From positions 62,001 to 126,000 of the forward strand of contig WSYJ01000178.1 of NCBI GenBank assembly GCA_020186115.1: a stretch of DNA of 64,000 bases. The letters run 5' to 3'. Source of the DNA: Histomonas meleagridis (lineage: Eukaryota > Parabasalia > Tritrichomonadida > Dientamoebidae). A program made the translations under genes and the position numbers. Below are positions 1 through 64,000 of this stretch, piece by piece. How positions within the stretch are numbered: position 1 is the first letter of the stretch; the number at the start of each line of letters is the position of its first letter. The notes under the pieces were generated by a model that saw nothing but the letters and a program-made list of their open reading frames with translations, was not told where the DNA came from and did not search any database.

Positions 1-2
1 GC

Positions 3-362
3 ATTGAAGGGAATTTTGTTGATAATCTTTGGTATTGCCATATATGGCAGTTTTGTTGTTGTCCAGAATCTTGTTGTGTTCCTGGGGAAAATTGTCTATG
101 TTGTGGAAAGCCATCTTGCTGCTGCCAGACACCATACTTTAGATGTACAAGTGAGGAATGTTGCTGTTGTTGTTGTCCTGATCCATCAGAAGATTCCATT
201 GAACGAGCTAATGATCGTAGAAATCCACAACAAAGGATCATTAATGCAACTGAAACAATTCCAAAATATACTAATGATTATGAAGAAAATCAAGGATCAC
301 AATATTATCCTAACCTTAGCAATGAAACGTATGACGAAAATTTAATAGAGTATCAACCGTAA
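3..362 (+). CDS. Cysteine-rich protein, C-terminal part (enters from left edge)
   Basis: The frame starting at base 3 stays open to a TAA at 360-362, giving 119 codons without a start, so the gene begins outside the window. The first half is packed with cysteine, in runs such as CCCPESCC, CLCCGKPSCCC and a six-cysteine run. The second half is acidic and hydrophilic, rich in Asn, Gln and Tyr. The frame one base downstream is also open but gives a low-complexity hydrophobic product and is probably a shadow. I do not recognise the family. Cysteine strings followed by a polar tail can be palmitoylated cytosolic tails or metal-binding stretches; neither is shown here. Confidence 0.55.
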   Translation: MEGNFVDNLWYCHIWQFCCCPESCCVPGENCLCCGKPSCCCQTPYFRCTSEECCCCCCPDPSEDSIERANDRRNPQQRIINATETIPKYTNDYEENQGSQYYPNLSNETYDENLIEYQP

Positions 363-745
363 AAGCTAACTTTGCTCATAGATCAATATTTTTATACCCT
401 AAAAATCAAATGTACGAAAACCTGTTGTTATTTGTTTCGGTTGGAGAATTCCGGAACAGATGCTCTGTTTTTGAGGAATTTATTTAAGAATATGTTTGTA
501 GTATGTCATTTCTGGGCTAACCAATCTCTTTTTTTATAAATTAGAAATCGGACCTATGTCCAAAGTGCACTTTTTGCACATCATGACTCGATAACTCGAA
601 CTTGAACCTCGGTTAAATAAAGTTGCCAAAAAATTTCCAGAGTTACAACGAAGTTTGTTCATTTTCAACGTCAAATTTGATCTTTTCAAAATTGAATGCT
701 GTTCTTCTACATTTATTCAATTCCAACATCGTTGACTTCACCATC
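363..745. other. Intergenic, no gene seen
   Basis: The stretch between the cysteine-rich protein and rubrerythrin has no convincing ORF or RNA gene. Its last bases carry the initiator motif of the rubrerythrin gene. Confidence 0.6.
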
Positions 746-751
746 TCACTT
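746..751 (+). promoter_or_regulatory. Initiator-like motif of the rubrerythrin gene
   Basis: TCACTT lies just upstream of the ATG at 754 and matches the trichomonad initiator TCA(+1)YTW. Transcription from the A at 748 would give a 6-base leader. A second possible copy (TCACCA) is at 738. Confidence 0.5.
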
Positions 752-753
752 AA

Positions 754-1335
754 ATGTCTTTGAGTGGAACTCAAACAGAGAAGAACTTGGCTATGTCATT
801 CGCAGGAGAATGCATGGCTCGTACTAAATATACATACTTCTCAGAAGTTGCTAAGAAACAAGGTTACGAACAAATAGCTGCAATCTTCTTAGAAACTGCA
901 GAAAACGAACGCGAACACGCCAAAATCTTCTTTAATCTCCTTAAACAAAATGGTGGCACAGCCATTGAAGTACCAGCAACAGTTCCTTTGTCAGGAATTG
1001 GTTCAACTGCTGAAAATCTTCGAGCAGCAGCTGCAGGTGAAAATGAAGAAACAGAAGTTTTGTATCCTAAGTTCGCCAAGATAGCTGAAAAGGAAGGATT
1101 CAAGGATGTTGCAAGAGCTTTCAAGCTTATCGCTCAAGTTGAGAAACAGCACGAACTTCGCTACAAGACCCTTCTTGAAAAGGTTGAGAACGGCACTGTA
1201 TTCAAGCGTACACGTGCAATGTTATGGAAATGCCGAAATTGTGGATATGTATTCCAAGGCCTTTCAGCTCCAAAGGCTTGTCCAGCATGCCGTTTCCCAC
1301 AGTCTTTCTTTGAAATCAAGGAAGTTCTTGAGTAA
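754..1335 (+). CDS. Rubrerythrin
   Basis: A 193-residue peroxide-scavenging diiron protein that reduces H2O2 to water. The N-terminal ferritin-like four-helix domain (about residues 5-150) carries the expected ligands: Glu19 in AGECMARTKY, Glu52 and His55 in ENEREHAK, and the second-half motif QVEKQHE. The C-terminal rubredoxin-like domain has Cys160, Cys163, Cys176 and Cys179 in two CxxC knuckles (CRNCGY and CPAC). The length is normal for the family. In trichomonads such proteins replace catalase and may act in hydrogenosomes; no targeting presequence is obvious, so location is unclear. The gene resembles bacterial rubrerythrins, consistent with lateral transfer. The stop overlaps TAAA. Confidence 0.95.
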   Translation: MSLSGTQTEKNLAMSFAGECMARTKYTYFSEVAKKQGYEQIAAIFLETAENEREHAKIFFNLLKQNGGTAIEVPATVPLSGIGSTAENLRAAAAGENEETEVLYPKFAKIAEKEGFKDVARAFKLIAQVEKQHELRYKTLLEKVENGTVFKRTRAMLWKCRNCGYVFQGLSAPKACPACRFPQSFFEIKEVLE

Positions 1336-1559
1336 ATGGAATTTTCCAAATCCAATTCATTTCATAAATATGTAAGACAAACATCATAACTCGCAGATGT
1401 TACAGTATAAATAAATATAAAGATACACATAAACAGTAAAGAAGGCAAATTACACAAAAAACGAAAGTTCACATTGAGAAGTTTATATACGTAAAGCACT
1501 GAAACAAAAGTGAATTTCATGCACATAAGGGTTTATTTCCCAAAACGCATCTAAATGAC

Positions 1560-3140
1560 TTAGTATTTCAAATCTGATCCACCGACGAACTCACGGATGC
1601 AGGAAATATGTGGAACGATTTCAGTTTCTACTGGATAGAAGAAGTTCAATAATCCAAGTAATCTTCTTGCTTCCTTAGTGATTTCTTGGGATTGCTCTGA
1701 GTCAGGATCTTCTCCCTTTTCTGGGATTGTAGCCTCAGCAAGCAATGCTTTACCATAAACAGACAAAACAGGCAATTCATAAACTAATGCGGAATTGAAG
1801 AAAAGTTCAGCATTTCCTTGGAATGGGAAAATGTTTCGTTCTTCTCCAACTCGGACGCTTGTCCATCGCATAATGGTTCTTCTTGGAGAGTATCCACGAT
1901 ATCTATAGTCACGGATGATTCTTCGAATCAATCTCAGATCAGATGTTGGGAAGCGATGGTTATAGTCTAACTTCAAAGGAGTCAATGCGGAGACATAAAT
2001 AGGTGTGACTTGGTCTGCTCCAAGTGACATTAAAAGTTCGGGATTGAGACCATGGATACCTTCTATGATCAAAAATGAGTTCTTAGGGAGTGTGTAAGTC
2101 TTCTTATCATCAAAGTAACCCTTTCCAGTCTTAAAGTTGAACTTTCTTGCTGGAACAGTTTCACCAGATAAAATACGATGAACAATTTGTCCAAGAATTT
2201 CGACGTTAAGAGCACTAAATGACTCAAAATCTTGAAGCCCATCAGCGCCATATGGAATGTCGCATGTATCCTTATAGAAATCATCCATTCCAATAACAAT
2301 TGAATCATATCCATTAACACGAAGTTGGATAGCAAGACGCATTGCAAATGTTGTCTTGTTGGATGAGGATGGGCCTGCAATTGTTACGATTCTCTTTGTT
2401 GGGAAGTTCTTGATAAGATGTTTTGCGATCTTTGCAAACTTTTGCTCATGAAGACCTTCTGCGATCCATTTAAGGTCATTAATCTTACGGTGGTAAATGA
2501 TATCGTTAAGTTTTGATACGGTATCACAATTAATAAGTTTAGCCCATTCACGATATTCTTTAAACATATCAAAGAGCGCCTTTGGATCACTCCATTCTGG
2601 GATATCATTTGGTGTCAAAAGAGTTGGGAAACGAATGATAAGACCATTTTGGTATTTGCGTAATTCAAATTTCTTAAGTCTTTCTTTGTCTGTTGACATT
2701 GGTTCAAGAGCATAATCAATGTAATCACCACATTGGATACAGGTAATATAATCTTCGCTCCATGTCTTCATTAGACCAAGTTTGTCATTGAATTTTTGCT
2801 CGATGAAGAAAGCAACAAGCTCAGAACGTGGGATACGAACCTTTTTGATTTCGATATCAGAGTTTAAGAGGTCCAACATTTCTTTTTTCATTGCTTCGAC
2901 GTTTTCTTCTGTGATTTCGATATCTTCTGAATCCGCGCAATAATAACCAGATCCGAGGGAATGTTCAACTTTGAGAAATCGATTAAAGAGCTTATGGTAT
3001 ATTGAAGTTAATAAAAATGAAAGTGTGGCATGTTCGGAAAGTAGTTGAGTTCTTGAGATCTTTTCCATACGTGGATCATGAACTTCTTCGATTGGAAATT
3101 CTTGAACGCTTTTGATGTAACCGCTTGATTGGGCGTACAT
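1560..3140 (-). CDS. Nucleoside kinase of the uridine kinase/phosphoribulokinase superfamily with N-terminal extension
   Basis: A 526-residue protein with a P-loop kinase domain in its second half. The Walker A motif is AGPSSSNKTT (residues 255-264), followed by MDDFYK (about 285-290) and the FLIIEGIHGLN strand (about 355-365). These are hallmarks of uridine kinase-like enzymes that phosphorylate nucleosides with ATP. The N-terminal half resembles the extension of bacterial nucleoside kinases that look like a threonyl-tRNA synthetase N-terminal region fused to a kinase, which is a Firmicutes/Thermotoga architecture. Trichomonads depend on nucleoside salvage, so a salvage role is likely, but the substrate cannot be read from sequence. 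Lateral acquisition from bacteria is an inference. The start follows TCATTT and TCACAT initiator-like motifs. Confidence 0.82.
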   Translation of the reverse strand: MYAQSSGYIKSVQEFPIEEVHDPRMEKISRTQLLSEHATLSFLLTSIYHKLFNRFLKVEHSLGSGYYCADSEDIEITEENVEAMKKEMLDLLNSDIEIKKVRIPRSELVAFFIEQKFNDKLGLMKTWSEDYITCIQCGDYIDYALEPMSTDKERLKKFELRKYQNGLIIRFPTLLTPNDIPEWSDPKALFDMFKEYREWAKLINCDTVSKLNDIIYHRKINDLKWIAEGLHEQKFAKIAKHLIKNFPTKRIVTIAGPSSSNKTTFAMRLAIQLRVNGYDSIVIGMDDFYKDTCDIPYGADGLQDFESFSALNVEILGQIVHRILSGETVPARKFNFKTGKGYFDDKKTYTLPKNSFLIIEGIHGLNPELLMSLGADQVTPIYVSALTPLKLDYNHRFPTSDLRLIRRIIRDYRYRGYSPRRTIMRWTSVRVGEERNIFPFQGNAELFFNSALVYELPVLSVYGKALLAEATIPEKGEDPDSEQSQEITKEARRLLGLLNFFYPVETEIVPHISCIREFVGGSDLKY

Positions 3141-3148
3141 TAAATGTG

Positions 3149-3154
3149 AAATGA
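3149..3154 (-). promoter_or_regulatory. Initiator-like motif of the nucleoside kinase gene
   Basis: On the minus strand TCATTT precedes the ATG by about 12 bases and matches TCA(+1)YTW. A second copy, TCACAT (3144-3149), lies even closer to the ATG. Confidence 0.5.
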
Positions 3155-3415
3155 TTACTTAAAAAAACGATGATAAGCACTTTTTGAAACTCATAGAAAT
3201 TTCAAAGGTGTTAAATCAGTTTCATTCAAAAATTAGGGTGGTCCGTCTGGGATGTTAACAAAATATCTTTGCACTACTCATATACTTTAATGTTTTTAAG
3301 TAAAACTATTACCAGATATAAAACCAAAATAAGCAAAATATTAACTTTGATTTATTAAAATTAATTGAATTCAAAATAATGTTAAATTTTTAGTTTACAT
3401 ACAAATAAAATTGAT

Positions 3416-3616
3416 TTAATTTGACGCCGCTTGAAGTAGTTCCATTACATCTTGTCTACTTTGTTGAGCAATTCGTTTTTGGATATATGGTGCTTGTGAT
3501 GCTGGAACAAATAATAAAGGAAATGGATCTTGTGCTATTTTTAAATTTTCTTGTGGATTTTCTTCGGCATCATCACTTTGAAGATCACCAACTTCTTCAT
3601 TTTGTTGATTTTCCAT
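3416..3616 (-). CDS. Small acidic hypothetical protein
   Basis: A 66-codon ORF starting with ATG. The N-terminal half is acidic and rich in Glu, Asn and Gln. The C-terminal half (DPFPLLFVPASQAPYIQKR then QQSRQDVMELLQAASN) looks like a short structured tail with a predicted helix. Codon use is natural (mixed CAA, GAA, CTT), unlike most shadow frames here. I do not recognise the family. A plus-strand ORF overlaps it but has a hydrophobic, biased composition. Confidence 0.5.
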   Translation of the reverse strand: MENQQNEEVGDLQSDDAEENPQENLKIAQDPFPLLFVPASQAPYIQKRIAQQSRQDVMELLQAASN

Positions 3617-3740
3617 ATTTTTTTGACATTATTAGAACTATTCAATTTTTTTGACATTTTTAAAAATATGTAAAAAGTGTCGACTTTTGCCGTTCATGTT
3701 TTTTCCGGTTATCGATCAAGAATATTCAATCTAATCCACC

Positions 3741-6700
3741 ATGGAATTGTATGGAATTAAACTCCACATTCTTTGTTCCTTTACTGGTGGGTTTATTTTA
3801 CACAGAAATGATTTTTGGCCGAATCTTATCAAAATTGTAGTTTGTTTGCTATTATATGGATATTTTTATTTATTAATTTCTCTTGAAACAACATATACAA
3901 TACGTTTTCTTGTTGCATCAATTGGGGCTGTTTTTATTTTAATTATTGAACTTATTGTTACTTGGTTTAATATATTATTGGATGAATCAGTTGCAGTAGA
4001 TGAACCCGAGGATATAGAAGATATCCCCAGCATTCCACCAGGAATTAGTGGGCCATTATGGGAAGCTCGCTCAGTTTTTTTTAATGAACGAATCCCAACA
4101 GATGAACGTGCATATCAACTTGTTCGCCGCGGTTTTGATGTTGATGAAGTCTTTCGACTTTATGAACTTATTCAACAAGGAGTTGTCACACCAGAGACCA
4201 AAAGTCATGCACCAATACGCCGTGTTAAAACAAATATGATAGTTTTATGCGGTCAAATTATTAACATACACTTTGACAGAGATTCTTTATCACGTGCCTT
4301 TACACGCCCTGCTAATAATTGGCATCTTTTATCATGTGTGATAATCACATTTTTACTTGCACTTTTTGTACCAGAAACACAACATTTAAATCCGTCTGGA
4401 TGGCATTGGTATATAGCGTTAATTTGTTGCACTGCAATTTTTTCCTTATTATTACCACCGACATCAGATCCATATTCGACCAATTTAACAGATCCATATT
4501 TATCATATACACGAGCATCTATCTGTGTTGGAATGACAGGAATCATTTGTGGGATTAACATATGTCGGAAATATTTACCTGTTAGTACATATATTGAACA
4601 ATTATCGATAACTATTACATGGGAACCCATTTTAAATATCATCGAAATATTTGCTGTTAATTTATTTCGTTTTTATCCTATTTTAATATTTATTGGAGTT
4701 TTTGGACATCCATTAACTACAATTCATTATTTAGTTGAAACATTAAACAAATATTTATTTGGACTTAATGGATCAACAGGCTTAAAAAAAGCTTCTTTAA
4801 GTTTTTTTTGGTCATTATTAATAGTATTTGGAACATCATTAATCTTTTTATTAGGGATTAATTATATTACAATAGCAATATCAATATTTGTCATCACTTT
4901 TTTTATACAGTTTTCGATTTCGGATAATTTCCGAGTTTTTATGAGGAATCATTTGTTTAAATCGATAATAGTATCATTTATATCGGGTTGTACATCATTT
5001 TTAGTGTTAATTACAGATGAGAAAATATTAACAATTTTATTATATTTATTTTTCGGTGCACATTTTCTTATTGATATAATTATACCATATTTATCTACAC
5101 ATCAACGATATTTAATATTTTATGGAAGAATATTAAAATATAACTTTCTAACTAAATATCCACATTTTATAACTAACTTCGTCACTGCGCCTGCATTTAT
5201 ATCATTTTCATTAATTAATGATAAAAATTTATATCCACTTTTAGGAGCAATTTTAATATTACAAGCATTAAGAGTTGCACAAACATTACCACATATATTT
5301 TCATTCTCATTATATTTAACAATAATATTATTTCAACATGATTATGATATACCACCTACAGCATTAGTATTTTTATTAAGTTTATTAATATCTCGAAAAC
5401 TTATTAAAGTTTTTCGTTTTATTCGTTTATGGTATAAATGGCGACTTTTACCATATTCATTATTTAAGAATGATATCATTGATAATAAGAAATATATATT
5501 AAGTATAATATTATGTTATTTCATCTGTAATATAGTACAACCATTTTCAGCGTTATCATTTTTATCATTTTTATGGAGTTTCTTTACTGGTTCTCCAATG
5601 TTAATTTTATCGGGTTATCAAATGTTATTTACATTTTGTCCGCCAAAGCCGAATTTATTTTATGATCATTTAGCATCAGAAGAAGAACAACAAAATGATA
5701 ATGATAATGGTAATAATAATAAAACATTAAATCAATCAACTTTAGAACATCCACTTGAAGCACCAATTTATTTATCATTATCAGAAAAGCTTCAAATGAA
5801 TTTAGGGAAAATGATCAAAGATGGCGAATTAGGTTTAGTTACAGATGATTCATTTTTTTTAATGATTTCTGGTGAATTTGCAGCGATATTACATATAATA
5901 TCTATTGAAGCTAATAAAATATCATTTCAATTACGTGGCTTAGAATATATAGAACAAACACTTTGTCATGATAATGAAATATCAACATTACAAAAGATTA
6001 TATTAGAATATCAAAATTTCGGTAATATACATCTTGCGTTAACATCTAATTTTAGTATGTATGAGCTTCGAATATATAATAAGCCAATTGAAATGGTTGG
6101 TATTTCAACATTTGGATTTCAAGATACTGTTTTACCACCATTAGGTCGCTCAGCATTAAGTTGGGAACTTAAGTCACTTGTTTATAGTGTCTTAAAGATC
6201 ATCTCAGAGAATCCGAATATTATTAACTCTGAAGAAGAAGAGAATGATAATTATCTTCAAAATATTATACCGAAATTCTCACAAACACATTTAAAGTTCA
6301 TAAAATGTATTGCCGAAAATTTCGGGTTAGAATTTTGTCCGAAGTTATTACAACGTATGTGGATTGTTATTCATTTTATCCATACTGTAATTGTTAATAG
6401 GACTGGGAATTTCATACCAGAGAAATGTTTCGAATTGTTTGAAGGTAAAATCGAAATTAATATGAATGGTATCATTGAAGAGAATATCATTTGTCCTTGT
6501 TTTAGGTTTTCAATTGCTTCGTTATTAATGATAAGTGTTGGACTTGAACCAACTTCAAATGATAATGAAGAATTGTTTAACTTCTTTAATGAAATTTATG
6601 ATAAATATATTGCATTACCTTTAAGATCAGAAGAATTAGAAAGCGTTTTAAAAGAAGGTAAAAAATCAGTAATAACAATGGTATATGATCAAGATATAGT

Positions 6701-6950
6701 ATCAGTTGTAAGATTAAGTAACTCGATAACAGAATGGTCTTTCTTCCAAATGGAAAGCGAATGCATTAGAGGATTTTGGGCAAACGAAATTAGAAGTTTG
6801 TTGTTCTTCGCTAACTCTTCAAGAGAAAGAAACTCAATCCAATTTAATGTGCAAAGTTTAAGGAATTTGACAAATCAAAGCTGTAATTTGCCCGTTGGAT
6901 ACCCGGCGTATGTAACACCGATAATGGAATCTTATTCAGAAAAGTCTTAA
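3741..6950 (+). CDS. Pecanex-like multi-pass membrane protein
   Basis: A 1069-residue protein. The N-terminal 650 or so residues contain many hydrophobic segments and so a polytopic membrane region. A hydrophilic Asn-rich linker follows (about 650-680), then a globular C-terminal region. The diagnostic part is residues 975-1062: ECIRGFWANEIRSLLFFANS, then SIQFNVQSLRNLTNQSC and PVGYPAYVTP, which match the pecanex C domain (CIRG..W, SIQ..., NSSCD.P.GYP.YV.P). Pecanex proteins are conserved ER or secretory-pathway membrane proteins linked to Notch signalling in animals; their biochemical role is uncertain. The length is closer to the short pecanex-like members than to animal pecanex. The ATG at 3741 is the first in frame. 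The middle of the gene is more AT-rich than its ends. Confidence 0.88.
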   Translation: MELYGIKLHILCSFTGGFILHRNDFWPNLIKIVVCLLLYGYFYLLISLETTYTIRFLVASIGAVFILIIELIVTWFNILLDESVAVDEPEDIEDIPSIPPGISGPLWEARSVFFNERIPTDERAYQLVRRGFDVDEVFRLYELIQQGVVTPETKSHAPIRRVKTNMIVLCGQIINIHFDRDSLSRAFTRPANNWHLLSCVIITFLLALFVPETQHLNPSGWHWYIALICCTAIFSLLLPPTSDPYSTNLTDPYLSYTRASICVGMTGIICGINICRKYLPVSTYIEQLSITITWEPILNIIEIFAVNLFRFYPILIFIGVFGHPLTTIHYLVETLNKYLFGLNGSTGLKKASLSFFWSLLIVFGTSLIFLLGINYITIAISIFVITFFIQFSISDNFRVFMRNHLFKSIIVSFISGCTSFLVLITDEKILTILLYLFFGAHFLIDIIIPYLSTHQRYLIFYGRILKYNFLTKYPHFITNFVTAPAFISFSLINDKNLYPLLGAILILQALRVAQTLPHIFSFSLYLTIILFQHDYDIPPTALVFLLSLLISRKLIKVFRFIRLWYKWRLLPYSLFKNDIIDNKKYILSIILCYFICNIVQPFSALSFLSFLWSFFTGSPMLILSGYQMLFTFCPPKPNLFYDHLASEEEQQNDNDNGNNNKTLNQSTLEHPLEAPIYLSLSEKLQMNLGKMIKDGELGLVTDDSFFLMISGEFAAILHIISIEANKISFQLRGLEYIEQTLCHDNEISTLQKIILEYQNFGNIHLALTSNFSMYELRIYNKPIEMVGISTFGFQDTVLPPLGRSALSWELKSLVYSVLKIISENPNIINSEEEENDNYLQNIIPKFSQTHLKFIKCIAENFGLEFCPKLLQRMWIVIHFIHTVIVNRTGNFIPEKCFELFEGKIEINMNGIIEENIICPCFRFSIASLLMISVGLEPTSNDNEELFNFFNEIYDKYIALPLRSEELESVLKEGKKSVITMVYDQDIVSVVRLSNSITEWSFFQMESECIRGFWANEIRSLLFFANSSRERNSIQFNVQSLRNLTNQSCNLPVGYPAYVTPIMESYSEKS

Positions 6951-7867
6951 CTTGTTTTGTAAATTGTGTTTAGAATTAGTTTTTGTTTTTAAATATTGTG
7001 AAAAAAATTATAAAAAACTTCGAAAGTCATATGACAACATAATGGAAATCGTCATATTAACTTATTTCAATGGTTTAATAGCATCTTGATTTAAACAATT
7101 GAACTAGAACAGAATTGGGTCAAGATAAAAATGATTTCTATATTTATTAACAATTCGTGTGTGCACTAAAAATATATAATTTCAACCAACCATGCCCCCA
7201 CAAAAGCATTTGCTTTCAACAATATTGTTAAAAAAATTTAGCTAATCAAAAAATTAAATCGTTTGAAATATATATATTTATTAAATAATCCAATTATTTT
7301 TCTGACAAATTAATATACTGTTCATATTCTGAGTCTTAAAGCATTAATTAGTTATAGTGATTTCGTAAAACTTTATAAAGTTGAGAGATATGTACGAAAA
7401 AAATAATCTAAGATGGGTCAGAAAACTAAGGGACTCCGAACGGGCAATAATATCTATGAAATTAATTAATATCCACAAAATCTATATTGAATTTTATTAA
7501 TTATACATTTTGAAAGATTTAGTAAATAATTGTTTTTTAAAGAAAAGGATTCATTTGAATGTCTTTTTATTATGAAGCATTTCTATAGAATGAGATTCGA
7601 ATTATTAATAATGATATCAGAATATAAAAAATGATTTAATAAATGTAGAAATAATGTTAAATCTTTAATTTAAAATGATTTATTTAGTAAACAGCTGTAA
7701 GTTTTCTAACGTAATTCCCATTAAAAATTTCATCAATCATTGGAACTGCATAATCAGAATTTGAAATCTTGCTTTCCATTTTTTTATATTAAATATCATT
7801 TTGTCACTCCTTGAATTAAAATTTCCTTTTTTTTTCACCTAAATAAAATGAATTTAACGTGCTCCAG
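6951..7867. other. Intergenic region before the first ankyrin locus
   Basis: About 0.9 kb of AT-rich DNA without a convincing gene. The only item seen is a 31-codon minus-strand ORF at 7684-7779 (start MESKISNSDYAVPMIDEIF), with an in-frame stop just upstream; it may be a relic of a larger protein. Confidence 0.45.
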
Positions 7868-7873
7868 TCATTA
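7868..7873 (+). promoter_or_regulatory. Initiator-like motif of ankyrin locus 1
   Basis: TCATTA lies about 36 bases upstream of the ATG at 7906 and matches TCAYTW. Its position suggests that this locus once had, or still has, its own promoter. Confidence 0.35.
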
Positions 7874-7905
7874 AATTCACGTATCGTTTGATCTATTTGG
7901 TAAAG

Positions 7906-9207
7906 ATGATTCCCAAAATAGGTTCTGATTCATTCAAAAAAGAATCCATTAATAAATCGACAGACAAAGAATTTCTTGTTACACTTCAGAAAATAATTCG
8001 TAATCTAAATGAAAAAAATATTGAATCATCAGTTGAGAAGACAATGGAATTATTTGATTCTAATTTCCCATATTCATTTAATAATGTTATATGTAACTTA
8101 GTTTATAATTTATCTTTTTCACAAAATAAAATATGTGATTTATATTTCAATTATTTAAAAATGATTCAAACAAAAGAAATAGAAATTAATAATAATATAC
8201 CAAAAATTATAGATTTCTTTGGTAAATATTTATGTAGACGTAAAACACAAGAATCAAATTATCTTATCGAAAAAATGATTGAACAAAATTTAATTGATTC
8301 AAAAATAACCTTTACTTTCGAATCGTTATATTTTGTTCATCATAAATCAATTAACAGTAAAGATGATCTTGATAAGCTAATCACGATATATTATGATAAC
8401 GAAGATGTTAATGATCCATTAACAACAGCTTTTTTAGAAAATTATGAAGAACTTTCAAAGAATGATTGGGAACTTCATAAGAAATATGTTAAAGAAGGAG
8501 TTAATCCAAATGAAATTGCAAAAATAATTCGAAATGATGAAATAGAAAAACTTCAAGAAATTTCATCACAAACAAATTTTGATTTTAATCAAAAAATTGG
8601 ACCATAACTTTATGAAAGATATTCATTTATTAATCAATTAGGTGTTACATTAATTGATTACGCAGCATTTTTTGGAGCAGTTGAATGTTTTAAATATTTA
8701 TTATTAAATGGTGCTCATATATATAACACAAGTAATTATGCGATTGCAGGTGGAAATAAAGAAATCATTCATTTATGTGAACAAAATCATTCATCATTTA
8801 AAAGTGTATATGAAACAGCAATTGAATTCCATCGAAATGATATCTTTAAATATTTTTATGAAAATTATCAACCATCTTTACCAATTGTTGAAAGTGATAC
8901 TCAATTAATCCGTATATTACGTCAACAATATTTCAAAGCAAAACTACATGAAAATTTAGGTTGTTTTTGTATTATCAGTGGAAATTTTGAAATTCTTTCA
9001 TATTTGGAAGAGAATTTCATGAAAATTAATGACAATGATATTAATAAATCAGCAGAAGATGGTAACTTATATCTTGTTAAGTATTTTATCCAAAATAACA
9101 AGTTTCAAAACGATATATTCATTTTTTCTTCGGTTTCAGGAAATATTGAGCTTGTTAAATTTATTCTTGAACATGGAGCTGATATTAATGCTAAAAATAT
9201 TTCTTAA
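7906..9207 (+). pseudogene. Ankyrin-protein N-terminal region (DUF3447-like), one in-frame nonsense codon
   Basis: One reading frame from ATG 7906 to TAA 9205-9207 encodes about 433 codons and is broken only by a TAA at 8605-8607. It is clearly paralogous to the intact gene at 26779: both share blocks such as HKKY, SSQTNFDFNQKI, DYAAFFG and AIAGGN.EIIHLCEQNH. The region resembles the DUF3447-type heads of trichomonad ankyrin proteins. At the nonsense position the paralogue has TCA (Ser), so one C-to-A change explains the stop. The frame ends in a first ankyrin repeat (GNIELVKFILEHGADINAK) at the edge of the cassette array. Whether the gene is dead, read through, or carries a sequencing error cannot be decided here. 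Confidence 0.8.
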
Positions 9208-11048
9208 TTTTATATATTATTTTTGTATTAACCTAACATGTAAAAATAATATTTGGAAATTGTTTGAAATATTTAGAACAGCACTTACAGAAGCATCTAG
9301 AAATGGTCATATAGAAATAGTTAAATTACTTCTTGAACAAGAAGGAATTGATGTTAATGCTAAAGGTATTTATTTGTTTGATTTGATATTTATTTTAATA
9401 ATTTAATATTTCAAAATAATGTTTGGAAATTATTTATATTATTTTGGACAGCACTAATGATTGCATCTCGAATGAATCATACGAATATAGTTGAATTACT
9501 TCTTAAACAAGAAGGAATTGATATTAATGCCAAAAATATTTATTTGTTTTATTTAATATTTATTTTAATAATTTTGGATTTCAAAATAATTTTTGAAAAT
9601 TATATATATTATTTTGGACAACACTTATTTGCTCATCTTTTATTGGGAACACAGAAATAGTTAAATTACTTCTTGAACAAGAAGGAATTGATATTAATGT
9701 TAAAAATATTTCTTTGTTTTATTTAATATTTATTTTAACAATTTTATATTTCAAAATAATATTTGGAAATAACTTAAATTATTTTGGACAGCACTTATGA
9801 TAGCATCACAAAATGGTCATATAGAAGTTGTTAAATTACTTCTAAAACAAAAAGGAATTGATATTAATGCTAAAAATAAAAAATATTTTAATAATTTGAT
9901 ATTTTAAAATAATATTCGGAAATTATTTAAAAAATTTAACGCAGCACTTATATGGGCATCTTCTAATGATCATACAGAAACTGTTAGAATACTTCTTGAA
10001 CAAGAAGGTACCGACACTAATATTAAAAATATTGATTTTTTATGTTTAATATTTATTTCTATAAATTGATTTTTTTAAACAATATTTGGAAATTATTTAA
10101 ATTATTTAACACAGCACTTATTTTGGCATCTCAAAATGATAAAATTGAAATAGTTAAATTACTTCTTGAACAAGAAAGTATTGATGTTAACGTTAAAGAT
10201 ATTGATTTGTTTTATTTAACATTTATTTTTCTAATTTAATATTTTTAAAAGTTATTCGGAAATTAAATAATATATTTAGCACATCACTTATAGTTGCGTC
10301 TCATGGTGCCTATATAAATATTGTTCAATTACTTCTTCAACAAAAAGGAATTGATATTAATGATAAAGATATTTATATGTTTTGTTTAATGTTTATCTTA
10401 GTTATTTGATATTTCAAAACAATATTTGGAAATAACTTAAATTATTTTGGACAGCACTTATGATAGCATCTAGATATGGTTATATAGAAATTGTTAAATT
10501 ACTTCTAAAACAAAAAGGAATTGATATTAATGCTAAAAATATTAATTCGTTTTAATTAATATTCATTCTTATAATCTAGAATTTTAAAATAATATTTGAA
10601 AATTATATAAATTATTTAAAACAACACTAATGGAAGTATCTTCAAATGGTCATATAGAAATAGTTAAATTACTTCTTGAACAAAAAGGAATTGATATTAA
10701 TGCCAAAGATATTTATTCTTTTTATTTTATATTTTTTTTGAATCATTCTATGTTTCAAAATAATATTTGGAAAATATTCAAATTATTTAAAACAGCACTT
10801 ATATGGGCATCACAAAATGGTCATATAGAAATCGTTAAATTACTTCTAAAACAAAAAGGAATTGATATCAATGCTAAAAGTATTTTATTATTTTGTTTAA
10901 AATTCATTTTAATAATTTGATATTTCAAAATAATATTTGGAAATTGTTTGAGTTATTTGCAACAGCACTTATATGGGCATTTTCTCATAATAATACAGAA
11001 ATAGTTACATTACTTTCTGAACAAGAAGAAATAGATATCTATGCTTGA
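9208..11048 (+). repeat. Array of 11 ankyrin cassettes at a 170-bp period
   Basis: The Thr-Ala-Leu start of each ankyrin unit (ACA GCA CTT or close variants) falls at 9278, 9448, 9618, 9788, 9941, 10111, 10281, 10451, 10621, 10792 and 10962. Spacings are 170 bp except for one of 153 and one of 171. Each unit codes for about 29 residues of the form TALxxASxxGHIEIVKLLL then EQxGIDINAK, followed by about 83 bp of conserved AT-rich spacer. No unit has an internal stop in the ankyrin frame until a TGA at 11046-11048 in the last one. Since 170 is not a multiple of 3, neighbouring units are out of frame unless the spacer is removed. The array directly follows the head at 7906-9207 and has the same architecture as 26779-30263. 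Confidence 0.85.
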
Positions 11049-11620
11049 AATAGTTATTAAGCGCTTAATTACAAAGCTTGAAACACCCATAATTTATTCA
11101 AATTTTATCATGCAAATCTTAAATAAAGTATCATTAAATTAATTTTATATATATATATTATTGGGCATCAACTAGCCGAAAAAAGGAAATATATTTTTTC
11201 TTACAAAATACTTGATTAAAGAAAATCCTATCCCAAGAATCTTGGACCAAGAGATATTTTAGTTTTGTCAGCATGATCAGGAAATATAAAACATGTTCTA
11301 TATTTATATTAAAGCAAAAAAGAATTGAAATTAATGCAAAAGATAAATATTTTTTTGTTTAAAGTTTATTTAATTAATATTCGTATTTTTCCTTAACATA
11401 ATAAAATCAAATTAATCTTTTATCAATTTATTTGAACAATTGAAAAACATATTATAGAAAATGGAAGATTAATGAATAAATAAACATTATATTATATAAA
11501 TTTTATTTAATGTCATCAAATTTTAAAATAGCATGTGGAGTTTTTTGTAAAAAATCGAAATAGTTGATAAATGGACAAAAGAAGGGGATATAGCGACCGT
11601 TAAATATTGCATAAAATTCA
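11049..11620. other. Intergenic, no gene seen
   Basis: AT-rich DNA after the first ankyrin array. It has a weak ankyrin-spacer-like stretch near 11310-11370 (a GAATTGAAATTAATGC block) that may be a degraded cassette. Nothing else is supported. Confidence 0.4.
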
Positions 11621-11649
11621 ATGCGATGACGGTTATTGTTGGCCTTTTG

Positions 11650-11904
11650 ATGCAAAACGAAAAAGGTGAAGTTGTTGATAGACTAATTCCACGCAAGTGT
11701 GATGCCACACATCGTCTTATCCCACCACACGATCATGCGTCTGTTCAATTCAGAATTGCTAAACTCAATGATGAAGGTCTTCCAACAGGTGAATTCGAAA
11801 CAGTTGTTTTCTCTGGATATCTTCGCAATCTTGGAGAAGCTGACAATGCTCTCAACCGTATTGCAACAGAGAAAGGATTACTTCAAAACGTATATCGTGC
11901 ATAA
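11650..11904 (+). CDS. 40S ribosomal protein eS21
   Basis: An 84-codon small-subunit ribosomal protein. MQNEKGEVVDRLIPRKCDAT matches the eS21 N-terminus (MQNDAGE..D.Y.PRKCSA.), followed by the conserved DHASVQFRIA and GYLRNLGEADNALNRIA blocks. I chose the ATG at 11650 because eS21 normally starts at MQN and is about 83 residues long. An ATG at 11626 would add eight hydrophobic residues, and a further ATG at 11621 is out of frame. The stop overlaps TAAA. Codon use is more balanced than in neighbouring accessory DNA, as expected for a highly expressed gene. Confidence 0.93.
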   Translation: MQNEKGEVVDRLIPRKCDATHRLIPPHDHASVQFRIAKLNDEGLPTGEFETVVFSGYLRNLGEADNALNRIATEKGLLQNVYRA

Positions 11905-12065
11905 AATAAACATAACATTCACTCATATCATTACTTATAATATCGGTTATGCTTACTTTAATTTTCGAAAAAGGAAATGTTTTTTATTTTTTGAAATTGA
12001 TGGTACAAAAAGATTAAAATTGAATCTCATTTAGTTTACAAAAAAAGTGCATAAATGGCCGCGGA

Positions 12066-12070
12066 TCATA
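12066..12070 (+). promoter_or_regulatory. Possible initiator of the IRE1-like gene
   Basis: TCATA lies between an out-of-frame ATG at 12055 and the ATG at 12098. Starting at the A (12068) would give a 30-base leader and skip the upstream ATG. Another candidate, TCATTT, lies near 12028 and would include it. Confidence 0.3.
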
Positions 12071-12097
12071 GGAATACGTTTAAAGATTTACGGTTTG

Positions 12098-14164
12098 ATG
12101 ATGCTTGTGCCCTTGCTTATAGGTCTGGCTTTAGGGTCAGACTCAGAGACACTTGTTGAGCAAGGAACTTCAATTGAGTGGTTTGGCAAATCATGTGACA
12201 GTGGCGTTTTTCTAGGAACTGCTGACGGAACAATTCATTATATCGATAGTGAAACGGGAGAAGTTAAATGGACTTTATCAACAGATGGGAATGTTTATGG
12301 CTCTTCATCTTCAGGTGGTGTATCAACTTTTATTCCTTCTCTTGACGGATACTTATTTTCATATAATCAATATGGTTTTCGTAGATTACCTCTTCCTATT
12401 CGTGACTTGGTTTATTTTTCACCTTTTCGAACTGAGACTGGTGAAGTTTTTACATCTGGTAAAACAACATCAGTATATTTTCTTGATTCTAAAGGAAAAG
12501 TTCTTACTTCATATCGTTCCAACACAACCATCCCAGCGCAAAGTATACAAATTACAGACAAAGATGAGATAAGTATTGTAAGAGTTGACTATGAATTAAA
12601 TGTTTTTAATACAGAATCTGAAATCGTTCGGTTTGCAGAATTTGACATTTACAGTGAATGCGAAAACAAAGGGAGTCAACAAAACTTTGTAAATGTAACC
12701 ACCACTATTAATGGCGCTGTTATCATTTCAATAAATGGAACAGTAAAATCACAGCTCAAAATCAATGGCCTTCCGACTTCTGTCTTTGGGTCCAATGGTA
12801 TCTTCGATTTCAGTGTCAAAAACAATGGACTTCCATTTCCTCGATCCAACATTCAAATCCTTGAATTATATAGTTCTTTTATTGCTGTTCCAAGTCGTCC
12901 TCTTCATATCCCATCGAAATATGAACTTCTTATTTCAGGTCTTCCTCAACTTCCAGGCAAAGTACATGAAAAATCTGATGATGATTTCGATGATCGAAAA
13001 ACTTTTGGTCCAGGTTTTGTAGATGTTGAGCGCACGTTTGCCCAATTCAAACCACTTAGTAATAACATCGATCCATTTCGTCCTGCAAATATAATGGATG
13101 GAGCGTTCACTTTTGCTTACATTCCTAGATTCAATAGAATTCAATACATTTCAATCGGTTTGTGTTTGTTCATAATTTTCATAACTTTACAATTCATTAA
13201 AATCAGTTATAACCACTTAAAGCAAAAGTCATATCTAATCCAAATTGACCCTAATGACATCAATAAGGGTATTTTCAATAACACAGAGTGCGCGTTAATA
13301 CATCTTCCTAAATGTGATACAACCCTTATCCAAGAAATAAGTCTCATCAATGGTATCCCGAAGATTAAGGCTATTGATGAGCTTGATAATGAAGTAATCA
13401 TTGCCTACCAAACTTTTGTACGCTATAGCTTTGATTCCAATTCATTTAATCCAATAACATTTTTGAAATCTGTTTGTGAGATTCTTCAAGTTCTCTTCAA
13501 AAATGGGTTTACTCATGGTTCTATTAGACAAGAACACATTTATATCCAAAATTCGTCATTATTATTAGGTGGATATCAAACTACATTTAAGAAGACCACA
13601 GACCATAGTGATCAAGCCAATGACATCCGTAGTCTTGCCCACATCATTCTTGATGTCTTACATCATGATATCCAAGATTGTTTTTTATCTGATTTATTAA
13701 GCGAGATGCTTAATGACGATGACGATGAAGTTCCCACTCCGACAGAGATCCTTCATCATCCTCTATTTTTCACACCCAAGCAAAAAATTGACATTTATAA
13801 ACGTGCTTCGGACTTTTTGCATAAGCCCGACAGTAACTGCGCCAAACTGTTCGAAAGTGCGTTCCATGACATTGTCGGCGGCTGGTGGACACAGAAAATC
13901 GACATTTTTTTGCTTTCTGACGCCTCGCAGCGAGTTGTGTATAGCGGCGATTCGTTGTGCGACTTGATTCGGCTGATCAGAAACAAGCACGAGCACCCGC
14001 CGGACTCGCTCTCTGACGAGGAGAAGGAAAGGTCAATAGGGAAGAAGGACGACGACGAGAAATTCTTCGCGTACTTCCACGGACTGTTTCCGAACCTGTT
14101 TCTGTACACTTATTACTTCTTGGATAAGTACGACGAGTGTACTAAGGAAGAAAAGGCGGAATAA
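12098..14164 (+). CDS. IRE1-like ER stress sensor: luminal domain, degenerate kinase, KEN RNase
   Basis: A 688-residue type I membrane protein. Residues 1-18 (MMLVPLLIGLALG) look like a signal peptide. The luminal region has IRE1/PQQ-like strands (GVFLGTADGTIHYIDSETG). One membrane segment spans about 348-368. The cytosolic part aligns with IRE1: a kinase-like region (HGSIRQEHIYI in place of HRDxKPxN, LLGGYQ in place of the DFG strand, DIRSLAHIILDVL, PTPTEILHHPLF), then a KEN RNase domain from about residue 560. RNase residues known from human IRE1 are present with exact spacing: Tyr615, Arg628, Asn629, Lys630 and His633 (human Y892, R905, N906, K907, H910). The catalytic Asp residues of the kinase are missing, so it is probably a pseudokinase with an intact RNase. 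I chose ATG 12098; upstream in-frame sequence has no ATG. Confidence 0.88.
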   Translation: MMLVPLLIGLALGSDSETLVEQGTSIEWFGKSCDSGVFLGTADGTIHYIDSETGEVKWTLSTDGNVYGSSSSGGVSTFIPSLDGYLFSYNQYGFRRLPLPIRDLVYFSPFRTETGEVFTSGKTTSVYFLDSKGKVLTSYRSNTTIPAQSIQITDKDEISIVRVDYELNVFNTESEIVRFAEFDIYSECENKGSQQNFVNVTTTINGAVIISINGTVKSQLKINGLPTSVFGSNGIFDFSVKNNGLPFPRSNIQILELYSSFIAVPSRPLHIPSKYELLISGLPQLPGKVHEKSDDDFDDRKTFGPGFVDVERTFAQFKPLSNNIDPFRPANIMDGAFTFAYIPRFNRIQYISIGLCLFIIFITLQFIKISYNHLKQKSYLIQIDPNDINKGIFNNTECALIHLPKCDTTLIQEISLINGIPKIKAIDELDNEVIIAYQTFVRYSFDSNSFNPITFLKSVCEILQVLFKNGFTHGSIRQEHIYIQNSSLLLGGYQTTFKKTTDHSDQANDIRSLAHIILDVLHHDIQDCFLSDLLSEMLNDDDDEVPTPTEILHHPLFFTPKQKIDIYKRASDFLHKPDSNCAKLFESAFHDIVGGWWTQKIDIFLLSDASQRVVYSGDSLCDLIRLIRNKHEHPPDSLSDEEKERSIGKKDDDEKFFAYFHGLFPNLFLYTYYFLDKYDECTKEEKAE

Positions 14165-14509
14165 ATTGAGTTGTTGTAGTTAATAAACAGATTCTGTATG
14201 AAGTTGACGTTCTTAAAGATTTCAATTGAAATGAAAAATATCAACAAAGAAAATGAATACTCTTTTGTTGTCATTATTTCTTCTGTTTTACGTTTCAATT
14301 CATTTTTGTAATTGGAAAATTTTTGATTTTTCATTGATTGTAAATGATTACATTCTCAAACTAGCTGATTCAGGTATATAAAAACTTCTTAATAAAAAAT
14401 ATTTCTTTCAATTGAGATCAAAGAATTTGAAAGTTGAATTATATTGTCAAAAATAAAGTTTATAATTAAAATGAATTATATATAATACAATTCCCAGATA
14501 ACAATTTAT
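14165..14509. other. Convergent intergenic region
   Basis: The space between the 3' ends of the IRE1-like and DOCK-like genes. No gene is seen; the minus-strand ORF across 14113-14334 overlaps the IRE1 end and looks like a shadow. Confidence 0.5.
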
Positions 14510-17500
14510 TCATTCAGAAAATTCGATGCCATCCTCCATCGGATCGTCTAAGCACGAATACGATTCCTTTTCCATCGGTTCCAATCCAAATTGCTCAGTG
14601 AAGTCACCGACCATTGTCTCCAAAAACGGAAGCAGCTGCTCGTACGCTTGTTTTGTCTGCAAGTTTTCGACCGCTCTTCTGTAAACATTCACACATCTGA
14701 TTGCAGCTGTTCTAACACCATTAGCCATTTTCATAGCATCTTTTTCATTTGTTTCTTTAAATTTACTTAGTAAAGAAACAAATGAATCAGTTCCTTTAAG
14801 ATTTGAGGACAATACATCTGAAATACGATGAATATCCAAAGTAAATAAACCTTCTTTTGGCTTAATTGCTTTATTTTGATGATTATCAGGATATGGGAAC
14901 CAAATTTCGAATTCGTCTGCAGTTTTGTTTAACAATTCTATCGTCTTATTGTACTTTTGCGTAACGTATTCATTTTCAGTCATTATAACGGTTTTCGATG
15001 ACTTCACTTTTGATGACCATTTATAACGTGGTAATGCTTCATTAGTTAAATACTCAACATATTGATATTTATTATCATTATCAATAGCTGTTGGAATAGT
15101 TCTAAATTTATACCAAGTATGAGGGAATTCTTGAGTTCTTGTATCATTTTCAATAACAGGAGTTAGATGGACGATACAAACGGTTTCCTTGTCACATTTT
15201 TCTGAATGTTTTTTGCAGACGTTAATAGTTTTACCGTTAAAGCAGTTGTATCTATTCAACAAAGGAATGAATGCATGTTCAGCAGATTTGTAGTTTGAGA
15301 TTACGAAAATTTCTTGTGTCTTAGTGCCATTTTCTTCGACTAAATAAAATGAAATTGGTAAGTCATAATCTTTCGAAGATTTTGTTTGAATTTTACCAAT
15401 AGATTCGCCCAAATTTTTCATTGTTTCAGACATTTTACTGAAATTACGCGTTGATTGATTTAATCTTAATTGTAATGAATATAAAGGTCTTAATGAGTAA
15501 AACATAAAAGCTTTTTCTCCTATTTGAATTGCTCTTTGTAATTCATCCATTAACAAATCAATAGTAAAATCGGATAATAAAATTTGCGCTGATTCATCTT
15601 CAATTAAATTCTTAAATTCGATTTTTGCTTCATTTAAAACACTTGGAACAAATGAAAAATCATTTTTAACATCTAATGGATATTGATATTGAGCGTTTTG
15701 TATTGAATTCTTTAAAGGCTGCACGATTAATTGATGAAGTTTCTTGTAATTAGTTGAAGGAATATGATTAATTTCTTGAATTACTGATTCTATTAATGTA
15801 ACAATATGTAATTGCGTAATAAATGCTGATGTATAATGTTCAAATTCTTGATTAACATTAACAATTTGTTTTAACCATTTAAGTCTCATTGATGGAATAG
15901 TTTTATATTGATCAGCTATAATCATAAGGTTTTGACATTTAGTATCTGGTGGCAAATCAGATTTCTTTTGTGTTTCAACAATATCAGAAATTGTTTTCGC
16001 AGCATAAATTCGACCTTGAAGTAGACGTACAAATGTTGGGTTTATATTGACAAAATATTTATTAAGAATATTTTTAATACAACCTAATAAAAGTTTATAT
16101 ATTGGTATTTCTTCAAGTCTTAAATTAAGTAAAATAGATGTAAGAGAATCCATCATATCAACAGATGATATAATGACTGTACCTGTATGATCAAAATCAC
16201 ATTTAAATATCGAAATTAATAACGATGCACCAAAACATCTTGTGTTATGTTGTGTAAATGTTAATAATGATAATGCCCATGTAACTAATTCTCTTTGACA
16301 TGGATATTTTTGAGCAATTTGGACACAAAAATTATAAAATTGTTTTATATTATCTTTTGGTTGAAATTTGTTATATAAATTCTTAAGAATTAATACAACA
16401 TAAGATAAATGTTGTCCTAAGTTATTTATCCAAATAAGTAATATGTTTAATATGTTTTTAGTAAGTAAATCATAATATGTAAGTAAAAGATGTGGTTTAT
16501 TATATGTCGGCTTCACTTCTTCTAATGATTTATTGGTGGTATTAATCATTGAATTTAATAATTTTAAGTAATGTAATTGATAAGAATTACCACAAGTAGA
16601 AAACATTTTTAAGATTTGTGAAGATTCCGATTTAGAAAATATGAAAAGTATAACAGGAATTAATTTCGTTTGCATTTCACGTGTTATTTGTGTATTAAAT
16701 GGTAACAAAAATAAATCTATTAATGGCTGTAAAATATACGCTAATTTTTTATTTATTTCATCTGGTGCATTTTCAAAAGTTACAACAAGTTGAAACAAAA
16801 AATCAATTTCTATTTCTAATGTTTTTTCTTTATTCTTTTTAGTATTATCTAATGATTGATAAAATGCATTATAAATTAATGACATAACTGGTAAAAATGG
16901 AACGATTTCAATATTATTTGGAAATGATTTTACTGACAAAGCTAAATTCGCAAAATAAAATTGATTACCTGCAAATGGCAATAAAAAATCAAATTGCAAA
17001 TATGTGAAATATATTTTAAATGAAGCATATTTCTTCATTTTCTTCATTGTATCCAAATATTCGAAAATTAAATTATTTACGTCTTTAAATAATAAATATT
17101 TTGGCATTAACATACATATGAAATTCGCAAGAGATTCATTTAAGGTAATTGCATTTTGCGGTGGTTTTGGTGATTCCATTTTAGAAGGACTACTTACACG
17201 AAATGATACTGCTCTTGTTCTTTCTGAGCAGCTATCTTCTTGATAAGATCTATTACAACATCTTCCTATAATTCGAGGTATAAGTTTCAAAAATTCAATT
17301 AAATCAGGTTTAGAGAAAGTTGAATCTGGTAAAGAAATAGATACAAGTAAAATATCAAAAATTATTGGTAATGTAAATGTAATTTGTTTTAAATAATATC
17401 TGATGTTTTCTTGTGAAGCATCAAAGTTTTCTTGATTATTCTTCATGATTTGTGACGTAGATTTACATATTTTATCAATAAAATTAGGCCCAAATAAATT

Positions 17501-19162
17501 TACATCCATTACATGGAAAATCCAAAATCTTAAAATCGTTCGAACAAAATTCGGATCAAAATTATCAAAAAATTGCATTAAATGAATTATAGTATTTTGA
17601 TCAACAAGTTTAAGAAGTTTTGCTGTGACTGGAATAATTTGTTGATTATATAAATGTTTTGGTATTTGCGTTATACTTGGCGGTAATGCTTGTTCAGGTA
17701 AAATTGCTTTAATTACACTTTTAAGTGGCGATGGTGGAAAATATGCAGATGGCAAATGAACATCACATTGTAAATATGATTTTGATGTTTCTTTTGCATA
17801 TGAATCTTTAAATATTTCTTTTGGTTGTTTTTTAGGGTCAAATATTTTATATTTAATGGATTTAAATGATGAAATAGTTTTTTGATAAAGTGGAATAACT
17901 GTGGTGCCTAATAAGGTGTCTGCTTTATTAGGATCTTTATCAATTCCCATTATTTGGATTAAAATATGTGAATTCTTTGAAAATTGATGATCAACATAAG
18001 CAAAGAAATAGTCGATAAAGTCGACGGTTTCGGCGGTTGCATACGATAGGGATTTGATGCTTGAGTAAAGATTGGTCGGATTATCATGTAGAAAGACATT
18101 AGATCCAGATGTTATTTTGAAGTTGCATTCACCTTCCGATATCATTAAGTTCAAGTAAATATTTGTAATTCGCTTTGAAAATTTCTTGGAAATCTTGATT
18201 CCACTAATTATAATTAAAGGTGTAGGTAAATAAGAAACAGTTGGAAGAGATGTTACCATATGATAATTACATGGTTGCTTGGACCAGGAATATGTAAATT
18301 CATACTTAAGATCTGTATTATAATGAAGATTAATTTGAAAGTTTATGGGGAGAACAGTACGTGGAGCATCTGAAGATGATTGTGTGAAGTTCTTGAAAGA
18401 CCATTCTTTGAGATTTACCCAATTAATTAAACCTCCAGAAAATTCAAAATTTCCTTTGTCATCATAAAGTTTTATAACTGAATGTGCTAAAGGATAATAG
18501 TGTCCCTTTTTTTCCTGGATTGTTACGCATAGTAATGTAACGGATGAACCAATTTGATGAATTGGAAAATGTACTGTCTCTGCAATGGTTTGGACGAAAA
18601 TGGCATAACCATCTGAAACTCTAAAGTTCACAGGTTCGCTTAATGGTTTTTGATTTTTGAAATCAAATAATTGGAAAAATCCACCAACCATATTTATGTT
18701 AAGTTTTTCATCTATCGAACATTTACCTATGGAAAGACTTAAGTAGCCGTTTTTAGGTTTGTAATAATTTTGTGGGATTTCTGGAAAATGAGAAATTTTA
18801 TCAATTGTTTTATTTGGAAAAGATTCTGTAATTAAGGGCACAGGCTTAGGCTTTGTATATGTGTTTAACATGTTAAGGTTGTGAATTTTTTTTTCAGATA
18901 GTTTCCCTTTATTTTTTGTTAAATCTTTCTCTTGTGGAGAAAAATCTGTATAAAGTGGTTCTGGTTCTGGGTTTTTTCTTTGCATTTTGTTGAATGTGAA
19001 TACGTACTTACTTTGGCGGAAAACAGGTTCTGCCCAATTATTATTCATCTTATATTGTGCTTCTTCAATTTGGTTATGAAATTCTGTAACAGGTCTTTCT
19101 TGGACAATAAAACTTGTTTCTTTATTGAGCTGGCTAAAATATGAAGCAATACTATTTGTCAT
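14510..19162 (-). CDS. DOCK-family guanine nucleotide exchange factor
   Basis: A 1550-residue protein with DOCK architecture. A C2-like DHR-1 domain lies at about residues 314-470 (ISGIKISKKFSKRITNIYL, HDNPTNLYS, HILIQIMGIDKDP). A long helical middle follows. The C-terminal DHR-2 catalytic region spans about 1080-1530 (ELQRAIQIGEKAFMFYSLRP, EFPHTWYKFRTIP, EALPRYKWSSKV, and PKEGLFTLDIHRI resembling the lipid-exposed and switch-contact segments). DOCK proteins load GTP on Rac/Cdc42-type GTPases to control actin, endocytosis and motility. No SH3 domain is seen, so it is closer to the Zizimin or simpler protist type. The ATG at 19162 is the first in frame. The gene ends convergent with the IRE1-like gene. 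Confidence 0.85.
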   Translation of the reverse strand: MTNSIASYFSQLNKETSFIVQERPVTEFHNQIEEAQYKMNNNWAEPVFRQSKYVFTFNKMQRKNPEPEPLYTDFSPQEKDLTKNKGKLSEKKIHNLNMLNTYTKPKPVPLITESFPNKTIDKISHFPEIPQNYYKPKNGYLSLSIGKCSIDEKLNINMVGGFFQLFDFKNQKPLSEPVNFRVSDGYAIFVQTIAETVHFPIHQIGSSVTLLCVTIQEKKGHYYPLAHSVIKLYDDKGNFEFSGGLINWVNLKEWSFKNFTQSSSDAPRTVLPINFQINLHYNTDLKYEFTYSWSKQPCNYHMVTSLPTVSYLPTPLIIISGIKISKKFSKRITNIYLNLMISEGECNFKITSGSNVFLHDNPTNLYSSIKSLSYATAETVDFIDYFFAYVDHQFSKNSHILIQIMGIDKDPNKADTLLGTTVIPLYQKTISSFKSIKYKIFDPKKQPKEIFKDSYAKETSKSYLQCDVHLPSAYFPPSPLKSVIKAILPEQALPPSITQIPKHLYNQQIIPVTAKLLKLVDQNTIIHLMQFFDNFDPNFVRTILRFWIFHVMDVNLFGPNFIDKICKSTSQIMKNNQENFDASQENIRYYLKQITFTLPIIFDILLVSISLPDSTFSKPDLIEFLKLIPRIIGRCCNRSYQEDSCSERTRAVSFRVSSPSKMESPKPPQNAITLNESLANFICMLMPKYLLFKDVNNLIFEYLDTMKKMKKYASFKIYFTYLQFDFLLPFAGNQFYFANLALSVKSFPNNIEIVPFLPVMSLIYNAFYQSLDNTKKNKEKTLEIEIDFLFQLVVTFENAPDEINKKLAYILQPLIDLFLLPFNTQITREMQTKLIPVILFIFSKSESSQILKMFSTCGNSYQLHYLKLLNSMINTTNKSLEEVKPTYNKPHLLLTYYDLLTKNILNILLIWINNLGQHLSYVVLILKNLYNKFQPKDNIKQFYNFCVQIAQKYPCQRELVTWALSLLTFTQHNTRCFGASLLISIFKCDFDHTGTVIISSVDMMDSLTSILLNLRLEEIPIYKLLLGCIKNILNKYFVNINPTFVRLLQGRIYAAKTISDIVETQKKSDLPPDTKCQNLMIIADQYKTIPSMRLKWLKQIVNVNQEFEHYTSAFITQLHIVTLIESVIQEINHIPSTNYKKLHQLIVQPLKNSIQNAQYQYPLDVKNDFSFVPSVLNEAKIEFKNLIEDESAQILLSDFTIDLLMDELQRAIQIGEKAFMFYSLRPLYSLQLRLNQSTRNFSKMSETMKNLGESIGKIQTKSSKDYDLPISFYLVEENGTKTQEIFVISNYKSAEHAFIPLLNRYNCFNGKTINVCKKHSEKCDKETVCIVHLTPVIENDTRTQEFPHTWYKFRTIPTAIDNDNKYQYVEYLTNEALPRYKWSSKVKSSKTVIMTENEYVTQKYNKTIELLNKTADEFEIWFPYPDNHQNKAIKPKEGLFTLDIHRISDVLSSNLKGTDSFVSLLSKFKETNEKDAMKMANGVRTAAIRCVNVYRRAVENLQTKQAYEQLLPFLETMVGDFTEQFGLEPMEKESYSCLDDPMEDGIEFSE

Positions 19163-19949
19163 AAATGTTTTAAAACCAATTTATTAATTGGAGTACCCTA
19201 AAAGACGATAACAACTCCAAAGTTCAAATGTACACCAAGAGAATTCGTAATTGATCATTATTGTATGAACAAAAAATAATTTTTATTTATAATTCATGTT
19301 GCCTTTTGGAACGTTATTTTTCACATGGATTTTTCAATATTTTTATGAAATCTCATTTTCTAAATCAAATTTTATGAATTATTCGAAAATTAATTGTATG
19401 CATTGCTAATGCTTTTCAAAAGAGAGAATAAGAAAATTGAAATCCTTAAGCAAAATTATATCCTCACTTAAGGTTGAAAGGTTGATCAGCCTTTTCCAAT
19501 TTAAATTGTACAAACAATAACATTACTAAAAAGATCAAATGCTTTATATTTTGCATTGCAATTACGTACCAAAAAAAATTAATTTTTTTGATGTTTCTTT
19601 GATTCTAAATAATGCCAAATAATAGAATGTTTCCTTTAAATTTAAATATATGTGGCAACCGTTGCTAAAAACTTATTTGGTTTAATATTCTTATGTTTGG
19701 GATGATACAATCTTAAAAACTATTAGTTTTAAAGAATTAACCCACCCAGTGATCGTCTGGTCAAAAGTTTGAATGTTTTATCTACCGCATTTTTTATATT
19801 CATTTCCATAATTTCAATGTTTTACACACGGGTTTTGAGTTTTTCTGTGCGCGCGACTACATGACCCGTTAAGAACCATAAAGGAATTTCACAACTTTAC
19901 CCAGATTTCTATATGAAACCGATCTCTATACAATTTTTTGGCCAAACAG
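19163..19949. other. Divergent intergenic region
   Basis: About 0.8 kb between the starts of the DOCK-like gene and the phosphotransferase. No ORF or RNA gene is supported. It presumably holds both promoters; no clear initiator was seen next to the DOCK start, and TCACAA lies about 60 bases before the phosphotransferase ATG. Confidence 0.45.
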
Positions 19950-21056
19950 ATGTTTGATACCAAATTTAACGAGAACGACCTCCGTGCATGTGTCGAAACT
20001 CCATATCATGGAGAAGATCATAGCATCTGCATGCGCTTATTCTATTCCAAATTTTGTGATAAAGTTTGCACTTTTTTCCCATTAACATGTTCTGCAAATT
20101 TAATCACAACAATTGGGTTTGTATTTGAACTTATTTCATTTATCCTTACATTTGTTTACTCAAAAGGAATATCAGAACCACTCCCAAGTTGGGTTTGCGT
20201 TATAAACGGACTTTTCCTCTTTATCTATCAGACATGCGACAATGTTGATGGAAGACAAGCCAGAAGGACACATTCTTCATCTGCTATAGGTCAATTCTTT
20301 GATCATGCAGTTGATGCATTTGTAGATGTATTTGAAATGCTTAAACTTGCAGCCACACTTCAAATGGGAGCAAACATGAAAAGCTTCTTAATGACATTTG
20401 TAATTGCATTTGGTTATTGCATTGCCTTTTGGAATCAATATGTTCACAATCTTATGTATTTAGGTTTCCTCAATTTCTGTATTGAAGGACTTTTTATCTT
20501 TGAAATCACACATATTCTTGTTAGCATTGATCCCAATTTTATAGCACTCAAAAACAACATATTTTATCAATTGCTTTTAGTTGGTGGAACAGCTGTCACA
20601 GTTGTTTACACAGTATTCTACATGTTCATCAAAGGCTTTGTCCAAAAGAAGCTTTACACCACAACAATGGCATTTTTGCCAATGTTTACGACAACGGTTT
20701 TGACAGTATTGAATATCATCAACGATAGCAGCGTTGTAAACAACATTTACTTCACATTCGGAACAGCACTTACAATTATGTATAACACACAACGCCTTGT
20801 TATCACACATATCACCGGTCGTCGCCCAACAAGACTTTTCGATTGGGCAACCATCTGCTACTGGCTCGGAATTGTCAGTTACCTCATACCACAGATGCAC
20901 CACTTCAAACAGTACTGGTTCTTCTATTCATTGTCAATTGCGTGCGGAATGCTTATCTTCGACTACCAAACACTTACAAATCTCTCAAAGGGACTCGAGT
21001 TACCTATTTTCTCAATGCCTCCAAAAATCCTTGAGGAGTTGAAGAAGAGTAAATAA
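19950..21056 (+). CDS. CDP-alcohol phosphotransferase (ethanolamine/choline phosphotransferase)
   Basis: A 368-residue polytopic membrane enzyme of the last step of the Kennedy pathway, joining CDP-ethanolamine or CDP-choline to diacylglycerol. The family motif DGx2ARx8Gx3Dx3D is complete: Asp100-Gly101, Ala104-Arg105, Gly114, Asp118 and Asp122. About eight hydrophobic segments follow or flank it (GFVFELISFILTFVY, VCVINGLFLFIYQ and others), as in yeast EPT1/CPT1. The last catalytic Asp is the metal-binding base. The enzyme should sit in the ER. The ATG at 19950 is the first in frame; the four codons upstream lack an ATG. The choice between ethanolamine and choline cannot be made from sequence. 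The stop overlaps TAAA. Confidence 0.92.
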   Translation: MFDTKFNENDLRACVETPYHGEDHSICMRLFYSKFCDKVCTFFPLTCSANLITTIGFVFELISFILTFVYSKGISEPLPSWVCVINGLFLFIYQTCDNVDGRQARRTHSSSAIGQFFDHAVDAFVDVFEMLKLAATLQMGANMKSFLMTFVIAFGYCIAFWNQYVHNLMYLGFLNFCIEGLFIFEITHILVSIDPNFIALKNNIFYQLLLVGGTAVTVVYTVFYMFIKGFVQKKLYTTTMAFLPMFTTTVLTVLNIINDSSVVNNIYFTFGTALTIMYNTQRLVITHITGRRPTRLFDWATICYWLGIVSYLIPQMHHFKQYWFFYSLSIACGMLIFDYQTLTNLSKGLELPIFSMPPKILEELKKSK

Positions 21057-21189
21057 ACTTTCTCTTTTTTGAATTGGGTGAAGTTTTATGAATGATAATG
21101 ATATGAATGACAATAATTGTTGTTGAATTTCTAAAATTTGAAAAGACAAGTATAATATTAACCATCTGAATAATTTGAAAAGAATAGAA

Positions 21190-21262
21190 GCCTCTGTAGC
21201 ATAGTGGTTATTGCGTGTGCCTCGTAAGCGCAAGGTCGCCGGTCCGACTCCGGTCAGGGGCA
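21190..21262 (+). tRNA. tRNA-Thr (anticodon CGT)
   Basis: The sequence folds as a full cloverleaf. The acceptor stem is GCCTCTG with CAGGGGC (one T-G pair). The anticodon stem TGTGC/GCGCA encloses the loop CTCGTAA with anticodon CGT, reading ACG. The T stem GCCGG/CCGGT encloses TCCGACT, and the discriminator base is A at 21262. It has no intron and no encoded CCA. The T-loop starts TCC rather than the usual TTC, a small oddity. A T-run follows as terminator. Confidence 0.93.
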
Positions 21263-21264
21263 AC

Positions 21265-21273
21265 TTTTTTTTT
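21265..21273 (+). terminator. Pol III T-run after tRNA-Thr
   Basis: Nine consecutive T start three bases after the mature tRNA end, the normal RNA polymerase III stop signal. Confidence 0.85.
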
Positions 21274-21580
21274 CAATAGATGATTGAAAGGGTGTTAAAG
21301 AATAGAAGTCTTCCCTTTTGTTGTAAAAAATGTTTGTTTTTTTTTTTTCCATCAGAATTGATATATCGACATGATGTAACAAGCAATTAATGCAAATCGT
21401 TTTCTCAATTGTAATTTAAATTTTAATAATTAGGTTTTCGATTAACTCTAGCATTGTGAATGCACTGAGGGCGGGTTCCTGTGTGATCATAGAGGAAACC
21501 TCATAGATTGCTTTATCTTCTTTTTAGGAGATCGATTATTCAATATACAAGACGTTAAGTTAAATGGTTTATTTGCAGCT
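21274..21580. other. Intergenic with a short GC-rich hairpin
   Basis: Mostly AT-rich, but 21462-21510 is unusually GC-rich and includes TTCCT (21476-21480) and AGGAA (21492-21496) forming a 5-bp stem around a 11-base loop, with GG/CC just outside. It could be a structured leader or small RNA of unknown type. No coding evidence is seen. Confidence 0.3.
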
Positions 21581-23200
21581 ATGAATGAAACAACACCAAA
21601 CCAAGAATTAAATGACTACTTAGAAAACTTAAAAAAAATTCAAAACCAAGAAAATTCTGCTACTGATAATGCTGCTAGTGTTCTCGCATATCTGTTGTCT
21701 TTTACTCAAACAATTTTCTTAAATTTAATCAATTTCCAAAAATTTTTCCCAAAAGATTTTATATCCACAGCTCGCCAATATTTTAATTTGAATTTACAGG
21801 AAAGTCCCCAATTAGAGGAAACAGTTCGCCAAATAAGAATTATTCAGCAACTAATCAATCAAATTTATCAATACACAACAACAAACGTAAAAAACAGTAC
21901 TATATCTGAAGCAGTAAAAAACATATTTGTTTTATTTGATGATTTTATTGAATCTAGAAATAACTTCATTTTAGATTGTATCTTAAAATTTTCAATCTTA
22001 CCAAAGACAGAAATCAATGACATTAGTTTTTTTAAACCTAACGATGATGATGGACTCAAAATGACAAAAAATAATTTTCAAATTCTTCAATCAGAAATCG
22101 GGAATGATCGAAATTTACAACAATTTTATACTGACATCGGCCGTACTTTTACTGAATTAAATTACTTTCATGGCGATTTAAAAATTTCAGCAATGTTAAA
22201 TAATGATTTCCGACATTTCCCACCAATAGATGTAATTCGTGAAAATCCATTTTTCATACAAATGCAATCATATCATTTAAAGTCAACGCCATTTGTACGA
22301 ATAGGAATTCAACAATCGGAAGAACTTTTTTCCAATTTTTTTAATGAACTTTTATCTGTTACTAAATCACTTGATATATTAAATCGAATTCCATTAGTTG
22401 AATTAGCACTTGGCCATGACAAAGAAACCAAAATAACAAAACAAAAGCTGAAATTATTTTCCAAAATTATAAATTATAGTGAACCCGCATTTTTCCAAAA
22501 CAATTTTTATGAATATCAATCATTAAATTATTATGCAAAAGCATTAAAATCACTTGAAGACATTAAAGAAAATTATGATATTAATGTTATTAATAATGAC
22601 ATTAAAATATTTTTAGATATGAAGAATCAAATTATAAATGAAATCGAATATATCGAAAATTTAAATGATAAAATTAAAACTGAAATTGATAATATAAATA
22701 AATTAAAAGAAAATAATAAACAAAATGATGAAATATATAATAAAATCGAATATTTAAAACAACAATGTTTAAGTTTTGAGAAAACTATAAAAGATCAAAA
22801 ACAATATTTAAAAGATAGAATACAAAATACTATAAAAGAATTTAAAAATAATGTTTCAGAACTAACAAATATTGGAAATATTTCATTTGTTCCAAAGTAT
22901 TTCGAAGTTATAACAAAAAATAATTTCGAAGACAAAACAAAAGTAATTTATTTAAACGAAAGATTGAATTATTATAAAGAAATAAATATAAAATTAAAAG
23001 AAAATATTACAAAAGATAAAAATATAATAAAAAATTATTGCCCTTTATGCTATAAGAGAAAAAGAAATGTTATAATAACTGAATGCGGCCATACATTTTG
23101 TAAAGAATGTTTGGAAACACTCGTTAAAGACGAAAAGATAAAATGCCCAAATTGTGGTGCATTGTCAAATAGTAGCGAGATACGCCAAATTAATTGGTGA
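21581..23200 (+). CDS. RING finger E3 ligase, Bre1-like
   Basis: A 539-residue protein with a long, highly charged helical and coiled-coil body (strongest at about 345-470) and a C-terminal RING at about 487-527: CPLC, then CGHTFCKEC and CPNC, a C3HC4 arrangement, ending 12 residues later in IRQINW. A C-terminal RING after long coiled coils, with CPLCYKRKRNVIITECGHTF spacing, resembles Bre1/RNF20, the ligase that ubiquitinates histone H2B during transcription elongation. Spt5 is also in this window, but that is not operon evidence. The match rests mainly on the RING and overall layout, so another coiled-coil RING ligase is possible. The ATG at 21581 is the first in frame. Confidence 0.7.
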   Translation: MNETTPNQELNDYLENLKKIQNQENSATDNAASVLAYLLSFTQTIFLNLINFQKFFPKDFISTARQYFNLNLQESPQLEETVRQIRIIQQLINQIYQYTTTNVKNSTISEAVKNIFVLFDDFIESRNNFILDCILKFSILPKTEINDISFFKPNDDDGLKMTKNNFQILQSEIGNDRNLQQFYTDIGRTFTELNYFHGDLKISAMLNNDFRHFPPIDVIRENPFFIQMQSYHLKSTPFVRIGIQQSEELFSNFFNELLSVTKSLDILNRIPLVELALGHDKETKITKQKLKLFSKIINYSEPAFFQNNFYEYQSLNYYAKALKSLEDIKENYDINVINNDIKIFLDMKNQIINEIEYIENLNDKIKTEIDNINKLKENNKQNDEIYNKIEYLKQQCLSFEKTIKDQKQYLKDRIQNTIKEFKNNVSELTNIGNISFVPKYFEVITKNNFEDKTKVIYLNERLNYYKEINIKLKENITKDKNIIKNYCPLCYKRKRNVIITECGHTFCKECLETLVKDEKIKCPNCGALSNSSEIRQINW

Positions 23201-23588
23201 ATTTTGTTTGTTTGTAAAAAAATTTTGTTTGAATTTTGTTGTTATATTATAAATAATATATTATAAAATATGTTTCCAGAGAATGTCCTATTTTTCTGTT
23301 TAAATAATAAAAAATTCACGTTTAGATCCTTGTTCAAATGTGTATATAAAGATTACACCTGAAAAATATGAAAAGTTTTGCACAACTTCAATTATTAATA
23401 TCATGTTGAACAAAACTGAAATTAGTTTAAATGGCGGTGAAAATATTCCATAATTTTGTGAATATTCAAGTAACTTTAATTTAATTGATTTTCTTTTCTT
23501 CCAAAACTAATTAACAAAAATATTATTTTTAAGAAAACAAACATTTATTAAATCATATATATAAACAAATGGCATTTAATCAAATATG
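23201..23588. other. Convergent intergenic region
   Basis: AT-rich space between the RING gene and the lectin gene, which converge. No ORF or RNA gene is seen. Confidence 0.5.
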
Positions 23589-24773
23589 TTAATTTTTTTT
23601 CAGCATATTATAAAGCACAAAAGCAAAAACTAAAAACATTTCGACAAATGACATTACAATGATAACATTCGGCAAACTGAATTTCTTCACATTTTTATTT
23701 TGTTGCTTCAAATCATTGTACAGTCCGTATCCCTTAAGCACTCCGTAATATAATTCCGACTCTATGGAGTGAACATCTTCTTTGAACTCAGCAAAATCCT
23801 TTGAAATAGAATGCTTTAGTTCGCTTAATGCATTTTCGGTGTAATTTAATTGATTTTGGATTTCGATGCGAAGTGATTTCGTTTGCTTTGTGGTTAAAAC
23901 ATAGCGACGCTGCCACTTATCAGAAAAATTAAGTAATTGGTTGGATATTGTGTCGCATGCTTCGTTAACAGTGCAAAAATTTTCAGAAAGTTTAAAAACT
24001 TCATCAATACATTGAATCACATCAAGTGAGTTTGGCGTATAATATGGCCTGAGAAATTGTTCTGCTGTTTCATTAAATTGTTGTAAGTTGCTATCCTTTT
24101 GAATATGTGTCTGTGAATGATTAAAATTAATTTTCGAAGATTCAATCGTTATTTGGTCGATGTAAACCGGATCTTTACTTTGACCAGTGATACTAAGCCA
24201 GCCTCTGCGCATAGAAGAATATTTATCCGTGGTTATGTGAAATGAGTTTACCGATTTTTCGTCAAGATTTAATTTGATGAAAAATTGTGATGAATTATAT
24301 GTGAGTTCAATTTGTATGACTGGTGTGGTAATGGGGTATGTGTATTTAGGATGGAAAGATAATGGATTATAATCTTCTTTACCATCACTTTCACGAGTTT
24401 CAATCTGGAAATGTGTTGAATTATAATTACATAAAATAGCAAAACCATAAAATTTGCTCGGACCACCAAATATGGTACCATTTACACCAAAATTTTTGGT
24501 TACCCAAAAACCAAGATTCGATGATGTTGACGATTCTTGAAATTTTATTTTAAAAATTGTTTTCCATGAATCAGCTGGAAGTCTATTTATAAGCCAAGCA
24601 TATCCAGTTGGATTATTCTTTGAATTTATAATCTGAAATTGATTACTAATTTTGTCAAAATAAGCACTTCCACCAAATTCCCAATCACCATTATATTTGG
24701 AAGAATTAGGAATGAAATCCTTTTCTAAATTAGATTTTTTAAAATTTATGAAGAATAAAAATATAAAAAACAT
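23589..24773 (-). CDS. L-type (legume-like) lectin membrane protein, cargo-receptor type
   Basis: A 394-residue type I membrane protein. The N-terminus (MFFIFLFFINF) is a signal peptide. Residues about 20-215 look like an L-type lectin beta-sandwich of the ERGIC-53/VIP36 group: GDWEFGGSAYFD, GYAWLINRLPADSW, GFWVTKNFG and GFAILCNYNSTHFQIETRE. A helical stalk follows, then a membrane segment at about 367-388 and a very short cytosolic tail ending LKKN. The tail is dibasic, but the lysines sit at -3 and -2 rather than the canonical KKXX positions. Such lectins bind high-mannose glycans and carry glycoproteins between ER and Golgi. The start is divergent from uL24, about 100 bp apart. Confidence 0.78.
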   Translation of the reverse strand: MFFIFLFFINFKKSNLEKDFIPNSSKYNGDWEFGGSAYFDKISNQFQIINSKNNPTGYAWLINRLPADSWKTIFKIKFQESSTSSNLGFWVTKNFGVNGTIFGGPSKFYGFAILCNYNSTHFQIETRESDGKEDYNPLSFHPKYTYPITTPVIQIELTYNSSQFFIKLNLDEKSVNSFHITTDKYSSMRRGWLSITGQSKDPVYIDQITIESSKINFNHSQTHIQKDSNLQQFNETAEQFLRPYYTPNSLDVIQCIDEVFKLSENFCTVNEACDTISNQLLNFSDKWQRRYVLTTKQTKSLRIEIQNQLNYTENALSELKHSISKDFAEFKEDVHSIESELYYGVLKGYGLYNDLKQQNKNVKKFSLPNVIIVMSFVEMFLVFAFVLYNMLKKN

Positions 24774-24840
24774 GATTATTTTTGGGATTTAAGCTAAATT
24801 CATTTCAAATAACATGTCTCTTGAATGTCAGTGATGTGAA

Positions 24841-24873
24841 ATGGAGGTTTTGACAGCCATGGTTGCCTTTTAA
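24841..24873 (+). other. Ten-codon upstream ORF before uL24
   Basis: ATG GAG through TTT TAA encodes ten residues (MEVLTAMVAF) and ends one base before the uL24 ATG. If the transcript starts upstream of 24841, this would be an upstream ORF; if not, it is chance. The transcript start is unknown. Confidence 0.3.
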
Positions 24874-24874
24874 C

Positions 24875-25285
24875 ATGAAGACAAATCCATTTGTTTCCTC
24901 TCAAGCTCGTAAAGTACGCAAGGCTTTCTTCAATGCAACAAAGGAGGAAAAGCATATTGCAATGAGTGCTCCTCTTAGCAAGGATTTACAAAAACAATAT
25001 GGAATTAAGCGTCTTCCAATCCGCCGTGATGATGAAGTTGAAGTTGTTCGTGGTCAGATGAAGAAGCGTACAGGTCGTGTTGTTGCAGTAAAACTTTCAA
25101 CAATGCGTATCAATGTTGAATCAGTTACCAAACAAAAGATCAGCAACGAAACAGTCTTCATTCCAATTCATCCATCAAATGTCGTTATCACAAAGATCAA
25201 GATGGACAAATACCGCAAGAATCTCATCGAAAAGAAGCGTCAAAATCGTGAAAAGGCCCTTCAAAAACTTGGTCGTGCAAAGTAA
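24875..25285 (+). CDS. 60S ribosomal protein uL24 (L26)
   Basis: A 136-residue large-subunit ribosomal protein. MKTNPFVSSQARKVRKAFFN, then SAPLSKDLQKQYGIKRLPIR and DDEVEVVRGQMKKRTGRVV, match eukaryotic L26 and include the KOW motif. The C-terminal tail is lysine and arginine rich (KKRQNREKALQKLGRAK). The length is normal for the family. The ATG at 24875 gives the expected MK start. The stop overlaps TAAA. Confidence 0.96.
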   Translation: MKTNPFVSSQARKVRKAFFNATKEEKHIAMSAPLSKDLQKQYGIKRLPIRRDDEVEVVRGQMKKRTGRVVAVKLSTMRINVESVTKQKISNETVFIPIHPSNVVITKIKMDKYRKNLIEKKRQNREKALQKLGRAK

Positions 25286-25541
25286 ACTTTCGATTGATTT
25301 CTTAGCAAATTCTTTTTTAAAGCAAGTATTGTTGTTTCTTATTTATGCTCATTGTGATGTTCAATATTAATTCATTAAAAATTCCAATATCGATATTATC
25401 AATTGATCCCATAATTTAGTTAAAGATACAGTAAATAATTACACAATTTTTTACTTATGTAAGAAAATGTTTTAACTCCAATGCTTTTTTTTTAAATTAG
25501 TAAAATTGCATATAGTTTTTTTTGGAGATAAATGAGTTTTT

Positions 25542-26360
25542 CTAGAAATTAAAACATTGTTTTTTTTGTAGGGTGTGGGACTGAAGTAATTGAACGATTT
25601 CGGTGTATCCTTTTTTATTTGCTATCTTGAGGGCTCTACGAAAAAAAATTAATATAACAAGAAAAAATTGTTTGATGCGCCTCCAGTATTTACATTGATT
25701 TCATCTTGTTCTAGGAGAAATTTAACTATTTGAGTGTTACCTTTTGAAAATGCTTTAACAAGTGCTGTTTCGAATAATTTGAATAATTTCCAAATATTAT
25801 TTTGAAATTTCAAATTTTGATATTAAATATTAAATAAAATAATTTAATATTTTTAGCATTAATATCAATTCCTTCTTGTTCAAGGAGCAATTGAACTAAT
25901 TCCATTTGACCTCTAGCTGTCAACATAAGTGCTGTATAAAATAATTTGAATAATTTTCAAATATTATTTTGAAATATCAAATTATTAAAATAAATATTAA
26001 ATAAAACAAATAAATATCTATAGTATTAATATCAATTCCTTTTTGTTCAAGAAGTGTTTTAACGATTTCCATATGATTAGCTATAGATGCCTCAATAAGT
26101 GCTGTTCTAAATAATTTAAATAATTTCCAAATATTATTTTGAAATATAAAATTATTAAAATAAATATTAAATAAAACAAATAAATATTTTTAGCATTAAT
26201 ATCAATTCCTTCTTGTTCAAGAAGTAATTTAACAGTATCTATATGACCATTTTCAGATGCATGCATAAGTGCTGTATAAAATCATATAAATAATTTCCAA
26301 ATATTATTTTGAAATCCAAAACAATAAAATTAAATATTAAATAAAACAAATATATTAAAT
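25542..26360 (-). repeat. Minus-strand array of five ankyrin cassettes, 5'-truncated, with a terminal repeat
   Basis: Read on the minus strand, Thr-Ala-Leu anchors lie at 26275, 26105, 25935 and 25768 (spacings 170, 170 and 167), then a final unit with Arg-Ala-Leu at 25637 (spacing 131). The final unit, RALKIANKKGYTEIVQLLQ, runs to a stop at 25542-25544 and looks like a genuine C-terminal repeat. All five units are stop-free. Upstream there is only spacer sequence to about 26360 and no N-terminal region, so the locus is 5'-truncated. It lies head to head with the intact ankyrin gene at 26779. The last spacer contains a possible 23-nt GT-AG intron (25636-25658). Confidence 0.8.
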
Positions 26361-26764
26361 ATGTAATTAATTGTTATTGGGAAACAAGTAGAAGATAAAA
26401 GTTGTAATGTTAATTCAATAGAAGACTCAAGGGTTTTAGATTTAAGCCAAATATAATTCATTCAAGATCGATGAAAGCTTGATATTTTATTTTTCTTTTC
26501 TCCAGCATTGGGTTGTAAGCAAAACCGCCAAATTTGTGATATTTACTTTGGATAAATTCTTTGTAAATGGAATTCAGGCGAGCAAACAACACTTTTCTTT
26601 ATGATAACCGCTAAACCTCTCGGCCAAGTATCGAGTTTTTTGTGATCATTGTTCTAACCCCCAACCAAATATCAATTTAAGGTGAAATTCCGACAAACCT
26701 TTTGAATTTGCTTTTTCCAAGACTCATTTTATAATCGTCTTTATATTCAAAATCAACAAAATTT
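26361..26764. other. Divergent intergenic between two ankyrin loci
   Basis: No ORF is supported. A TCATTT initiator-like motif lies near 26765, about 13 bases before the ATG of the plus-strand ankyrin gene. Confidence 0.4.
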
Positions 26765-26778
26765 TCATTTCCTTGAAT

Positions 26779-27954
26779 ATGATGGAGGCTACCAAAAAAC
26801 TTTTAATATCATTAAGGAACATTATTTTTAACTTAAACGAAAAAAATATTGAAGGTTCAACTCAAGCAACAATGGAGCTATATGAAAATAATAGCTTTTT
26901 ATACTCTTTAAATCTAACTATTATACAATCAATATATTCTGCTTTTTCATCTCAAAGGCGAGAAGCAAATATTTATATAGATTATTTACAAAACATCGAA
27001 AAAAAGGAAAAAGAGAAAGAAAATCAATTAAATAATTCAAATATAATTCAAATGTTTAGTATTTATTTATTAAGATTAGAAACAAATGAGTCAAATTACT
27101 TACTTGAAAATTTAATTAAACGAGATTTCATAAAGCAAGATTTTATTAATAATAAAAGAACTTTATGGTTTGCACATCTACAAGGAATTATTAAAATCAG
27201 GAATTTGTATCTGAAACCACCATATTATGATAAATTTATTTCTAATATATCACGACTTTCGAAAGGTGATTGGTCTCTTCATAAGAAATATATAACAAAA
27301 GGAATTAATCCATTAAAACTTGCAAAAATTCTTCGATATGATGATTTTAAACGACTTCAAGAAATATCATCACAAACGAATTTTGATTTTAATCAAAAGA
27401 TTGAACCATCACTTTATGAAACATATTCATTTATTAATAAAGAAAATGTTTCATTAGTTGATTATGCAGCATTTTTCGGATCAATCCAATGCTTTAAATA
27501 CTTATTATTAAATGAAGCAAGTATTAAGAAGACATTAAAATATGCAATTGCAGGAGGAAACTTAGAAATCATTCATTTATGTGAACAAAACCATTCATTT
27601 TTTGATGAAACTTACGAAACAGCAATTGAATTTCATCGAAATGATATTTTTCATTATTTTTATGAAAACCAAATCATTAAAATTCTAGACTTTGAATTAT
27701 TAGGAATTAAATGTATTCTTCATAATAACTTTGAGATTTTCTTTTATTTAGAGAATGAAGGAATGATAATAAATAATAAAATCATTCATAAAATAGCAAA
27801 AACAGGAAATACATTTTTGATTCAATATTTACTAGAAATATATCTAATCCCATTCGATATTTTGATATCTGCAAAAATATCTGAAAACATTGAACTTATT
27901 AAATTACTTATACCACATAAAGGAATTAATTTAAATCAAGCGAATATTCATTAA
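26779..27954 (+). CDS. Ankyrin protein, N-terminal DUF3447-like region
   Basis: An intact 391-codon ORF from ATG 26779 (a second ATG follows at 26782). It is the undamaged paralogue of 7906-9207. The N-terminal 180 residues are charged and helical. Then comes the ankyrin-like head: LSKGDWSLHKKYITKGINP, SSQTNFDFNQKIEPSLYE, DYAAFFGSIQCFKYLLL and AIAGGNLEIIHLCEQNHSFF, resembling DUF3447, a Trichomonas ankyrin-associated domain. The frame ends in a first degenerate repeat (NIELIKLLIPHKGINLN) and a TAA at 27952-27954. Ankyrin cassettes continue for another 2.3 kb, so the real product may be much longer if the spacers are removed. Proteins of this kind are very abundant in trichomonads and mostly of unknown function. 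Confidence 0.75.
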   Translation: MMEATKKLLISLRNIIFNLNEKNIEGSTQATMELYENNSFLYSLNLTIIQSIYSAFSSQRREANIYIDYLQNIEKKEKEKENQLNNSNIIQMFSIYLLRLETNESNYLLENLIKRDFIKQDFINNKRTLWFAHLQGIIKIRNLYLKPPYYDKFISNISRLSKGDWSLHKKYITKGINPLKLAKILRYDDFKRLQEISSQTNFDFNQKIEPSLYETYSFINKENVSLVDYAAFFGSIQCFKYLLLNEASIKKTLKYAIAGGNLEIIHLCEQNHSFFDETYETAIEFHRNDIFHYFYENQIIKILDFELLGIKCILHNNFEIFFYLENEGMIINNKIIHKIAKTGNTFLIQYLLEIYLIPFDILISAKISENIELIKLLIPHKGINLNQANIH

Positions 27955-30263
27955 GTTTATATAAAATTTGTATCATAAACTTTGGGTTTCAGGTTTGTAT
28001 TTGGAATTTATTTGGTTAATTTCGTATAATACTTGTCTGGGCTGCTGCTAATGGTTTTATTGATATTGTAAACTTAATTGTTAAACAAGAAGGAATTGAT
28101 ATAAATGCTAAAGATATTTTTCATGTGTTTTATGCTGTTTATTTTATGTATTTTATATTTTAATTAATCGTTTGGTATTAAAATCTGTTATTTAATACTG
28201 CATTTATTGCTGCTGCACAAAGTGGAAATTTGGATATCATGAAAATACTAATTGAACAAAAAGATATTGATATCAATGCAATAAATAATGTATGTTTCAT
28301 TTAATACATGTTTCATTTTTTGGTTTAGATTTTATTTAATACATTCCAAACAGCACTTTTGATAGCAACACAAAAGCATAATATTGAAATGATTCAATTT
28401 CTTGTTCAACAGAAAGGAATTGATCTAAATATTAAAGATATTAATTTTTTAGATTTCAAATTAATTTTTTTGATTTAATGTCTAAAATATTTATTTGGAG
28501 TTTTATCAATTTTTTTTATTCTGCACTTATTTATGCATCTCAAGATGGTAATATACAAATTGTTCAAATCCTTATTGAACAAGATGGAATTAATATTAAT
28601 ATAAAAGATATTTAATAGTTGAATTTAATATTGATTTTAATAATTTGCTATTTAAAATTCATATTTGGAGTTTATATATAATGAATTTGACTGCATTTTT
28701 ATATGCAACTTTAAAAGGTTATATTGAAATCTTTAAATTACTTCTTAAACAAGAAAAAATTGATATCAATATAAAAAATATTTGTTTGTTTTATTTAATA
28801 TTTTTTTATTTAATATCAAATATGTTTTAATAATATGGAAAATATTTTAAATATTTAAAACAGCACTTATGTATGCATCTCATAAAGGACATATTGAAAT
28901 TCTTAAGATACTTCTTGAACAACGAATAGATATTAATGATAAAGATATTCATTTGTTTTATAAGATTTTTCTTTAAATTTCTTTATTTTTGATTGATTAA
29001 TTTGGAAATCATTTCAAATATTTAAAACAGCACTTATTTATGCTTCTCAAAGAGGACTCTATGAAGTAGTCAAAGTACTTCTTGAACAAGAAGGAATTGA
29101 TATTAATTTAAAAGATATTTATTTGTTATATTTAATATTAATTCTGATAGTTTTGGATTTATTGAAATAATTTGATGTTTAGCTTTATTATATTGGACAC
29201 CATTAATGAGAGCAACTTCAAGTGGTCATTATGAAGTTGTTAAATTACTACTGGAACAAAAAGATATTGATATCAATTTGAAAAATCTTTTTTTGTTTAT
29301 TTTTATGTTAATTAAAATTAATTGATATATATTTTTATATTTTGGTATTTATATTAATCATGCAATACAGCACTTATGTATACGGCATTTTATAATCATC
29401 CACAAATAACTGAATTACTTCTTGAACAAAAAGAAACTGATATTAATACAAAAGAAATATATTTGTTTTACTTAATGTTAATTTCCATTATTTTTTATTT
29501 AAATTTAATATTTGGAATAAATTTAAATTATGTTGGACACCACTTATAGCAGCATCTTTTAATAATTGCATTAATGTTGTTAAAGTACTTCTTAAACATA
29601 ACGAAATTAATGTTAATGCTAAAGATATTTATAAATCTTTTTTTATGTTTTCTAAAATCATAAAATGTTTCAAATTTATATTTGGAAATTATTGAAATAA
29701 TTTGAAACAGCGCTTATGCATGCATCGAGAAAATGTTGTATTAACTTAGTTAAAATACTTCTTGAACAAAATGGAATTGAAATCAATGAAAAGAATATTA
29801 ATTTTTCTAAATTCATGTATCATTTAATAATTTTTTATTTATATAAATAAATTGAAATTTGTTTATTTTATTCGAAACAGCACTTATGATTGCAGCACAA
29901 AATAATAACTATGAAATAGTTAATTTACTTCTTGGTCAAAAAGGTATTGATATTAATGCTAAAAATGTTTTTATATTTGATTTGAAATTTTTTTTATTAA
30001 TTTTATGTATATATTAAAAGTTTGATATTTATTTTAGTTATTCGAAACAGCACTTATGATTGCGTCTCAAAAAGGCTATATAGACATCGTTAAATTACTT
30101 ATTGAACATAAAAGAATTGATATAAATGCTAAAAACTTTTATATTCTAAACTTACTCACGGAGCTTGTTTTCTTAATTTCTTACTGCATGGGACTTTGCA
30201 CTTTTAAATAGACATCATGAAATTGTTGAATTACTTCAAGATTTCATGGAATTTTCCTCATGA
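27955..30263 (+). repeat. Array of 14 ankyrin cassettes at a 170-bp period, with a terminal repeat and stop
   Basis: Anchors (Thr-Ala-Leu codons or variants) lie at 28026, 28198, 28350, 28520, 28690, 28860, 29027, 29197, 29367, 29537, 29707, 29877, 30047 and 30183. Ten of the spacings are exactly 170; the others are 172, 152, 167 and 136. Units differ at many codons but all keep an open ankyrin frame, and the second codon varies as Ala or Pro (TAL or TPL), as in real ankyrin repeats. The last unit (TAWDFALLNRHHEIVELLQ) ends at a TGA at 30261-30263, like a true C-terminus. Spacers of about 83 bp are AT-rich and similar to each other. This is the 3' continuation of the gene at 26779. Confidence 0.82.
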
Positions 30264-31035
30264 AATCCATGTTTTAATTTTATTGATTTTTTTCAATTTC
30301 ATACATAAAAAAACGTATGACAATGTTATTTTAGAAGCAAGCAAACCCAAAAATCTTTAGTAAAAATTTGAATGGTTACACCATTCAATTTTTTTAAGCT
30401 TGAAACATTTTCAAAATAAGTAACAGTTGAGGGTACCCTGTAACGATAGTAAAGAAAACCGTTTATTTTTATCACAGGAGGAATTCTTCACTTTTGATTC
30501 AATTTTTGGTATACCAAAAAAATCATGATTACGAATAAACAGTGGTTTCACTGGTGTTGTTGTGTTTCCGATGCAAGTTTTTCTATAATTACGATAGATC
30601 ACCAAGCTTTTGTTCGAGAAGGAATTGAACCAATGTGTGAAGAAAAATTCAAAACTAAAAGATTATGTATTCAGTGTTTAAAAATTCTCTGATACTCAAA
30701 CACAAAGATCTGTGTGTATGCAATGAGTGGTAATTTCAACTTTTTGCACATGTAAGCCCTCTAGGGTGATTTTTTTTTTAATTTTTATAAGTTTTTATTA
30801 GTAAAAAATTTCATGTTGAAATCATGTGTTCAGATTGGGTCATACGAATGAAAACTGATTTGATAAAAATATTTTCTGCTTCGAAAACACCAAGCATGCA
30901 GTTAAGCCATAGGCCAAAGCGAAAAACTACTTTTCAGATACTTTTAAGTCAGTTATATGCTGTTTTGGTCAGCTTCACTAGAACGCATGACACTGCCAAG
31001 TAAAACCACGAAAACACTTACGATAACAAATGATA
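30264..31035. other. Intergenic, no gene seen
   Basis: No ORF is supported. A short cysteine-containing open stretch near 30610-30700 (a CIQC motif) is broken by stops and could be a relic. Confidence 0.4.
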
Positions 31036-32059
31036 GTGAATTTTAATGATCAAACATATCAAGATATTGCATAACATATTATCATTTGAGAAGGAATAAA
31101 AGAAATACCACAAAATGTATTTTATCAATGGACAAGAATTATATCAATCAATCTCAGTAACTCAGTTGAAACGATAGGAATTTTAGTATTTTCTTATTGT
31201 TCTTCATTAGAAACAATTTATTTAAATGAAAATTTAAATGATTTTGGGAATTCATCATTTTCATATTGTTCTTCATTAAATAATTTTTTCTTCCAAATTC
31301 AGTTATTTCAATTGGAATTAATATTAATATATTTGAAAATTGTTATAAACTTCGAAATATTCAAATCAAAGAAAATAATTCACAATATTCTAATTATCAA
31401 GAAGATCTTATTGTTTATGATAAAAACATATCAATTGTTATCATTTATCCACCAGGTAAAGAAAATGATTCATTTTTACTTCCAAATTCTATATTAAATA
31501 TTTCTGAATATTCATTTTCAAGTATTTTTTATTTAGAAAATATTATAATAAATGAAAATATTACGAATATTTCGAATACATTTTCTAACTCAAAAACATT
31601 TTCTAATTCGAATTCATTTACAAAATCATTTTTAATTAATTCTTCATTAACTTTTATAAGCACTTTAACATATTTATATTCTATCACACAAAAATCATCA
31701 TTTATTATTCACAAATAAATTCAAATACATTTTCATATATTAATTCATCACATACATATATTGAAACAGGATTCATTTATTATAATTACACAATCATATG
31801 GTATTCAACTTATTATAGTTTTTATTCGTATTTCTTTACAATTTTATATTTAAATGAATTTCAAACAAATGAAAATCAAAATGTAATTATCATTTCTGTT
31901 TGTTCTGCAGTCGTTGCAATTATTCTTATAGCATTACTTGTTGTTCTTTTAGTTAGAATCAAACATAAGAAACATTTAAGTGAAGAACAAGAAACAGAAA
32001 ATATCGAACAGAAAATGAGTGTTTTTTCATTTATACTCTTTTTGTTATGTAATATTTGA
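31036..32059 (+). pseudogene. Decayed BspA-like leucine-rich-repeat surface protein
   Basis: The remains of an LRR_5 (BspA-like) gene, readable in pieces. The first frame has nonsense codons, including a TGA where the intact gene nearby has Trp (LIIWEG in 32682-34073). It continues as GIKEIPQNVF and VFSYCSSLETIYLNENL, then shifts frame near 31290 to PNSVISIGINIFENCYKL, and hits a TAA near 31720. A third piece encodes a membrane segment (SVCSAVVAIILIALLVVLLV) with a basic tail RIKHKKH ending at a TGA at 32057-32059. LRR body, transmembrane helix and short cytosolic tail is the typical layout of trichomonad BspA-like surface proteins. At least four lesions make it a pseudogene. Confidence 0.8.
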
Positions 32060-32086
32060 TAATGGAATTTTTTCAATAAACTCCAG

Positions 32087-32088
<2 letters not shown>

Positions 32089-32117
<29 letters not shown>
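32089..32117. repeat. (AT)n microsatellite
   Basis: About 14 AT dinucleotides in a row, just after the decayed BspA-like gene. Confidence 0.9.
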
Positions 32118-32122
<5 letters not shown>

Positions 32123-32681
32123 GTATATCAAAATCTATTGCTTTAATTGCCTCTTTTAACTAAAAATCTGATAATCAGATTAAAGCTTTTATTTCCAGAA
32201 TATCAAAATCACCAATACAAGATACCCACAAGTAAGAGATCTTATATAATCGATTATATATAACTGGCTAGTCACTCCCTTTCCAAAATTTAGAAAACAT
32301 TCAGTTAAATTCATTATTTGATTTTATAATTTTAAGATTATTGAGTTTTTTTGTTGCACCCAATGTTTCATACCATGCGTTATAATAACTAATGTTGCAA
32401 ATTTTCAAATCTTCTAACATGGATATCCCAAGTACGTATGTTTTATTTTCTCCTTTTTTATATTGATAATTTATATAATAATCATTTTAACAATAAATGT
32501 AGATGAACATAGAAAAAATAATTACAATATAATAAATTTTTTTCACTTTTCAAAATGTTTTGCACTAAACATTTGAGAATTTATTAAAAACAATAAAATA
32601 AATTTATATTTTTATTGTTTTTTTGTATAAACTTTTCTTAATACATGTTTTGTTTCTTTTACTTCATTATTTTAAATCACA
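32118..32681. other. Intergenic before the BspA-like gene
   Basis: No gene is supported. TCATTA and TCACAA motifs near 32664-32680 are candidate initiators for the gene at 32682. Confidence 0.4.
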
Positions 32682-34073
32682 ATGAGTGTAAACATATTTT
32701 TCTTATTTACAATGATGCATTATACTCAAGCTTTGAAACAACATATAGATGATACAATGATTATTTCAAATGTACCAATTATTAGACAGGATGATTTGGT
32801 AGTAAATCATAGTGTTCATAAGCTTATCATATGGGAAGGTGTGTACACAGTTGGAAAAAATGCTTTCAGATTTTGGGATTCTTTAAATAATATTACAATT
32901 TGGGATCACACAATAACAATAGAAGATAATGCATTTTTAGGTTGCTTTAGTTTGGAAACTATACATTTAGGAAGAAATATTAAAACAATTGGAGATAATA
33001 CATTTACAGACTGCATAGCTTTGACTTCTTTTGTCATACCTTTTTCAACAATAAGTATCGGAAAAGGTATATTTCGTTCATGTTCATCCCTAAGATATGT
33101 TGATCTTGGCGATAAAATAGAAATAATTGATAAAGCTTCTTTTTATAATTGCAGATCAATTGAAGAAATAATAATTCCAAATTCTGTAATCCAAATAAAA
33201 AATGCAGCATTTACAGATTGCATCAAATTAAATAAGATTTCAATTGGAAATAATGTAAATTTAATTGACGATTTTGTTTTTTCTGGTTGTACAGCTTTGA
33301 TAGAAGTTGAACTCTCAAATTCAATTACAAAAATTGGAAGTCATTCATTTGGAAATTGTGAAAGTCTAAAAAAGATAATAATCGGTGACTCACTAGAAAA
33401 AATCGATAATGCCGCATTTCTTGGATGTAAATCATTAACATTTATTCAAGTTAGTGTAAAAAATTTAAATTACTCAAATTACAAAAATGATGGAATTTTA
33501 TATGATAAAGATATTTACAAAATAATACATTTTCCTGCAGGAAAAGAAATTGAACAATATAATTTTCCATCAACTATTGAGTTGATTTGTGCTTATGCAT
33601 TTTTTGAATGTATAAATCTAAAAGGTGTAAATATGAACCAAAAAATTATTGAAATTGGGCTCTTTTCCTTTAAAAAATGTAAAAATTTATATGAAATATC
33701 AATTCCAAATTCAGTGAATATAATTAAATATGGCGCTTTCCAATGTTGTACAAATTTAAGTATAGTCACTTTAGGAAAGGGAATAAGGACAATAGAATCA
33801 AATGCATTCAATGGATGCATATCTCTCAAATGCATTTATTATTATGGTGAAAAAGAACCATACATCGCTAGTGATGCTTTTTCTAAAACTAATGTAACAA
33901 AAGTAGTTACAATGAATTCATACGAAAGTTCAAAATTTGGAGAAATGAAAGTTTTAAAAGAGAAAGATTTCGGTATTTGTCCTCCAATGCCACAAAATCC
34001 ATTCGAATTCCAAAGTCATTCAAAGAAGAAAGGATGGAAATTTCTAAAAAACCTGGATCTTCTTAAAAAATGA
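32682..34073 (+). CDS. BspA-like leucine-rich-repeat protein
   Basis: A 463-residue protein made of about 15 LRR_5 repeats of roughly 23 residues, with the pattern I..IG..AF..C.SL..I.L (for example TIEDNAFLGCFSLETIHLGR and IGDNTFTDCIALTSFVIP). The N-terminal 18 residues are hydrophobic enough for a signal peptide. Unlike many family members it has no C-terminal membrane helix; it ends in a basic KKGWKFLKNLDLLKK tail. One block (KNLNYSNYKNDGILYDKDIY) is the non-repeat insertion often found in this family. BspA-like proteins are a large trichomonad family implicated in surface adhesion and interaction with microbes or host. The decayed copy just upstream suggests local duplication. Confidence 0.88.
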   Translation: MSVNIFFLFTMMHYTQALKQHIDDTMIISNVPIIRQDDLVVNHSVHKLIIWEGVYTVGKNAFRFWDSLNNITIWDHTITIEDNAFLGCFSLETIHLGRNIKTIGDNTFTDCIALTSFVIPFSTISIGKGIFRSCSSLRYVDLGDKIEIIDKASFYNCRSIEEIIIPNSVIQIKNAAFTDCIKLNKISIGNNVNLIDDFVFSGCTALIEVELSNSITKIGSHSFGNCESLKKIIIGDSLEKIDNAAFLGCKSLTFIQVSVKNLNYSNYKNDGILYDKDIYKIIHFPAGKEIEQYNFPSTIELICAYAFFECINLKGVNMNQKIIEIGLFSFKKCKNLYEISIPNSVNIIKYGAFQCCTNLSIVTLGKGIRTIESNAFNGCISLKCIYYYGEKEPYIASDAFSKTNVTKVVTMNSYESSKFGEMKVLKEKDFGICPPMPQNPFEFQSHSKKKGWKFLKNLDLLKK

Positions 34074-34114
34074 TTTCAATCTTTTTTATTTTTAAGGAAT
34101 ATGATAATATTTAT

Positions 34115-34370
34115 TATTAATGAAGGCCAAGAAAAATGTGCTGCATAATTAATTAATGAAACATCCCATTTGTTGATAAATAAATAATAAATGAACATCT
34201 TTCATAAAGTGATGGTTCAATTCTTTGATTAAAATCAAAATGTTTTCGGGATGAAATGTATTGAAGTTTTTCTATTTCATCATTGAATTATTTATACAAT
34301 TTCATTTGGATTGACACCTTCAGCAATTAATTTCTTATGAATTTCAAAAATCATTCTTTGAAAGTCTTGT
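34115..34370 (-). pseudogene. Relic of a DUF3447-like ankyrin head
   Basis: On the minus strand, broken pieces match the ankyrin heads at 7906 and 26779: EIHKKLIAEGVNPNEI, then DFNQRIEPSLYER, then VSLINYAA. They are separated by a TAA, two TGAs and frame changes. It is a short decayed copy with no ankyrin array attached. It shows TCA at the codon that is TAA in locus 1. Confidence 0.7.
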
Positions 34371-35211
34371 ATACAAAATTTCCATATGAAATCATTTTTA
34401 ATTAATATTTAATTATTAAAAAAACATGATCATCGATGTTACGAAGGTCCAAATCAATAATAATGTTTTCCTTATAAATTGTATTGTTTGTTACTTGACT
34501 TGATTGCAATCTTCATCAAAATTAGAAGCAATTTTTTGTTGATTTCTTTAATAGTTTAAAAATGGCAATTGAAAACGACTCAATCTCAGGAAGGTCGGAA
34601 AAAACAAACATCTGTTATTAAAATGTTGCAACTATAATTTACCAATAAATTAAATTTTAGCGAATCTAGCTTAATATTTATGAACCCAATTTACTTAGAA
34701 TAATTGTATTTAACCATATCAAATATTTTTGGTTCTATTTAGACATAAAATGTTGGAGCAATGCTGACTTCTGAATAAAATAGATTGTGTGTTTTACATG
34801 GTTTGAAATGAATGCTTTATGTGAAAAGTGGTGAGCGAAATGAAATATATAGAAATTCATTCAACAGAATCAAAACAGATTTAACATTTGTTAAATGAAA
34901 TATGACCTTATTTAACGACATGATTATGAGTAATATACATAATTGTTTAACTTGATTAAAAATGCAAATGATAGTAGTTCCGACTCTGACCGTCAAAAAT
35001 AAATTTAATATTTCATATTATGAAACTAAATAACACAAATTACAAATATGGGTGAAATTTGTCATAAGGAATATAAAAATATTTATTTATTATTCACAAT
35101 TAGACATGACATTCATTCGTTAATCCTTTGGCAAGGAAATTAAATGTATCACTATTACATTCTAAGCAAAAATAAATTTCCTTGTGTTTCTATAACATAA
35201 ATTTTATTGAA
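34371..35211. other. Intergenic, no gene seen
   Basis: AT-rich DNA between the ankyrin relic and the Ras-like gene. No coding stretch or RNA gene is supported. Confidence 0.45.
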
Positions 35212-35808
35212 TCAAGCGATAAAACATGTTTCTTGATTTTGCTTCAATTTCATGTTATTCTCTTTTTTTACACTGTTGTCGCGCATTTCATCCTTATTGA
35301 TTACCATTTTAATAATAGTTTCAAACATTTCACGAATATTTATATTATCTATTGCTGAAGTTTCAAAGAACTTCGCACCAAGTATTTGTGCAAGTTCTTC
35401 TCCTTCTCTTTTGCTTATTAATCGATCCTCTTGAAGATCACATTTATTCCCACAAATTACAATTGGTGCATATGTGTTACCTTTTATCTCTTTAATGAGT
35501 TCATAATAACATTGTACACCATAAAAACTTTTGACATCAATTAATGAGTACATTATTATAAAACCATCTCCATTTTTCGCTTGCCTTTCCCACAATCCTG
35601 CATATTCAGTTTGTCCTGCAGTTACAGTGGCGTCAAATACTATTTCTTTTTTGTTAATTTTAATTTTTAACTGATAACTTTCTTCGATACATGGACTACA
35701 TCCATCAACAAAAGTTCCGTTATACTGCATTAATACTGCTGACATTTTGCCAACGCCTCCACTACCAAATAAAACTATGTTGATTAATTTTTCAGTTTCT
35801 GTTTCCAT
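35212..35808 (-). CDS. Ras-like small GTPase lacking all three Mg2+-binding residues
   Basis: A 198-residue Ras-family protein; I chose the ATG at 35808 because the upstream frame has only a TTG. The fold is recognisable: GSGGVGK P-loop (15-21), switch I-like SPCIEESY (38-45), TAGQTEY (63-69), NKCDL and ETSAID, and a C-terminal CFIA CaaX prenylation box. Three positions that bind Mg2+ in Ras are changed. The P-loop reads GKM with one extra Met22 before SA (Ras Ser17). Thr35 is Cys40. Asp57 is Val62. The catalytic Gln (Gln66) and the guanine-specificity motifs remain. The frame is fully open, so this may be a membrane-anchored pseudo-GTPase rather than a dead gene. Its partners are unknown. 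Confidence 0.82.
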   Translation of the reverse strand: METETEKLINIVLFGSGGVGKMSAVLMQYNGTFVDGCSPCIEESYQLKIKINKKEIVFDATVTAGQTEYAGLWERQAKNGDGFIIMYSLIDVKSFYGVQCYYELIKEIKGNTYAPIVICGNKCDLQEDRLISKREGEELAQILGAKFFETSAIDNINIREMFETIIKMVINKDEMRDNSVKKENNMKLKQNQETCFIA

Positions 35809-35847
35809 TACGTGCCACTTTTTATATTTTCGGGGAAGGCAAAATGT

Positions 35848-35875
35848 CGGCAAGCGTTATCCCATAGCGCTGCCG
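35848..35875. repeat. GC-rich imperfect palindrome upstream of the Ras-like gene
   Basis: CGGCAAGCG and CGCTGCCG are nearly complementary arms around a TTATCCCATA-like centre. It is a GC-rich island in AT-rich DNA, 40 bases upstream of the Ras-like ATG. It could be a protein-binding site or RNA hairpin. Confidence 0.4.
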
Positions 35876-36120
35876 AGATAATAAAATCGATACTATTAAT
35901 CACGTTTTTTCGCGAAAAAAAATATTCGAATTTTAGTTCATATATTTTCTCAATTTTAAAAACACTTAAACACAAAACATAAATTTACATTAAATCATGC
36001 AATTTTATTTATATATTTACTATTTCTATGTTTGATTCTTCATACACAGTGTTCAACTATTCAACATATATAATCTTTTTTACTAAATTTCCTCACAAAA
36101 CCAAAATGCTCTACTCTCTT
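35876..36120. other. Intergenic, no gene seen
   Basis: AT-rich sequence with no supported gene, between the palindrome and a relic membrane tail. Confidence 0.4.
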
Positions 36121-36359
36121 AATAAGTAAAACTATTATCATAGCAATTGTAATTGTTGTAATAGTTATTATATGTTTGATTATCGCAGTATAATTTTAGT
36201 CCGAAAAATAAAAATTAACCATCAAAAACAAACAGAAAGAGAAAAACAAGATGAAAACAATGCAACTAATGACTTAAAGCAGTTCTGTCAATTACTAATG
36301 TTGAAGCTGATCTTTTTGCTAAAGATTTTAATGAAAATAATATTATAAACACAATATAA
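36121..36359 (+). pseudogene. Relic C-terminal membrane anchor and tail of a surface protein
   Basis: A hydrophobic stretch (TIIIAIVIVVIVIICLIIA), a frameshift, then VRKIKINHQKQTEREKQDE and, after another shift, VLSITNVEADLFAKDF to a TAA at 36357-36359. A membrane helix followed by a basic then acidic cytosolic tail resembles the end of trichomonad BspA-like surface proteins. The extracellular part is not visible upstream. Confidence 0.5.
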
Positions 36360-36588
36360 TTATAATTCAAAAGAGTTAAAATTACAGAAAGATATCATTA
36401 TAAAAACTATGAATAAAATATATTTACGTTTTCTTTTTGTATCTAAATTTTATATTGGAATCAATTTCAAAGCCAAAAATTTCAACAAATTTATAAATAT
36501 ATTCATCAAATATATAAAACAAATTTTAGTACAATTCAAAACATTTTAAGTAATCGAACAATATTCAATCAGATTTTACTAAAAATTT

Positions 36589-38103
36589 TTATAATAAACC
36601 ATTTATTTCATCCACAATATTCATCGAAGCTCTTTTCACAATAGCGTAATTTGTTCTTCTTCTATTTTCCTCGATACTTTCCAACGTTTGGTTATTATCC
36701 TGTGCTCTTGCTCTAATTTCCTTTTCCAGCAAATGCAACTTCGAGTTCACTTCGTTATTCCTTAGCTTCGCCTTAGCTTCATTATATTGAGTTGCCAAAG
36801 CGTTTGTTGCCTTTCTTAAGTTATGTAACTCATTCTTTAATCGATCTCTTTCATTTGTTTTCATTTTCTTCCGAATTTCGCCTTCTTCACGTACCGAATC
36901 GACGTCCTCAAAGTTCGGCATCTCTTCTTCCATTTCTTTCATCTTAACTTTCAGTTGTTGGATTTCTTGTTCGATTCTTTGGTCGACGTTCTTTAAGTCG
37001 TCGAGTTCGCGTTTACGTCGTTCGACTTCTTGTTGCAATGCAATTGTTGTTGTTTGTGTGTCTTGAATAAGTCGTTCTTTATATGCTAAATCGTTTTGCA
37101 TTTGTTTGAAGTTATCAATCGATGGTAAATTGTTTACACTTTCGAGTTCATTCGACGTTTCGGATAATACTTCGAAAACATGTTTTTGCGTAGCTTTAAG
37201 ATTTTGTTGAATGTTTTCAAGGTTTTGTGGATAGTTTTGGATGAACGTGTTCATGTCTTTCTCTCGTTGAAGTAATTTAATGTATTGTCGGCCATGTTCA
37301 GTCTGTAAATCGCCTTCGCGTTCTTCAATGGATTTAATTTGGTTCTGAATGTATCCAAGTGATTTTTGCTCATCTTGAATTTGTTGATTAACATCGCCGA
37401 TTTTCTTCGTGGCTTCTTTGACTAATTGAAGAAGTTCTTCGCGTGATTTGCCTTGAAGATCACTGTTCTGATTTTGAAATTCTTTAAGTTGATTTTCTAG
37501 AGATTCGATCTCTTTGGCCATCGATTGAAGCTCTGGTGACCCTTGGCCTTTAACTAATGCTTGGACTTGTTTCTCTTGATCAGTTACAATGGATTCGATA
37601 TTTCGTTTTTCTCGGAAAAGTGAATTTACTTCATCTTCTAGTTGATTATTAGATTTCTCAAGTGATTCAAAACAGCTGATCATGTCATCAATGGAAGTAC
37701 CATTACTAATTCGATCTGATAATACATTATAATCAGCAAGAATTGCTTCACTTTCTGATATTTCGGCTCGAAGTGAGCTGACTTGTTGTTCGAGATTGAC
37801 TTGAATTGATTGACCTCTTTTTCTTTGTTCAGTTTCAGATTCTAATCTTTCAATTTCTTCTTTAGTTTCATTAATTTTTTTACGAAGCACTCCAATAAAA
37901 TAAGATTTATCTGCAACTTGACGACCACCAGATTGAGTATGAGCACTAGGAAGTCCTTGTTTAGTAAGTGGTCTATTTACTACAGAAATTTTTCCTGGTG
38001 TAGATATTTCAGTTCCATTACGTGTTCTACTTGGAGGGCGCATTCCACGAGGAACACCTGATGTTGGAGGACGTGAAGCTGTTGGAGGACGTTGATAAGA
38101 CAT
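36589..38103 (-). CDS. IFT74: Intraflagellar transport protein 74 (IFT-B)
   Basis: A 504-residue protein. The basic, proline-rich N-terminus (about 1-65, RPPTASRPPTSGVPRGMRPP) matches the tubulin-binding IFT74 head, followed by the family signature NRPLTKQGLPSAHTQSGGRQ then VADKSYFIGVLRKKI. The rest is long coiled coil with the LADYNVLSDRI motif typical of IFT74. With IFT81 it forms the tubulin-carrying part of the IFT-B complex. The organism therefore builds flagella. The start is at ATG 38103, preceded by a TCATTA initiator-like motif. It is divergent from eL41, with 137 bp between the ATGs. The stop overlaps TAAA. Confidence 0.9.
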   Translation of the reverse strand: MSYQRPPTASRPPTSGVPRGMRPPSRTRNGTEISTPGKISVVNRPLTKQGLPSAHTQSGGRQVADKSYFIGVLRKKINETKEEIERLESETEQRKRGQSIQVNLEQQVSSLRAEISESEAILADYNVLSDRISNGTSIDDMISCFESLEKSNNQLEDEVNSLFREKRNIESIVTDQEKQVQALVKGQGSPELQSMAKEIESLENQLKEFQNQNSDLQGKSREELLQLVKEATKKIGDVNQQIQDEQKSLGYIQNQIKSIEEREGDLQTEHGRQYIKLLQREKDMNTFIQNYPQNLENIQQNLKATQKHVFEVLSETSNELESVNNLPSIDNFKQMQNDLAYKERLIQDTQTTTIALQQEVERRKRELDDLKNVDQRIEQEIQQLKVKMKEMEEEMPNFEDVDSVREEGEIRKKMKTNERDRLKNELHNLRKATNALATQYNEAKAKLRNNEVNSKLHLLEKEIRARAQDNNQTLESIEENRRRTNYAIVKRASMNIVDEINGLL

Positions 38104-38113
38104 TTTTCCCTAA

Positions 38114-38119
38114 TAATGA
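38114..38119 (-). promoter_or_regulatory. Initiator-like motif of the IFT74 gene
   Basis: Minus-strand TCATTA, with its A about 13 bases before the ATG at 38103. Confidence 0.45.
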
Positions 38120-38240
38120 AACGTATTTTCTATCGTCAAATATGTCACCAACAATTGTGAAGAATAATTTCATGCCAAAGTCATTTATGGTCATCCACAT
38201 TTTGAATGCTGTGTAACGGTTTGGTCTGCCTTACAGAAGA

Positions 38241-38318
38241 ATGCGTGGAAAGTGGTTGAAGAAACGTATGCGGAGGCTCAAGCGAAAGAGGAGGCAAATG
38301 AGGGCTAAGGCTCGCTAA
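38241..38318 (+). CDS. 60S ribosomal protein eL41
   Basis: A 25-codon gene encoding an almost purely basic peptide: it starts [20 protein letters not shown] and ends RAKAR. This matches the universal eL41 sequence [20 protein letters not shown] nearly residue for residue. It is among the shortest proteins in eukaryotes and easily missed. It bridges the two ribosomal subunits. It is divergent from IFT74. Confidence 0.95.
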   Translation: [25 protein letters not shown]

Positions 38319-38430
38319 GCCGCACAATACGCCACAGATTCGAACGGCTATTGAATAAAATATCATATCAACAAAATCTCTTTTTTTTTACAATGAGAAA
38401 ATGACAATTATTTGCTCAGTTATTGTTTAT

Positions 38431-41400
38431 TTAATTAGCGAAGATATGGGCTGCTTCTTCGTGGAACTTCTCCATCAGTATATAACTCATTGATCCTTTA
38501 CCAGTTAAGTTAACATTTTGTTCTCTAGAATTATCCGTAGCCAATTCGTAATCTTGTGCCATACTTTTAGCCTTTGGACTTTCTTTAATCTTCTTATAAA
38601 TCTTTTGGATTTCGACATTCTTATTCTTGCCCATTAATTTATGAATATAAATTATCACTCTCGTGAATGCGTCCTTTAATGGTTGTGAAGTAGAAGAAGA
38701 AACACTACTTTCAAGCTCCTGAACTTTTTGAGCAATGGATGCCACTTTTTCGTTGATGTAACTTCTTGTCACTTTTGACGTAGCCAAAGTACAAAACAAT
38801 GACATTCCACGAATTTGTACTTCAGCGTTAGAATCTTTAATAGATTCTAAAGTAGCGTCAAGTAATAATTTTGTATTCAATGCAGAAGGTTGTAATTTGA
38901 AGTAAAGTACAACTGTTTCAATTGCATTCAAACGTAATTGGAATCCGATATCTTTAGTAACTTGTTGAGCACCATAATATTCAGATACAATATGACTTCC
39001 ATCCATTTTCACATTATTACATGCAACTTCAAAGTAATTTAATTTGGAGACTAATGTTGGATTTTGTTGTAATGCTACTTTAAGACAATACATACAATTC
39101 TCAGATAATATTGGGTTCTCTGAACTAATAAGTTTCATAGTTTCATTAATTGTATCTTCGACAACATCAGATTTCTCTGTTTCAATGAATAATCCAATTG
39201 ATCTAATTAACACTGGCGCTGATACACCATTTGGATTCTTCTTAGAGATATTAATAATCTCTTTAATGAATGAGTTATTAATCTTAATCATACAACATAA
39301 TGCTTCTGATATTGTTAATGAAGTTTCAGTTTGTGCATTAGCATTATGAATTAAGAATTGAGATATTTGTGGATAATATGAATTAAATTCATTCTCACGT
39401 TTAGTACTTAAGACTTTCTTCATGAATGAAATAAATGCAAATAAATATGATGTTAAACGTGATGAATCATCTTGTGCATTTGATAAGATACGTTCAAGAA
39501 TTGACTTAGATGATACTGATGCTAAACCTAAACTTTCTGATGCTGATAAGAATGTACCTCTATCTTGACTACGCATTAATGTGAATAATTTATCAACAAG
39601 TGATTTACGACTTGTAATATCAATGTTTGATGCTAATTCACCAATACATAAGATATTAAAGATTGTAATGTTTGATTCTAATGATTTACCAAATGATTCT
39701 AATAAAGAATTTCCAAAGCTTTGATCATAACCTCCTACAATACCTATAACTGTAGCTGCTTTAGATACAATCTTAAATTGTTTAATCTTTTGTGCATCTG
39801 ATATTAACTTAGAAATGAATTTCTCGACATCTTTAGGACTAATCTTTGAACATCCTAAGATTAATAATGCAATTTCTTTAACTGTTTCTTCAGTGATTTG
39901 TGATGATAATAATATACCAGAGAATTTACTTAAAAATGGTATTGCTAATTTTGGTACATAATTAAAGATTTTAATAGCTAATAATTGTCTTTCATTATAA
40001 CCTGAATTAATTACTCCAAATAATCCATCTGCTAATTGTTTGTCTAATTCATTAATGATCTTCTTATCTAAAAAGATCTTAAGAACCCATAATGATCTAT
40101 ATACTGTAGAAATATCAACACTATTTAATTGTGTTGAAACTTTAGAGACAATCTTTTGTGGATAACCACTTGGAAAGATATTTGTCGTACATGCAGCTAT
40201 TAATGCTATAGCACCTGATGCAGGTTTACCTCCAACTTCATTATCTAAGTTTTCTATGATTTTATCAAGTGCTTTCTTAGATAATTCAGTATTTGGAAAT
40301 GAAATAACAAAAATACTAATTGTAGAAATAGATTGTAACATAATTTCACCTCCTTTCTTAATCCTTCTCATAATTTTATTAGCTAATGAATCAATTTTTT
40401 CATTTTCTTTTCCACGTGCATAATAGAATAAATGTGCTGATGCTTGAAGTGCTGGAATTGTAGTCTTAACTTGATTCATTCCAATGATTTTAGAATAAAT
40501 AGATACAATTGGATTAATGATATCATCATTATCATTTTGTGTTCGAATGATTGTTAATGTATATTTAATAACACTATTAACACTATTATCGGAAATTAAT
40601 GATGGAGTTGATTTTAATGACTTAATAATTGTATGTGACTTAATAGTAACTTTATAAATCAAAAATCGTGATAATGTATCTAATAATGGTGATAAGATAG
40701 CTTTCTTAGTTGCTTTAAGTTGTGTTACTGCTGTTTCAAACCAACTTGCATAATATTTATTGTTGATCTTCTTTCCATAAATTCTTAAAATGGATTCAAT
40801 AAGATTAAATGTATCAAGTTGAACACCATTCTCTGTATCATAAAGTAATGTATTAACAACGGATAAATTACAATATCCTTCTTCAGTATATGTAAGATAT
40901 TCTAAGAATTGTTCAGGGAATCTCTTCATTAATGTCAATATAAGACTAATTGCTGTCTTACGAACTTTCCATGTATCATCACTAACAATATTATTACGGA
41001 TTTCATCATCGTCATCATCTTCGAAATCAGATGCATCATTATCAAATGTAAATTCGGGTTCGTCTTCATTCTTTTCTTCACTTTGTGCTTCTGTTGACCC
41101 ATAATTTACATATGCAAATGGTAAGTTTAAGATGGCATCTAATAATCCTTTGTCAGGATTCTCTTTATCAATCGTCAAAACCATTTCTGGAAATGCATTA
41201 ACTAATGCTGATACTGATGAAAGATATTCAATGATCATTTGGATATAATGATTTGTGTTTTGATCATCGCCTTCATCTAATGCTGCTTTTTGTGTTTCTT
41301 CTTCTGCTTGAATTTGTTCAAGGAAACAATCAATTAACATTTCAAAGAATGGACCACAGATTGTTGGCTTGTAAATGACAATTGCTGATAATATGGTCAT

Positions 41401-42123
41401 GGCATTTTGAAGTTCTTCAAGTTGGAAGAGGTAATCTATAAGTTGCTTGAGAGGCGAGTCTTCACAATCTTCTTTATAGGGTTCAAGTGGACATTTAGTG
41501 GCATAGATTTTTGTGAGATTAGCAATTGATGTAATAAGTTCTGATTTGTCAGTCTTGGCAAGCTTTTGGATAAGTTCAAAGACAGCCAAGTAATCATCTG
41601 CGCTAATTAAAGTTCCGAGATTTTCAATAAGATATGATAAGATATTGATGTAAAATTCAGTAACTAAGGGTGGAGAGCTGGGGCTTCTTATGTTAACTTC
41701 AGCCTTAGGGAAGAGAATTTCAACAATAGTTGTTTGACGCTCTGTTGAAAGCGATGGAGCATCAACTAAAATCTGTCTTAACACTGACAATAACTGTGTA
41801 CGGATATTGCAGTCAGGCTCGGAGCCGATTTCTAAGAGCTTGTTAAGTAAAAATTCAATGGATTGAACTGGAACAGCTCTTGCAAACATAACGGCCAATC
41901 TAAAAATAGGGTTAGAAATGTAGGGCCTGTCATCTGTTATTCTTTGGATAATACCAGGAATGAAAATTAAGTTCATGGTTTGGACATCCTGATCGATTAA
42001 GTCATGAGTCTTAAGATAGGTTTCCAATTCATTCAAGGCAATTGCAGTAAAGTCAATATCTGCATTATTAAAGTCTTTGAAGAATTGATCGATTGACCAC
42101 GGACGTGTCTCTCGTTTTGTCAT
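38431..42123 (-). CDS. CAND1: Cullin-associated NEDD8-dissociated protein (CAND1)
   Basis: A 1230-residue HEAT-repeat protein, the same length as human CAND1. It has an acidic insert at about 370-380 (DFEDDDDDEI) immediately before DDTWKVRKTAISLILTLMKR, matching the human acidic loop and SWKVRRAA block. The C-terminus has the TIP120-type end (LRLNAIETVVLYFKLQPSAL, LDATLESIKDSNAEVQIRGM). CAND1 binds unneddylated cullin-Rbx1 and exchanges substrate receptors of SCF-type ligases. I chose the ATG at 42123, which follows TCATTA; the upstream 20 codons of open frame have no ATG. The stop overlaps TAAA. The gene's middle is more AT-rich than its ends. Confidence 0.85.
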   Translation of the reverse strand: MTKRETRPWSIDQFFKDFNNADIDFTAIALNELETYLKTHDLIDQDVQTMNLIFIPGIIQRITDDRPYISNPIFRLAVMFARAVPVQSIEFLLNKLLEIGSEPDCNIRTQLLSVLRQILVDAPSLSTERQTTIVEILFPKAEVNIRSPSSPPLVTEFYINILSYLIENLGTLISADDYLAVFELIQKLAKTDKSELITSIANLTKIYATKCPLEPYKEDCEDSPLKQLIDYLFQLEELQNAMTILSAIVIYKPTICGPFFEMLIDCFLEQIQAEEETQKAALDEGDDQNTNHYIQMIIEYLSSVSALVNAFPEMVLTIDKENPDKGLLDAILNLPFAYVNYGSTEAQSEEKNEDEPEFTFDNDASDFEDDDDDEIRNNIVSDDTWKVRKTAISLILTLMKRFPEQFLEYLTYTEEGYCNLSVVNTLLYDTENGVQLDTFNLIESILRIYGKKINNKYYASWFETAVTQLKATKKAILSPLLDTLSRFLIYKVTIKSHTIIKSLKSTPSLISDNSVNSVIKYTLTIIRTQNDNDDIINPIVSIYSKIIGMNQVKTTIPALQASAHLFYYARGKENEKIDSLANKIMRRIKKGGEIMLQSISTISIFVISFPNTELSKKALDKIIENLDNEVGGKPASGAIALIAACTTNIFPSGYPQKIVSKVSTQLNSVDISTVYRSLWVLKIFLDKKIINELDKQLADGLFGVINSGYNERQLLAIKIFNYVPKLAIPFLSKFSGILLSSQITEETVKEIALLILGCSKISPKDVEKFISKLISDAQKIKQFKIVSKAATVIGIVGGYDQSFGNSLLESFGKSLESNITIFNILCIGELASNIDITSRKSLVDKLFTLMRSQDRGTFLSASESLGLASVSSKSILERILSNAQDDSSRLTSYLFAFISFMKKVLSTKRENEFNSYYPQISQFLIHNANAQTETSLTISEALCCMIKINNSFIKEIINISKKNPNGVSAPVLIRSIGLFIETEKSDVVEDTINETMKLISSENPILSENCMYCLKVALQQNPTLVSKLNYFEVACNNVKMDGSHIVSEYYGAQQVTKDIGFQLRLNAIETVVLYFKLQPSALNTKLLLDATLESIKDSNAEVQIRGMSLFCTLATSKVTRSYINEKVASIAQKVQELESSVSSSTSQPLKDAFTRVIIYIHKLMGKNKNVEIQKIYKKIKESPKAKSMAQDYELATDNSREQNVNLTGKGSMSYILMEKFHEEAAHIFAN

Positions 42124-42133
42124 TTGGAGCAAA

Positions 42134-42139
42134 TAATGA
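42134..42139 (-). promoter_or_regulatory. Initiator-like motif of the CAND1 gene
   Basis: Minus-strand TCATTA lies about 14 bases before the ATG at 42123. It supports that start over the longer open frame. Confidence 0.45.
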
Positions 42140-42588
42140 CGGTTGTTAATGGCAAAATTTCTTTGAAATGAAAAAAGTGCCAATAATCCAGCTCACATGT
42201 TCAGTTTAAAGCTTAATTTTATCTATTTATTAGTCATTAAACAAGATTTTAATTTAATTACATATTAATATTTTGATTATTAGTAAAAAACGAAATCAAA
42301 ATTAGAATTAAATCAAAAATTTATTTTAAAATTAATTTTAAAAATTCGAAATTTAAATATAAAAAGTTTAATGAAGAATAAAGTACTTGAAATTACATCA
42401 AAATTATAGGAAAAATATGTAATCAATCAATTCAAAATGAATCAGATAATGAGCCGAACAGACATTGTCAAAACCAAAATTTTGAATGGAAATCTCGCAT
42501 ATGAAAAATGGAGAATAGTATTATTCAAGCAAATAAACGGTCCTTATTCAAAAAAAACCTATGTTAATAAATTGTTTTAGCGCCAAAG
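42140..42588. other. Divergent intergenic region
   Basis: AT-rich DNA between CAND1 and the frameshifted hypothetical gene; no ORF supported. Confidence 0.4.
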
Positions 42589-42594
42589 TCATTC
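42589..42594 (+). promoter_or_regulatory. Initiator-like motif of the hypothetical gene at 42600
   Basis: TCATTC lies 9 bases before ATG 42600, the typical distance in this window. It supports this ATG over the one at 42561. Confidence 0.45.
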
Positions 42595-42599
42595 GACAT

Positions 42600-43135
42600 A
42601 TGAGCAAAGTAGAGAATCAAAGAGCTGCAAAAATATCTGAACATTCAAGTTCTTCTTCATTTGATCATCCAAATTCTCCTTCATTTAAAATATCTAAAAG
42701 AACTCAAATGCAAAATAATATCAAATCGCAGAACAAAATTTTTTCGGATAATTCAAATTTAATTTCGATTATTCCCGAATATTGTTGTTTAAATTATGAG
42801 GAAAAGCTAATTCCGAAATTTTGGTTGGCACAAAATTAATACCGAATTACTTTGAAAGAATTTATCTCATGTTACAAAATATGTTAAGTTATGTTATTGG
42901 AATTGAAGATGAAGAAAGTAATATAACTAATACTATTTCATTTGTCACTGAATCAATTTGTAATTTAATATTGCATATGGATAAAAGCAATAACGACCGA
43001 TTACTTGAATTGTTTATACAGACATATGACACATTAAGTAAATCAAATGAATTTATAAGTTCCGAAAGCATTAAATGTACATATCAAGCAGGGAAACCAC
43101 AATTTCATGATCATCAACATGACAAGAAGCATTGA
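42600..43135 (+). pseudogene. Hypothetical protein interrupted by a frameshift
   Basis: Two ORFs in different frames seem to be one gene. The first (MSKVENQRAAKISEH through EEKLIPKFW, ending at 42839) has a serine-rich N-terminus. The second, from about 42821, continues with VGTKLIPNYFERIYLML, VIGIEDEESNIT and FVTESICNLILHMDKSN to a TGA at 43135. One extra T in the TTTT run at 42819-42822 would join them as PKFLVGTKLIPNYFER. A promoter-like motif and good codon use in both halves suggest a real gene that lost one base, or a sequencing error. I do not recognise the family. Confidence 0.5.
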
Positions 43136-43189
43136 AAAACATAAAGATACATATGGATAACTCTCCAATTCATAATGAGTCACAATGCT

Positions 43190-43340
43190 TCAATAAGTGC
43201 TGTTTTAAATAATTCAAATAATTTCCAAATATTATTTCGAAATACAAAATTAATAAAATAAATATCAAATAAAACAAAAATTTTTTAGCATGAATATCAA
43301 TAATTTTTTGCTTTAAAAGATGTTTCATTAGCAAATTCTT
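43190..43340 (-). repeat. Relic ankyrin cassette with spacer
   Basis: On the minus strand LLMKHLLKQKIIDIHAK is followed by the typical AT-rich ankyrin spacer and a new Thr-Ala-Leu anchor at 43203. It ends soon after. It is a fourth site carrying the same cassette-spacer unit, fused to the end of a broken thioredoxin-like gene. Confidence 0.7.
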
Positions 43341-43688
43341 CATATTCAGCTTTATATAATTTTGTTGGCGTATTTTTATAATTTTTGAAAATATTTTCAA
43401 AAATTTGTTCATTTAAATCGGAATTTGTGTCGTGAAGAAAGAATAAAGATGAGTTCTCACCAGATTTTTTCATTTCTTTGAACACATCTGACAATATCCA
43501 AAATTCATTTTTATAATGTTCTTCTAATTGTTTCCAAGTGGGTTCTAATTCTTTGCAATGAGAACACCATTGAGAATTCAATTTTAAAAAACAGGAATCC
43601 TTTGTGTTTCAGATATAAAATCAGTAATATTCCTTGAAGATATTAAAATAATTGTTGAAAAAGAAGAATAAATAAACAAAATGAACAC
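43297..43688 (-). pseudogene. Broken secreted thioredoxin/PDI-like gene
   Basis: The best reconstruction is a secreted thioredoxin-fold protein. A hydrophobic leader (FILFIYSSFSTIILISS) is followed by NITDFISETQRIPVF. After a one-base shift in the six-base T-run comes LNSQWCSHCKELEPTWKQLE, with an active-site CSHC, then PTKLYKAEYEEFANETSF. Three faults are visible: GTG (43686-43688) where an ATG is expected, just after a TCATTC initiator-like motif; the frameshift near 43572; and an abrupt end where ankyrin relic sequence starts (about 43310). The CxHC motif and KxLEPxW context fit protein disulfide isomerases. The protein would act in the ER if it were intact. Confidence 0.65.
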
Positions 43689-44039
43689 CTGCTCAGAATG
43701 AAATACGTTAAACTATTCAAAAATTAAAACGATTAATTAAAATTCAAAAAAAGCAGTTTGAATGAACGTTAATGAAAAATATAACCTTTGTCAAATAATA
43801 TTCGCACAGCAACCGATAAAACAATTTCTCCAAATGATAAACCTTGGTTTCTCATCGATAATATATTTATTTTTTCTTCTTCGCTCTTTTTTCTTCATTT
43901 GATATTTGTTATAATAAACATCCTCAAAATTGGATGGAAATATAATTGCCTTCTGAAATTTGTATAAAAAATTGAACGCATAACCGCCGATGTTCAAAAG
44001 TTTTCATTCAGGAATTTTTTATTACAAAAAAAGGTTTTT
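43689..44039. other. Intergenic, doubtful small ORF
   Basis: A minus-strand ORF at 43791-43997 begins only with TTG and has no family resemblance. No gene is supported here. Confidence 0.4.
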
Positions 44040-47000
44040 TTACCATTTGATAATGACTTTTGTTTCAGGGAATTTATTATTCCATTTTTTAAACAACTTA
44101 TCGATTTCTTCTTTGACCGAAGATTCAGCGTTATTAATTAACACGTGAAGTTGAGGCGCTAAATGGAACAAAACGTTTGAAGACAAGTTATCTTTTAAGT
44201 TTAAAATCATTTTACAAAACAATGTTGCGAAGAACTGATCTTCAAACATTTCGCATAGTGTACATATTAAAACAGTTTCGTTTTTCAGTATTATTGGATT
44301 TTTTAGATCCTTTTCCAAGAAGAACTTTGAAATTTCTTTTTGATGTATATTAAAGTATTCTTTTGCATTATTTTCAGTTGATGATAAACAAGAATGCAAA
44401 ATTTCCATCACGTGATTTCTATAACTTGGTATCAATTTACATACTGAAAAGTTAATATTAAAATTCAATTGTTTTACATTAATTTCTTCTTCATTTGTTT
44501 TCATTCCATAAATTTCATAAGGATATAAATCGAATTTTTTCATGTATGATTCATCCAAATATTTCGTTCTAATTCCAAGTTCAACTGATTTAACTACAAC
44601 TAAATCATTTGGGAATTTAAAATCAATTGAATGAAGTATTAAATATTTCAAAAACCAAAAACTATCGCATTGTAATAAGCATTCATTCGTTAAGTCAAAA
44701 TTACTTAACAAATAAACAAGTAATTTCGTGAATTCTTTTTTCTTATGATATGTTTTAACTATGTTAATAATTGTTAATGATAATTTAGGCTTTAAAGAAA
44801 TCGGATAACAAATTTGGAAGTTTTGAATTTCTTGCTCAATAGATGTAAAGTTATTTGGCATTATATAATTGTAATCTTTTGGTTCTTCTTGATTATTAGT
44901 TTCATCATGAATGAAATCTCGTTTTATCCATGAATCATATTTTTCATATTTAGGTTGATCTTTTTTATGATGAAGAAGAAACAAACGAATAATTCGTTCG
45001 CCTTTAAATGTAGATTTAGGAATAGAACTACTTAACATGTTTAATAAAGTCGGATCAATTGGTGCAATAGTATTTTCTTCTAAAAAAAATGCTAATTGAT
45101 CATGTTGAAAGATTAAAAGTTTTGGTGTAACTTCTTTATCAGCTTGTAATAAGATTCGGATTTGATACGTATCGTTGGGCAATTCTTTGATCTCTGAAAA
45201 TGCTTTATCGCTCTTATCAAAGAAATTTGTTATTTTCGGTTTCCGCTTTAATGCTAAGATCATTATATCGAAATATTCCGATGTATTATGTAAAGATACT
45301 GGATATGCATAATCGCAAAACTTTTTGATTTGCTTATCATCATATTTTTTATTATCAAATAAATCAAATATTAATAAAAATGTTTCAAATGGAGAAATTT
45401 GTAAAATTTTTATAAGGATTTCAATGTTAATATAATTATTCTTTTTAACTTTATTAATTAATGAAATAGCAAAAGGTGTTAAAGGATAAGAAGATTGTAA
45501 ATTATATAATGGATTAGTTACTATATCAGATGAAACAATCGAATAAAAATTTTGACATGAAGTATATATTATATGTGAATTAATTGATGATGATATAAAC
45601 GAAGGCTCATCATTAGAAAATGCTGAATATATAACTGCTAAGCCGATGTTATATAATTCCTTATGTATACTTTCTTCTTCTATATAAGTCGAAAAGATTT
45701 CAAATGTTGTTAAAATAGCTTCAGTTAAACTTAATGATAATTTTAAATATGGTAAACATTCAGAAACAGAATAAAACACATCAAAATATGACTTAATGTT
45801 TACGTTAAATCTAAAGATTTCATTTAATATTGTTAATCTTGAATATAAATTTTGCTCATTAAAATAATCTATTGTTGATAAAATTCGTGATATTAATTCA
45901 GTAATATTTGGTAATAATAATATAATTAATTTCCGAATACATAACCCTAAAAATGGTGCATCAGTAGGTCGATTTATATGAAAATCTATGAAATTTAAAA
46001 AATCATTATAATTCGAATCTAAAATTGTCTTCGGAATTTCTGATATAATTTTAATAACAATTTCAGATAAGTCAGTGTTTTTACATCTAAAACGTAATAA
46101 ATGAACAAAAAACCATCTTGGTAATATATGTGTAATTTCTAAACAATTTAAGAAATCAAAATTCGTTAATTCATATAATGAATGATTAAATGGTTCAGTA
46201 CGTTCTTTATAACCAAATTCAATTAATATTTCATCCCATAACCAATGATTAACATGAATTAAATCAAATGAAAAGTTCGAATTTTTTGTGGCGTTTGCAA
46301 TTAACTTTAAATACGCTCGTGAATTAGGATATTCAAAATGTGGTATTAGTTTTAAATCGCCTTTTAATAAATATTCAGACCATATATCAACAACAAGTAA
46401 ATTTAATGAGTTACTTGAATAATTAGGCAAAATTTCATTTGGTGTATATGATTCATGATGTGTTAACCAGCGTAATATCGTTAATGAACATTCAATTAAA
46501 TAAAATGGACTTTTTTGTGTTGAATTCTTTTGACAAATTTCAATTATGGTGTCAATTGTATCTTTGCTAGGTAGTGATAATTGCATATTACCAGTGACAG
46601 AATTAAGTACTGATAATATTTTCTCGGTTGAGCTATCTTTAAAGTTTTGATCAAAATACTCCCAAAAGATATTTGAATGTAATTGTGGATCTTGATTAAC
46701 AATTATCGCAATGGATTTCTCGGATTGAGGCTGGTTCATAAGAAATCTAATTACTTCTTCAGGAAGTGGTAGAATTGAAGCACCTCCAGATGATAAAAAA
46801 GAATTAAATAAAGGCAAAAAATCAGAATTATCAGTATTGATATGATCGAAAAATATATCCAGTTTTTTTCTGGATTGTTTATTTTGGCTTGAAGTTTCAA
46901 CAATTTCTTCGAAGCTTTCTTTTAATTTACTTTTTGAAATAAATTGTGCCGCATAAGAAATTGCTGCAATCAACACAATCGAATAAGATGGGTGAAATTT

Positions 47001-47189
47001 ATTCTTATCCATAGTATCAATTAAAAAATCGATAACTTTTAATGGATTACCTTCAACATAAGAATTAATACAAGATGAATTAAGAGCTAATCCAAGAGCA
47101 GATCGATATCTTAAAAGCTTTTCTGATGTGATCTTTTTTACATTAATTATTGAGCTTATTAAAGCGTTTAGTGGTTGAGCGGCATTCAT
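44040..47189 (-). CDS. Large helical protein of unknown function
   Basis: A 1049-residue protein with no motif I recognise. It is almost entirely helical in appearance, with repeated amphipathic helices rich in Leu, Ile and Asn, so an alpha-solenoid (HEAT-like) scaffold is likely. No membrane segment or zinc motif is seen. It starts at ATG 47189, 63 bp from the divergent TBC-domain gene, and the two may share a promoter region. Its ends are less AT-rich than its middle. The ORF is long and its codon use regular, so it is certainly a gene. Confidence 0.85.
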   Translation of the reverse strand: MNAAQPLNALISSIINVKKITSEKLLRYRSALGLALNSSCINSYVEGNPLKVIDFLIDTMDKNKFHPSYSIVLIAAISYAAQFISKSKLKESFEEIVETSSQNKQSRKKLDIFFDHINTDNSDFLPLFNSFLSSGGASILPLPEEVIRFLMNQPQSEKSIAIIVNQDPQLHSNIFWEYFDQNFKDSSTEKILSVLNSVTGNMQLSLPSKDTIDTIIEICQKNSTQKSPFYLIECSLTILRWLTHHESYTPNEILPNYSSNSLNLLVVDIWSEYLLKGDLKLIPHFEYPNSRAYLKLIANATKNSNFSFDLIHVNHWLWDEILIEFGYKERTEPFNHSLYELTNFDFLNCLEITHILPRWFFVHLLRFRCKNTDLSEIVIKIISEIPKTILDSNYNDFLNFIDFHINRPTDAPFLGLCIRKLIILLLPNITELISRILSTIDYFNEQNLYSRLTILNEIFRFNVNIKSYFDVFYSVSECLPYLKLSLSLTEAILTTFEIFSTYIEEESIHKELYNIGLAVIYSAFSNDEPSFISSSINSHIIYTSCQNFYSIVSSDIVTNPLYNLQSSYPLTPFAISLINKVKKNNYINIEILIKILQISPFETFLLIFDLFDNKKYDDKQIKKFCDYAYPVSLHNTSEYFDIMILALKRKPKITNFFDKSDKAFSEIKELPNDTYQIRILLQADKEVTPKLLIFQHDQLAFFLEENTIAPIDPTLLNMLSSSIPKSTFKGERIIRLFLLHHKKDQPKYEKYDSWIKRDFIHDETNNQEEPKDYNYIMPNNFTSIEQEIQNFQICYPISLKPKLSLTIINIVKTYHKKKEFTKLLVYLLSNFDLTNECLLQCDSFWFLKYLILHSIDFKFPNDLVVVKSVELGIRTKYLDESYMKKFDLYPYEIYGMKTNEEEINVKQLNFNINFSVCKLIPSYRNHVMEILHSCLSSTENNAKEYFNIHQKEISKFFLEKDLKNPIILKNETVLICTLCEMFEDQFFATLFCKMILNLKDNLSSNVLFHLAPQLHVLINNAESSVKEEIDKLFKKWNNKFPETKVIIKW

Positions 47190-47252
47190 CGTTTTGAGTC
47201 GAAAACCGTTTTTGACATTTCATAAAAACTGCCAATCAAAAAGTGCCATAAA

Positions 47253-48326
47253 ATGGAAACAGATGAAATGATTTTCTCCTTAAAAAATCATCCTGCGTGC
47301 TCATTCACAAAGCAACAAGCTCGCAATTTCCTCAAGGATCATAACATCCAAAAAGATCAAATTTGTCGTTTATTTTCATGGTTTATTACATTAGAATTAG
47401 TTGAACCTGGCTGTGAATTAGTTGCTTCTCAAATGGTGAACTTTTATAATGAATATTGCGAAATGCTAGAACAAACACCTAATCCTTATGCACTTATTGG
47501 ACATGCTGATCAAAGTATTATTACAAAAGATATGCCTCGTAGTGTTGATTGTTTTGTTCAAGCACTTAATAGTATTGGTTGCCCACCTGTAAATGATCCA
47601 ATAGCTATTGGAACCCGAATATTATCATTTATTGCAAAAAATAAATCATCATATACACAAGGATATGATCGATTTATGTGGGTATCACTTGCATTATCAT
47701 TACATTTCTCCAATTATTTTAATTTCCCACCAATTTTTGCTGAGTCATTAGCATATCAATTAATTTACAAACTTATCCAAATCGGAAGATATAGTTATTT
47801 TCTTAATCCTGTTACTTCTGACGATTATTTCAATCAACTTAGTAACATGATATTAGAAAAAGCCGAACCAATTTCACAAAAACTTGCTGATTGCGATGTG
47901 TCGCCATTTCTCTTTGCGCTTAAATGGCGTTTAATCTTTTTTGCTGATAACCATAATACAATTGACTTGTTGATAATATGGGATAATATCTTTTATCATA
48001 TCGATGATTTGGAAAAATATTTCATGTGCCTTTGTATTGCACACTTGCAACAAATCGACATGACTGATGAGCAGAAATATCTCGTCGAGGAAATTCAGAC
48101 ATTTCGAAATTGGAATACTTTGGGTATACTCGAAAGTGCTGAAAATTTAATGAGGCCTTCATATGTAAGAGCTGGAAAAGTTGCAATGACAGCGTTAACA
48201 ATTGGAGCGGCATTGGTTGGAACAATAATAGGCTTTGGAAGAAGCGGTACGCTTAGCGCAAACATTGTGAATGATTTGGATGTGGTGTCTGAGATATATG
48301 AATTAATTAAGTTCGATTTTCTTTGA
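47253..48326 (+). CDS. TBC-domain Rab GTPase-activating protein with C-terminal membrane anchor
   Basis: A 357-residue protein with a compact TBC domain at about 60-280. Both catalytic fingers are present: the arginine finger in TKDMPRS (Arg96, the IxxDxxR motif) and the glutamine finger in YTQG (Gln136). FLFALKWRLIFFADNH and LLIIWDNIFYH match motif C of TBC domains. A hydrophobic segment at about 309-330 (GKVAMTALTIGAALVGTIIG) could anchor it by its C-terminus. Such proteins switch off Rab GTPases on specific membranes; the target Rab is unknown. It is divergent from the helical protein, with 63 bp between. The start is ATG 47253. Confidence 0.85.
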   Translation: METDEMIFSLKNHPACSFTKQQARNFLKDHNIQKDQICRLFSWFITLELVEPGCELVASQMVNFYNEYCEMLEQTPNPYALIGHADQSIITKDMPRSVDCFVQALNSIGCPPVNDPIAIGTRILSFIAKNKSSYTQGYDRFMWVSLALSLHFSNYFNFPPIFAESLAYQLIYKLIQIGRYSYFLNPVTSDDYFNQLSNMILEKAEPISQKLADCDVSPFLFALKWRLIFFADNHNTIDLLIIWDNIFYHIDDLEKYFMCLCIAHLQQIDMTDEQKYLVEEIQTFRNWNTLGILESAENLMRPSYVRAGKVAMTALTIGAALVGTIIGFGRSGTLSANIVNDLDVVSEIYELIKFDFL

Positions 48327-48895
48327 TGTGAAATAAAATGTTCAAAATTTTGAAATGTTATTCATAATAACTTACACAAAGATGAAATAGGTATTTGAAT
48401 GATTTTTTTTAATGAAAGATATGTGTTTAGTAATTTAAAATTGCTATGAGAATTAATATGAAAAAATAATCTTCATTACACCAAATGGTTTAGATTCTGT
48501 TCTCAACCTTGGAAAGAGTCCGTTAGAGCTCAGGCCAACCACATGTATACACTTTCTTTAGTAAAATAAATATAAATTAAAACAATCTTTCGATTTTACA
48601 ACTTACTGTGAAATCGGTGGTCTTGCTTCTAATTGTTTCCTTCATTATAAGATATGAGTTGATAGATCACAACCTTTACATCCTTCTTTAAGTTCAGAAA
48701 GGTATATATTCTTCTAAGTGAATTCACATTTGGAGATTCTACTATGTTTGGATCAGTTGTAAATTATGATTCAGGAAAATTAAAACATACAACTAAACAC
48801 AGTTGTATTGCACAAATTTATTTCTAATTTCTGAACATCTTCAATACTTGAAGATCCAATGAAATCAGCAACATTTTGACGTTATTACTGCGAAT
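48327..48895. other. Intergenic with short relic stretches
   Basis: No intact gene. Short open stretches on the minus strand (near 48670-48780 and 48800-48880) lie downstream of the 5-phosphatase fragment and may be its decayed remainder, but their similarity is not clear. Confidence 0.35.
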
Positions 48896-49198
48896 CTAAG
48901 TGAGACACAGAAATAAAAATAAAATAAAGTAATCAGCATCCTTCTGGCTAATGAAGGATATACCTTCTTCATATGTCATTTCTATTCGGTAGTTAAGATC
49001 TCCAATTATTGCTAAGAAATCAAAGTTCTTATCAGCAAGTTTCAAGAGATTTCTTAATTGTTGATCTCGAGATTGCCAATTTTCTTGATGAGGAGAGAGA
49101 TGACAACCCATGAAAGTGAACCTAGTACCTCCAATAGTGAAAGGGTACATAATGGCTCCTTTATTGGCAGCAAGTCCATGTGCTCCTAATTTACACCT
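48896..49198 (-). pseudogene. Fragment of an inositol polyphosphate 5-phosphatase
   Basis: About 85 codons are open and match the core of 5-phosphatases: KLGAHGLAANKGAI (the usual GNKGAV region), FTFMGCHLSPHQENWQSRD (the NSHLAAH..N...RN motif) and IIGDLNYRIE (the GDLNYR catalytic motif), followed by the KDAD end of the usual block. Upstream and downstream parts of the enzyme are absent; only about 100 of some 300 residues remain. It is therefore a gene fragment, probably left by duplication and decay. The Asp and Asn of GDLNYR and the His of CHL are kept, so the decay may be recent. Confidence 0.8.
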
Positions 49199-49250
49199 AT
49201 AATTAATTCTTTAAAAATGAGAAATTTCAAAGTGATTTTAACAATGATAG

Positions 49251-49871
49251 TCATTGAAGAGTTCTAAGAACTGCTCGAACAGGGGAAGCATCACAATTCT
49301 GTATCTTTAGTGGAAGACAAATCAGTTCATACTCTCCTGGTTCTACTTGTGACAAATCTATTGTTTCAAGAATAACAACCTCTTTTCCAAGAAGAAGTTG
49401 ATGAACACTTCCGTCTCCATAGTAAGATTCAATCGATAACCCATCAATTCCGATCAATTCAATTTCTTTTTCGACCAAATAATTAGCTGCTTCGAATGAT
49501 AAAGCAATGGCATCTTTTCGGAATGTTCCTGGCGTTAATGAATTTGATGTTTTTAAAAGAACTCTTTTTGATTTAAATTCATTTGGCAAGGCTGATTTTG
49601 GAATCAAATTATTTTCCAAAGCTTCATCAGAAATACGAATTACTTGACAATGACCAAAAGTTTTTTCTAGTGAAACTTGATCTACTCCCTTTCCATTTTG
49701 AATATAATGATTAGGTGCATCAATATGTGTTCCGCAATGTGAAGATAATTTAAGTTCGCTTACATTTGCAATTTCACCTTTTGAGATTGAACATACAAGT
49801 TCTTGTCGGAAAATGGGGTCTCCTTCCCATACACTCATTCCAGAGTGCAAAGAAACAGAAATATCAAACAT
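49251..49871 (-). CDS. Cyclase-family metal-dependent hydrolase (kynurenine formamidase-like)
   Basis: A 206-residue protein of the bacterial cyclase/kynurenine formamidase-like family. The metal-binding motif HCGTHIDAPNH (His45, His49, Asp51 and His55) is complete, and GDPIF near residue 19 and the ETIDLS and LPLKI blocks near the end match the family. Such enzymes hydrolyse formamides or other carboxylic derivatives; the substrate here is not known. The family is mainly bacterial, so lateral transfer is likely. The ATG at 49871 directly follows a TCATTT initiator-like motif. A gene fragment of a 5-phosphatase lies just downstream on the same strand. Confidence 0.85.
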   Translation of the reverse strand: MFDISVSLHSGMSVWEGDPIFRQELVCSISKGEIANVSELKLSSHCGTHIDAPNHYIQNGKGVDQVSLEKTFGHCQVIRISDEALENNLIPKSALPNEFKSKRVLLKTSNSLTPGTFRKDAIALSFEAANYLVEKEIELIGIDGLSIESYYGDGSVHQLLLGKEVVILETIDLSQVEPGEYELICLPLKIQNCDASPVRAVLRTLQ

Positions 49872-49872
49872 G

Positions 49873-49878
49873 AAATGA
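49873..49878 (-). promoter_or_regulatory. Initiator-like motif of the cyclase-family gene
   Basis: Minus-strand TCATTT, with its A 5 bases before the ATG at 49871. Confidence 0.5.
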
Positions 49879-50254
49879 CATAATTTTTATTTCACAAAAA
49901 AATTGTCAGTCCCAAATCCTGTTATTGTCACTTTTCCACACCAAATCTACTTAGACTTAAGTCTAAAGTTTGCAAGCATTAAAAATTGATATTCAAACAG
50001 CAACAGAACAAGGTCATAAAATATTTCTCTTATTTTGCTTATAAAATGTTAACTTCATCTAAAGTGTGATAGATGATTTACAACTCTTTTTACAACATAA
50101 GTTATAACATCGAATTTCATTTAGATTTTTTTAATGAAACTCGTTTTAATGTAAAAATAATAAAATATTTTTGGAAAACGTTTCGAAAGACTTCCATTTT
50201 AATGACACTTTTACATAAACCAAAAAAAATTCAAATTTAATTTTTAATCAATTT
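49879..50254. other. Intergenic, no gene seen
   Basis: AT-rich space upstream of the cyclase gene and downstream of Spt5. No ORF or RNA gene is supported. Confidence 0.45.
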
Positions 50255-52834
50255 CTAACTGTATTGTGGAGAATAAGCAGTAGGAGATCTTGAGTACGAG
50301 TTACCATATTCATCTGGTGATTGAGCATAATTTGGTGATTGTGCGTACCCATAATAACGATCGTTACCACCCATTGGCGATTGCGCGTTTGGATAAGGTG
50401 AGTAGTACGGCGTGTACATTTGTTGCGGTGGTGGCTGCTGTGCATATCCATATGTGTCTCTACTGATTTGTTGTTGTGGCGGCTGTTGCCTTTGTCTTTG
50501 TGAAGATCTGCTACTGAACAAAGAATCAAGCGATGAGCCATTTGTGTTCCTAACATCCCATGTCTTACCTCGATCGTTTATGTTTAGAGTGGTGTAGTTG
50601 CCTTTTAAGTGTAACAATACGCGTATTGATGTTTGATCAATTTGTTTTATGTCACCAAGTTGGCCCTTAAGATGACCAGTCTTGATAATGACACATTGCC
50701 CAAGCTTAAATTCACTGTTTGGTACTGACCGTGGTTTTGCATTTGGTCGATACATTTGCGGTTGAGCTATTTGTTGCTTGTTATTGGAGTTCACTTTGCA
50801 TTGGCGTGGCTCTGTGACAAAGATTCCATTGTATTCACGATTGGATTCATCATATAAAAAGATGAAATCTTTGGAAATATGTTTGACGAGGGCTGTAATG
50901 GTATTGTTTTCATGCTTAACTTGAACCATTTGGCCTAAGTTAATGATCTTTCCCGTTTCATCACGTGCAATTCGACTTCGATCATCAATACGATGATCAA
51001 TATTATCAAGTGATATTTGTTTAGACTCACCGTTACTAAGTAATATATAGATTAATCGATTTTCTATACGCCAAATAACTCCTTGGGACTTATCTGTTAA
51101 TTGAACAAAATCATATAATGCATATTTGCCAATAGATTTTGGTTCGGAGAAAACATCTGATGTAGTAACTAAGTTTGACATATCTACATCAACTGTAATA
51201 TGATTAGAGTCGAGTAAAACATTTGCAATATTATCAGTAGCTACTTGAACTTCACCAGTTTGACCAGCATATTCACCGCTAAGAATTTTTACATGGTCAC
51301 CTTCTTTAAAGTACTTTTGAATCATATATAACTCTACAGAAAGTTCTACATCTCCATCTTCGATGTTAATTGGTCGGACGGTTACTATATCTTTGTCAAT
51401 TTTTACGATTTCGGCGATAAGTCCTCTGTAATCGCCATCCATAATACGAACTATGTTATGAACATTAAACTTGTTGCTTGATGGCATGCCCAAGGATATA
51501 TTCATTTGTTCAATAAAGTCTGGGATATGTTTTTCAAAACAATCATTAGCTTGAAGACTGTCTCTGAAACGCTTAACTTCATCTTGGCGTGGGTTAATAT
51601 CTTCATGGATGACATTGTTGATAGGATATTCTTTATATGCAAATGTTCCAACAAAATATGTATTATCCCATAGAACTACACGTGGCACCCTATACGAGCG
51701 ATCATCAAATTTGAATTGGATATGCTTAGGGAACCTATCTTCTTTCGGTGGTTCAATCTTAGATATATTCGATACCATAATTTCGTTAAATTCTGCTTGT
51801 GGCGGTCGATATGTCTTTGTTCCTTTCAATCTGTTAAGTTTACTTTGAAGACCTTCGACTTTTTGATCAATACTAATTGCATTTTGATCTTCTTCTTTTT
51901 CAGCCATTTCCAATATGTTTTTAAGCTCGTCATAGTCAATACGAGGCACAAGCTTTACAAGGACAGAGTCATTATTTGTATTAACATTGATGACTTGTGC
52001 AAGATCTCCTTTGTACGACTCATTCCTATGGTCAACTCTGATGCGGACAAACTCTCCTGGGTAAATATCTATTCTCCGATGAGCCACGCTAATTGTTTCC
52101 TGCATTTCTTCATATGGAATTGGAAGAACTTCTTTGTATACAAGAACGTCTGGTATATCATTTTGGAATAGTTTGGCATCTGTTGACGTCATAGCTTCGA
52201 TGTATACTATACCTGAACCAGGTTGTGGGCAAAATGCAGAAAATACTGTGTTACTAAATGTTTGGTCTTCTGAAATTTGGCCACCAGGATAATACTTCTT
52301 GGTGAGGTTGAGGATGACACGATATTCTTTTCCGGGATTCGTATGGATAAGGAAAATACGATGTTCACCTGCTGTTGGAATAAGTGATGCACGCCATTGG
52401 GCAATAGGAGTGTTAAGAGCTTTTGTATCTGCAACATATTCATAAACATCGCGATCAACATATCCACTAAATCTATCTTGAATCTCTCTACTTTTTTCTT
52501 TATAGGATTTGTGAGGCCTTTCATGTGATGATTTACGGCGTTTCTTTTTCTCTCGATTCATACGGATGTAATTTGTGAATCCTTCATCTTCAACATCTTC
52601 TTCAGTAACAAATTTTCTATCTTCTTCATTCTCTTCTTCTTCAAATTCTTCGTCGGAATCATTAGAGGATTCTAAATCGTCTTCGGCTGAAGATTCAACA
52701 AAATCCCTAAAAGTCATAGATTTTTTTGACTTGTCTCGAGGGTTATGAGATGGCTGGTTAGAGTCATCATATTTGGGAGCATCATCATTATCAGAATTGG
52801 AATTGTCGGATATCTGACCATCAGAATCACTCAT
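50255..52834 (-). CDS. SPT5: Transcription elongation factor Spt5
   Basis: An 859-residue Spt5. The N-terminus is very acidic (about 1-75). An NGN domain lies near 145-240 (IAQWRASLIPTAGEHRIFLI, NLTKKYYPGGQI). At least five KOW domains follow (FVRIRVDHRNESYKGDLAQV, IVRIMDGDYRGLIAEIVKID, HVKILSGEYAGQTGEVQV, GQCVIIKTGHLKGQLGDIKQ and others). The C-terminal region (about 770-859) is rich in Tyr, Ser, Pro and Gln and ends in YSPQYS-like repeats, a counterpart of the CTR. With Spt4 it clamps RNA polymerase II. I chose ATG 52834, where the acidic N-terminus begins; the upstream 24 codons have no ATG. Confidence 0.95.
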   Translation of the reverse strand: MSDSDGQISDNSNSDNDDAPKYDDSNQPSHNPRDKSKKSMTFRDFVESSAEDDLESSNDSDEEFEEEENEEDRKFVTEEDVEDEGFTNYIRMNREKKKRRKSSHERPHKSYKEKSREIQDRFSGYVDRDVYEYVADTKALNTPIAQWRASLIPTAGEHRIFLIHTNPGKEYRVILNLTKKYYPGGQISEDQTFSNTVFSAFCPQPGSGIVYIEAMTSTDAKLFQNDIPDVLVYKEVLPIPYEEMQETISVAHRRIDIYPGEFVRIRVDHRNESYKGDLAQVINVNTNNDSVLVKLVPRIDYDELKNILEMAEKEEDQNAISIDQKVEGLQSKLNRLKGTKTYRPPQAEFNEIMVSNISKIEPPKEDRFPKHIQFKFDDRSYRVPRVVLWDNTYFVGTFAYKEYPINNVIHEDINPRQDEVKRFRDSLQANDCFEKHIPDFIEQMNISLGMPSSNKFNVHNIVRIMDGDYRGLIAEIVKIDKDIVTVRPINIEDGDVELSVELYMIQKYFKEGDHVKILSGEYAGQTGEVQVATDNIANVLLDSNHITVDVDMSNLVTTSDVFSEPKSIGKYALYDFVQLTDKSQGVIWRIENRLIYILLSNGESKQISLDNIDHRIDDRSRIARDETGKIINLGQMVQVKHENNTITALVKHISKDFIFLYDESNREYNGIFVTEPRQCKVNSNNKQQIAQPQMYRPNAKPRSVPNSEFKLGQCVIIKTGHLKGQLGDIKQIDQTSIRVLLHLKGNYTTLNINDRGKTWDVRNTNGSSLDSLFSSRSSQRQRQQPPQQQISRDTYGYAQQPPPQQMYTPYYSPYPNAQSPMGGNDRYYGYAQSPNYAQSPDEYGNSYSRSPTAYSPQYS

Positions 52835-52858
52835 TTTCGTTTGTTCTTTTGACTTTTT

Positions 52859-52864
52859 GAATGA
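52859..52864 (-). promoter_or_regulatory. Initiator-like motif of the SPT5 gene
   Basis: Minus-strand TCATTC lies about 28 bases before the ATG at 52834. It supports that start. Confidence 0.4.
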
Positions 52865-53730
52865 AACCGAAATTTGTGATTTTGGTGAACTTAATAAAAA
52901 AGGCATTTTGTGATCATCTTTTTTTCAATAAAAACGAAGAAACATTTTCACCATCATTTTATTGTTTGATTGTTAACTTTTTTAAAAATTTTAGCATTAA
53001 AAACAAGGGAAGAATTTCAAAACTTCTTTCTTAATTTTCACATTATCTGTTAAAACATTGAGAGCAAGAGGTCGGGTTGTTAAAAAAAAAATTTTTTTCA
53101 GCTTTGCGTTAATCAAATAAAAGAAATATATATAATTTATTCGAAATAGAAAATTTTGATAATTCCATTTTAAACAATCTCAATATGTTTTTCTTTAATA
53201 AAACTATTTTTGTTTTTAATGCATTATTTTTATTTTCAATTCTTGATTAAAATAAGAATCAACAGGAATTCAAGTTATTAATTGTAATATTTAAAGCTAT
53301 ATGATAAATGTAAAAGAAAATTTTGATTTAAAATTGCATAGTAAAAATTAACTTTCATTTTTATAATTTATATTCATAATATAAATGTATACATAGGCAA
53401 TTGTTAACTACATATATATAGGAACATACATTAATTTTTTATTTTATTTTTATAACCGTGGGGTAATTCTTCTTGCACAACTTAATTCAATAAATTGAAA
53501 AAATAAGTTGAAATAATCCGATTATAAAATATTCAAAAAGTCAATCAATGTGACCTCCATTAAGAGGTTTAGATAAAATCTGATTCAAAATTTCTGTTTG
53601 TATATCTATCGTAGAACAGTATGGGCTGTTTCTACCCTTGTTTATCGGCCATAAAGTGATTAAAAAGCCGCCTTTAATACTATAGAAAAAACCCATCGTC
53701 ACAGAAAAAGTATAAAATCAGAAACGAAAA
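52865..53730. other. Divergent intergenic region
   Basis: About 0.87 kb between the Spt5 and neurofibromin-like starts. No ORF or RNA gene is supported. It is poly-A/T rich. Confidence 0.45.
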
Positions 53731-56700
53731 ATGAGCAAGCTTACGTCTCTACAAATTTTAATTGATGAACTTGATAACGAACTTATTTCATCATCAACTA
53801 CAATTGAATCATTCCAGGCTTTTCACTCTTTAGCTTGGTTCCGTAAGCCAGGATGTACATATGTAACCGATGCAGCTGGATTAACACTTTATAATGAAAG
53901 CGATGCAATCCCTTATATAGTTAATGCGCTTGCTCAAAAAATGTCTGTTTTTCAATCACCTGAACCAGTTTTACCAAATTTTGTCAAATCTCTTTTAGCA
54001 CTCTCTGATCTAATTCAGCTTCTACCGATAAAGCAACCTTATGAAGAGTTAAATCCAAAAATATTAACAATAGCGCAAATACCAACAGAATCGTTCCAAC
54101 CTCATTATCAAAAACTTGAACAAAGCTTAGCGAATCTCATTGAACTTTTTGTTAAACTTGGATTAAATCCTCTTAAACTTTTACTTGATCCATCTTCACC
54201 TAAATCAGATCCAATGTTTATTTTACATCAAGTCATTCTTTGCACAGCTTCAAAAGAATCCTTTGATACCGCAATGAAAGTTATTCAAACCATTATACCG
54301 TCAATTACATCAGACAAGCGTATCCCGTTTTTTGAAACATTTTATGATTTTTTATATAAATTTTATACTCGTTTTCCAAGTATTCATTCTGATTTAATTA
54401 ATAATGGCCTTGAGTCAGTCCAGCCAGTTGTTGATAATCTTTGGAAAATTAAAAAAGATCTCGAGCCACAACTCGTCTCAATATTATGTTCGTTAATACC
54501 GATGTGTCATACTCAGTTAACGGCCGCCGCCAATTCAAAAAAGAGCCCGTTTAAATCCGTTTTAAAAACCGTTCTAAAAACGGTCGAAGAATACAAATCA
54601 AAGAAAGCGGTAAACCGTTTATATTATTCATATGGTATGCTTGAACTAATTGAAGCAATATTTATAGGTCAAAAGTCCGCTCAAGTATTTTCAAAGATAA
54701 TTGAGTTTCTTACCAAAGAATCGCCAAAGTTTACTGACTTTTTATTCAATAAGAAAAATGATGTTCTATTGTCAGGTCCAATGTTAGACAAATTTTTCCC
54801 TCGATATGCAGCATTAGATTATGCTAAAGCAGGTACACAATGTCAATCATCTACAATATTAGTTGGGAATCTTAATACATGTCAAAGCTGGTCAACATAT
54901 GTTAGATTTCTCGAATTAGTATTTAATGATTATCCAGTTCAAGGTAATCAAAAGTATATAACAACTCGACATTTTGAACAAATGACCATTCATTTAAATG
55001 ATGTTTTAAACTTCTTACGAATTGGTTCAATTGAACAATCATCAAAAGAACAAGAATCGAATTTAGTTGTTAACATTGTCAGTTTAATTGGTCAAACTAC
55101 AAAAGAATTTACATTATATAGTATATTATTACATCAATCAATTCCAACATCTATTATTCAACATCCAATACCATTCCAAAAGTTTCTTGCTTCAAATCCA
55201 GCAATATCAGTCCAAACAGGAATTATCAAAAACATTTTGTCATATATATCAAGAGCAGAAACATTTGACATTGAACCATTTTTATTATTTTTACAAGGAA
55301 CTTGGACTTATAATGAAGATTATATCACTAAAATATCGAATCAAGAAATCATGAAAAATGTCTCTGAAATAATAACTTCATTTAAGACTGAACTAGAATT
55401 AGCAATTAATTTAAATGCTCCGAATTCGGATACATTTTATACATTATTTAATATGTTTTTAAATTGGACTTATGTTTGTTTATCAGTTACATTAAATAAA
55501 GATAAAGCAGAAATTAATAATGATATGATTGATCAATTAATGACTATTTCATTATTATTACGATCTATTATTGGATTAAATAAATTGGATTCAATTGATA
55601 ATTTAATTGATCAAATTTGTTCATTATATAATTATCAAAATAAATATCATTTCCCTATGTATGATATACCACAAAATGATGAAAAGTTAAAAACAATAAT
55701 TAAATATGTAATGGGAGCATGGTTAAATTATTTAACAAAGAAATTACAATCAGAGAATGTACAAGTTACAAATATTATTCAAATTAGTCGATTACAATTA
55801 TTATTTACACCAGACTTAAAACGTATTTCAACAATGACTGAATTCTTATGTCATTTTTGTTCTAGACTTGAAGATGTATCTAATGATGAAATTACTTCAT
55901 TATCATCATATTTCTTTTCAACATTATTTTTGTTTATATATTATTTAAATGAAGAAGCTCCTTCATTATCAAATGCATTTCAATTTTTGGATATAAACGC
56001 TTTCCCAACATTCTTTGAGATCTCTAAAACTCAATGGTTTTCACGTGCTATTAATTTTCAATATGATCGTTATTATTATTGGAAAATATCTATTGATATG
56101 TTAACATCATTTTGTACCCAAAAATTAAATGATGAAACTATTACATTAATCGAATCAACAATACCAATTTTCTTTAATATTATACAATTCAATGTATTTG
56201 AAAATCAAACACAAATATTTATTGAAAGTATGATGAAGTTTATTGGTAATTTTTATTCGAATAATTCAACAAATACAAATCAAACAAATAAAATATCAAC
56301 AATTATAACTACATTTGAATTAGCTTTAAGATATGCAATTAAAACTAAAGATACTTATAATTATCGAACAGCATTAATAATCTCTAAAACTATACCAATT
56401 TTATTAGATAATTTAAGTTTTGATATCAATGAATCAAATCCAAATATTACTGAAGTATCATCTGAAAATAGATCAATTAAAACAATTTCATTTTTAGTAA
56501 ATTCATTAGAATATTTATTAGAATCAAATCAAACTAAAGAAATTATTATATATGTTCAAACTTCATTAAATAATATATTAAAAAATAATTCTAATTTAGC
56601 TTGGCCAATATATATTCAATTAGCTAAAAGTTCAAAACATTTATTCCAATCATTATTATTAGAATCTTTAACTTTATTATCAGGAATGACTATTTCTTCA

Positions 56701-59700
56701 TCAAATGAATTATTTGAAGTTAAACGAACAAATTCAGAACAAGTTTCATTAAATAAAAGAAAGACTTCAAATTCAGAATCTTCGACACATGAAAATTATG
56801 AAATCTTAAATCGATTATTATTTAGTGCACGATCTTCAAGAGTTACACCAGAACCATTTCAATTAAGACAAAAAGATCAACTTTATGATTATTTAACTAA
56901 AAATAATTTCGAAATCTTTAAGAATCCTCCATCATTAAATATAAAGTTTATACAATCAGCAATTTCTTGTTTAATAGTATATAATAAACATGATGAATTA
57001 ATAGAAGAAATATCAAAATGTTATAAACCTGGAATATTTGATAATGTTAATCCTATTTCAATATTCTTTAAAGCTTGGTTTAAACAAATGATATCGAAAT
57101 ATAAATTAGATGAATTACTTAAATATGCAAAAGTTAATACTATTATACCATTTATAGATACATTTAATCCACCATCACAATTCGCTTATTATTTATCAAA
57201 GTTTGCTAAACTTCAATCTACAGAAGTAGCTAAAGATATGTTTTTGAAATGTTTCTTAAAGCCTTTAATCGATAATCCGATATTATATAATGTTCATACA
57301 TATTTAAATGAATTAAATAAAACGGAATTCATTAATACAATAATTAAATGTAATGAATATCAAGAATTATTAGAATCAATGATTAATTCTGAACCAATAT
57401 ATCCAGTTATTAAAATCGATACATTTGTAGTAGATCGACAAATAGTTGTATCTTATATAGGTGAACGACCTATGACTACTGATCGATTATTAGGTACATA
57501 TTCTAATAAATCATTAAAACCTGATCAAGCTATCATCATGAATACATTTAATTGGTTAATGGATGCAGGTGAATTTAATGATGGATCAAAAGCTTTTTAT
57601 ATATTACCTCCGAATATACCTGATTTACCTATTGATATTTTAATAATACAATTTAATTTACATTTACAAAACATTAAAAATAATTATATTTTTATCATTG
57701 ATATAAAAAATATTACTGAAATGTTTATAAATCATTTTATGTATATGATTAAAAATACACCAAAAGATTTATGTGATAAAATTAAGAAAATTTATTTAAT
57801 TAATCCTTCATATGATTCAGCAAAACTTTTAAATGATAATTTAACAAATGTTATCAAACAAAACACTAAATTAAATGAAAAAATTATAATTACTGATGAT
57901 ATAACTAATTATTTAACATCTAAAGACAAAGTATATTTACCAGAACAAGCATTTGGTATTAAATATGAAAGAAGAGGTTATATATCAGTTACATATAATT
58001 CTATTTCAGCTTCATTTATCATATGTAATTTATCTGTAACATTATTATCGAATATTAATATTTTAGGTAATAAAACTAATGTAATATTACAAATTCCAAT
58101 ATATACAATTCAATCAGTTGAATATAAGAATGATGTAATTATAAAATATTCAACAAAATTAGGAGTTCAATCAATAACATTAAAGACTAATAAAGGTAAA
58201 TATATAATGGATTCATTCCAATTACTTAAAGAAAGAGTTAATACAGTAGCACAATTAAATGTATCTAATTTATTATCTACAATGACACCATTATTTAAGA
58301 TCCAAATGATATCATTTTCATTATATTTAATAGCTTTAAGACCTTCATATTTAATTAATCAAGTCTTACAATTATTTGAATCATCGATACGAAAAGATTC
58401 AATAAATATTATTAATTGTCCAATAATATCAATGACATCTAATAAGATTAATATGGGAATATTATTTGAAGAAGTAATAAATAGTGGTTATTTAGAAGAA
58501 GTTGTAAATTCATTAATAAATTATATTGATATTAATGAAAAGAATAGTTTAGATGCATTAATAGTATTATTACCATTATTTGTTAAATTTATTAATATAT
58601 CGAAAAGTATTCCTTCATTAAGTAAAATAATTAGTGGAATTTATCATACGATTATTGATCCTCAAATGCTTTATTCATTACAACGTTATTTCTTTAATGA
58701 AATTAATAATCAAACAGCTATTGAGGTCTCAATTTATATCATCTTACAAAGTAATATTGATATTAATATAGCAAAACGTTGTTTACAATCATTTATGTGG
58801 AATCAAAGTAAATTAATGGGTGAAATTATAATCAAGAAATTATTTGATGGTATAATACGAAGAAGAACTTTTGGACATTTAATTTCACCAATAAAATTCT
58901 TTTCAGCAATTCATACATTACCATTTAATTCTAAAGAGTTTTCGACTATTGATTTACCATTATTCTTCTTTGGCTTAGTAATGGGATTAGCATATTCTAC
59001 AGATGAATTAATACAAATGTTAAATCCATGTTTCGAAGGAATGTTTGAAAATATAATACAAATAAATCCAAATTTACAAATTCAATTAAATAATTTCCAA
59101 CAAAAAATTAATTTAATTATGTTACATCCTAAAACATTAAAACCGATTAAATTCATTTCATTAGTTGATTCTATATTAGAAATCATTGATAAAGATTATC
59201 AAGAAAGATATCGTAAATATTTCATTGATACTAAACTTGATGATAATCCAGAAATTTGGTTCATTAAGAAATCAGGTTCTTTATTATATAAAGAAGGTAC
59301 AATGAATGATGTCTTAAAATATATGATACAAATGCCGATATTATTTAATTCGAATGATTATGGGCCACAAAAATTATCAATATGTTATGAATCATTAACA
59401 AAAATTATAACTAAATTTAATAATAATTTAATGATTCCAATTTGTTTATTATTCCCTACTATGTATTGTACTCATCATTCTAATACAATGTTACGAAATA
59501 GTTCAATTAAATTAATTAATGTAATTTTAGATTATATTTTTATCGATAATAATAATAATATTAATATAAAACTATTAAAAGAATGTGATAATTATTTATG
59601 TAAAATCGGTAATTCTTGTTTAAAGGAATTCCAAACTTTCTTTATGATTGACTTCTTTGATAATTTCCTTAAATCATTTAGTACTGTATTAACTTGTAGT

Positions 59701-60297
59701 TTCATCGAAATCGACACACGAAAAATTACAATCGATTTATATAAAAATTATTCATTAAAACTTAAAAACACAAATTCATTAATATATTTCATTATACCTT
59801 TAGTAGTCTTTGGTAATAATGATATATTATCATGGATATCAAATAACATTTGTAATTTTAGTAATAATAATAAAACTGATAAAGAAATAGTCGCCGAAAT
59901 TATATTTAAAGATTTCGATAAAAGAAATGAAAGCGAATGTCTATGGGTAATTAACTATTTGATCTCGTTCTTGGGTGGAAGTACATGTCAAAATCGTTTC
60001 GATGATATTTTGGATTTGTTATTATACGCTGCTAATAATTATCTAAAGAACTTCGAAAAATTAATCGAAGCAATTTACCAAAAGTGCTTGAACTTGATTA
60101 ATAATATAGGATCAAATTATAGAACTGAAAAGTTGTCAACACTTTGCGCTGCTTTGTGTAATGCAAAATTGGATACAATTAGAAATGATGAAATTAATGA
60201 ATACAAAAAATGTGATGAAAATTTGTTGAAGCAATGTGTTTATACTGCTTTGAGCACATTGGCCGATGCTGTTTATTTCAATGGGTTTGGAAAATGA
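53731..60297 (+). CDS. Large neurofibromin-like protein with Sec14-PH module
   Basis: A 2188-residue, mostly helical (solenoid-like) protein. Residues about 1230-1415 look like a Sec14/CRAL-TRIO domain (PIDILIIQFNLHLQNIKNNY, IFIIDIKN and KIKKIYLINPSYDSAKLLN), followed by a PH-like beta region at about 1420-1510 (YISVTYNSISASFIICNL, IQSVEYKNDVIIKYSTKLG). A Sec14 domain followed by a PH domain inside a giant helical protein is the neurofibromin/IRA hallmark. No convincing RasGAP domain (for example the FLR motif) is seen upstream, so it may have lost GAP activity or diverged beyond my recognition. Assignment is by architecture only. The ATG at 53731 is the first in frame. Confidence 0.6.
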   Translation: MSKLTSLQILIDELDNELISSSTTIESFQAFHSLAWFRKPGCTYVTDAAGLTLYNESDAIPYIVNALAQKMSVFQSPEPVLPNFVKSLLALSDLIQLLPIKQPYEELNPKILTIAQIPTESFQPHYQKLEQSLANLIELFVKLGLNPLKLLLDPSSPKSDPMFILHQVILCTASKESFDTAMKVIQTIIPSITSDKRIPFFETFYDFLYKFYTRFPSIHSDLINNGLESVQPVVDNLWKIKKDLEPQLVSILCSLIPMCHTQLTAAANSKKSPFKSVLKTVLKTVEEYKSKKAVNRLYYSYGMLELIEAIFIGQKSAQVFSKIIEFLTKESPKFTDFLFNKKNDVLLSGPMLDKFFPRYAALDYAKAGTQCQSSTILVGNLNTCQSWSTYVRFLELVFNDYPVQGNQKYITTRHFEQMTIHLNDVLNFLRIGSIEQSSKEQESNLVVNIVSLIGQTTKEFTLYSILLHQSIPTSIIQHPIPFQKFLASNPAISVQTGIIKNILSYISRAETFDIEPFLLFLQGTWTYNEDYITKISNQEIMKNVSEIITSFKTELELAINLNAPNSDTFYTLFNMFLNWTYVCLSVTLNKDKAEINNDMIDQLMTISLLLRSIIGLNKLDSIDNLIDQICSLYNYQNKYHFPMYDIPQNDEKLKTIIKYVMGAWLNYLTKKLQSENVQVTNIIQISRLQLLFTPDLKRISTMTEFLCHFCSRLEDVSNDEITSLSSYFFSTLFLFIYYLNEEAPSLSNAFQFLDINAFPTFFEISKTQWFSRAINFQYDRYYYWKISIDMLTSFCTQKLNDETITLIESTIPIFFNIIQFNVFENQTQIFIESMMKFIGNFYSNNSTNTNQTNKISTIITTFELALRYAIKTKDTYNYRTALIISKTIPILLDNLSFDINESNPNITEVSSENRSIKTISFLVNSLEYLLESNQTKEIIIYVQTSLNNILKNNSNLAWPIYIQLAKSSKHLFQSLLLESLTLLSGMTISSSNELFEVKRTNSEQVSLNKRKTSNSESSTHENYEILNRLLFSARSSRVTPEPFQLRQKDQLYDYLTKNNFEIFKNPPSLNIKFIQSAISCLIVYNKHDELIEEISKCYKPGIFDNVNPISIFFKAWFKQMISKYKLDELLKYAKVNTIIPFIDTFNPPSQFAYYLSKFAKLQSTEVAKDMFLKCFLKPLIDNPILYNVHTYLNELNKTEFINTIIKCNEYQELLESMINSEPIYPVIKIDTFVVDRQIVVSYIGERPMTTDRLLGTYSNKSLKPDQAIIMNTFNWLMDAGEFNDGSKAFYILPPNIPDLPIDILIIQFNLHLQNIKNNYIFIIDIKNITEMFINHFMYMIKNTPKDLCDKIKKIYLINPSYDSAKLLNDNLTNVIKQNTKLNEKIIITDDITNYLTSKDKVYLPEQAFGIKYERRGYISVTYNSISASFIICNLSVTLLSNINILGNKTNVILQIPIYTIQSVEYKNDVIIKYSTKLGVQSITLKTNKGKYIMDSFQLLKERVNTVAQLNVSNLLSTMTPLFKIQMISFSLYLIALRPSYLINQVLQLFESSIRKDSINIINCPIISMTSNKINMGILFEEVINSGYLEEVVNSLINYIDINEKNSLDALIVLLPLFVKFINISKSIPSLSKIISGIYHTIIDPQMLYSLQRYFFNEINNQTAIEVSIYIILQSNIDINIAKRCLQSFMWNQSKLMGEIIIKKLFDGIIRRRTFGHLISPIKFFSAIHTLPFNSKEFSTIDLPLFFFGLVMGLAYSTDELIQMLNPCFEGMFENIIQINPNLQIQLNNFQQKINLIMLHPKTLKPIKFISLVDSILEIIDKDYQERYRKYFIDTKLDDNPEIWFIKKSGSLLYKEGTMNDVLKYMIQMPILFNSNDYGPQKLSICYESLTKIITKFNNNLMIPICLLFPTMYCTHHSNTMLRNSSIKLINVILDYIFIDNNNNINIKLLKECDNYLCKIGNSCLKEFQTFFMIDFFDNFLKSFSTVLTCSFIEIDTRKITIDLYKNYSLKLKNTNSLIYFIIPLVVFGNNDILSWISNNICNFSNNNKTDKEIVAEIIFKDFDKRNESECLWVINYLISFLGGSTCQNRFDDILDLLLYAANNYLKNFEKLIEAIYQKCLNLINNIGSNYRTEKLSTLCAALCNAKLDTIRNDEINEYKKCDENLLKQCVYTALSTLADAVYFNGFGK

Positions 60298-61609
60298 ATT
60301 TGAATTTATAAAAAAATTTTAGTTTTTAATTGTTTTTGTAAATGATATCCAACAGCTGCAGCTAATTATAAATCATCAGAAGAAATTCAAAAATGCGAAC
60401 GTTCGGTCTATTGTTGTTATGAAGAAATCTCTAAACAAGTTTGAATAAGACACTATATAACGATTCTTTATTATAAAAATTACAAATCTTGTTTATATTT
60501 AGGAGAGCAAAGATGAAATTGATAATTATTGTTTTAACTTTAGGCTAATAGTAAATGTTGTAAAATAACAGAAAATTTGCAGGAACCTGTAGTTTTACAT
60601 AATCAAAATGTCTTTTTTCAAAACAAAAGATCGCAAAATGAAAAATATAAAGTAGGATTTTATAATAAAATGTAATTACATATTAAAAATGTTACATCAT
60701 CCCAAGTCTGAAAATTTTCCACTCATGAAGAATAAGTGACCTAGGTTAACTTTTTTTATTTCGCTGAAAAATTTATGGGGTTTATGTTTAATTATTAAAT
60801 ATTTTACTATAAATATTTACCGATTTATCAAGAAAAATAATTTGAAGAAGAGGGTATGAAAATCAAATTATATACTTTATCGAAAGGTAGAACAACGATC
60901 AATAAAGTATACAATATGTCTTAATACGACCAAATAAATTAAGAAAATATTTTCAATTAATTATGATCAAAATAAGCTGTTTCATAAAGCAATCAATGTT
61001 TCAAAGTTAGCCGGCCAAATAAGCCATGAAAAATCTCGTTTTGGAAATTAAAATTGATATATCTTCAAATTTAGTTTGTAGAATTTTTTTTAAATCTTCA
61101 ATTATTTATATGGAATAATAAATTATATTTTAACAGCCTTTAAAGAAAATCGTGCAACAGTTTTCAGAGCAATATGCATTGAAAATTCGACGTTTTTCTT
61201 GTATCAACGCAAGAAAAAGTGACTTCAGCGGTTTCCAAAAAAATTGAGCCAAATCTGTTCATCTCTCTGAAATATTTCTGATGAAATTGACTGCGTCATC
61301 CGGTTTTCGTCTGTTCTTCCAAGTTTGTAAGGTCAAAAATTATTGACATATATTGAATAGTTTATATTTTATATTTTTGAAAATTGAATATGCGACCGGT
61401 CTAATAAGACGTTCTGTTCGAAACGCCCTCTCAATTAGCCGCTAGAATTAAATCAATTTTTTCGGATTCCATTTGTCATAATGTAACGTGCATTTAATTT
61501 TCAATATGTTTGAAATTTTTGAATAATGTTTATTGAAATTTTTATTCTCAAAAAATTCTAGCATTCAAATTTGTGTTGGTGGCCAAATTTTCAGCTCTGT
61601 TGTAAACTT
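60298..61609. other. Long intergenic region, no gene seen
   Basis: About 1.3 kb between the 3' ends of the neurofibromin-like and Myb genes. It has no ORF of note and no recognisable repeat or RNA gene. Confidence 0.5.
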
Positions 61610-62497
61610 TTAAAACCATTCAACATCAAAGAATGGATCTGATTTGAAAAAGTCCCATGAATTGGCGAGCTGGATTTGTTCTTCTAATCTAAATTGTATT
61701 TCGTTCATTTTTTGTGTGGATATTTGCGGAATTACTGGGGCTTGTGGTGGTTGAACATTGATATTAGGCTTTGGAACTTCAAATTGGTTAAAGTTTGGAA
61801 TTTGCTCTAGAGGTTGAGCTTGTTCTCTAGGAGGCATTCTATTGCTCATATCATAAATCTGTGGAATAACATTTGGTTGAATTTGAAATAGGCGATTAAT
61901 CTTCCCACTCTTGCGTAGTTGCATATACCTGTAACGACACTGTACATCACTTCTATTTCCTAGCTGTGCGGAGACTTTCATCCAGTTTTTTTCACCATGT
62001 TTCACAACAAGTTGTACAAGTCTTCGCTCTTCTTCTGGAAGCCAATGACCTTTACATATTTTTGGATCTAAAACACGAATCCACCTTTGCGAGCACATGG
62101 AACAAGTTCTTCCATTGCCAACAAAAGTAGAAACTGCTCCCCAATTTTCTATTCCAAATTTATGTATTGCGTACAAAAGTCTGGCATCTTCATTGGCTGT
62201 CCAAGAGCGTGTTTTTTTCCGGGCGTTTGGCATTCTTTCTGTTTCAATTTCTGTATTTTCAGGAATTGGATCATTTTCACAGTCAAGAATTGCTTTTAGT
62301 CTTTCGAATGGGGCTGTACTTTTAACGAAGCGTGAAAGACTTTCACACATGACTTCAAAAGGAATTAAGCCATAAATGTATTTGGAAAAGCAATCCTTGA
62401 TGAATTCGATATCATTTGGGCTCTGATTTACACTTACTTCTTTGAGATAGTTTAAAGCAACATCGACAAGGGGGGAGTTTTTTTTCTGCATAGTCAT
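61610..62497 (-). CDS. Myb-like (R2R3) DNA-binding protein
   Basis: A 295-residue protein with two Myb repeats at about 96-146 and 148-196. The first reads RSWTANEDARLLYAIHKFG with WGAVSTFVGNGRTCSMCSQR and WIRVLDP. The second reads GHWLPEEERRLVQLVVKHGE with NWMKVSAQLGNRSDVQCRYR. Tryptophan spacing matches the helix-turn-helix fold, with GHW opening the second repeat. The N-terminal part is helical without a motif I recognise; the C-terminus is Pro/Gln-rich. Trichomonads have large R2R3 Myb families that regulate transcription. I chose ATG 62497 (Met8 of the longer frame); an alternative is Met10. The target genes are unknown. Confidence 0.9.
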   Translation of the reverse strand: MTMQKKNSPLVDVALNYLKEVSVNQSPNDIEFIKDCFSKYIYGLIPFEVMCESLSRFVKSTAPFERLKAILDCENDPIPENTEIETERMPNARKKTRSWTANEDARLLYAIHKFGIENWGAVSTFVGNGRTCSMCSQRWIRVLDPKICKGHWLPEEERRLVQLVVKHGEKNWMKVSAQLGNRSDVQCRYRYMQLRKSGKINRLFQIQPNVIPQIYDMSNRMPPREQAQPLEQIPNFNQFEVPKPNINVQPPQAPVIPQISTQKMNEIQFRLEEQIQLANSWDFFKSDPFFDVEWF

Positions 62498-64000
62498 GAT
62501 GAAATTACGATATGGCAATGTTTTACGACAACAATCATGAACAGCTTTTTCTGAAACCCCATTGAATTAACAATTCACTCACCAAGTGAAATCACTATCA
62601 AAAAACCCCAGTTTTCATTAGCGTCATCGGTTTTTTGATGTTCTCTCAAATGATTGAAAACAGGAGTATCGTCCTAACTTTTTGAAACAAGTTCTATCAA
62701 AATCGTCATTGAATTTTTTTAAAAGCAAACTCGTCCTTTTTATCGACCGTTATGAACGGTAATCGGAAGCCCAGAAATTCTGCAACAGAGCCCTGGGCTC
62801 GAATAAATTATTGGGTTTTGGCGTTGCAGCCCATGCTAGTTTTAAGTTATGAACAGGTTCTCTTGATTTTTCAAATCATGAATAAAAATAATTTAACCAA
62901 TAACAAAATTTGGAGCATCCAGGAGTACTTATGATGATATAGATAAGGTGCAGATGAAAATTATTTGTCAAGTTATGAATTTTTTACAATTATTTAATTT
63001 TGTATTGATATTTTCAAATTTATAACGCCTTGTCGTTTCATAAAAATCGATATTTAATATCAAAATTGGACTAGGTACCTAAATAAAAAAAATTTATGTA
63101 ATATTGATCATTATATTCATAGTTTGTCAGTTAAGTCATGAAAAGGCCTTAAAGTGTCGTCCGATCTCTTTCAGTCCAATTGGTGTGTTTGTAAATATCA
63201 TTAAAAGAAAGAAGAATGAAAAGGTAAATTTGTCATACGATCAAAATGATCCCATTTTATAGAACGGTTCATTTTCCACACAAAATTTCTGGGATAAATC
63301 AAAACAACTGTAAACCCCAAAAAAATTGAATACAAATACACAACAGTTTATCATAAAATGTTTTGAAAAAGTAAAAAAGGTTTGTATACAATCATAAAAA
63401 ATATCATCAAAAGCTTTGGTTTGAAATAGCATCGTTTTCATCAGTTTTGAGTCTGATAAAATTTTTGCAACAAAGCGCTTCTAAGTACAAAACCATTGCA
63501 TATATCGTATTGGAATCAGTTAAGTCGAAATAGGGAATACTTATGAGGAATGGCAAATAATTTTTGGCAATGATGAAACTTTAAAAAATAATTTGATTCA
63601 AAAATCTTCATTGCCCAATGAATGCAAATATCAAAAAGGTTTTTAAACATCAACAAATTCATTATGTTCTTAAACATATTGATATCATGGTACATGTCAT
63701 GAGATAAAGCAAACTCTTTGAATCTATCTAGAAAATAGAAATCGAATTGAACCTTTATAAAGGGTCTATCCCCATGGGGATGGAAGTGTTAATTAACATT
63801 TTTTTGAAAATAAGATTCACATTCTTGAAATTATTGATTTTATAAACATAAAACTACGAAAATATGATTATTTATTTCTCATTATAGAGAAAATAATGTA
63901 ATGATTCCCCTGTGATCACAATTGTTAAAATCTTCTTAGAATTATCTTAATTTATTTGATTCTTTAAATAAGTAAAACTTCAATTGTCATGTTGATATAT
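62498..64000. other. Intergenic, no gene supported
   Basis: About 1.5 kb upstream of the Myb gene to the window end. Small ORFs at 62752-62934 and 63241-63441 show no family likeness and have odd composition. An open stretch near 63541-63640 (EEWQIIFGNDETLKNNLIQ) may be a relic. A GC-rich patch with GAGCCC/GGGCTC arms lies near 62790. Confidence 0.4.

Follow-up and report, generated by a model that had tools for sequence, protein, structure and literature searches.

Histomonas meleagridis is a poultry parasite, and many of its ankyrin-repeat genes are interrupted by 17-base inserts. In the window analyzed here, a 64,000-nucleotide stretch of contig WSYJ01000178.1, a 170-base period marks three interrupted arrays at positions 9180–11058, 25760–26352, and 28523–29139. 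Array 1 lies on the plus strand (9109–11048); its 12 ankyrin exons are each about 30 codons long, with spacers built from 17-base elements between them. Its N-terminal region (DUF3447/ankyrin, 7858–9207, plus strand) consists of two open pieces with an in-frame TAA (8605–8607) between them and runs into the first element, while the last exon, with a TGA at 11046–11048, is already disrupted. Four elements of 17 bases each make up the spacers at 9368–9444 (codons GAT AAT GGA), 9538–9614 (AAT TGG GAA), 9708–9784 (AAT TAT GGA), 10031–10107, 10201–10277, 10371–10447, 10541–10617, and 10882–10958. The spacers at 9199–9274 (17, 16, 17, and 17 bases; codons ATT AAC GGA) and 10711–10788 (17, 18, 17, and 17 bases) also hold four elements, and the one at 9881–9937 holds three 17-mers, with element 1 missing and its flanking codons retained.

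Array 2 is a fragment on the minus strand (25772–26278) with exons at 26189–26278, 26019–26108, and 25852–25938, an extra degenerate repeat following below 25772, and no visible N-terminal domain. Its spacers (26109–26185, with all four elements modal, 25939–26015, and 25772–25848) are each 4 × 17. Array 3, on the plus strand (27853–30133), contains 14 ankyrin exons and 13 spacers with old, diverged elements. Its N-terminal region (DUF3447/ankyrin, 26686–27954, plus strand) is a single open frame ending inside the first element. The 4 × 17 layout recurs at 27946–28022 (N K W G R), 28440–28516 (D Q N G Y), 28610–28686, 28780–28856, 29117–29193, 29287–29363, 29457–29533, 29627–29703, 29797–29873, and 29967–30043. 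Elements of 18, 17, 17, and 17 bases are found at 28116–28193 and three 17-mers at 28290–28346; the 77 bases at 28947–29023 were parsed with two elements adjoining, and by eye a 20-base register (GAT, TAT, GGA) fits too. A first-pass annotation of this DNA had described an old, shared spacer that interrupts the ankyrin genes of all three arrays, and we agree with that description. The common 170-base period confirms the sharing; the array at 25.8–26.3 kb lies on the minus strand.

Each 68-base spacer is composed of four 17-base AT-rich elements with single triplets in between, giving a period of 20, an order beyond what the first-pass annotation had recognized. The modal forms are ATTTATTTGTTTTATTT for element 1, ATTTATTTTAATAATTT for element 2, ATTTCAAAATAATATTT for element 3, and AATTATTTAAATTATTT for element 4. 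The shared motifs reported at first pass are parts of these four elements. Element length is nearly constant: 1068 of 1086 parsed elements (276 spacers, 33 arrays) are exactly 17 bases, and the 18 odd lengths compare with 30 gap openings per 316 mismatches in duplicated noncoding DNA. Spacers normally carry four elements; 3, 5, 7, and 11 were also seen. We repeated the parse with the preferred element length set at each value from 12 to 23, and 17 scored 5576, ahead of 12 (2067) and 13 (2026). Elements of 17 bases alone parsed 260 of the 276 spacers, compared with 192 for 13 and no more than 19 for any other length. Parsing with no length preference was ambiguous because ATTT recurs within the elements; 17 was then commonest (505), yet 12 (397) and 13 (246) were frequent. 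With gaps of 0–25 bases permitted, elements 1 and 2 were 3 bases apart in every one of the 100 places listed from a total of 778, with no matches to the reversed pattern. For elements 2 and 3, with 100 places listed from a total of 985, the gap was 3 bases in 98 and 6 bases in 2, and the reversed pattern again gave no matches. As a separate case, the period-171 units of contig C72, considered for their open reading, proved to be element 3 with one extra A.

The triplets between elements behave as codons. In the genome as a whole, 1088 triplets lie between modal elements 2 and 3 and none of them is TAA, TGA, or TAG, against about 90 stops expected; these sites are not independent, because copies share ancestry, and the reversed pattern had no match in the genome. 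Among period-20 triplets, stops number 0 of 603 versus 18.5 expected from column composition, and this phase has the highest entropy of the 20. One further phase also lacks stops, but its expectation is 0.0. The third triplet encodes Gly in 165 of 201 units, and the loop codons are hypervariable. An exon-by-exon count of 200 units gave 3 stops among 6200 codons, with one of these stops falling in the X codon. For the triplet and selection counts, only spacers spaced exactly 170 bases apart and accompanied by a standard exon were used; this left 201 or 200 unique units, out of 276–277 spacers counted before duplicate removal. Most sequences were drawn from the arrays that scored best, so they lean towards the consensus. 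Reading through the spacers was ruled out, since element 3 contains an in-frame stop in 181 of the 201 units and such reading is therefore impossible.

This codon behavior also bears on the idea that a whole spacer could be a single conventional GT-AG intron. The first-pass annotation had drawn such borders, with a 71-base block leaving 33 residues per repeat, and had pointed out that many spacers have TTTTGG or TTTAA in place of ATTTAG at the 3′ border. Some spacers do have GT and AG near their borders, and a 33-residue unit scores above the 34-residue unit on Ank_2 (343 vs 325) and is also higher on ANK_LRRK2. However, a frame-keeping GT...AG pair near both borders was present in only 22 of 201 units, and a single intron would discard triplets never found mutated to stops. 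The variation at the 3′ border is that of the next exon's first codon rather than a splice signal; this codon takes 25 codon types and has 0 stops in 201 units (25.1 expected). The layout is instead 4 × 17 bases per spacer, enclosing three single codons, and each repeat has 34 residues. On four of the five general ankyrin models, this 34-residue unit outscores units of 31 and 33 residues. Single introns of 68, 71, or 77 bases were rejected on the triplet behavior and most Pfam scores. We therefore consider it misplaced to draw the borders as proposed, to take 33 residues as the unit, or to look for a single AG, and we find the single-intron reading scarcely credible.

When the 17-mers are left out, the flanking sequence joins into D-[NKDE]-[YDNGW]-G-x-TAL (Asp-x-x-Gly-x-Thr-Ala-Leu), an ankyrin loop, within a 34-residue repeat. 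The joined phase ranks first of six reading phases on the general Pfam models Ank, Ank_2, Ank_3, Ank_4, and Ank_5; for array L034, it scores 423 on Ank_2 versus at most 357 for the other phases. On the special model Ank_KRIT1, another phase scores above it (115.5 vs 92.2). Pfam ankyrin profiles identify the joined product as an ankyrin repeat protein, with 325 bits for Ank, 325 for Ank_2, and 304 for Ank_4 over array L050. L050 contains an intact gene on the minus strand (C83:37357–47300) that has an N-terminal frame, about 48 elements, and a stop. The loop is the same length in an uninterrupted paralog (NDKDFFNRTPL) and in the uninterrupted Tritrichomonas foetus protein P0152 (IKDYFKYTSL), in which the loop codons are contiguous. 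We consider translation of the triplets very probable, with the 17-mers being removed or skipped, most likely at the RNA level.

Selection acted on array 3 after its elements had been inserted. These elements have diverged by 29% from the modal forms, while 372 codons of the 12 exons counted contain no stop. Neutral simulation begun from modal codons gave 20.4 stops (minimum 6 over 2000 runs), and 11.3 at half the rate. The genes also look intact: of the 99 scored matches to the opening half of the N-terminal domain, 96 are free of stops. Two results point the other way: exon pN/pS is near 1 overall, and longer N-terminal matches, which reach the first-spacer region, contain stops somewhere along their length in 59 of 98 cases (manual count). 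Between A and T, elements change at 0.036 versus 0.026 for fourfold sites in younger arrays and at 0.161 versus 0.115 in older ones. As the element rate is similar to or slightly above that of fourfold sites, we claim constraint only for length and, modestly, for the ends. The first-pass annotation had allowed for spacers evolving with no conserved ends; in older arrays, T bases were instead better kept at 17-mer ends (154 of 1610 changed) than in the middle (207 of 1330, p = 1e-6), and the contrast was not significant for A bases or in younger arrays.

If the arrays were untranslated, with the protein stopping at the first element, the rest could be a 3′ region or a relic in decay whose codons still bear the mark of past selection; this would account for several features. 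The N-terminal frames run directly into an in-frame stop of the first spacer in window arrays 1 and 3 and in P0122, P0128, and P0130, and that of array 1 has its own TAA. Protein searches with decoded arrays also returned no spliced protein: among the best 120 public matches, none was named Histomonas, none exceeded 60% identity, and none showed the joined loops. Against this stand the stop-free middle triplets genome-wide, the intact codons of array 3 despite its element divergence, the near absence of stops from exons, and the normal C-terminal cap and stop with which several arrays finish. On balance, we find untranslated arrays quite unlikely.

Element ends tend to RT...ATTY and match no GT-AG signal. 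GT-AG ends occur in 0 of 804 elements, including under any product-preserving slide; 41 of 804 start with GT and none ends with AG. The first-pass annotation had already noted the lack of consistent GT-AG ends, correctly: whatever excision signal there may be, it is not GT-AG. Trichomonad introns carry the 5′ motif GTATGT, which the 5′ end of the H. meleagridis elements (RTWTRT) loosely resembles. Both are very short, T-rich, and interrupt parabasalid protein genes, but the elements are 17 rather than 23 or more bases long, lack AG, show the CTAAC branch motif in just 1 of 804, occur many times per gene, and are separated by single-codon exons. The trichomonad 3′ signal, in which the CTAAC motif is fused to an ACACAG end, had been suggested as a possible match and is likewise absent: GTATGTN{4,40}CTAACACACAG has 0 occurrences in the genome, and CTAACACACAG alone has 11 versus 4 for its reversed control.

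The short introns of Stentor and Bigelowiella have GT-AG ends. According to PMC12316389, the shortest known spliceosomal introns are those of Stentor (15 nt) and Bigelowiella (18 nt), Trichomonas vaginalis has type A (56–196 nt) and type B (23–25 nt), and introns come one per gene in T. vaginalis and no more than two per gene in T. stableri. The 17-base elements belong to the length class of the Stentor and Bigelowiella introns but differ in their ends and one-codon spacing. The ends fit no splicing signal, and a spliceosome would be hard pressed to handle four introns of 17 bases divided by exons of 3 bases. Self-splicing or HAC1/XBP1-type border structure did not exceed shuffles in the consensus spacer that was folded.

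Near-constant length and codon phase would also suit a ribosomal event, in which the mRNA retains the 17-mers and the ribosome skips across them one at a time. Multi-site bypassing has precedents in yeast mitochondria and phage T4 gene 60, and like byps and the gene 60 insert, the elements are short inserts in coding sequence that must escape decoding. Unlike them, they interrupt nuclear genes, and in only 11 of 804 cases is the final element triplet identical to the codon before the element, at odds with take-off/landing identity. Folding found no bypass-stimulating hairpin beyond shuffles (z -0.33 and -0.35 for a typed consensus spacer at two lengths). Bypassing would further need four hops in 80 bases and dozens for each gene. 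On the whole, we judge it unlikely.

Removal could instead occur in DNA, with the arrays as donors or a germline form and rearrangement making the uninterrupted version. Uninterrupted ankyrin paralogs in the same genome and the hypervariable loop codons are compatible with such cassette use, but the paralog is only 60% identical to the idealized repeat, unlike a cleaned array copy, and to our knowledge no trichomonad has a second, edited genome. We judge DNA-level removal decidedly improbable. Introner elements and ciliate internal eliminated sequences (IESs) are single sequence families that interrupt genes very many times, as the elements do. In contrast to both, the elements were found only in ankyrin arrays in the sequence examined, their flanking codons vary by site, and they appear to multiply by tandem duplication along with the codon. 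Introner-like insertion into many unrelated genes was not seen within 285 kb, and 17-base joins outside ankyrin arrays were not in excess there (29, equal to lengths 8, 11, 14, and 20).

Of these possibilities, we favor, with moderate confidence, a message from which the 17-mers are left out, most likely by excision from RNA one at a time, to yield a continuous 34-residue repeat. Each spacer would be a run of 17-base elements parted by single codons of the ankyrin β-hairpin loop, whose removal one by one would join D^c1^c2^G^X. For recognition, the constant 17-base length would be combined with end signals RTW...ATTY and, probably, with the periodic 20-base context. With 17 + 3 bases to each repeat unit, gaining or losing one would change the loop by exactly one residue, so that it could lengthen with no frameshift. 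The spacer anatomy, the near-constant element length, the codon behavior of the triplets, selection, and the genome-wide extent are shown by the data, whereas removal itself, its action on RNA, the machinery, and a shared layout in related species are inferred. More tentatively, and at somewhat less than even confidence, we propose a ruler-type removal of 17-base RNA elements with no GT-AG, single-codon exons, dozens of elements per gene, and on the order of ten thousand per genome. Each ankyrin loop would then be a tandem repeat of 20-base units (element plus codon) that gains or loses whole residues in frame, a source of diversity in loop length and sequence built into a large parasite protein family.

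We know of no intron, bypass element, or eliminated sequence with fixed 17-base inserts, no GT-AG, and single codons between them. A literature search found no title or abstract describing such elements, with preprints and most subscription journals outside its coverage. If removal does take place, it would represent a new kind of gene interruption and a new way of restoring a message, and the unit of one codon plus one insert would be linked to rapid, frame-safe change of binding loops. It could also explain why gene models of H. meleagridis would lack most of a large ankyrin family, because N-terminal frames stop at the first element. The H. meleagridis genome paper reports introns in 5.2–5.7% of genes and no more than one in any gene (PMC8529796). 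The transcript collection PRJNA935845 and mass spectra are named in PMC10063853.

The spacer forms a family that extends across the genome, with 178 DNA matches in the 40 candidates that were scored out of 1874. For window positions 9520–9860, spacers included, the best non-self match is 89% identical. Judging from relatives of the N-terminal domain, other species may share the layout. The Tritrichomonas ankyrin proteins P0139 and P0140 (with DUF3447) and P0152 (without) combine a related N-terminal region with ankyrin repeats.

The published Histomonas meleagridis genome is described as 43 Mb with 28% G+C (PMC8529796); the assembly analysed here, 43.28 Mb in 121 contigs with the window at C112, 62001-126000, matches it in both respects. 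Tandem Repeats Finder reported repeats with a 170-base period at each of the three ankyrin arrays of the window (array 1, about 9109-11048, plus strand; array 2, 25772-26278, minus strand; array 3, 27853-30133, plus strand). Exon profiles applied to the window and to 27 further stretches of the genome gave 33 arrays with at least three exons. Exons lay exactly 170 bases apart in 170 of 216 adjacent pairs (first set), a spacing that survives strong spacer divergence (10 of 13 in array 3). In a profile of 156 unique units, each an exon plus its spacer, the most variable spacer positions (108 and 110, 128-130, 168-170) followed 20-base steps, positions 148-150 were mostly GGA, and the blocks between variable positions were 17 bases long. 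The layout is GAT-ATTTATTTGTTTTATTT-AAT-ATTTATTTTAATAATTT-TAT-ATTTCAAAATAATATTT-GGA-AATTATTTAAATTATTT-AAA-ACAGCACTT, whose triplets would read Asp-Asn-Tyr-Gly-Lys and then Thr-Ala-Leu, an ankyrin loop. The three inner triplets of each unit, 603 in 201 unique units, included no stop where column composition predicts 18.5, and their entropy exceeded that of every other phase among the 20; the third was Gly in 165 units, and the exon codon directly after the spacer was never a stop (25.1 expected).

Variant spacers follow the same grammar of 17-mers and codons. Units of 153 bases have one 17-mer fewer with the codons retained, those of 150 bases lack one 17-mer and one codon, and those of 173 bases mostly carry one additional codon; in one array the three loops contain 11, 7 and 5 elements, every one of 17 bases. 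When spacers were parsed with preferred element lengths of 12-23 and no penalty on stops, length 17 scored 5576 and the next best 2067. Parsing with 17-mers only accounted for 260 of 276 spacers, compared with 192 for 13-mers and no more than 19 for each remaining length. In total, 1068 of 1086 elements were 17 bases long, and 2 of 1119 intercalated codons were stops. A parse of the window, skipping two degenerate gaps at array ends, gave 17 bases for 103 of 106 elements. Without a length preference the parse was ambiguous, yielding 505 17-mers, 397 12-mers and 246 13-mers, and the period-20 triplets are the stronger evidence.

The same pattern recurs genome-wide. Allowing a gap of 0-25 bases, element 2 plus element 3 matched 985 times (reversed control, 0), with a gap of 3 in 98 and 6 in 2 of the 100 places listed; element 1 plus element 2 matched 778 times (control, 0), with a gap of 3 in all 100 listed. 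A second element type, ATATGTTTTAATAATTT, paired with itself 1490 times (control, 0); apart from two, the matches listed had a gap of either 3 or 23 bases, and 23 fits 3 + 17 + 3. It forms runs at period 20 in L044, another stretch of this genome (7261-7990), where loops hold up to 11 intercalated codons, and at G000 C9:164144-164947, C1:922096-923926 and C3:15536-16218. When the flanks were shortened slightly, element 2-NNN-element 3 occurred 1088 times, none with TAA, TGA or TAG, where column frequencies of 82 sites predict about 90 stops; these sites are related copies, not independent trials. Of the middle triplets, 54% lie one substitution from a stop. Mutation to a stop is plainly not tolerated. 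This pattern matches 82 of the 276 sampled spacers, from which we roughly extrapolate, if the sample is typical, some 3,700 spacers and on the order of ten thousand elements. Outside ankyrin arrays, 17-base joins showed no excess in the 285 kb examined.

Element length hardly changes while element sequence does. Element positions varied in 7.7% of units on average, with a substitution rate about that of fourfold sites; if 7.7% holds throughout, the 18 odd lengths stand against roughly 1,400 substitutions. Duplicated DNA of this genome that lacks long open frames (L033 aligned with L034 in five alignments that overlap in part, none with an open stretch above 67 aa) gave 30 gap openings per 316 mismatches. 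In array 3, whose elements differ from the modal forms by 29% on average, 372 exon codons contained no stop, against 20.4 (minimum 6 in 2000 runs) under neutral simulation at full rate and 11.3 at half rate. Exons of 200 unique units held 3 stops in 6200 codons, and the second codon position varied in at most 4% of units at 15 of 31 codon columns. Overall exon pN/pS is near 1 owing to hypervariable codons in the loop and on the concave surface (X, 5, 8, 12, c1, c2). Core codons next to them are conserved, a contrast that matches variable ankyrin binding surfaces.

Read without its 17-mers, the L034 array yields 340 residues scoring 423 (Ank_2), 269 (Ank), 271 (Ank_4), 208 (Ank_5) and 195 (Ank_3) bits, compared with 357, 245, 239, 164 and 182 as the top score per model among five other phases; ten phases were decoded and six scored, the four omitted containing stop codons. 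The special model Ank_KRIT1 prefers another phase (115.5 vs 92.2). At L050 (C83:37357-47300, minus strand), the 34-residue reading outscored those of 31 and 33 residues on Ank, Ank_3, Ank_4, Ank_5 and Ank_KRIT1, while Ank_2 favoured 33 residues (343 vs 325) and ANK_LRRK2 scored both shorter readings higher. Loop length is the same in an uninterrupted paralog from this genome (NDKDFFNRTPL, NAVDDIDRSAL) and in Tritrichomonas foetus protein P0152 (QKDLNNDTAL, IKDYFKYTSL). Among the best 120 protein matches to decoded arrays, none exceeded 60% identity and none was labelled Histomonas, most entries being unlabelled.

How the elements are bridged was approached by elimination. Read-through was rejected for most units: an insert of 17 bases breaks the triplet frame, and in 181 of 201 units a reading continued from the codon before element 3 meets a stop within that element. 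Ordinary splicing of the elements is not supported: GT-AG ends and AG ends each occurred in 0 of 804 elements, CTAAC once, and a frame-keeping GT-AG pair near both borders in 22 of 201 whole spacers. Translational bypassing would call for matching take-off and landing triplets, found in 11 of 804 elements, and RNA folding gave no structure beyond shuffled sequences in the consensus spacer. With all three disfavoured, we favour removal of the 17-mers from RNA, by a process that would measure 17 bases and may recognize RT at the 5′ end and ATTY at the 3′ end. Element ends are somewhat better kept than the middle: T sites in older arrays changed in 154/1610 at the ends vs 207/1330 in the middle (p = 1e-6), with no significant difference for A sites there or for either base in younger arrays. 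Of 216 elements from old arrays, the 75 that had diverged most began with a purine in 94% of cases, had T as second base in 88% and ended in T or C in 96%. At its 5′ end an element reads RTWTRT, which resembles GTATGT, the 5′ splice site of trichomonads, except at the first base, so a much altered spliceosome is a conceivable agent.

The spacer and element anatomy is well supported, and from it we infer the consequence for RNA processing; no title or abstract listed in our literature search described 17-base inserts between single codons. Relatives of the N-terminal domain, 38-49% identical, lie on short ENA contigs, probably metagenomes. Proteins P0122 (...DINAKDI), P0128 and P0130 end at or just past the Asp codon. 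In P0121 the reading continues across the spacer, and Gly comes exactly 20 codons later than Asp (counted by eye), the distance demanded by three 17-mers plus codons; P0136 has Cys at that position and Gly one codon later (by eye), which proves nothing. These stops and the P0121 Gly suggest, from protein relatives, that the interrupted layout probably predates H. meleagridis.

The L050 gene looks whole: its N-terminal frame is open, 11 spacers measure 170 bases, a twelfth was recognized by eye, and the gene closes with SALDLSTQNKRKDIK and a stop. In several other arrays a normal cap (for example VKLLNEKGAN) is followed by a stop. The H. meleagridis NCBI protein P0138 matched this genome at 100% over 428 aa; a second, P0132, reached 69% at best among 99 scored of 2719 candidates, which we take as a copy or strain difference since the family is very large. 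A stop lay within 3 of the 99 matches scored for roughly the N-terminal 200 residues of P0132, and within 59 of 98 longer P0138 matches reaching the first-spacer region (our own count, wherever in the match the stop lay). In the array-1 gene, an in-frame TAA (8605-8607) splits the N-terminal frame and a TGA (11046-11048) lies in the last exon, and this copy may be decaying; array 3 showed no stop in the 12 exons counted. Array 2 (25772-26352) is a fragment with no N-terminal domain in view and a degenerate repeat at its end. L033 and L034 (C88) are near-identical duplicate genes in which a 169-base unit shifts one exon's frame in one copy only. The 171-base units at C72:132700-133500 happen to be open through a single additional A in element 3. 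A BspA-type leucine-rich repeat protein gene (PF13306) lies at 32676-34073 of the window.
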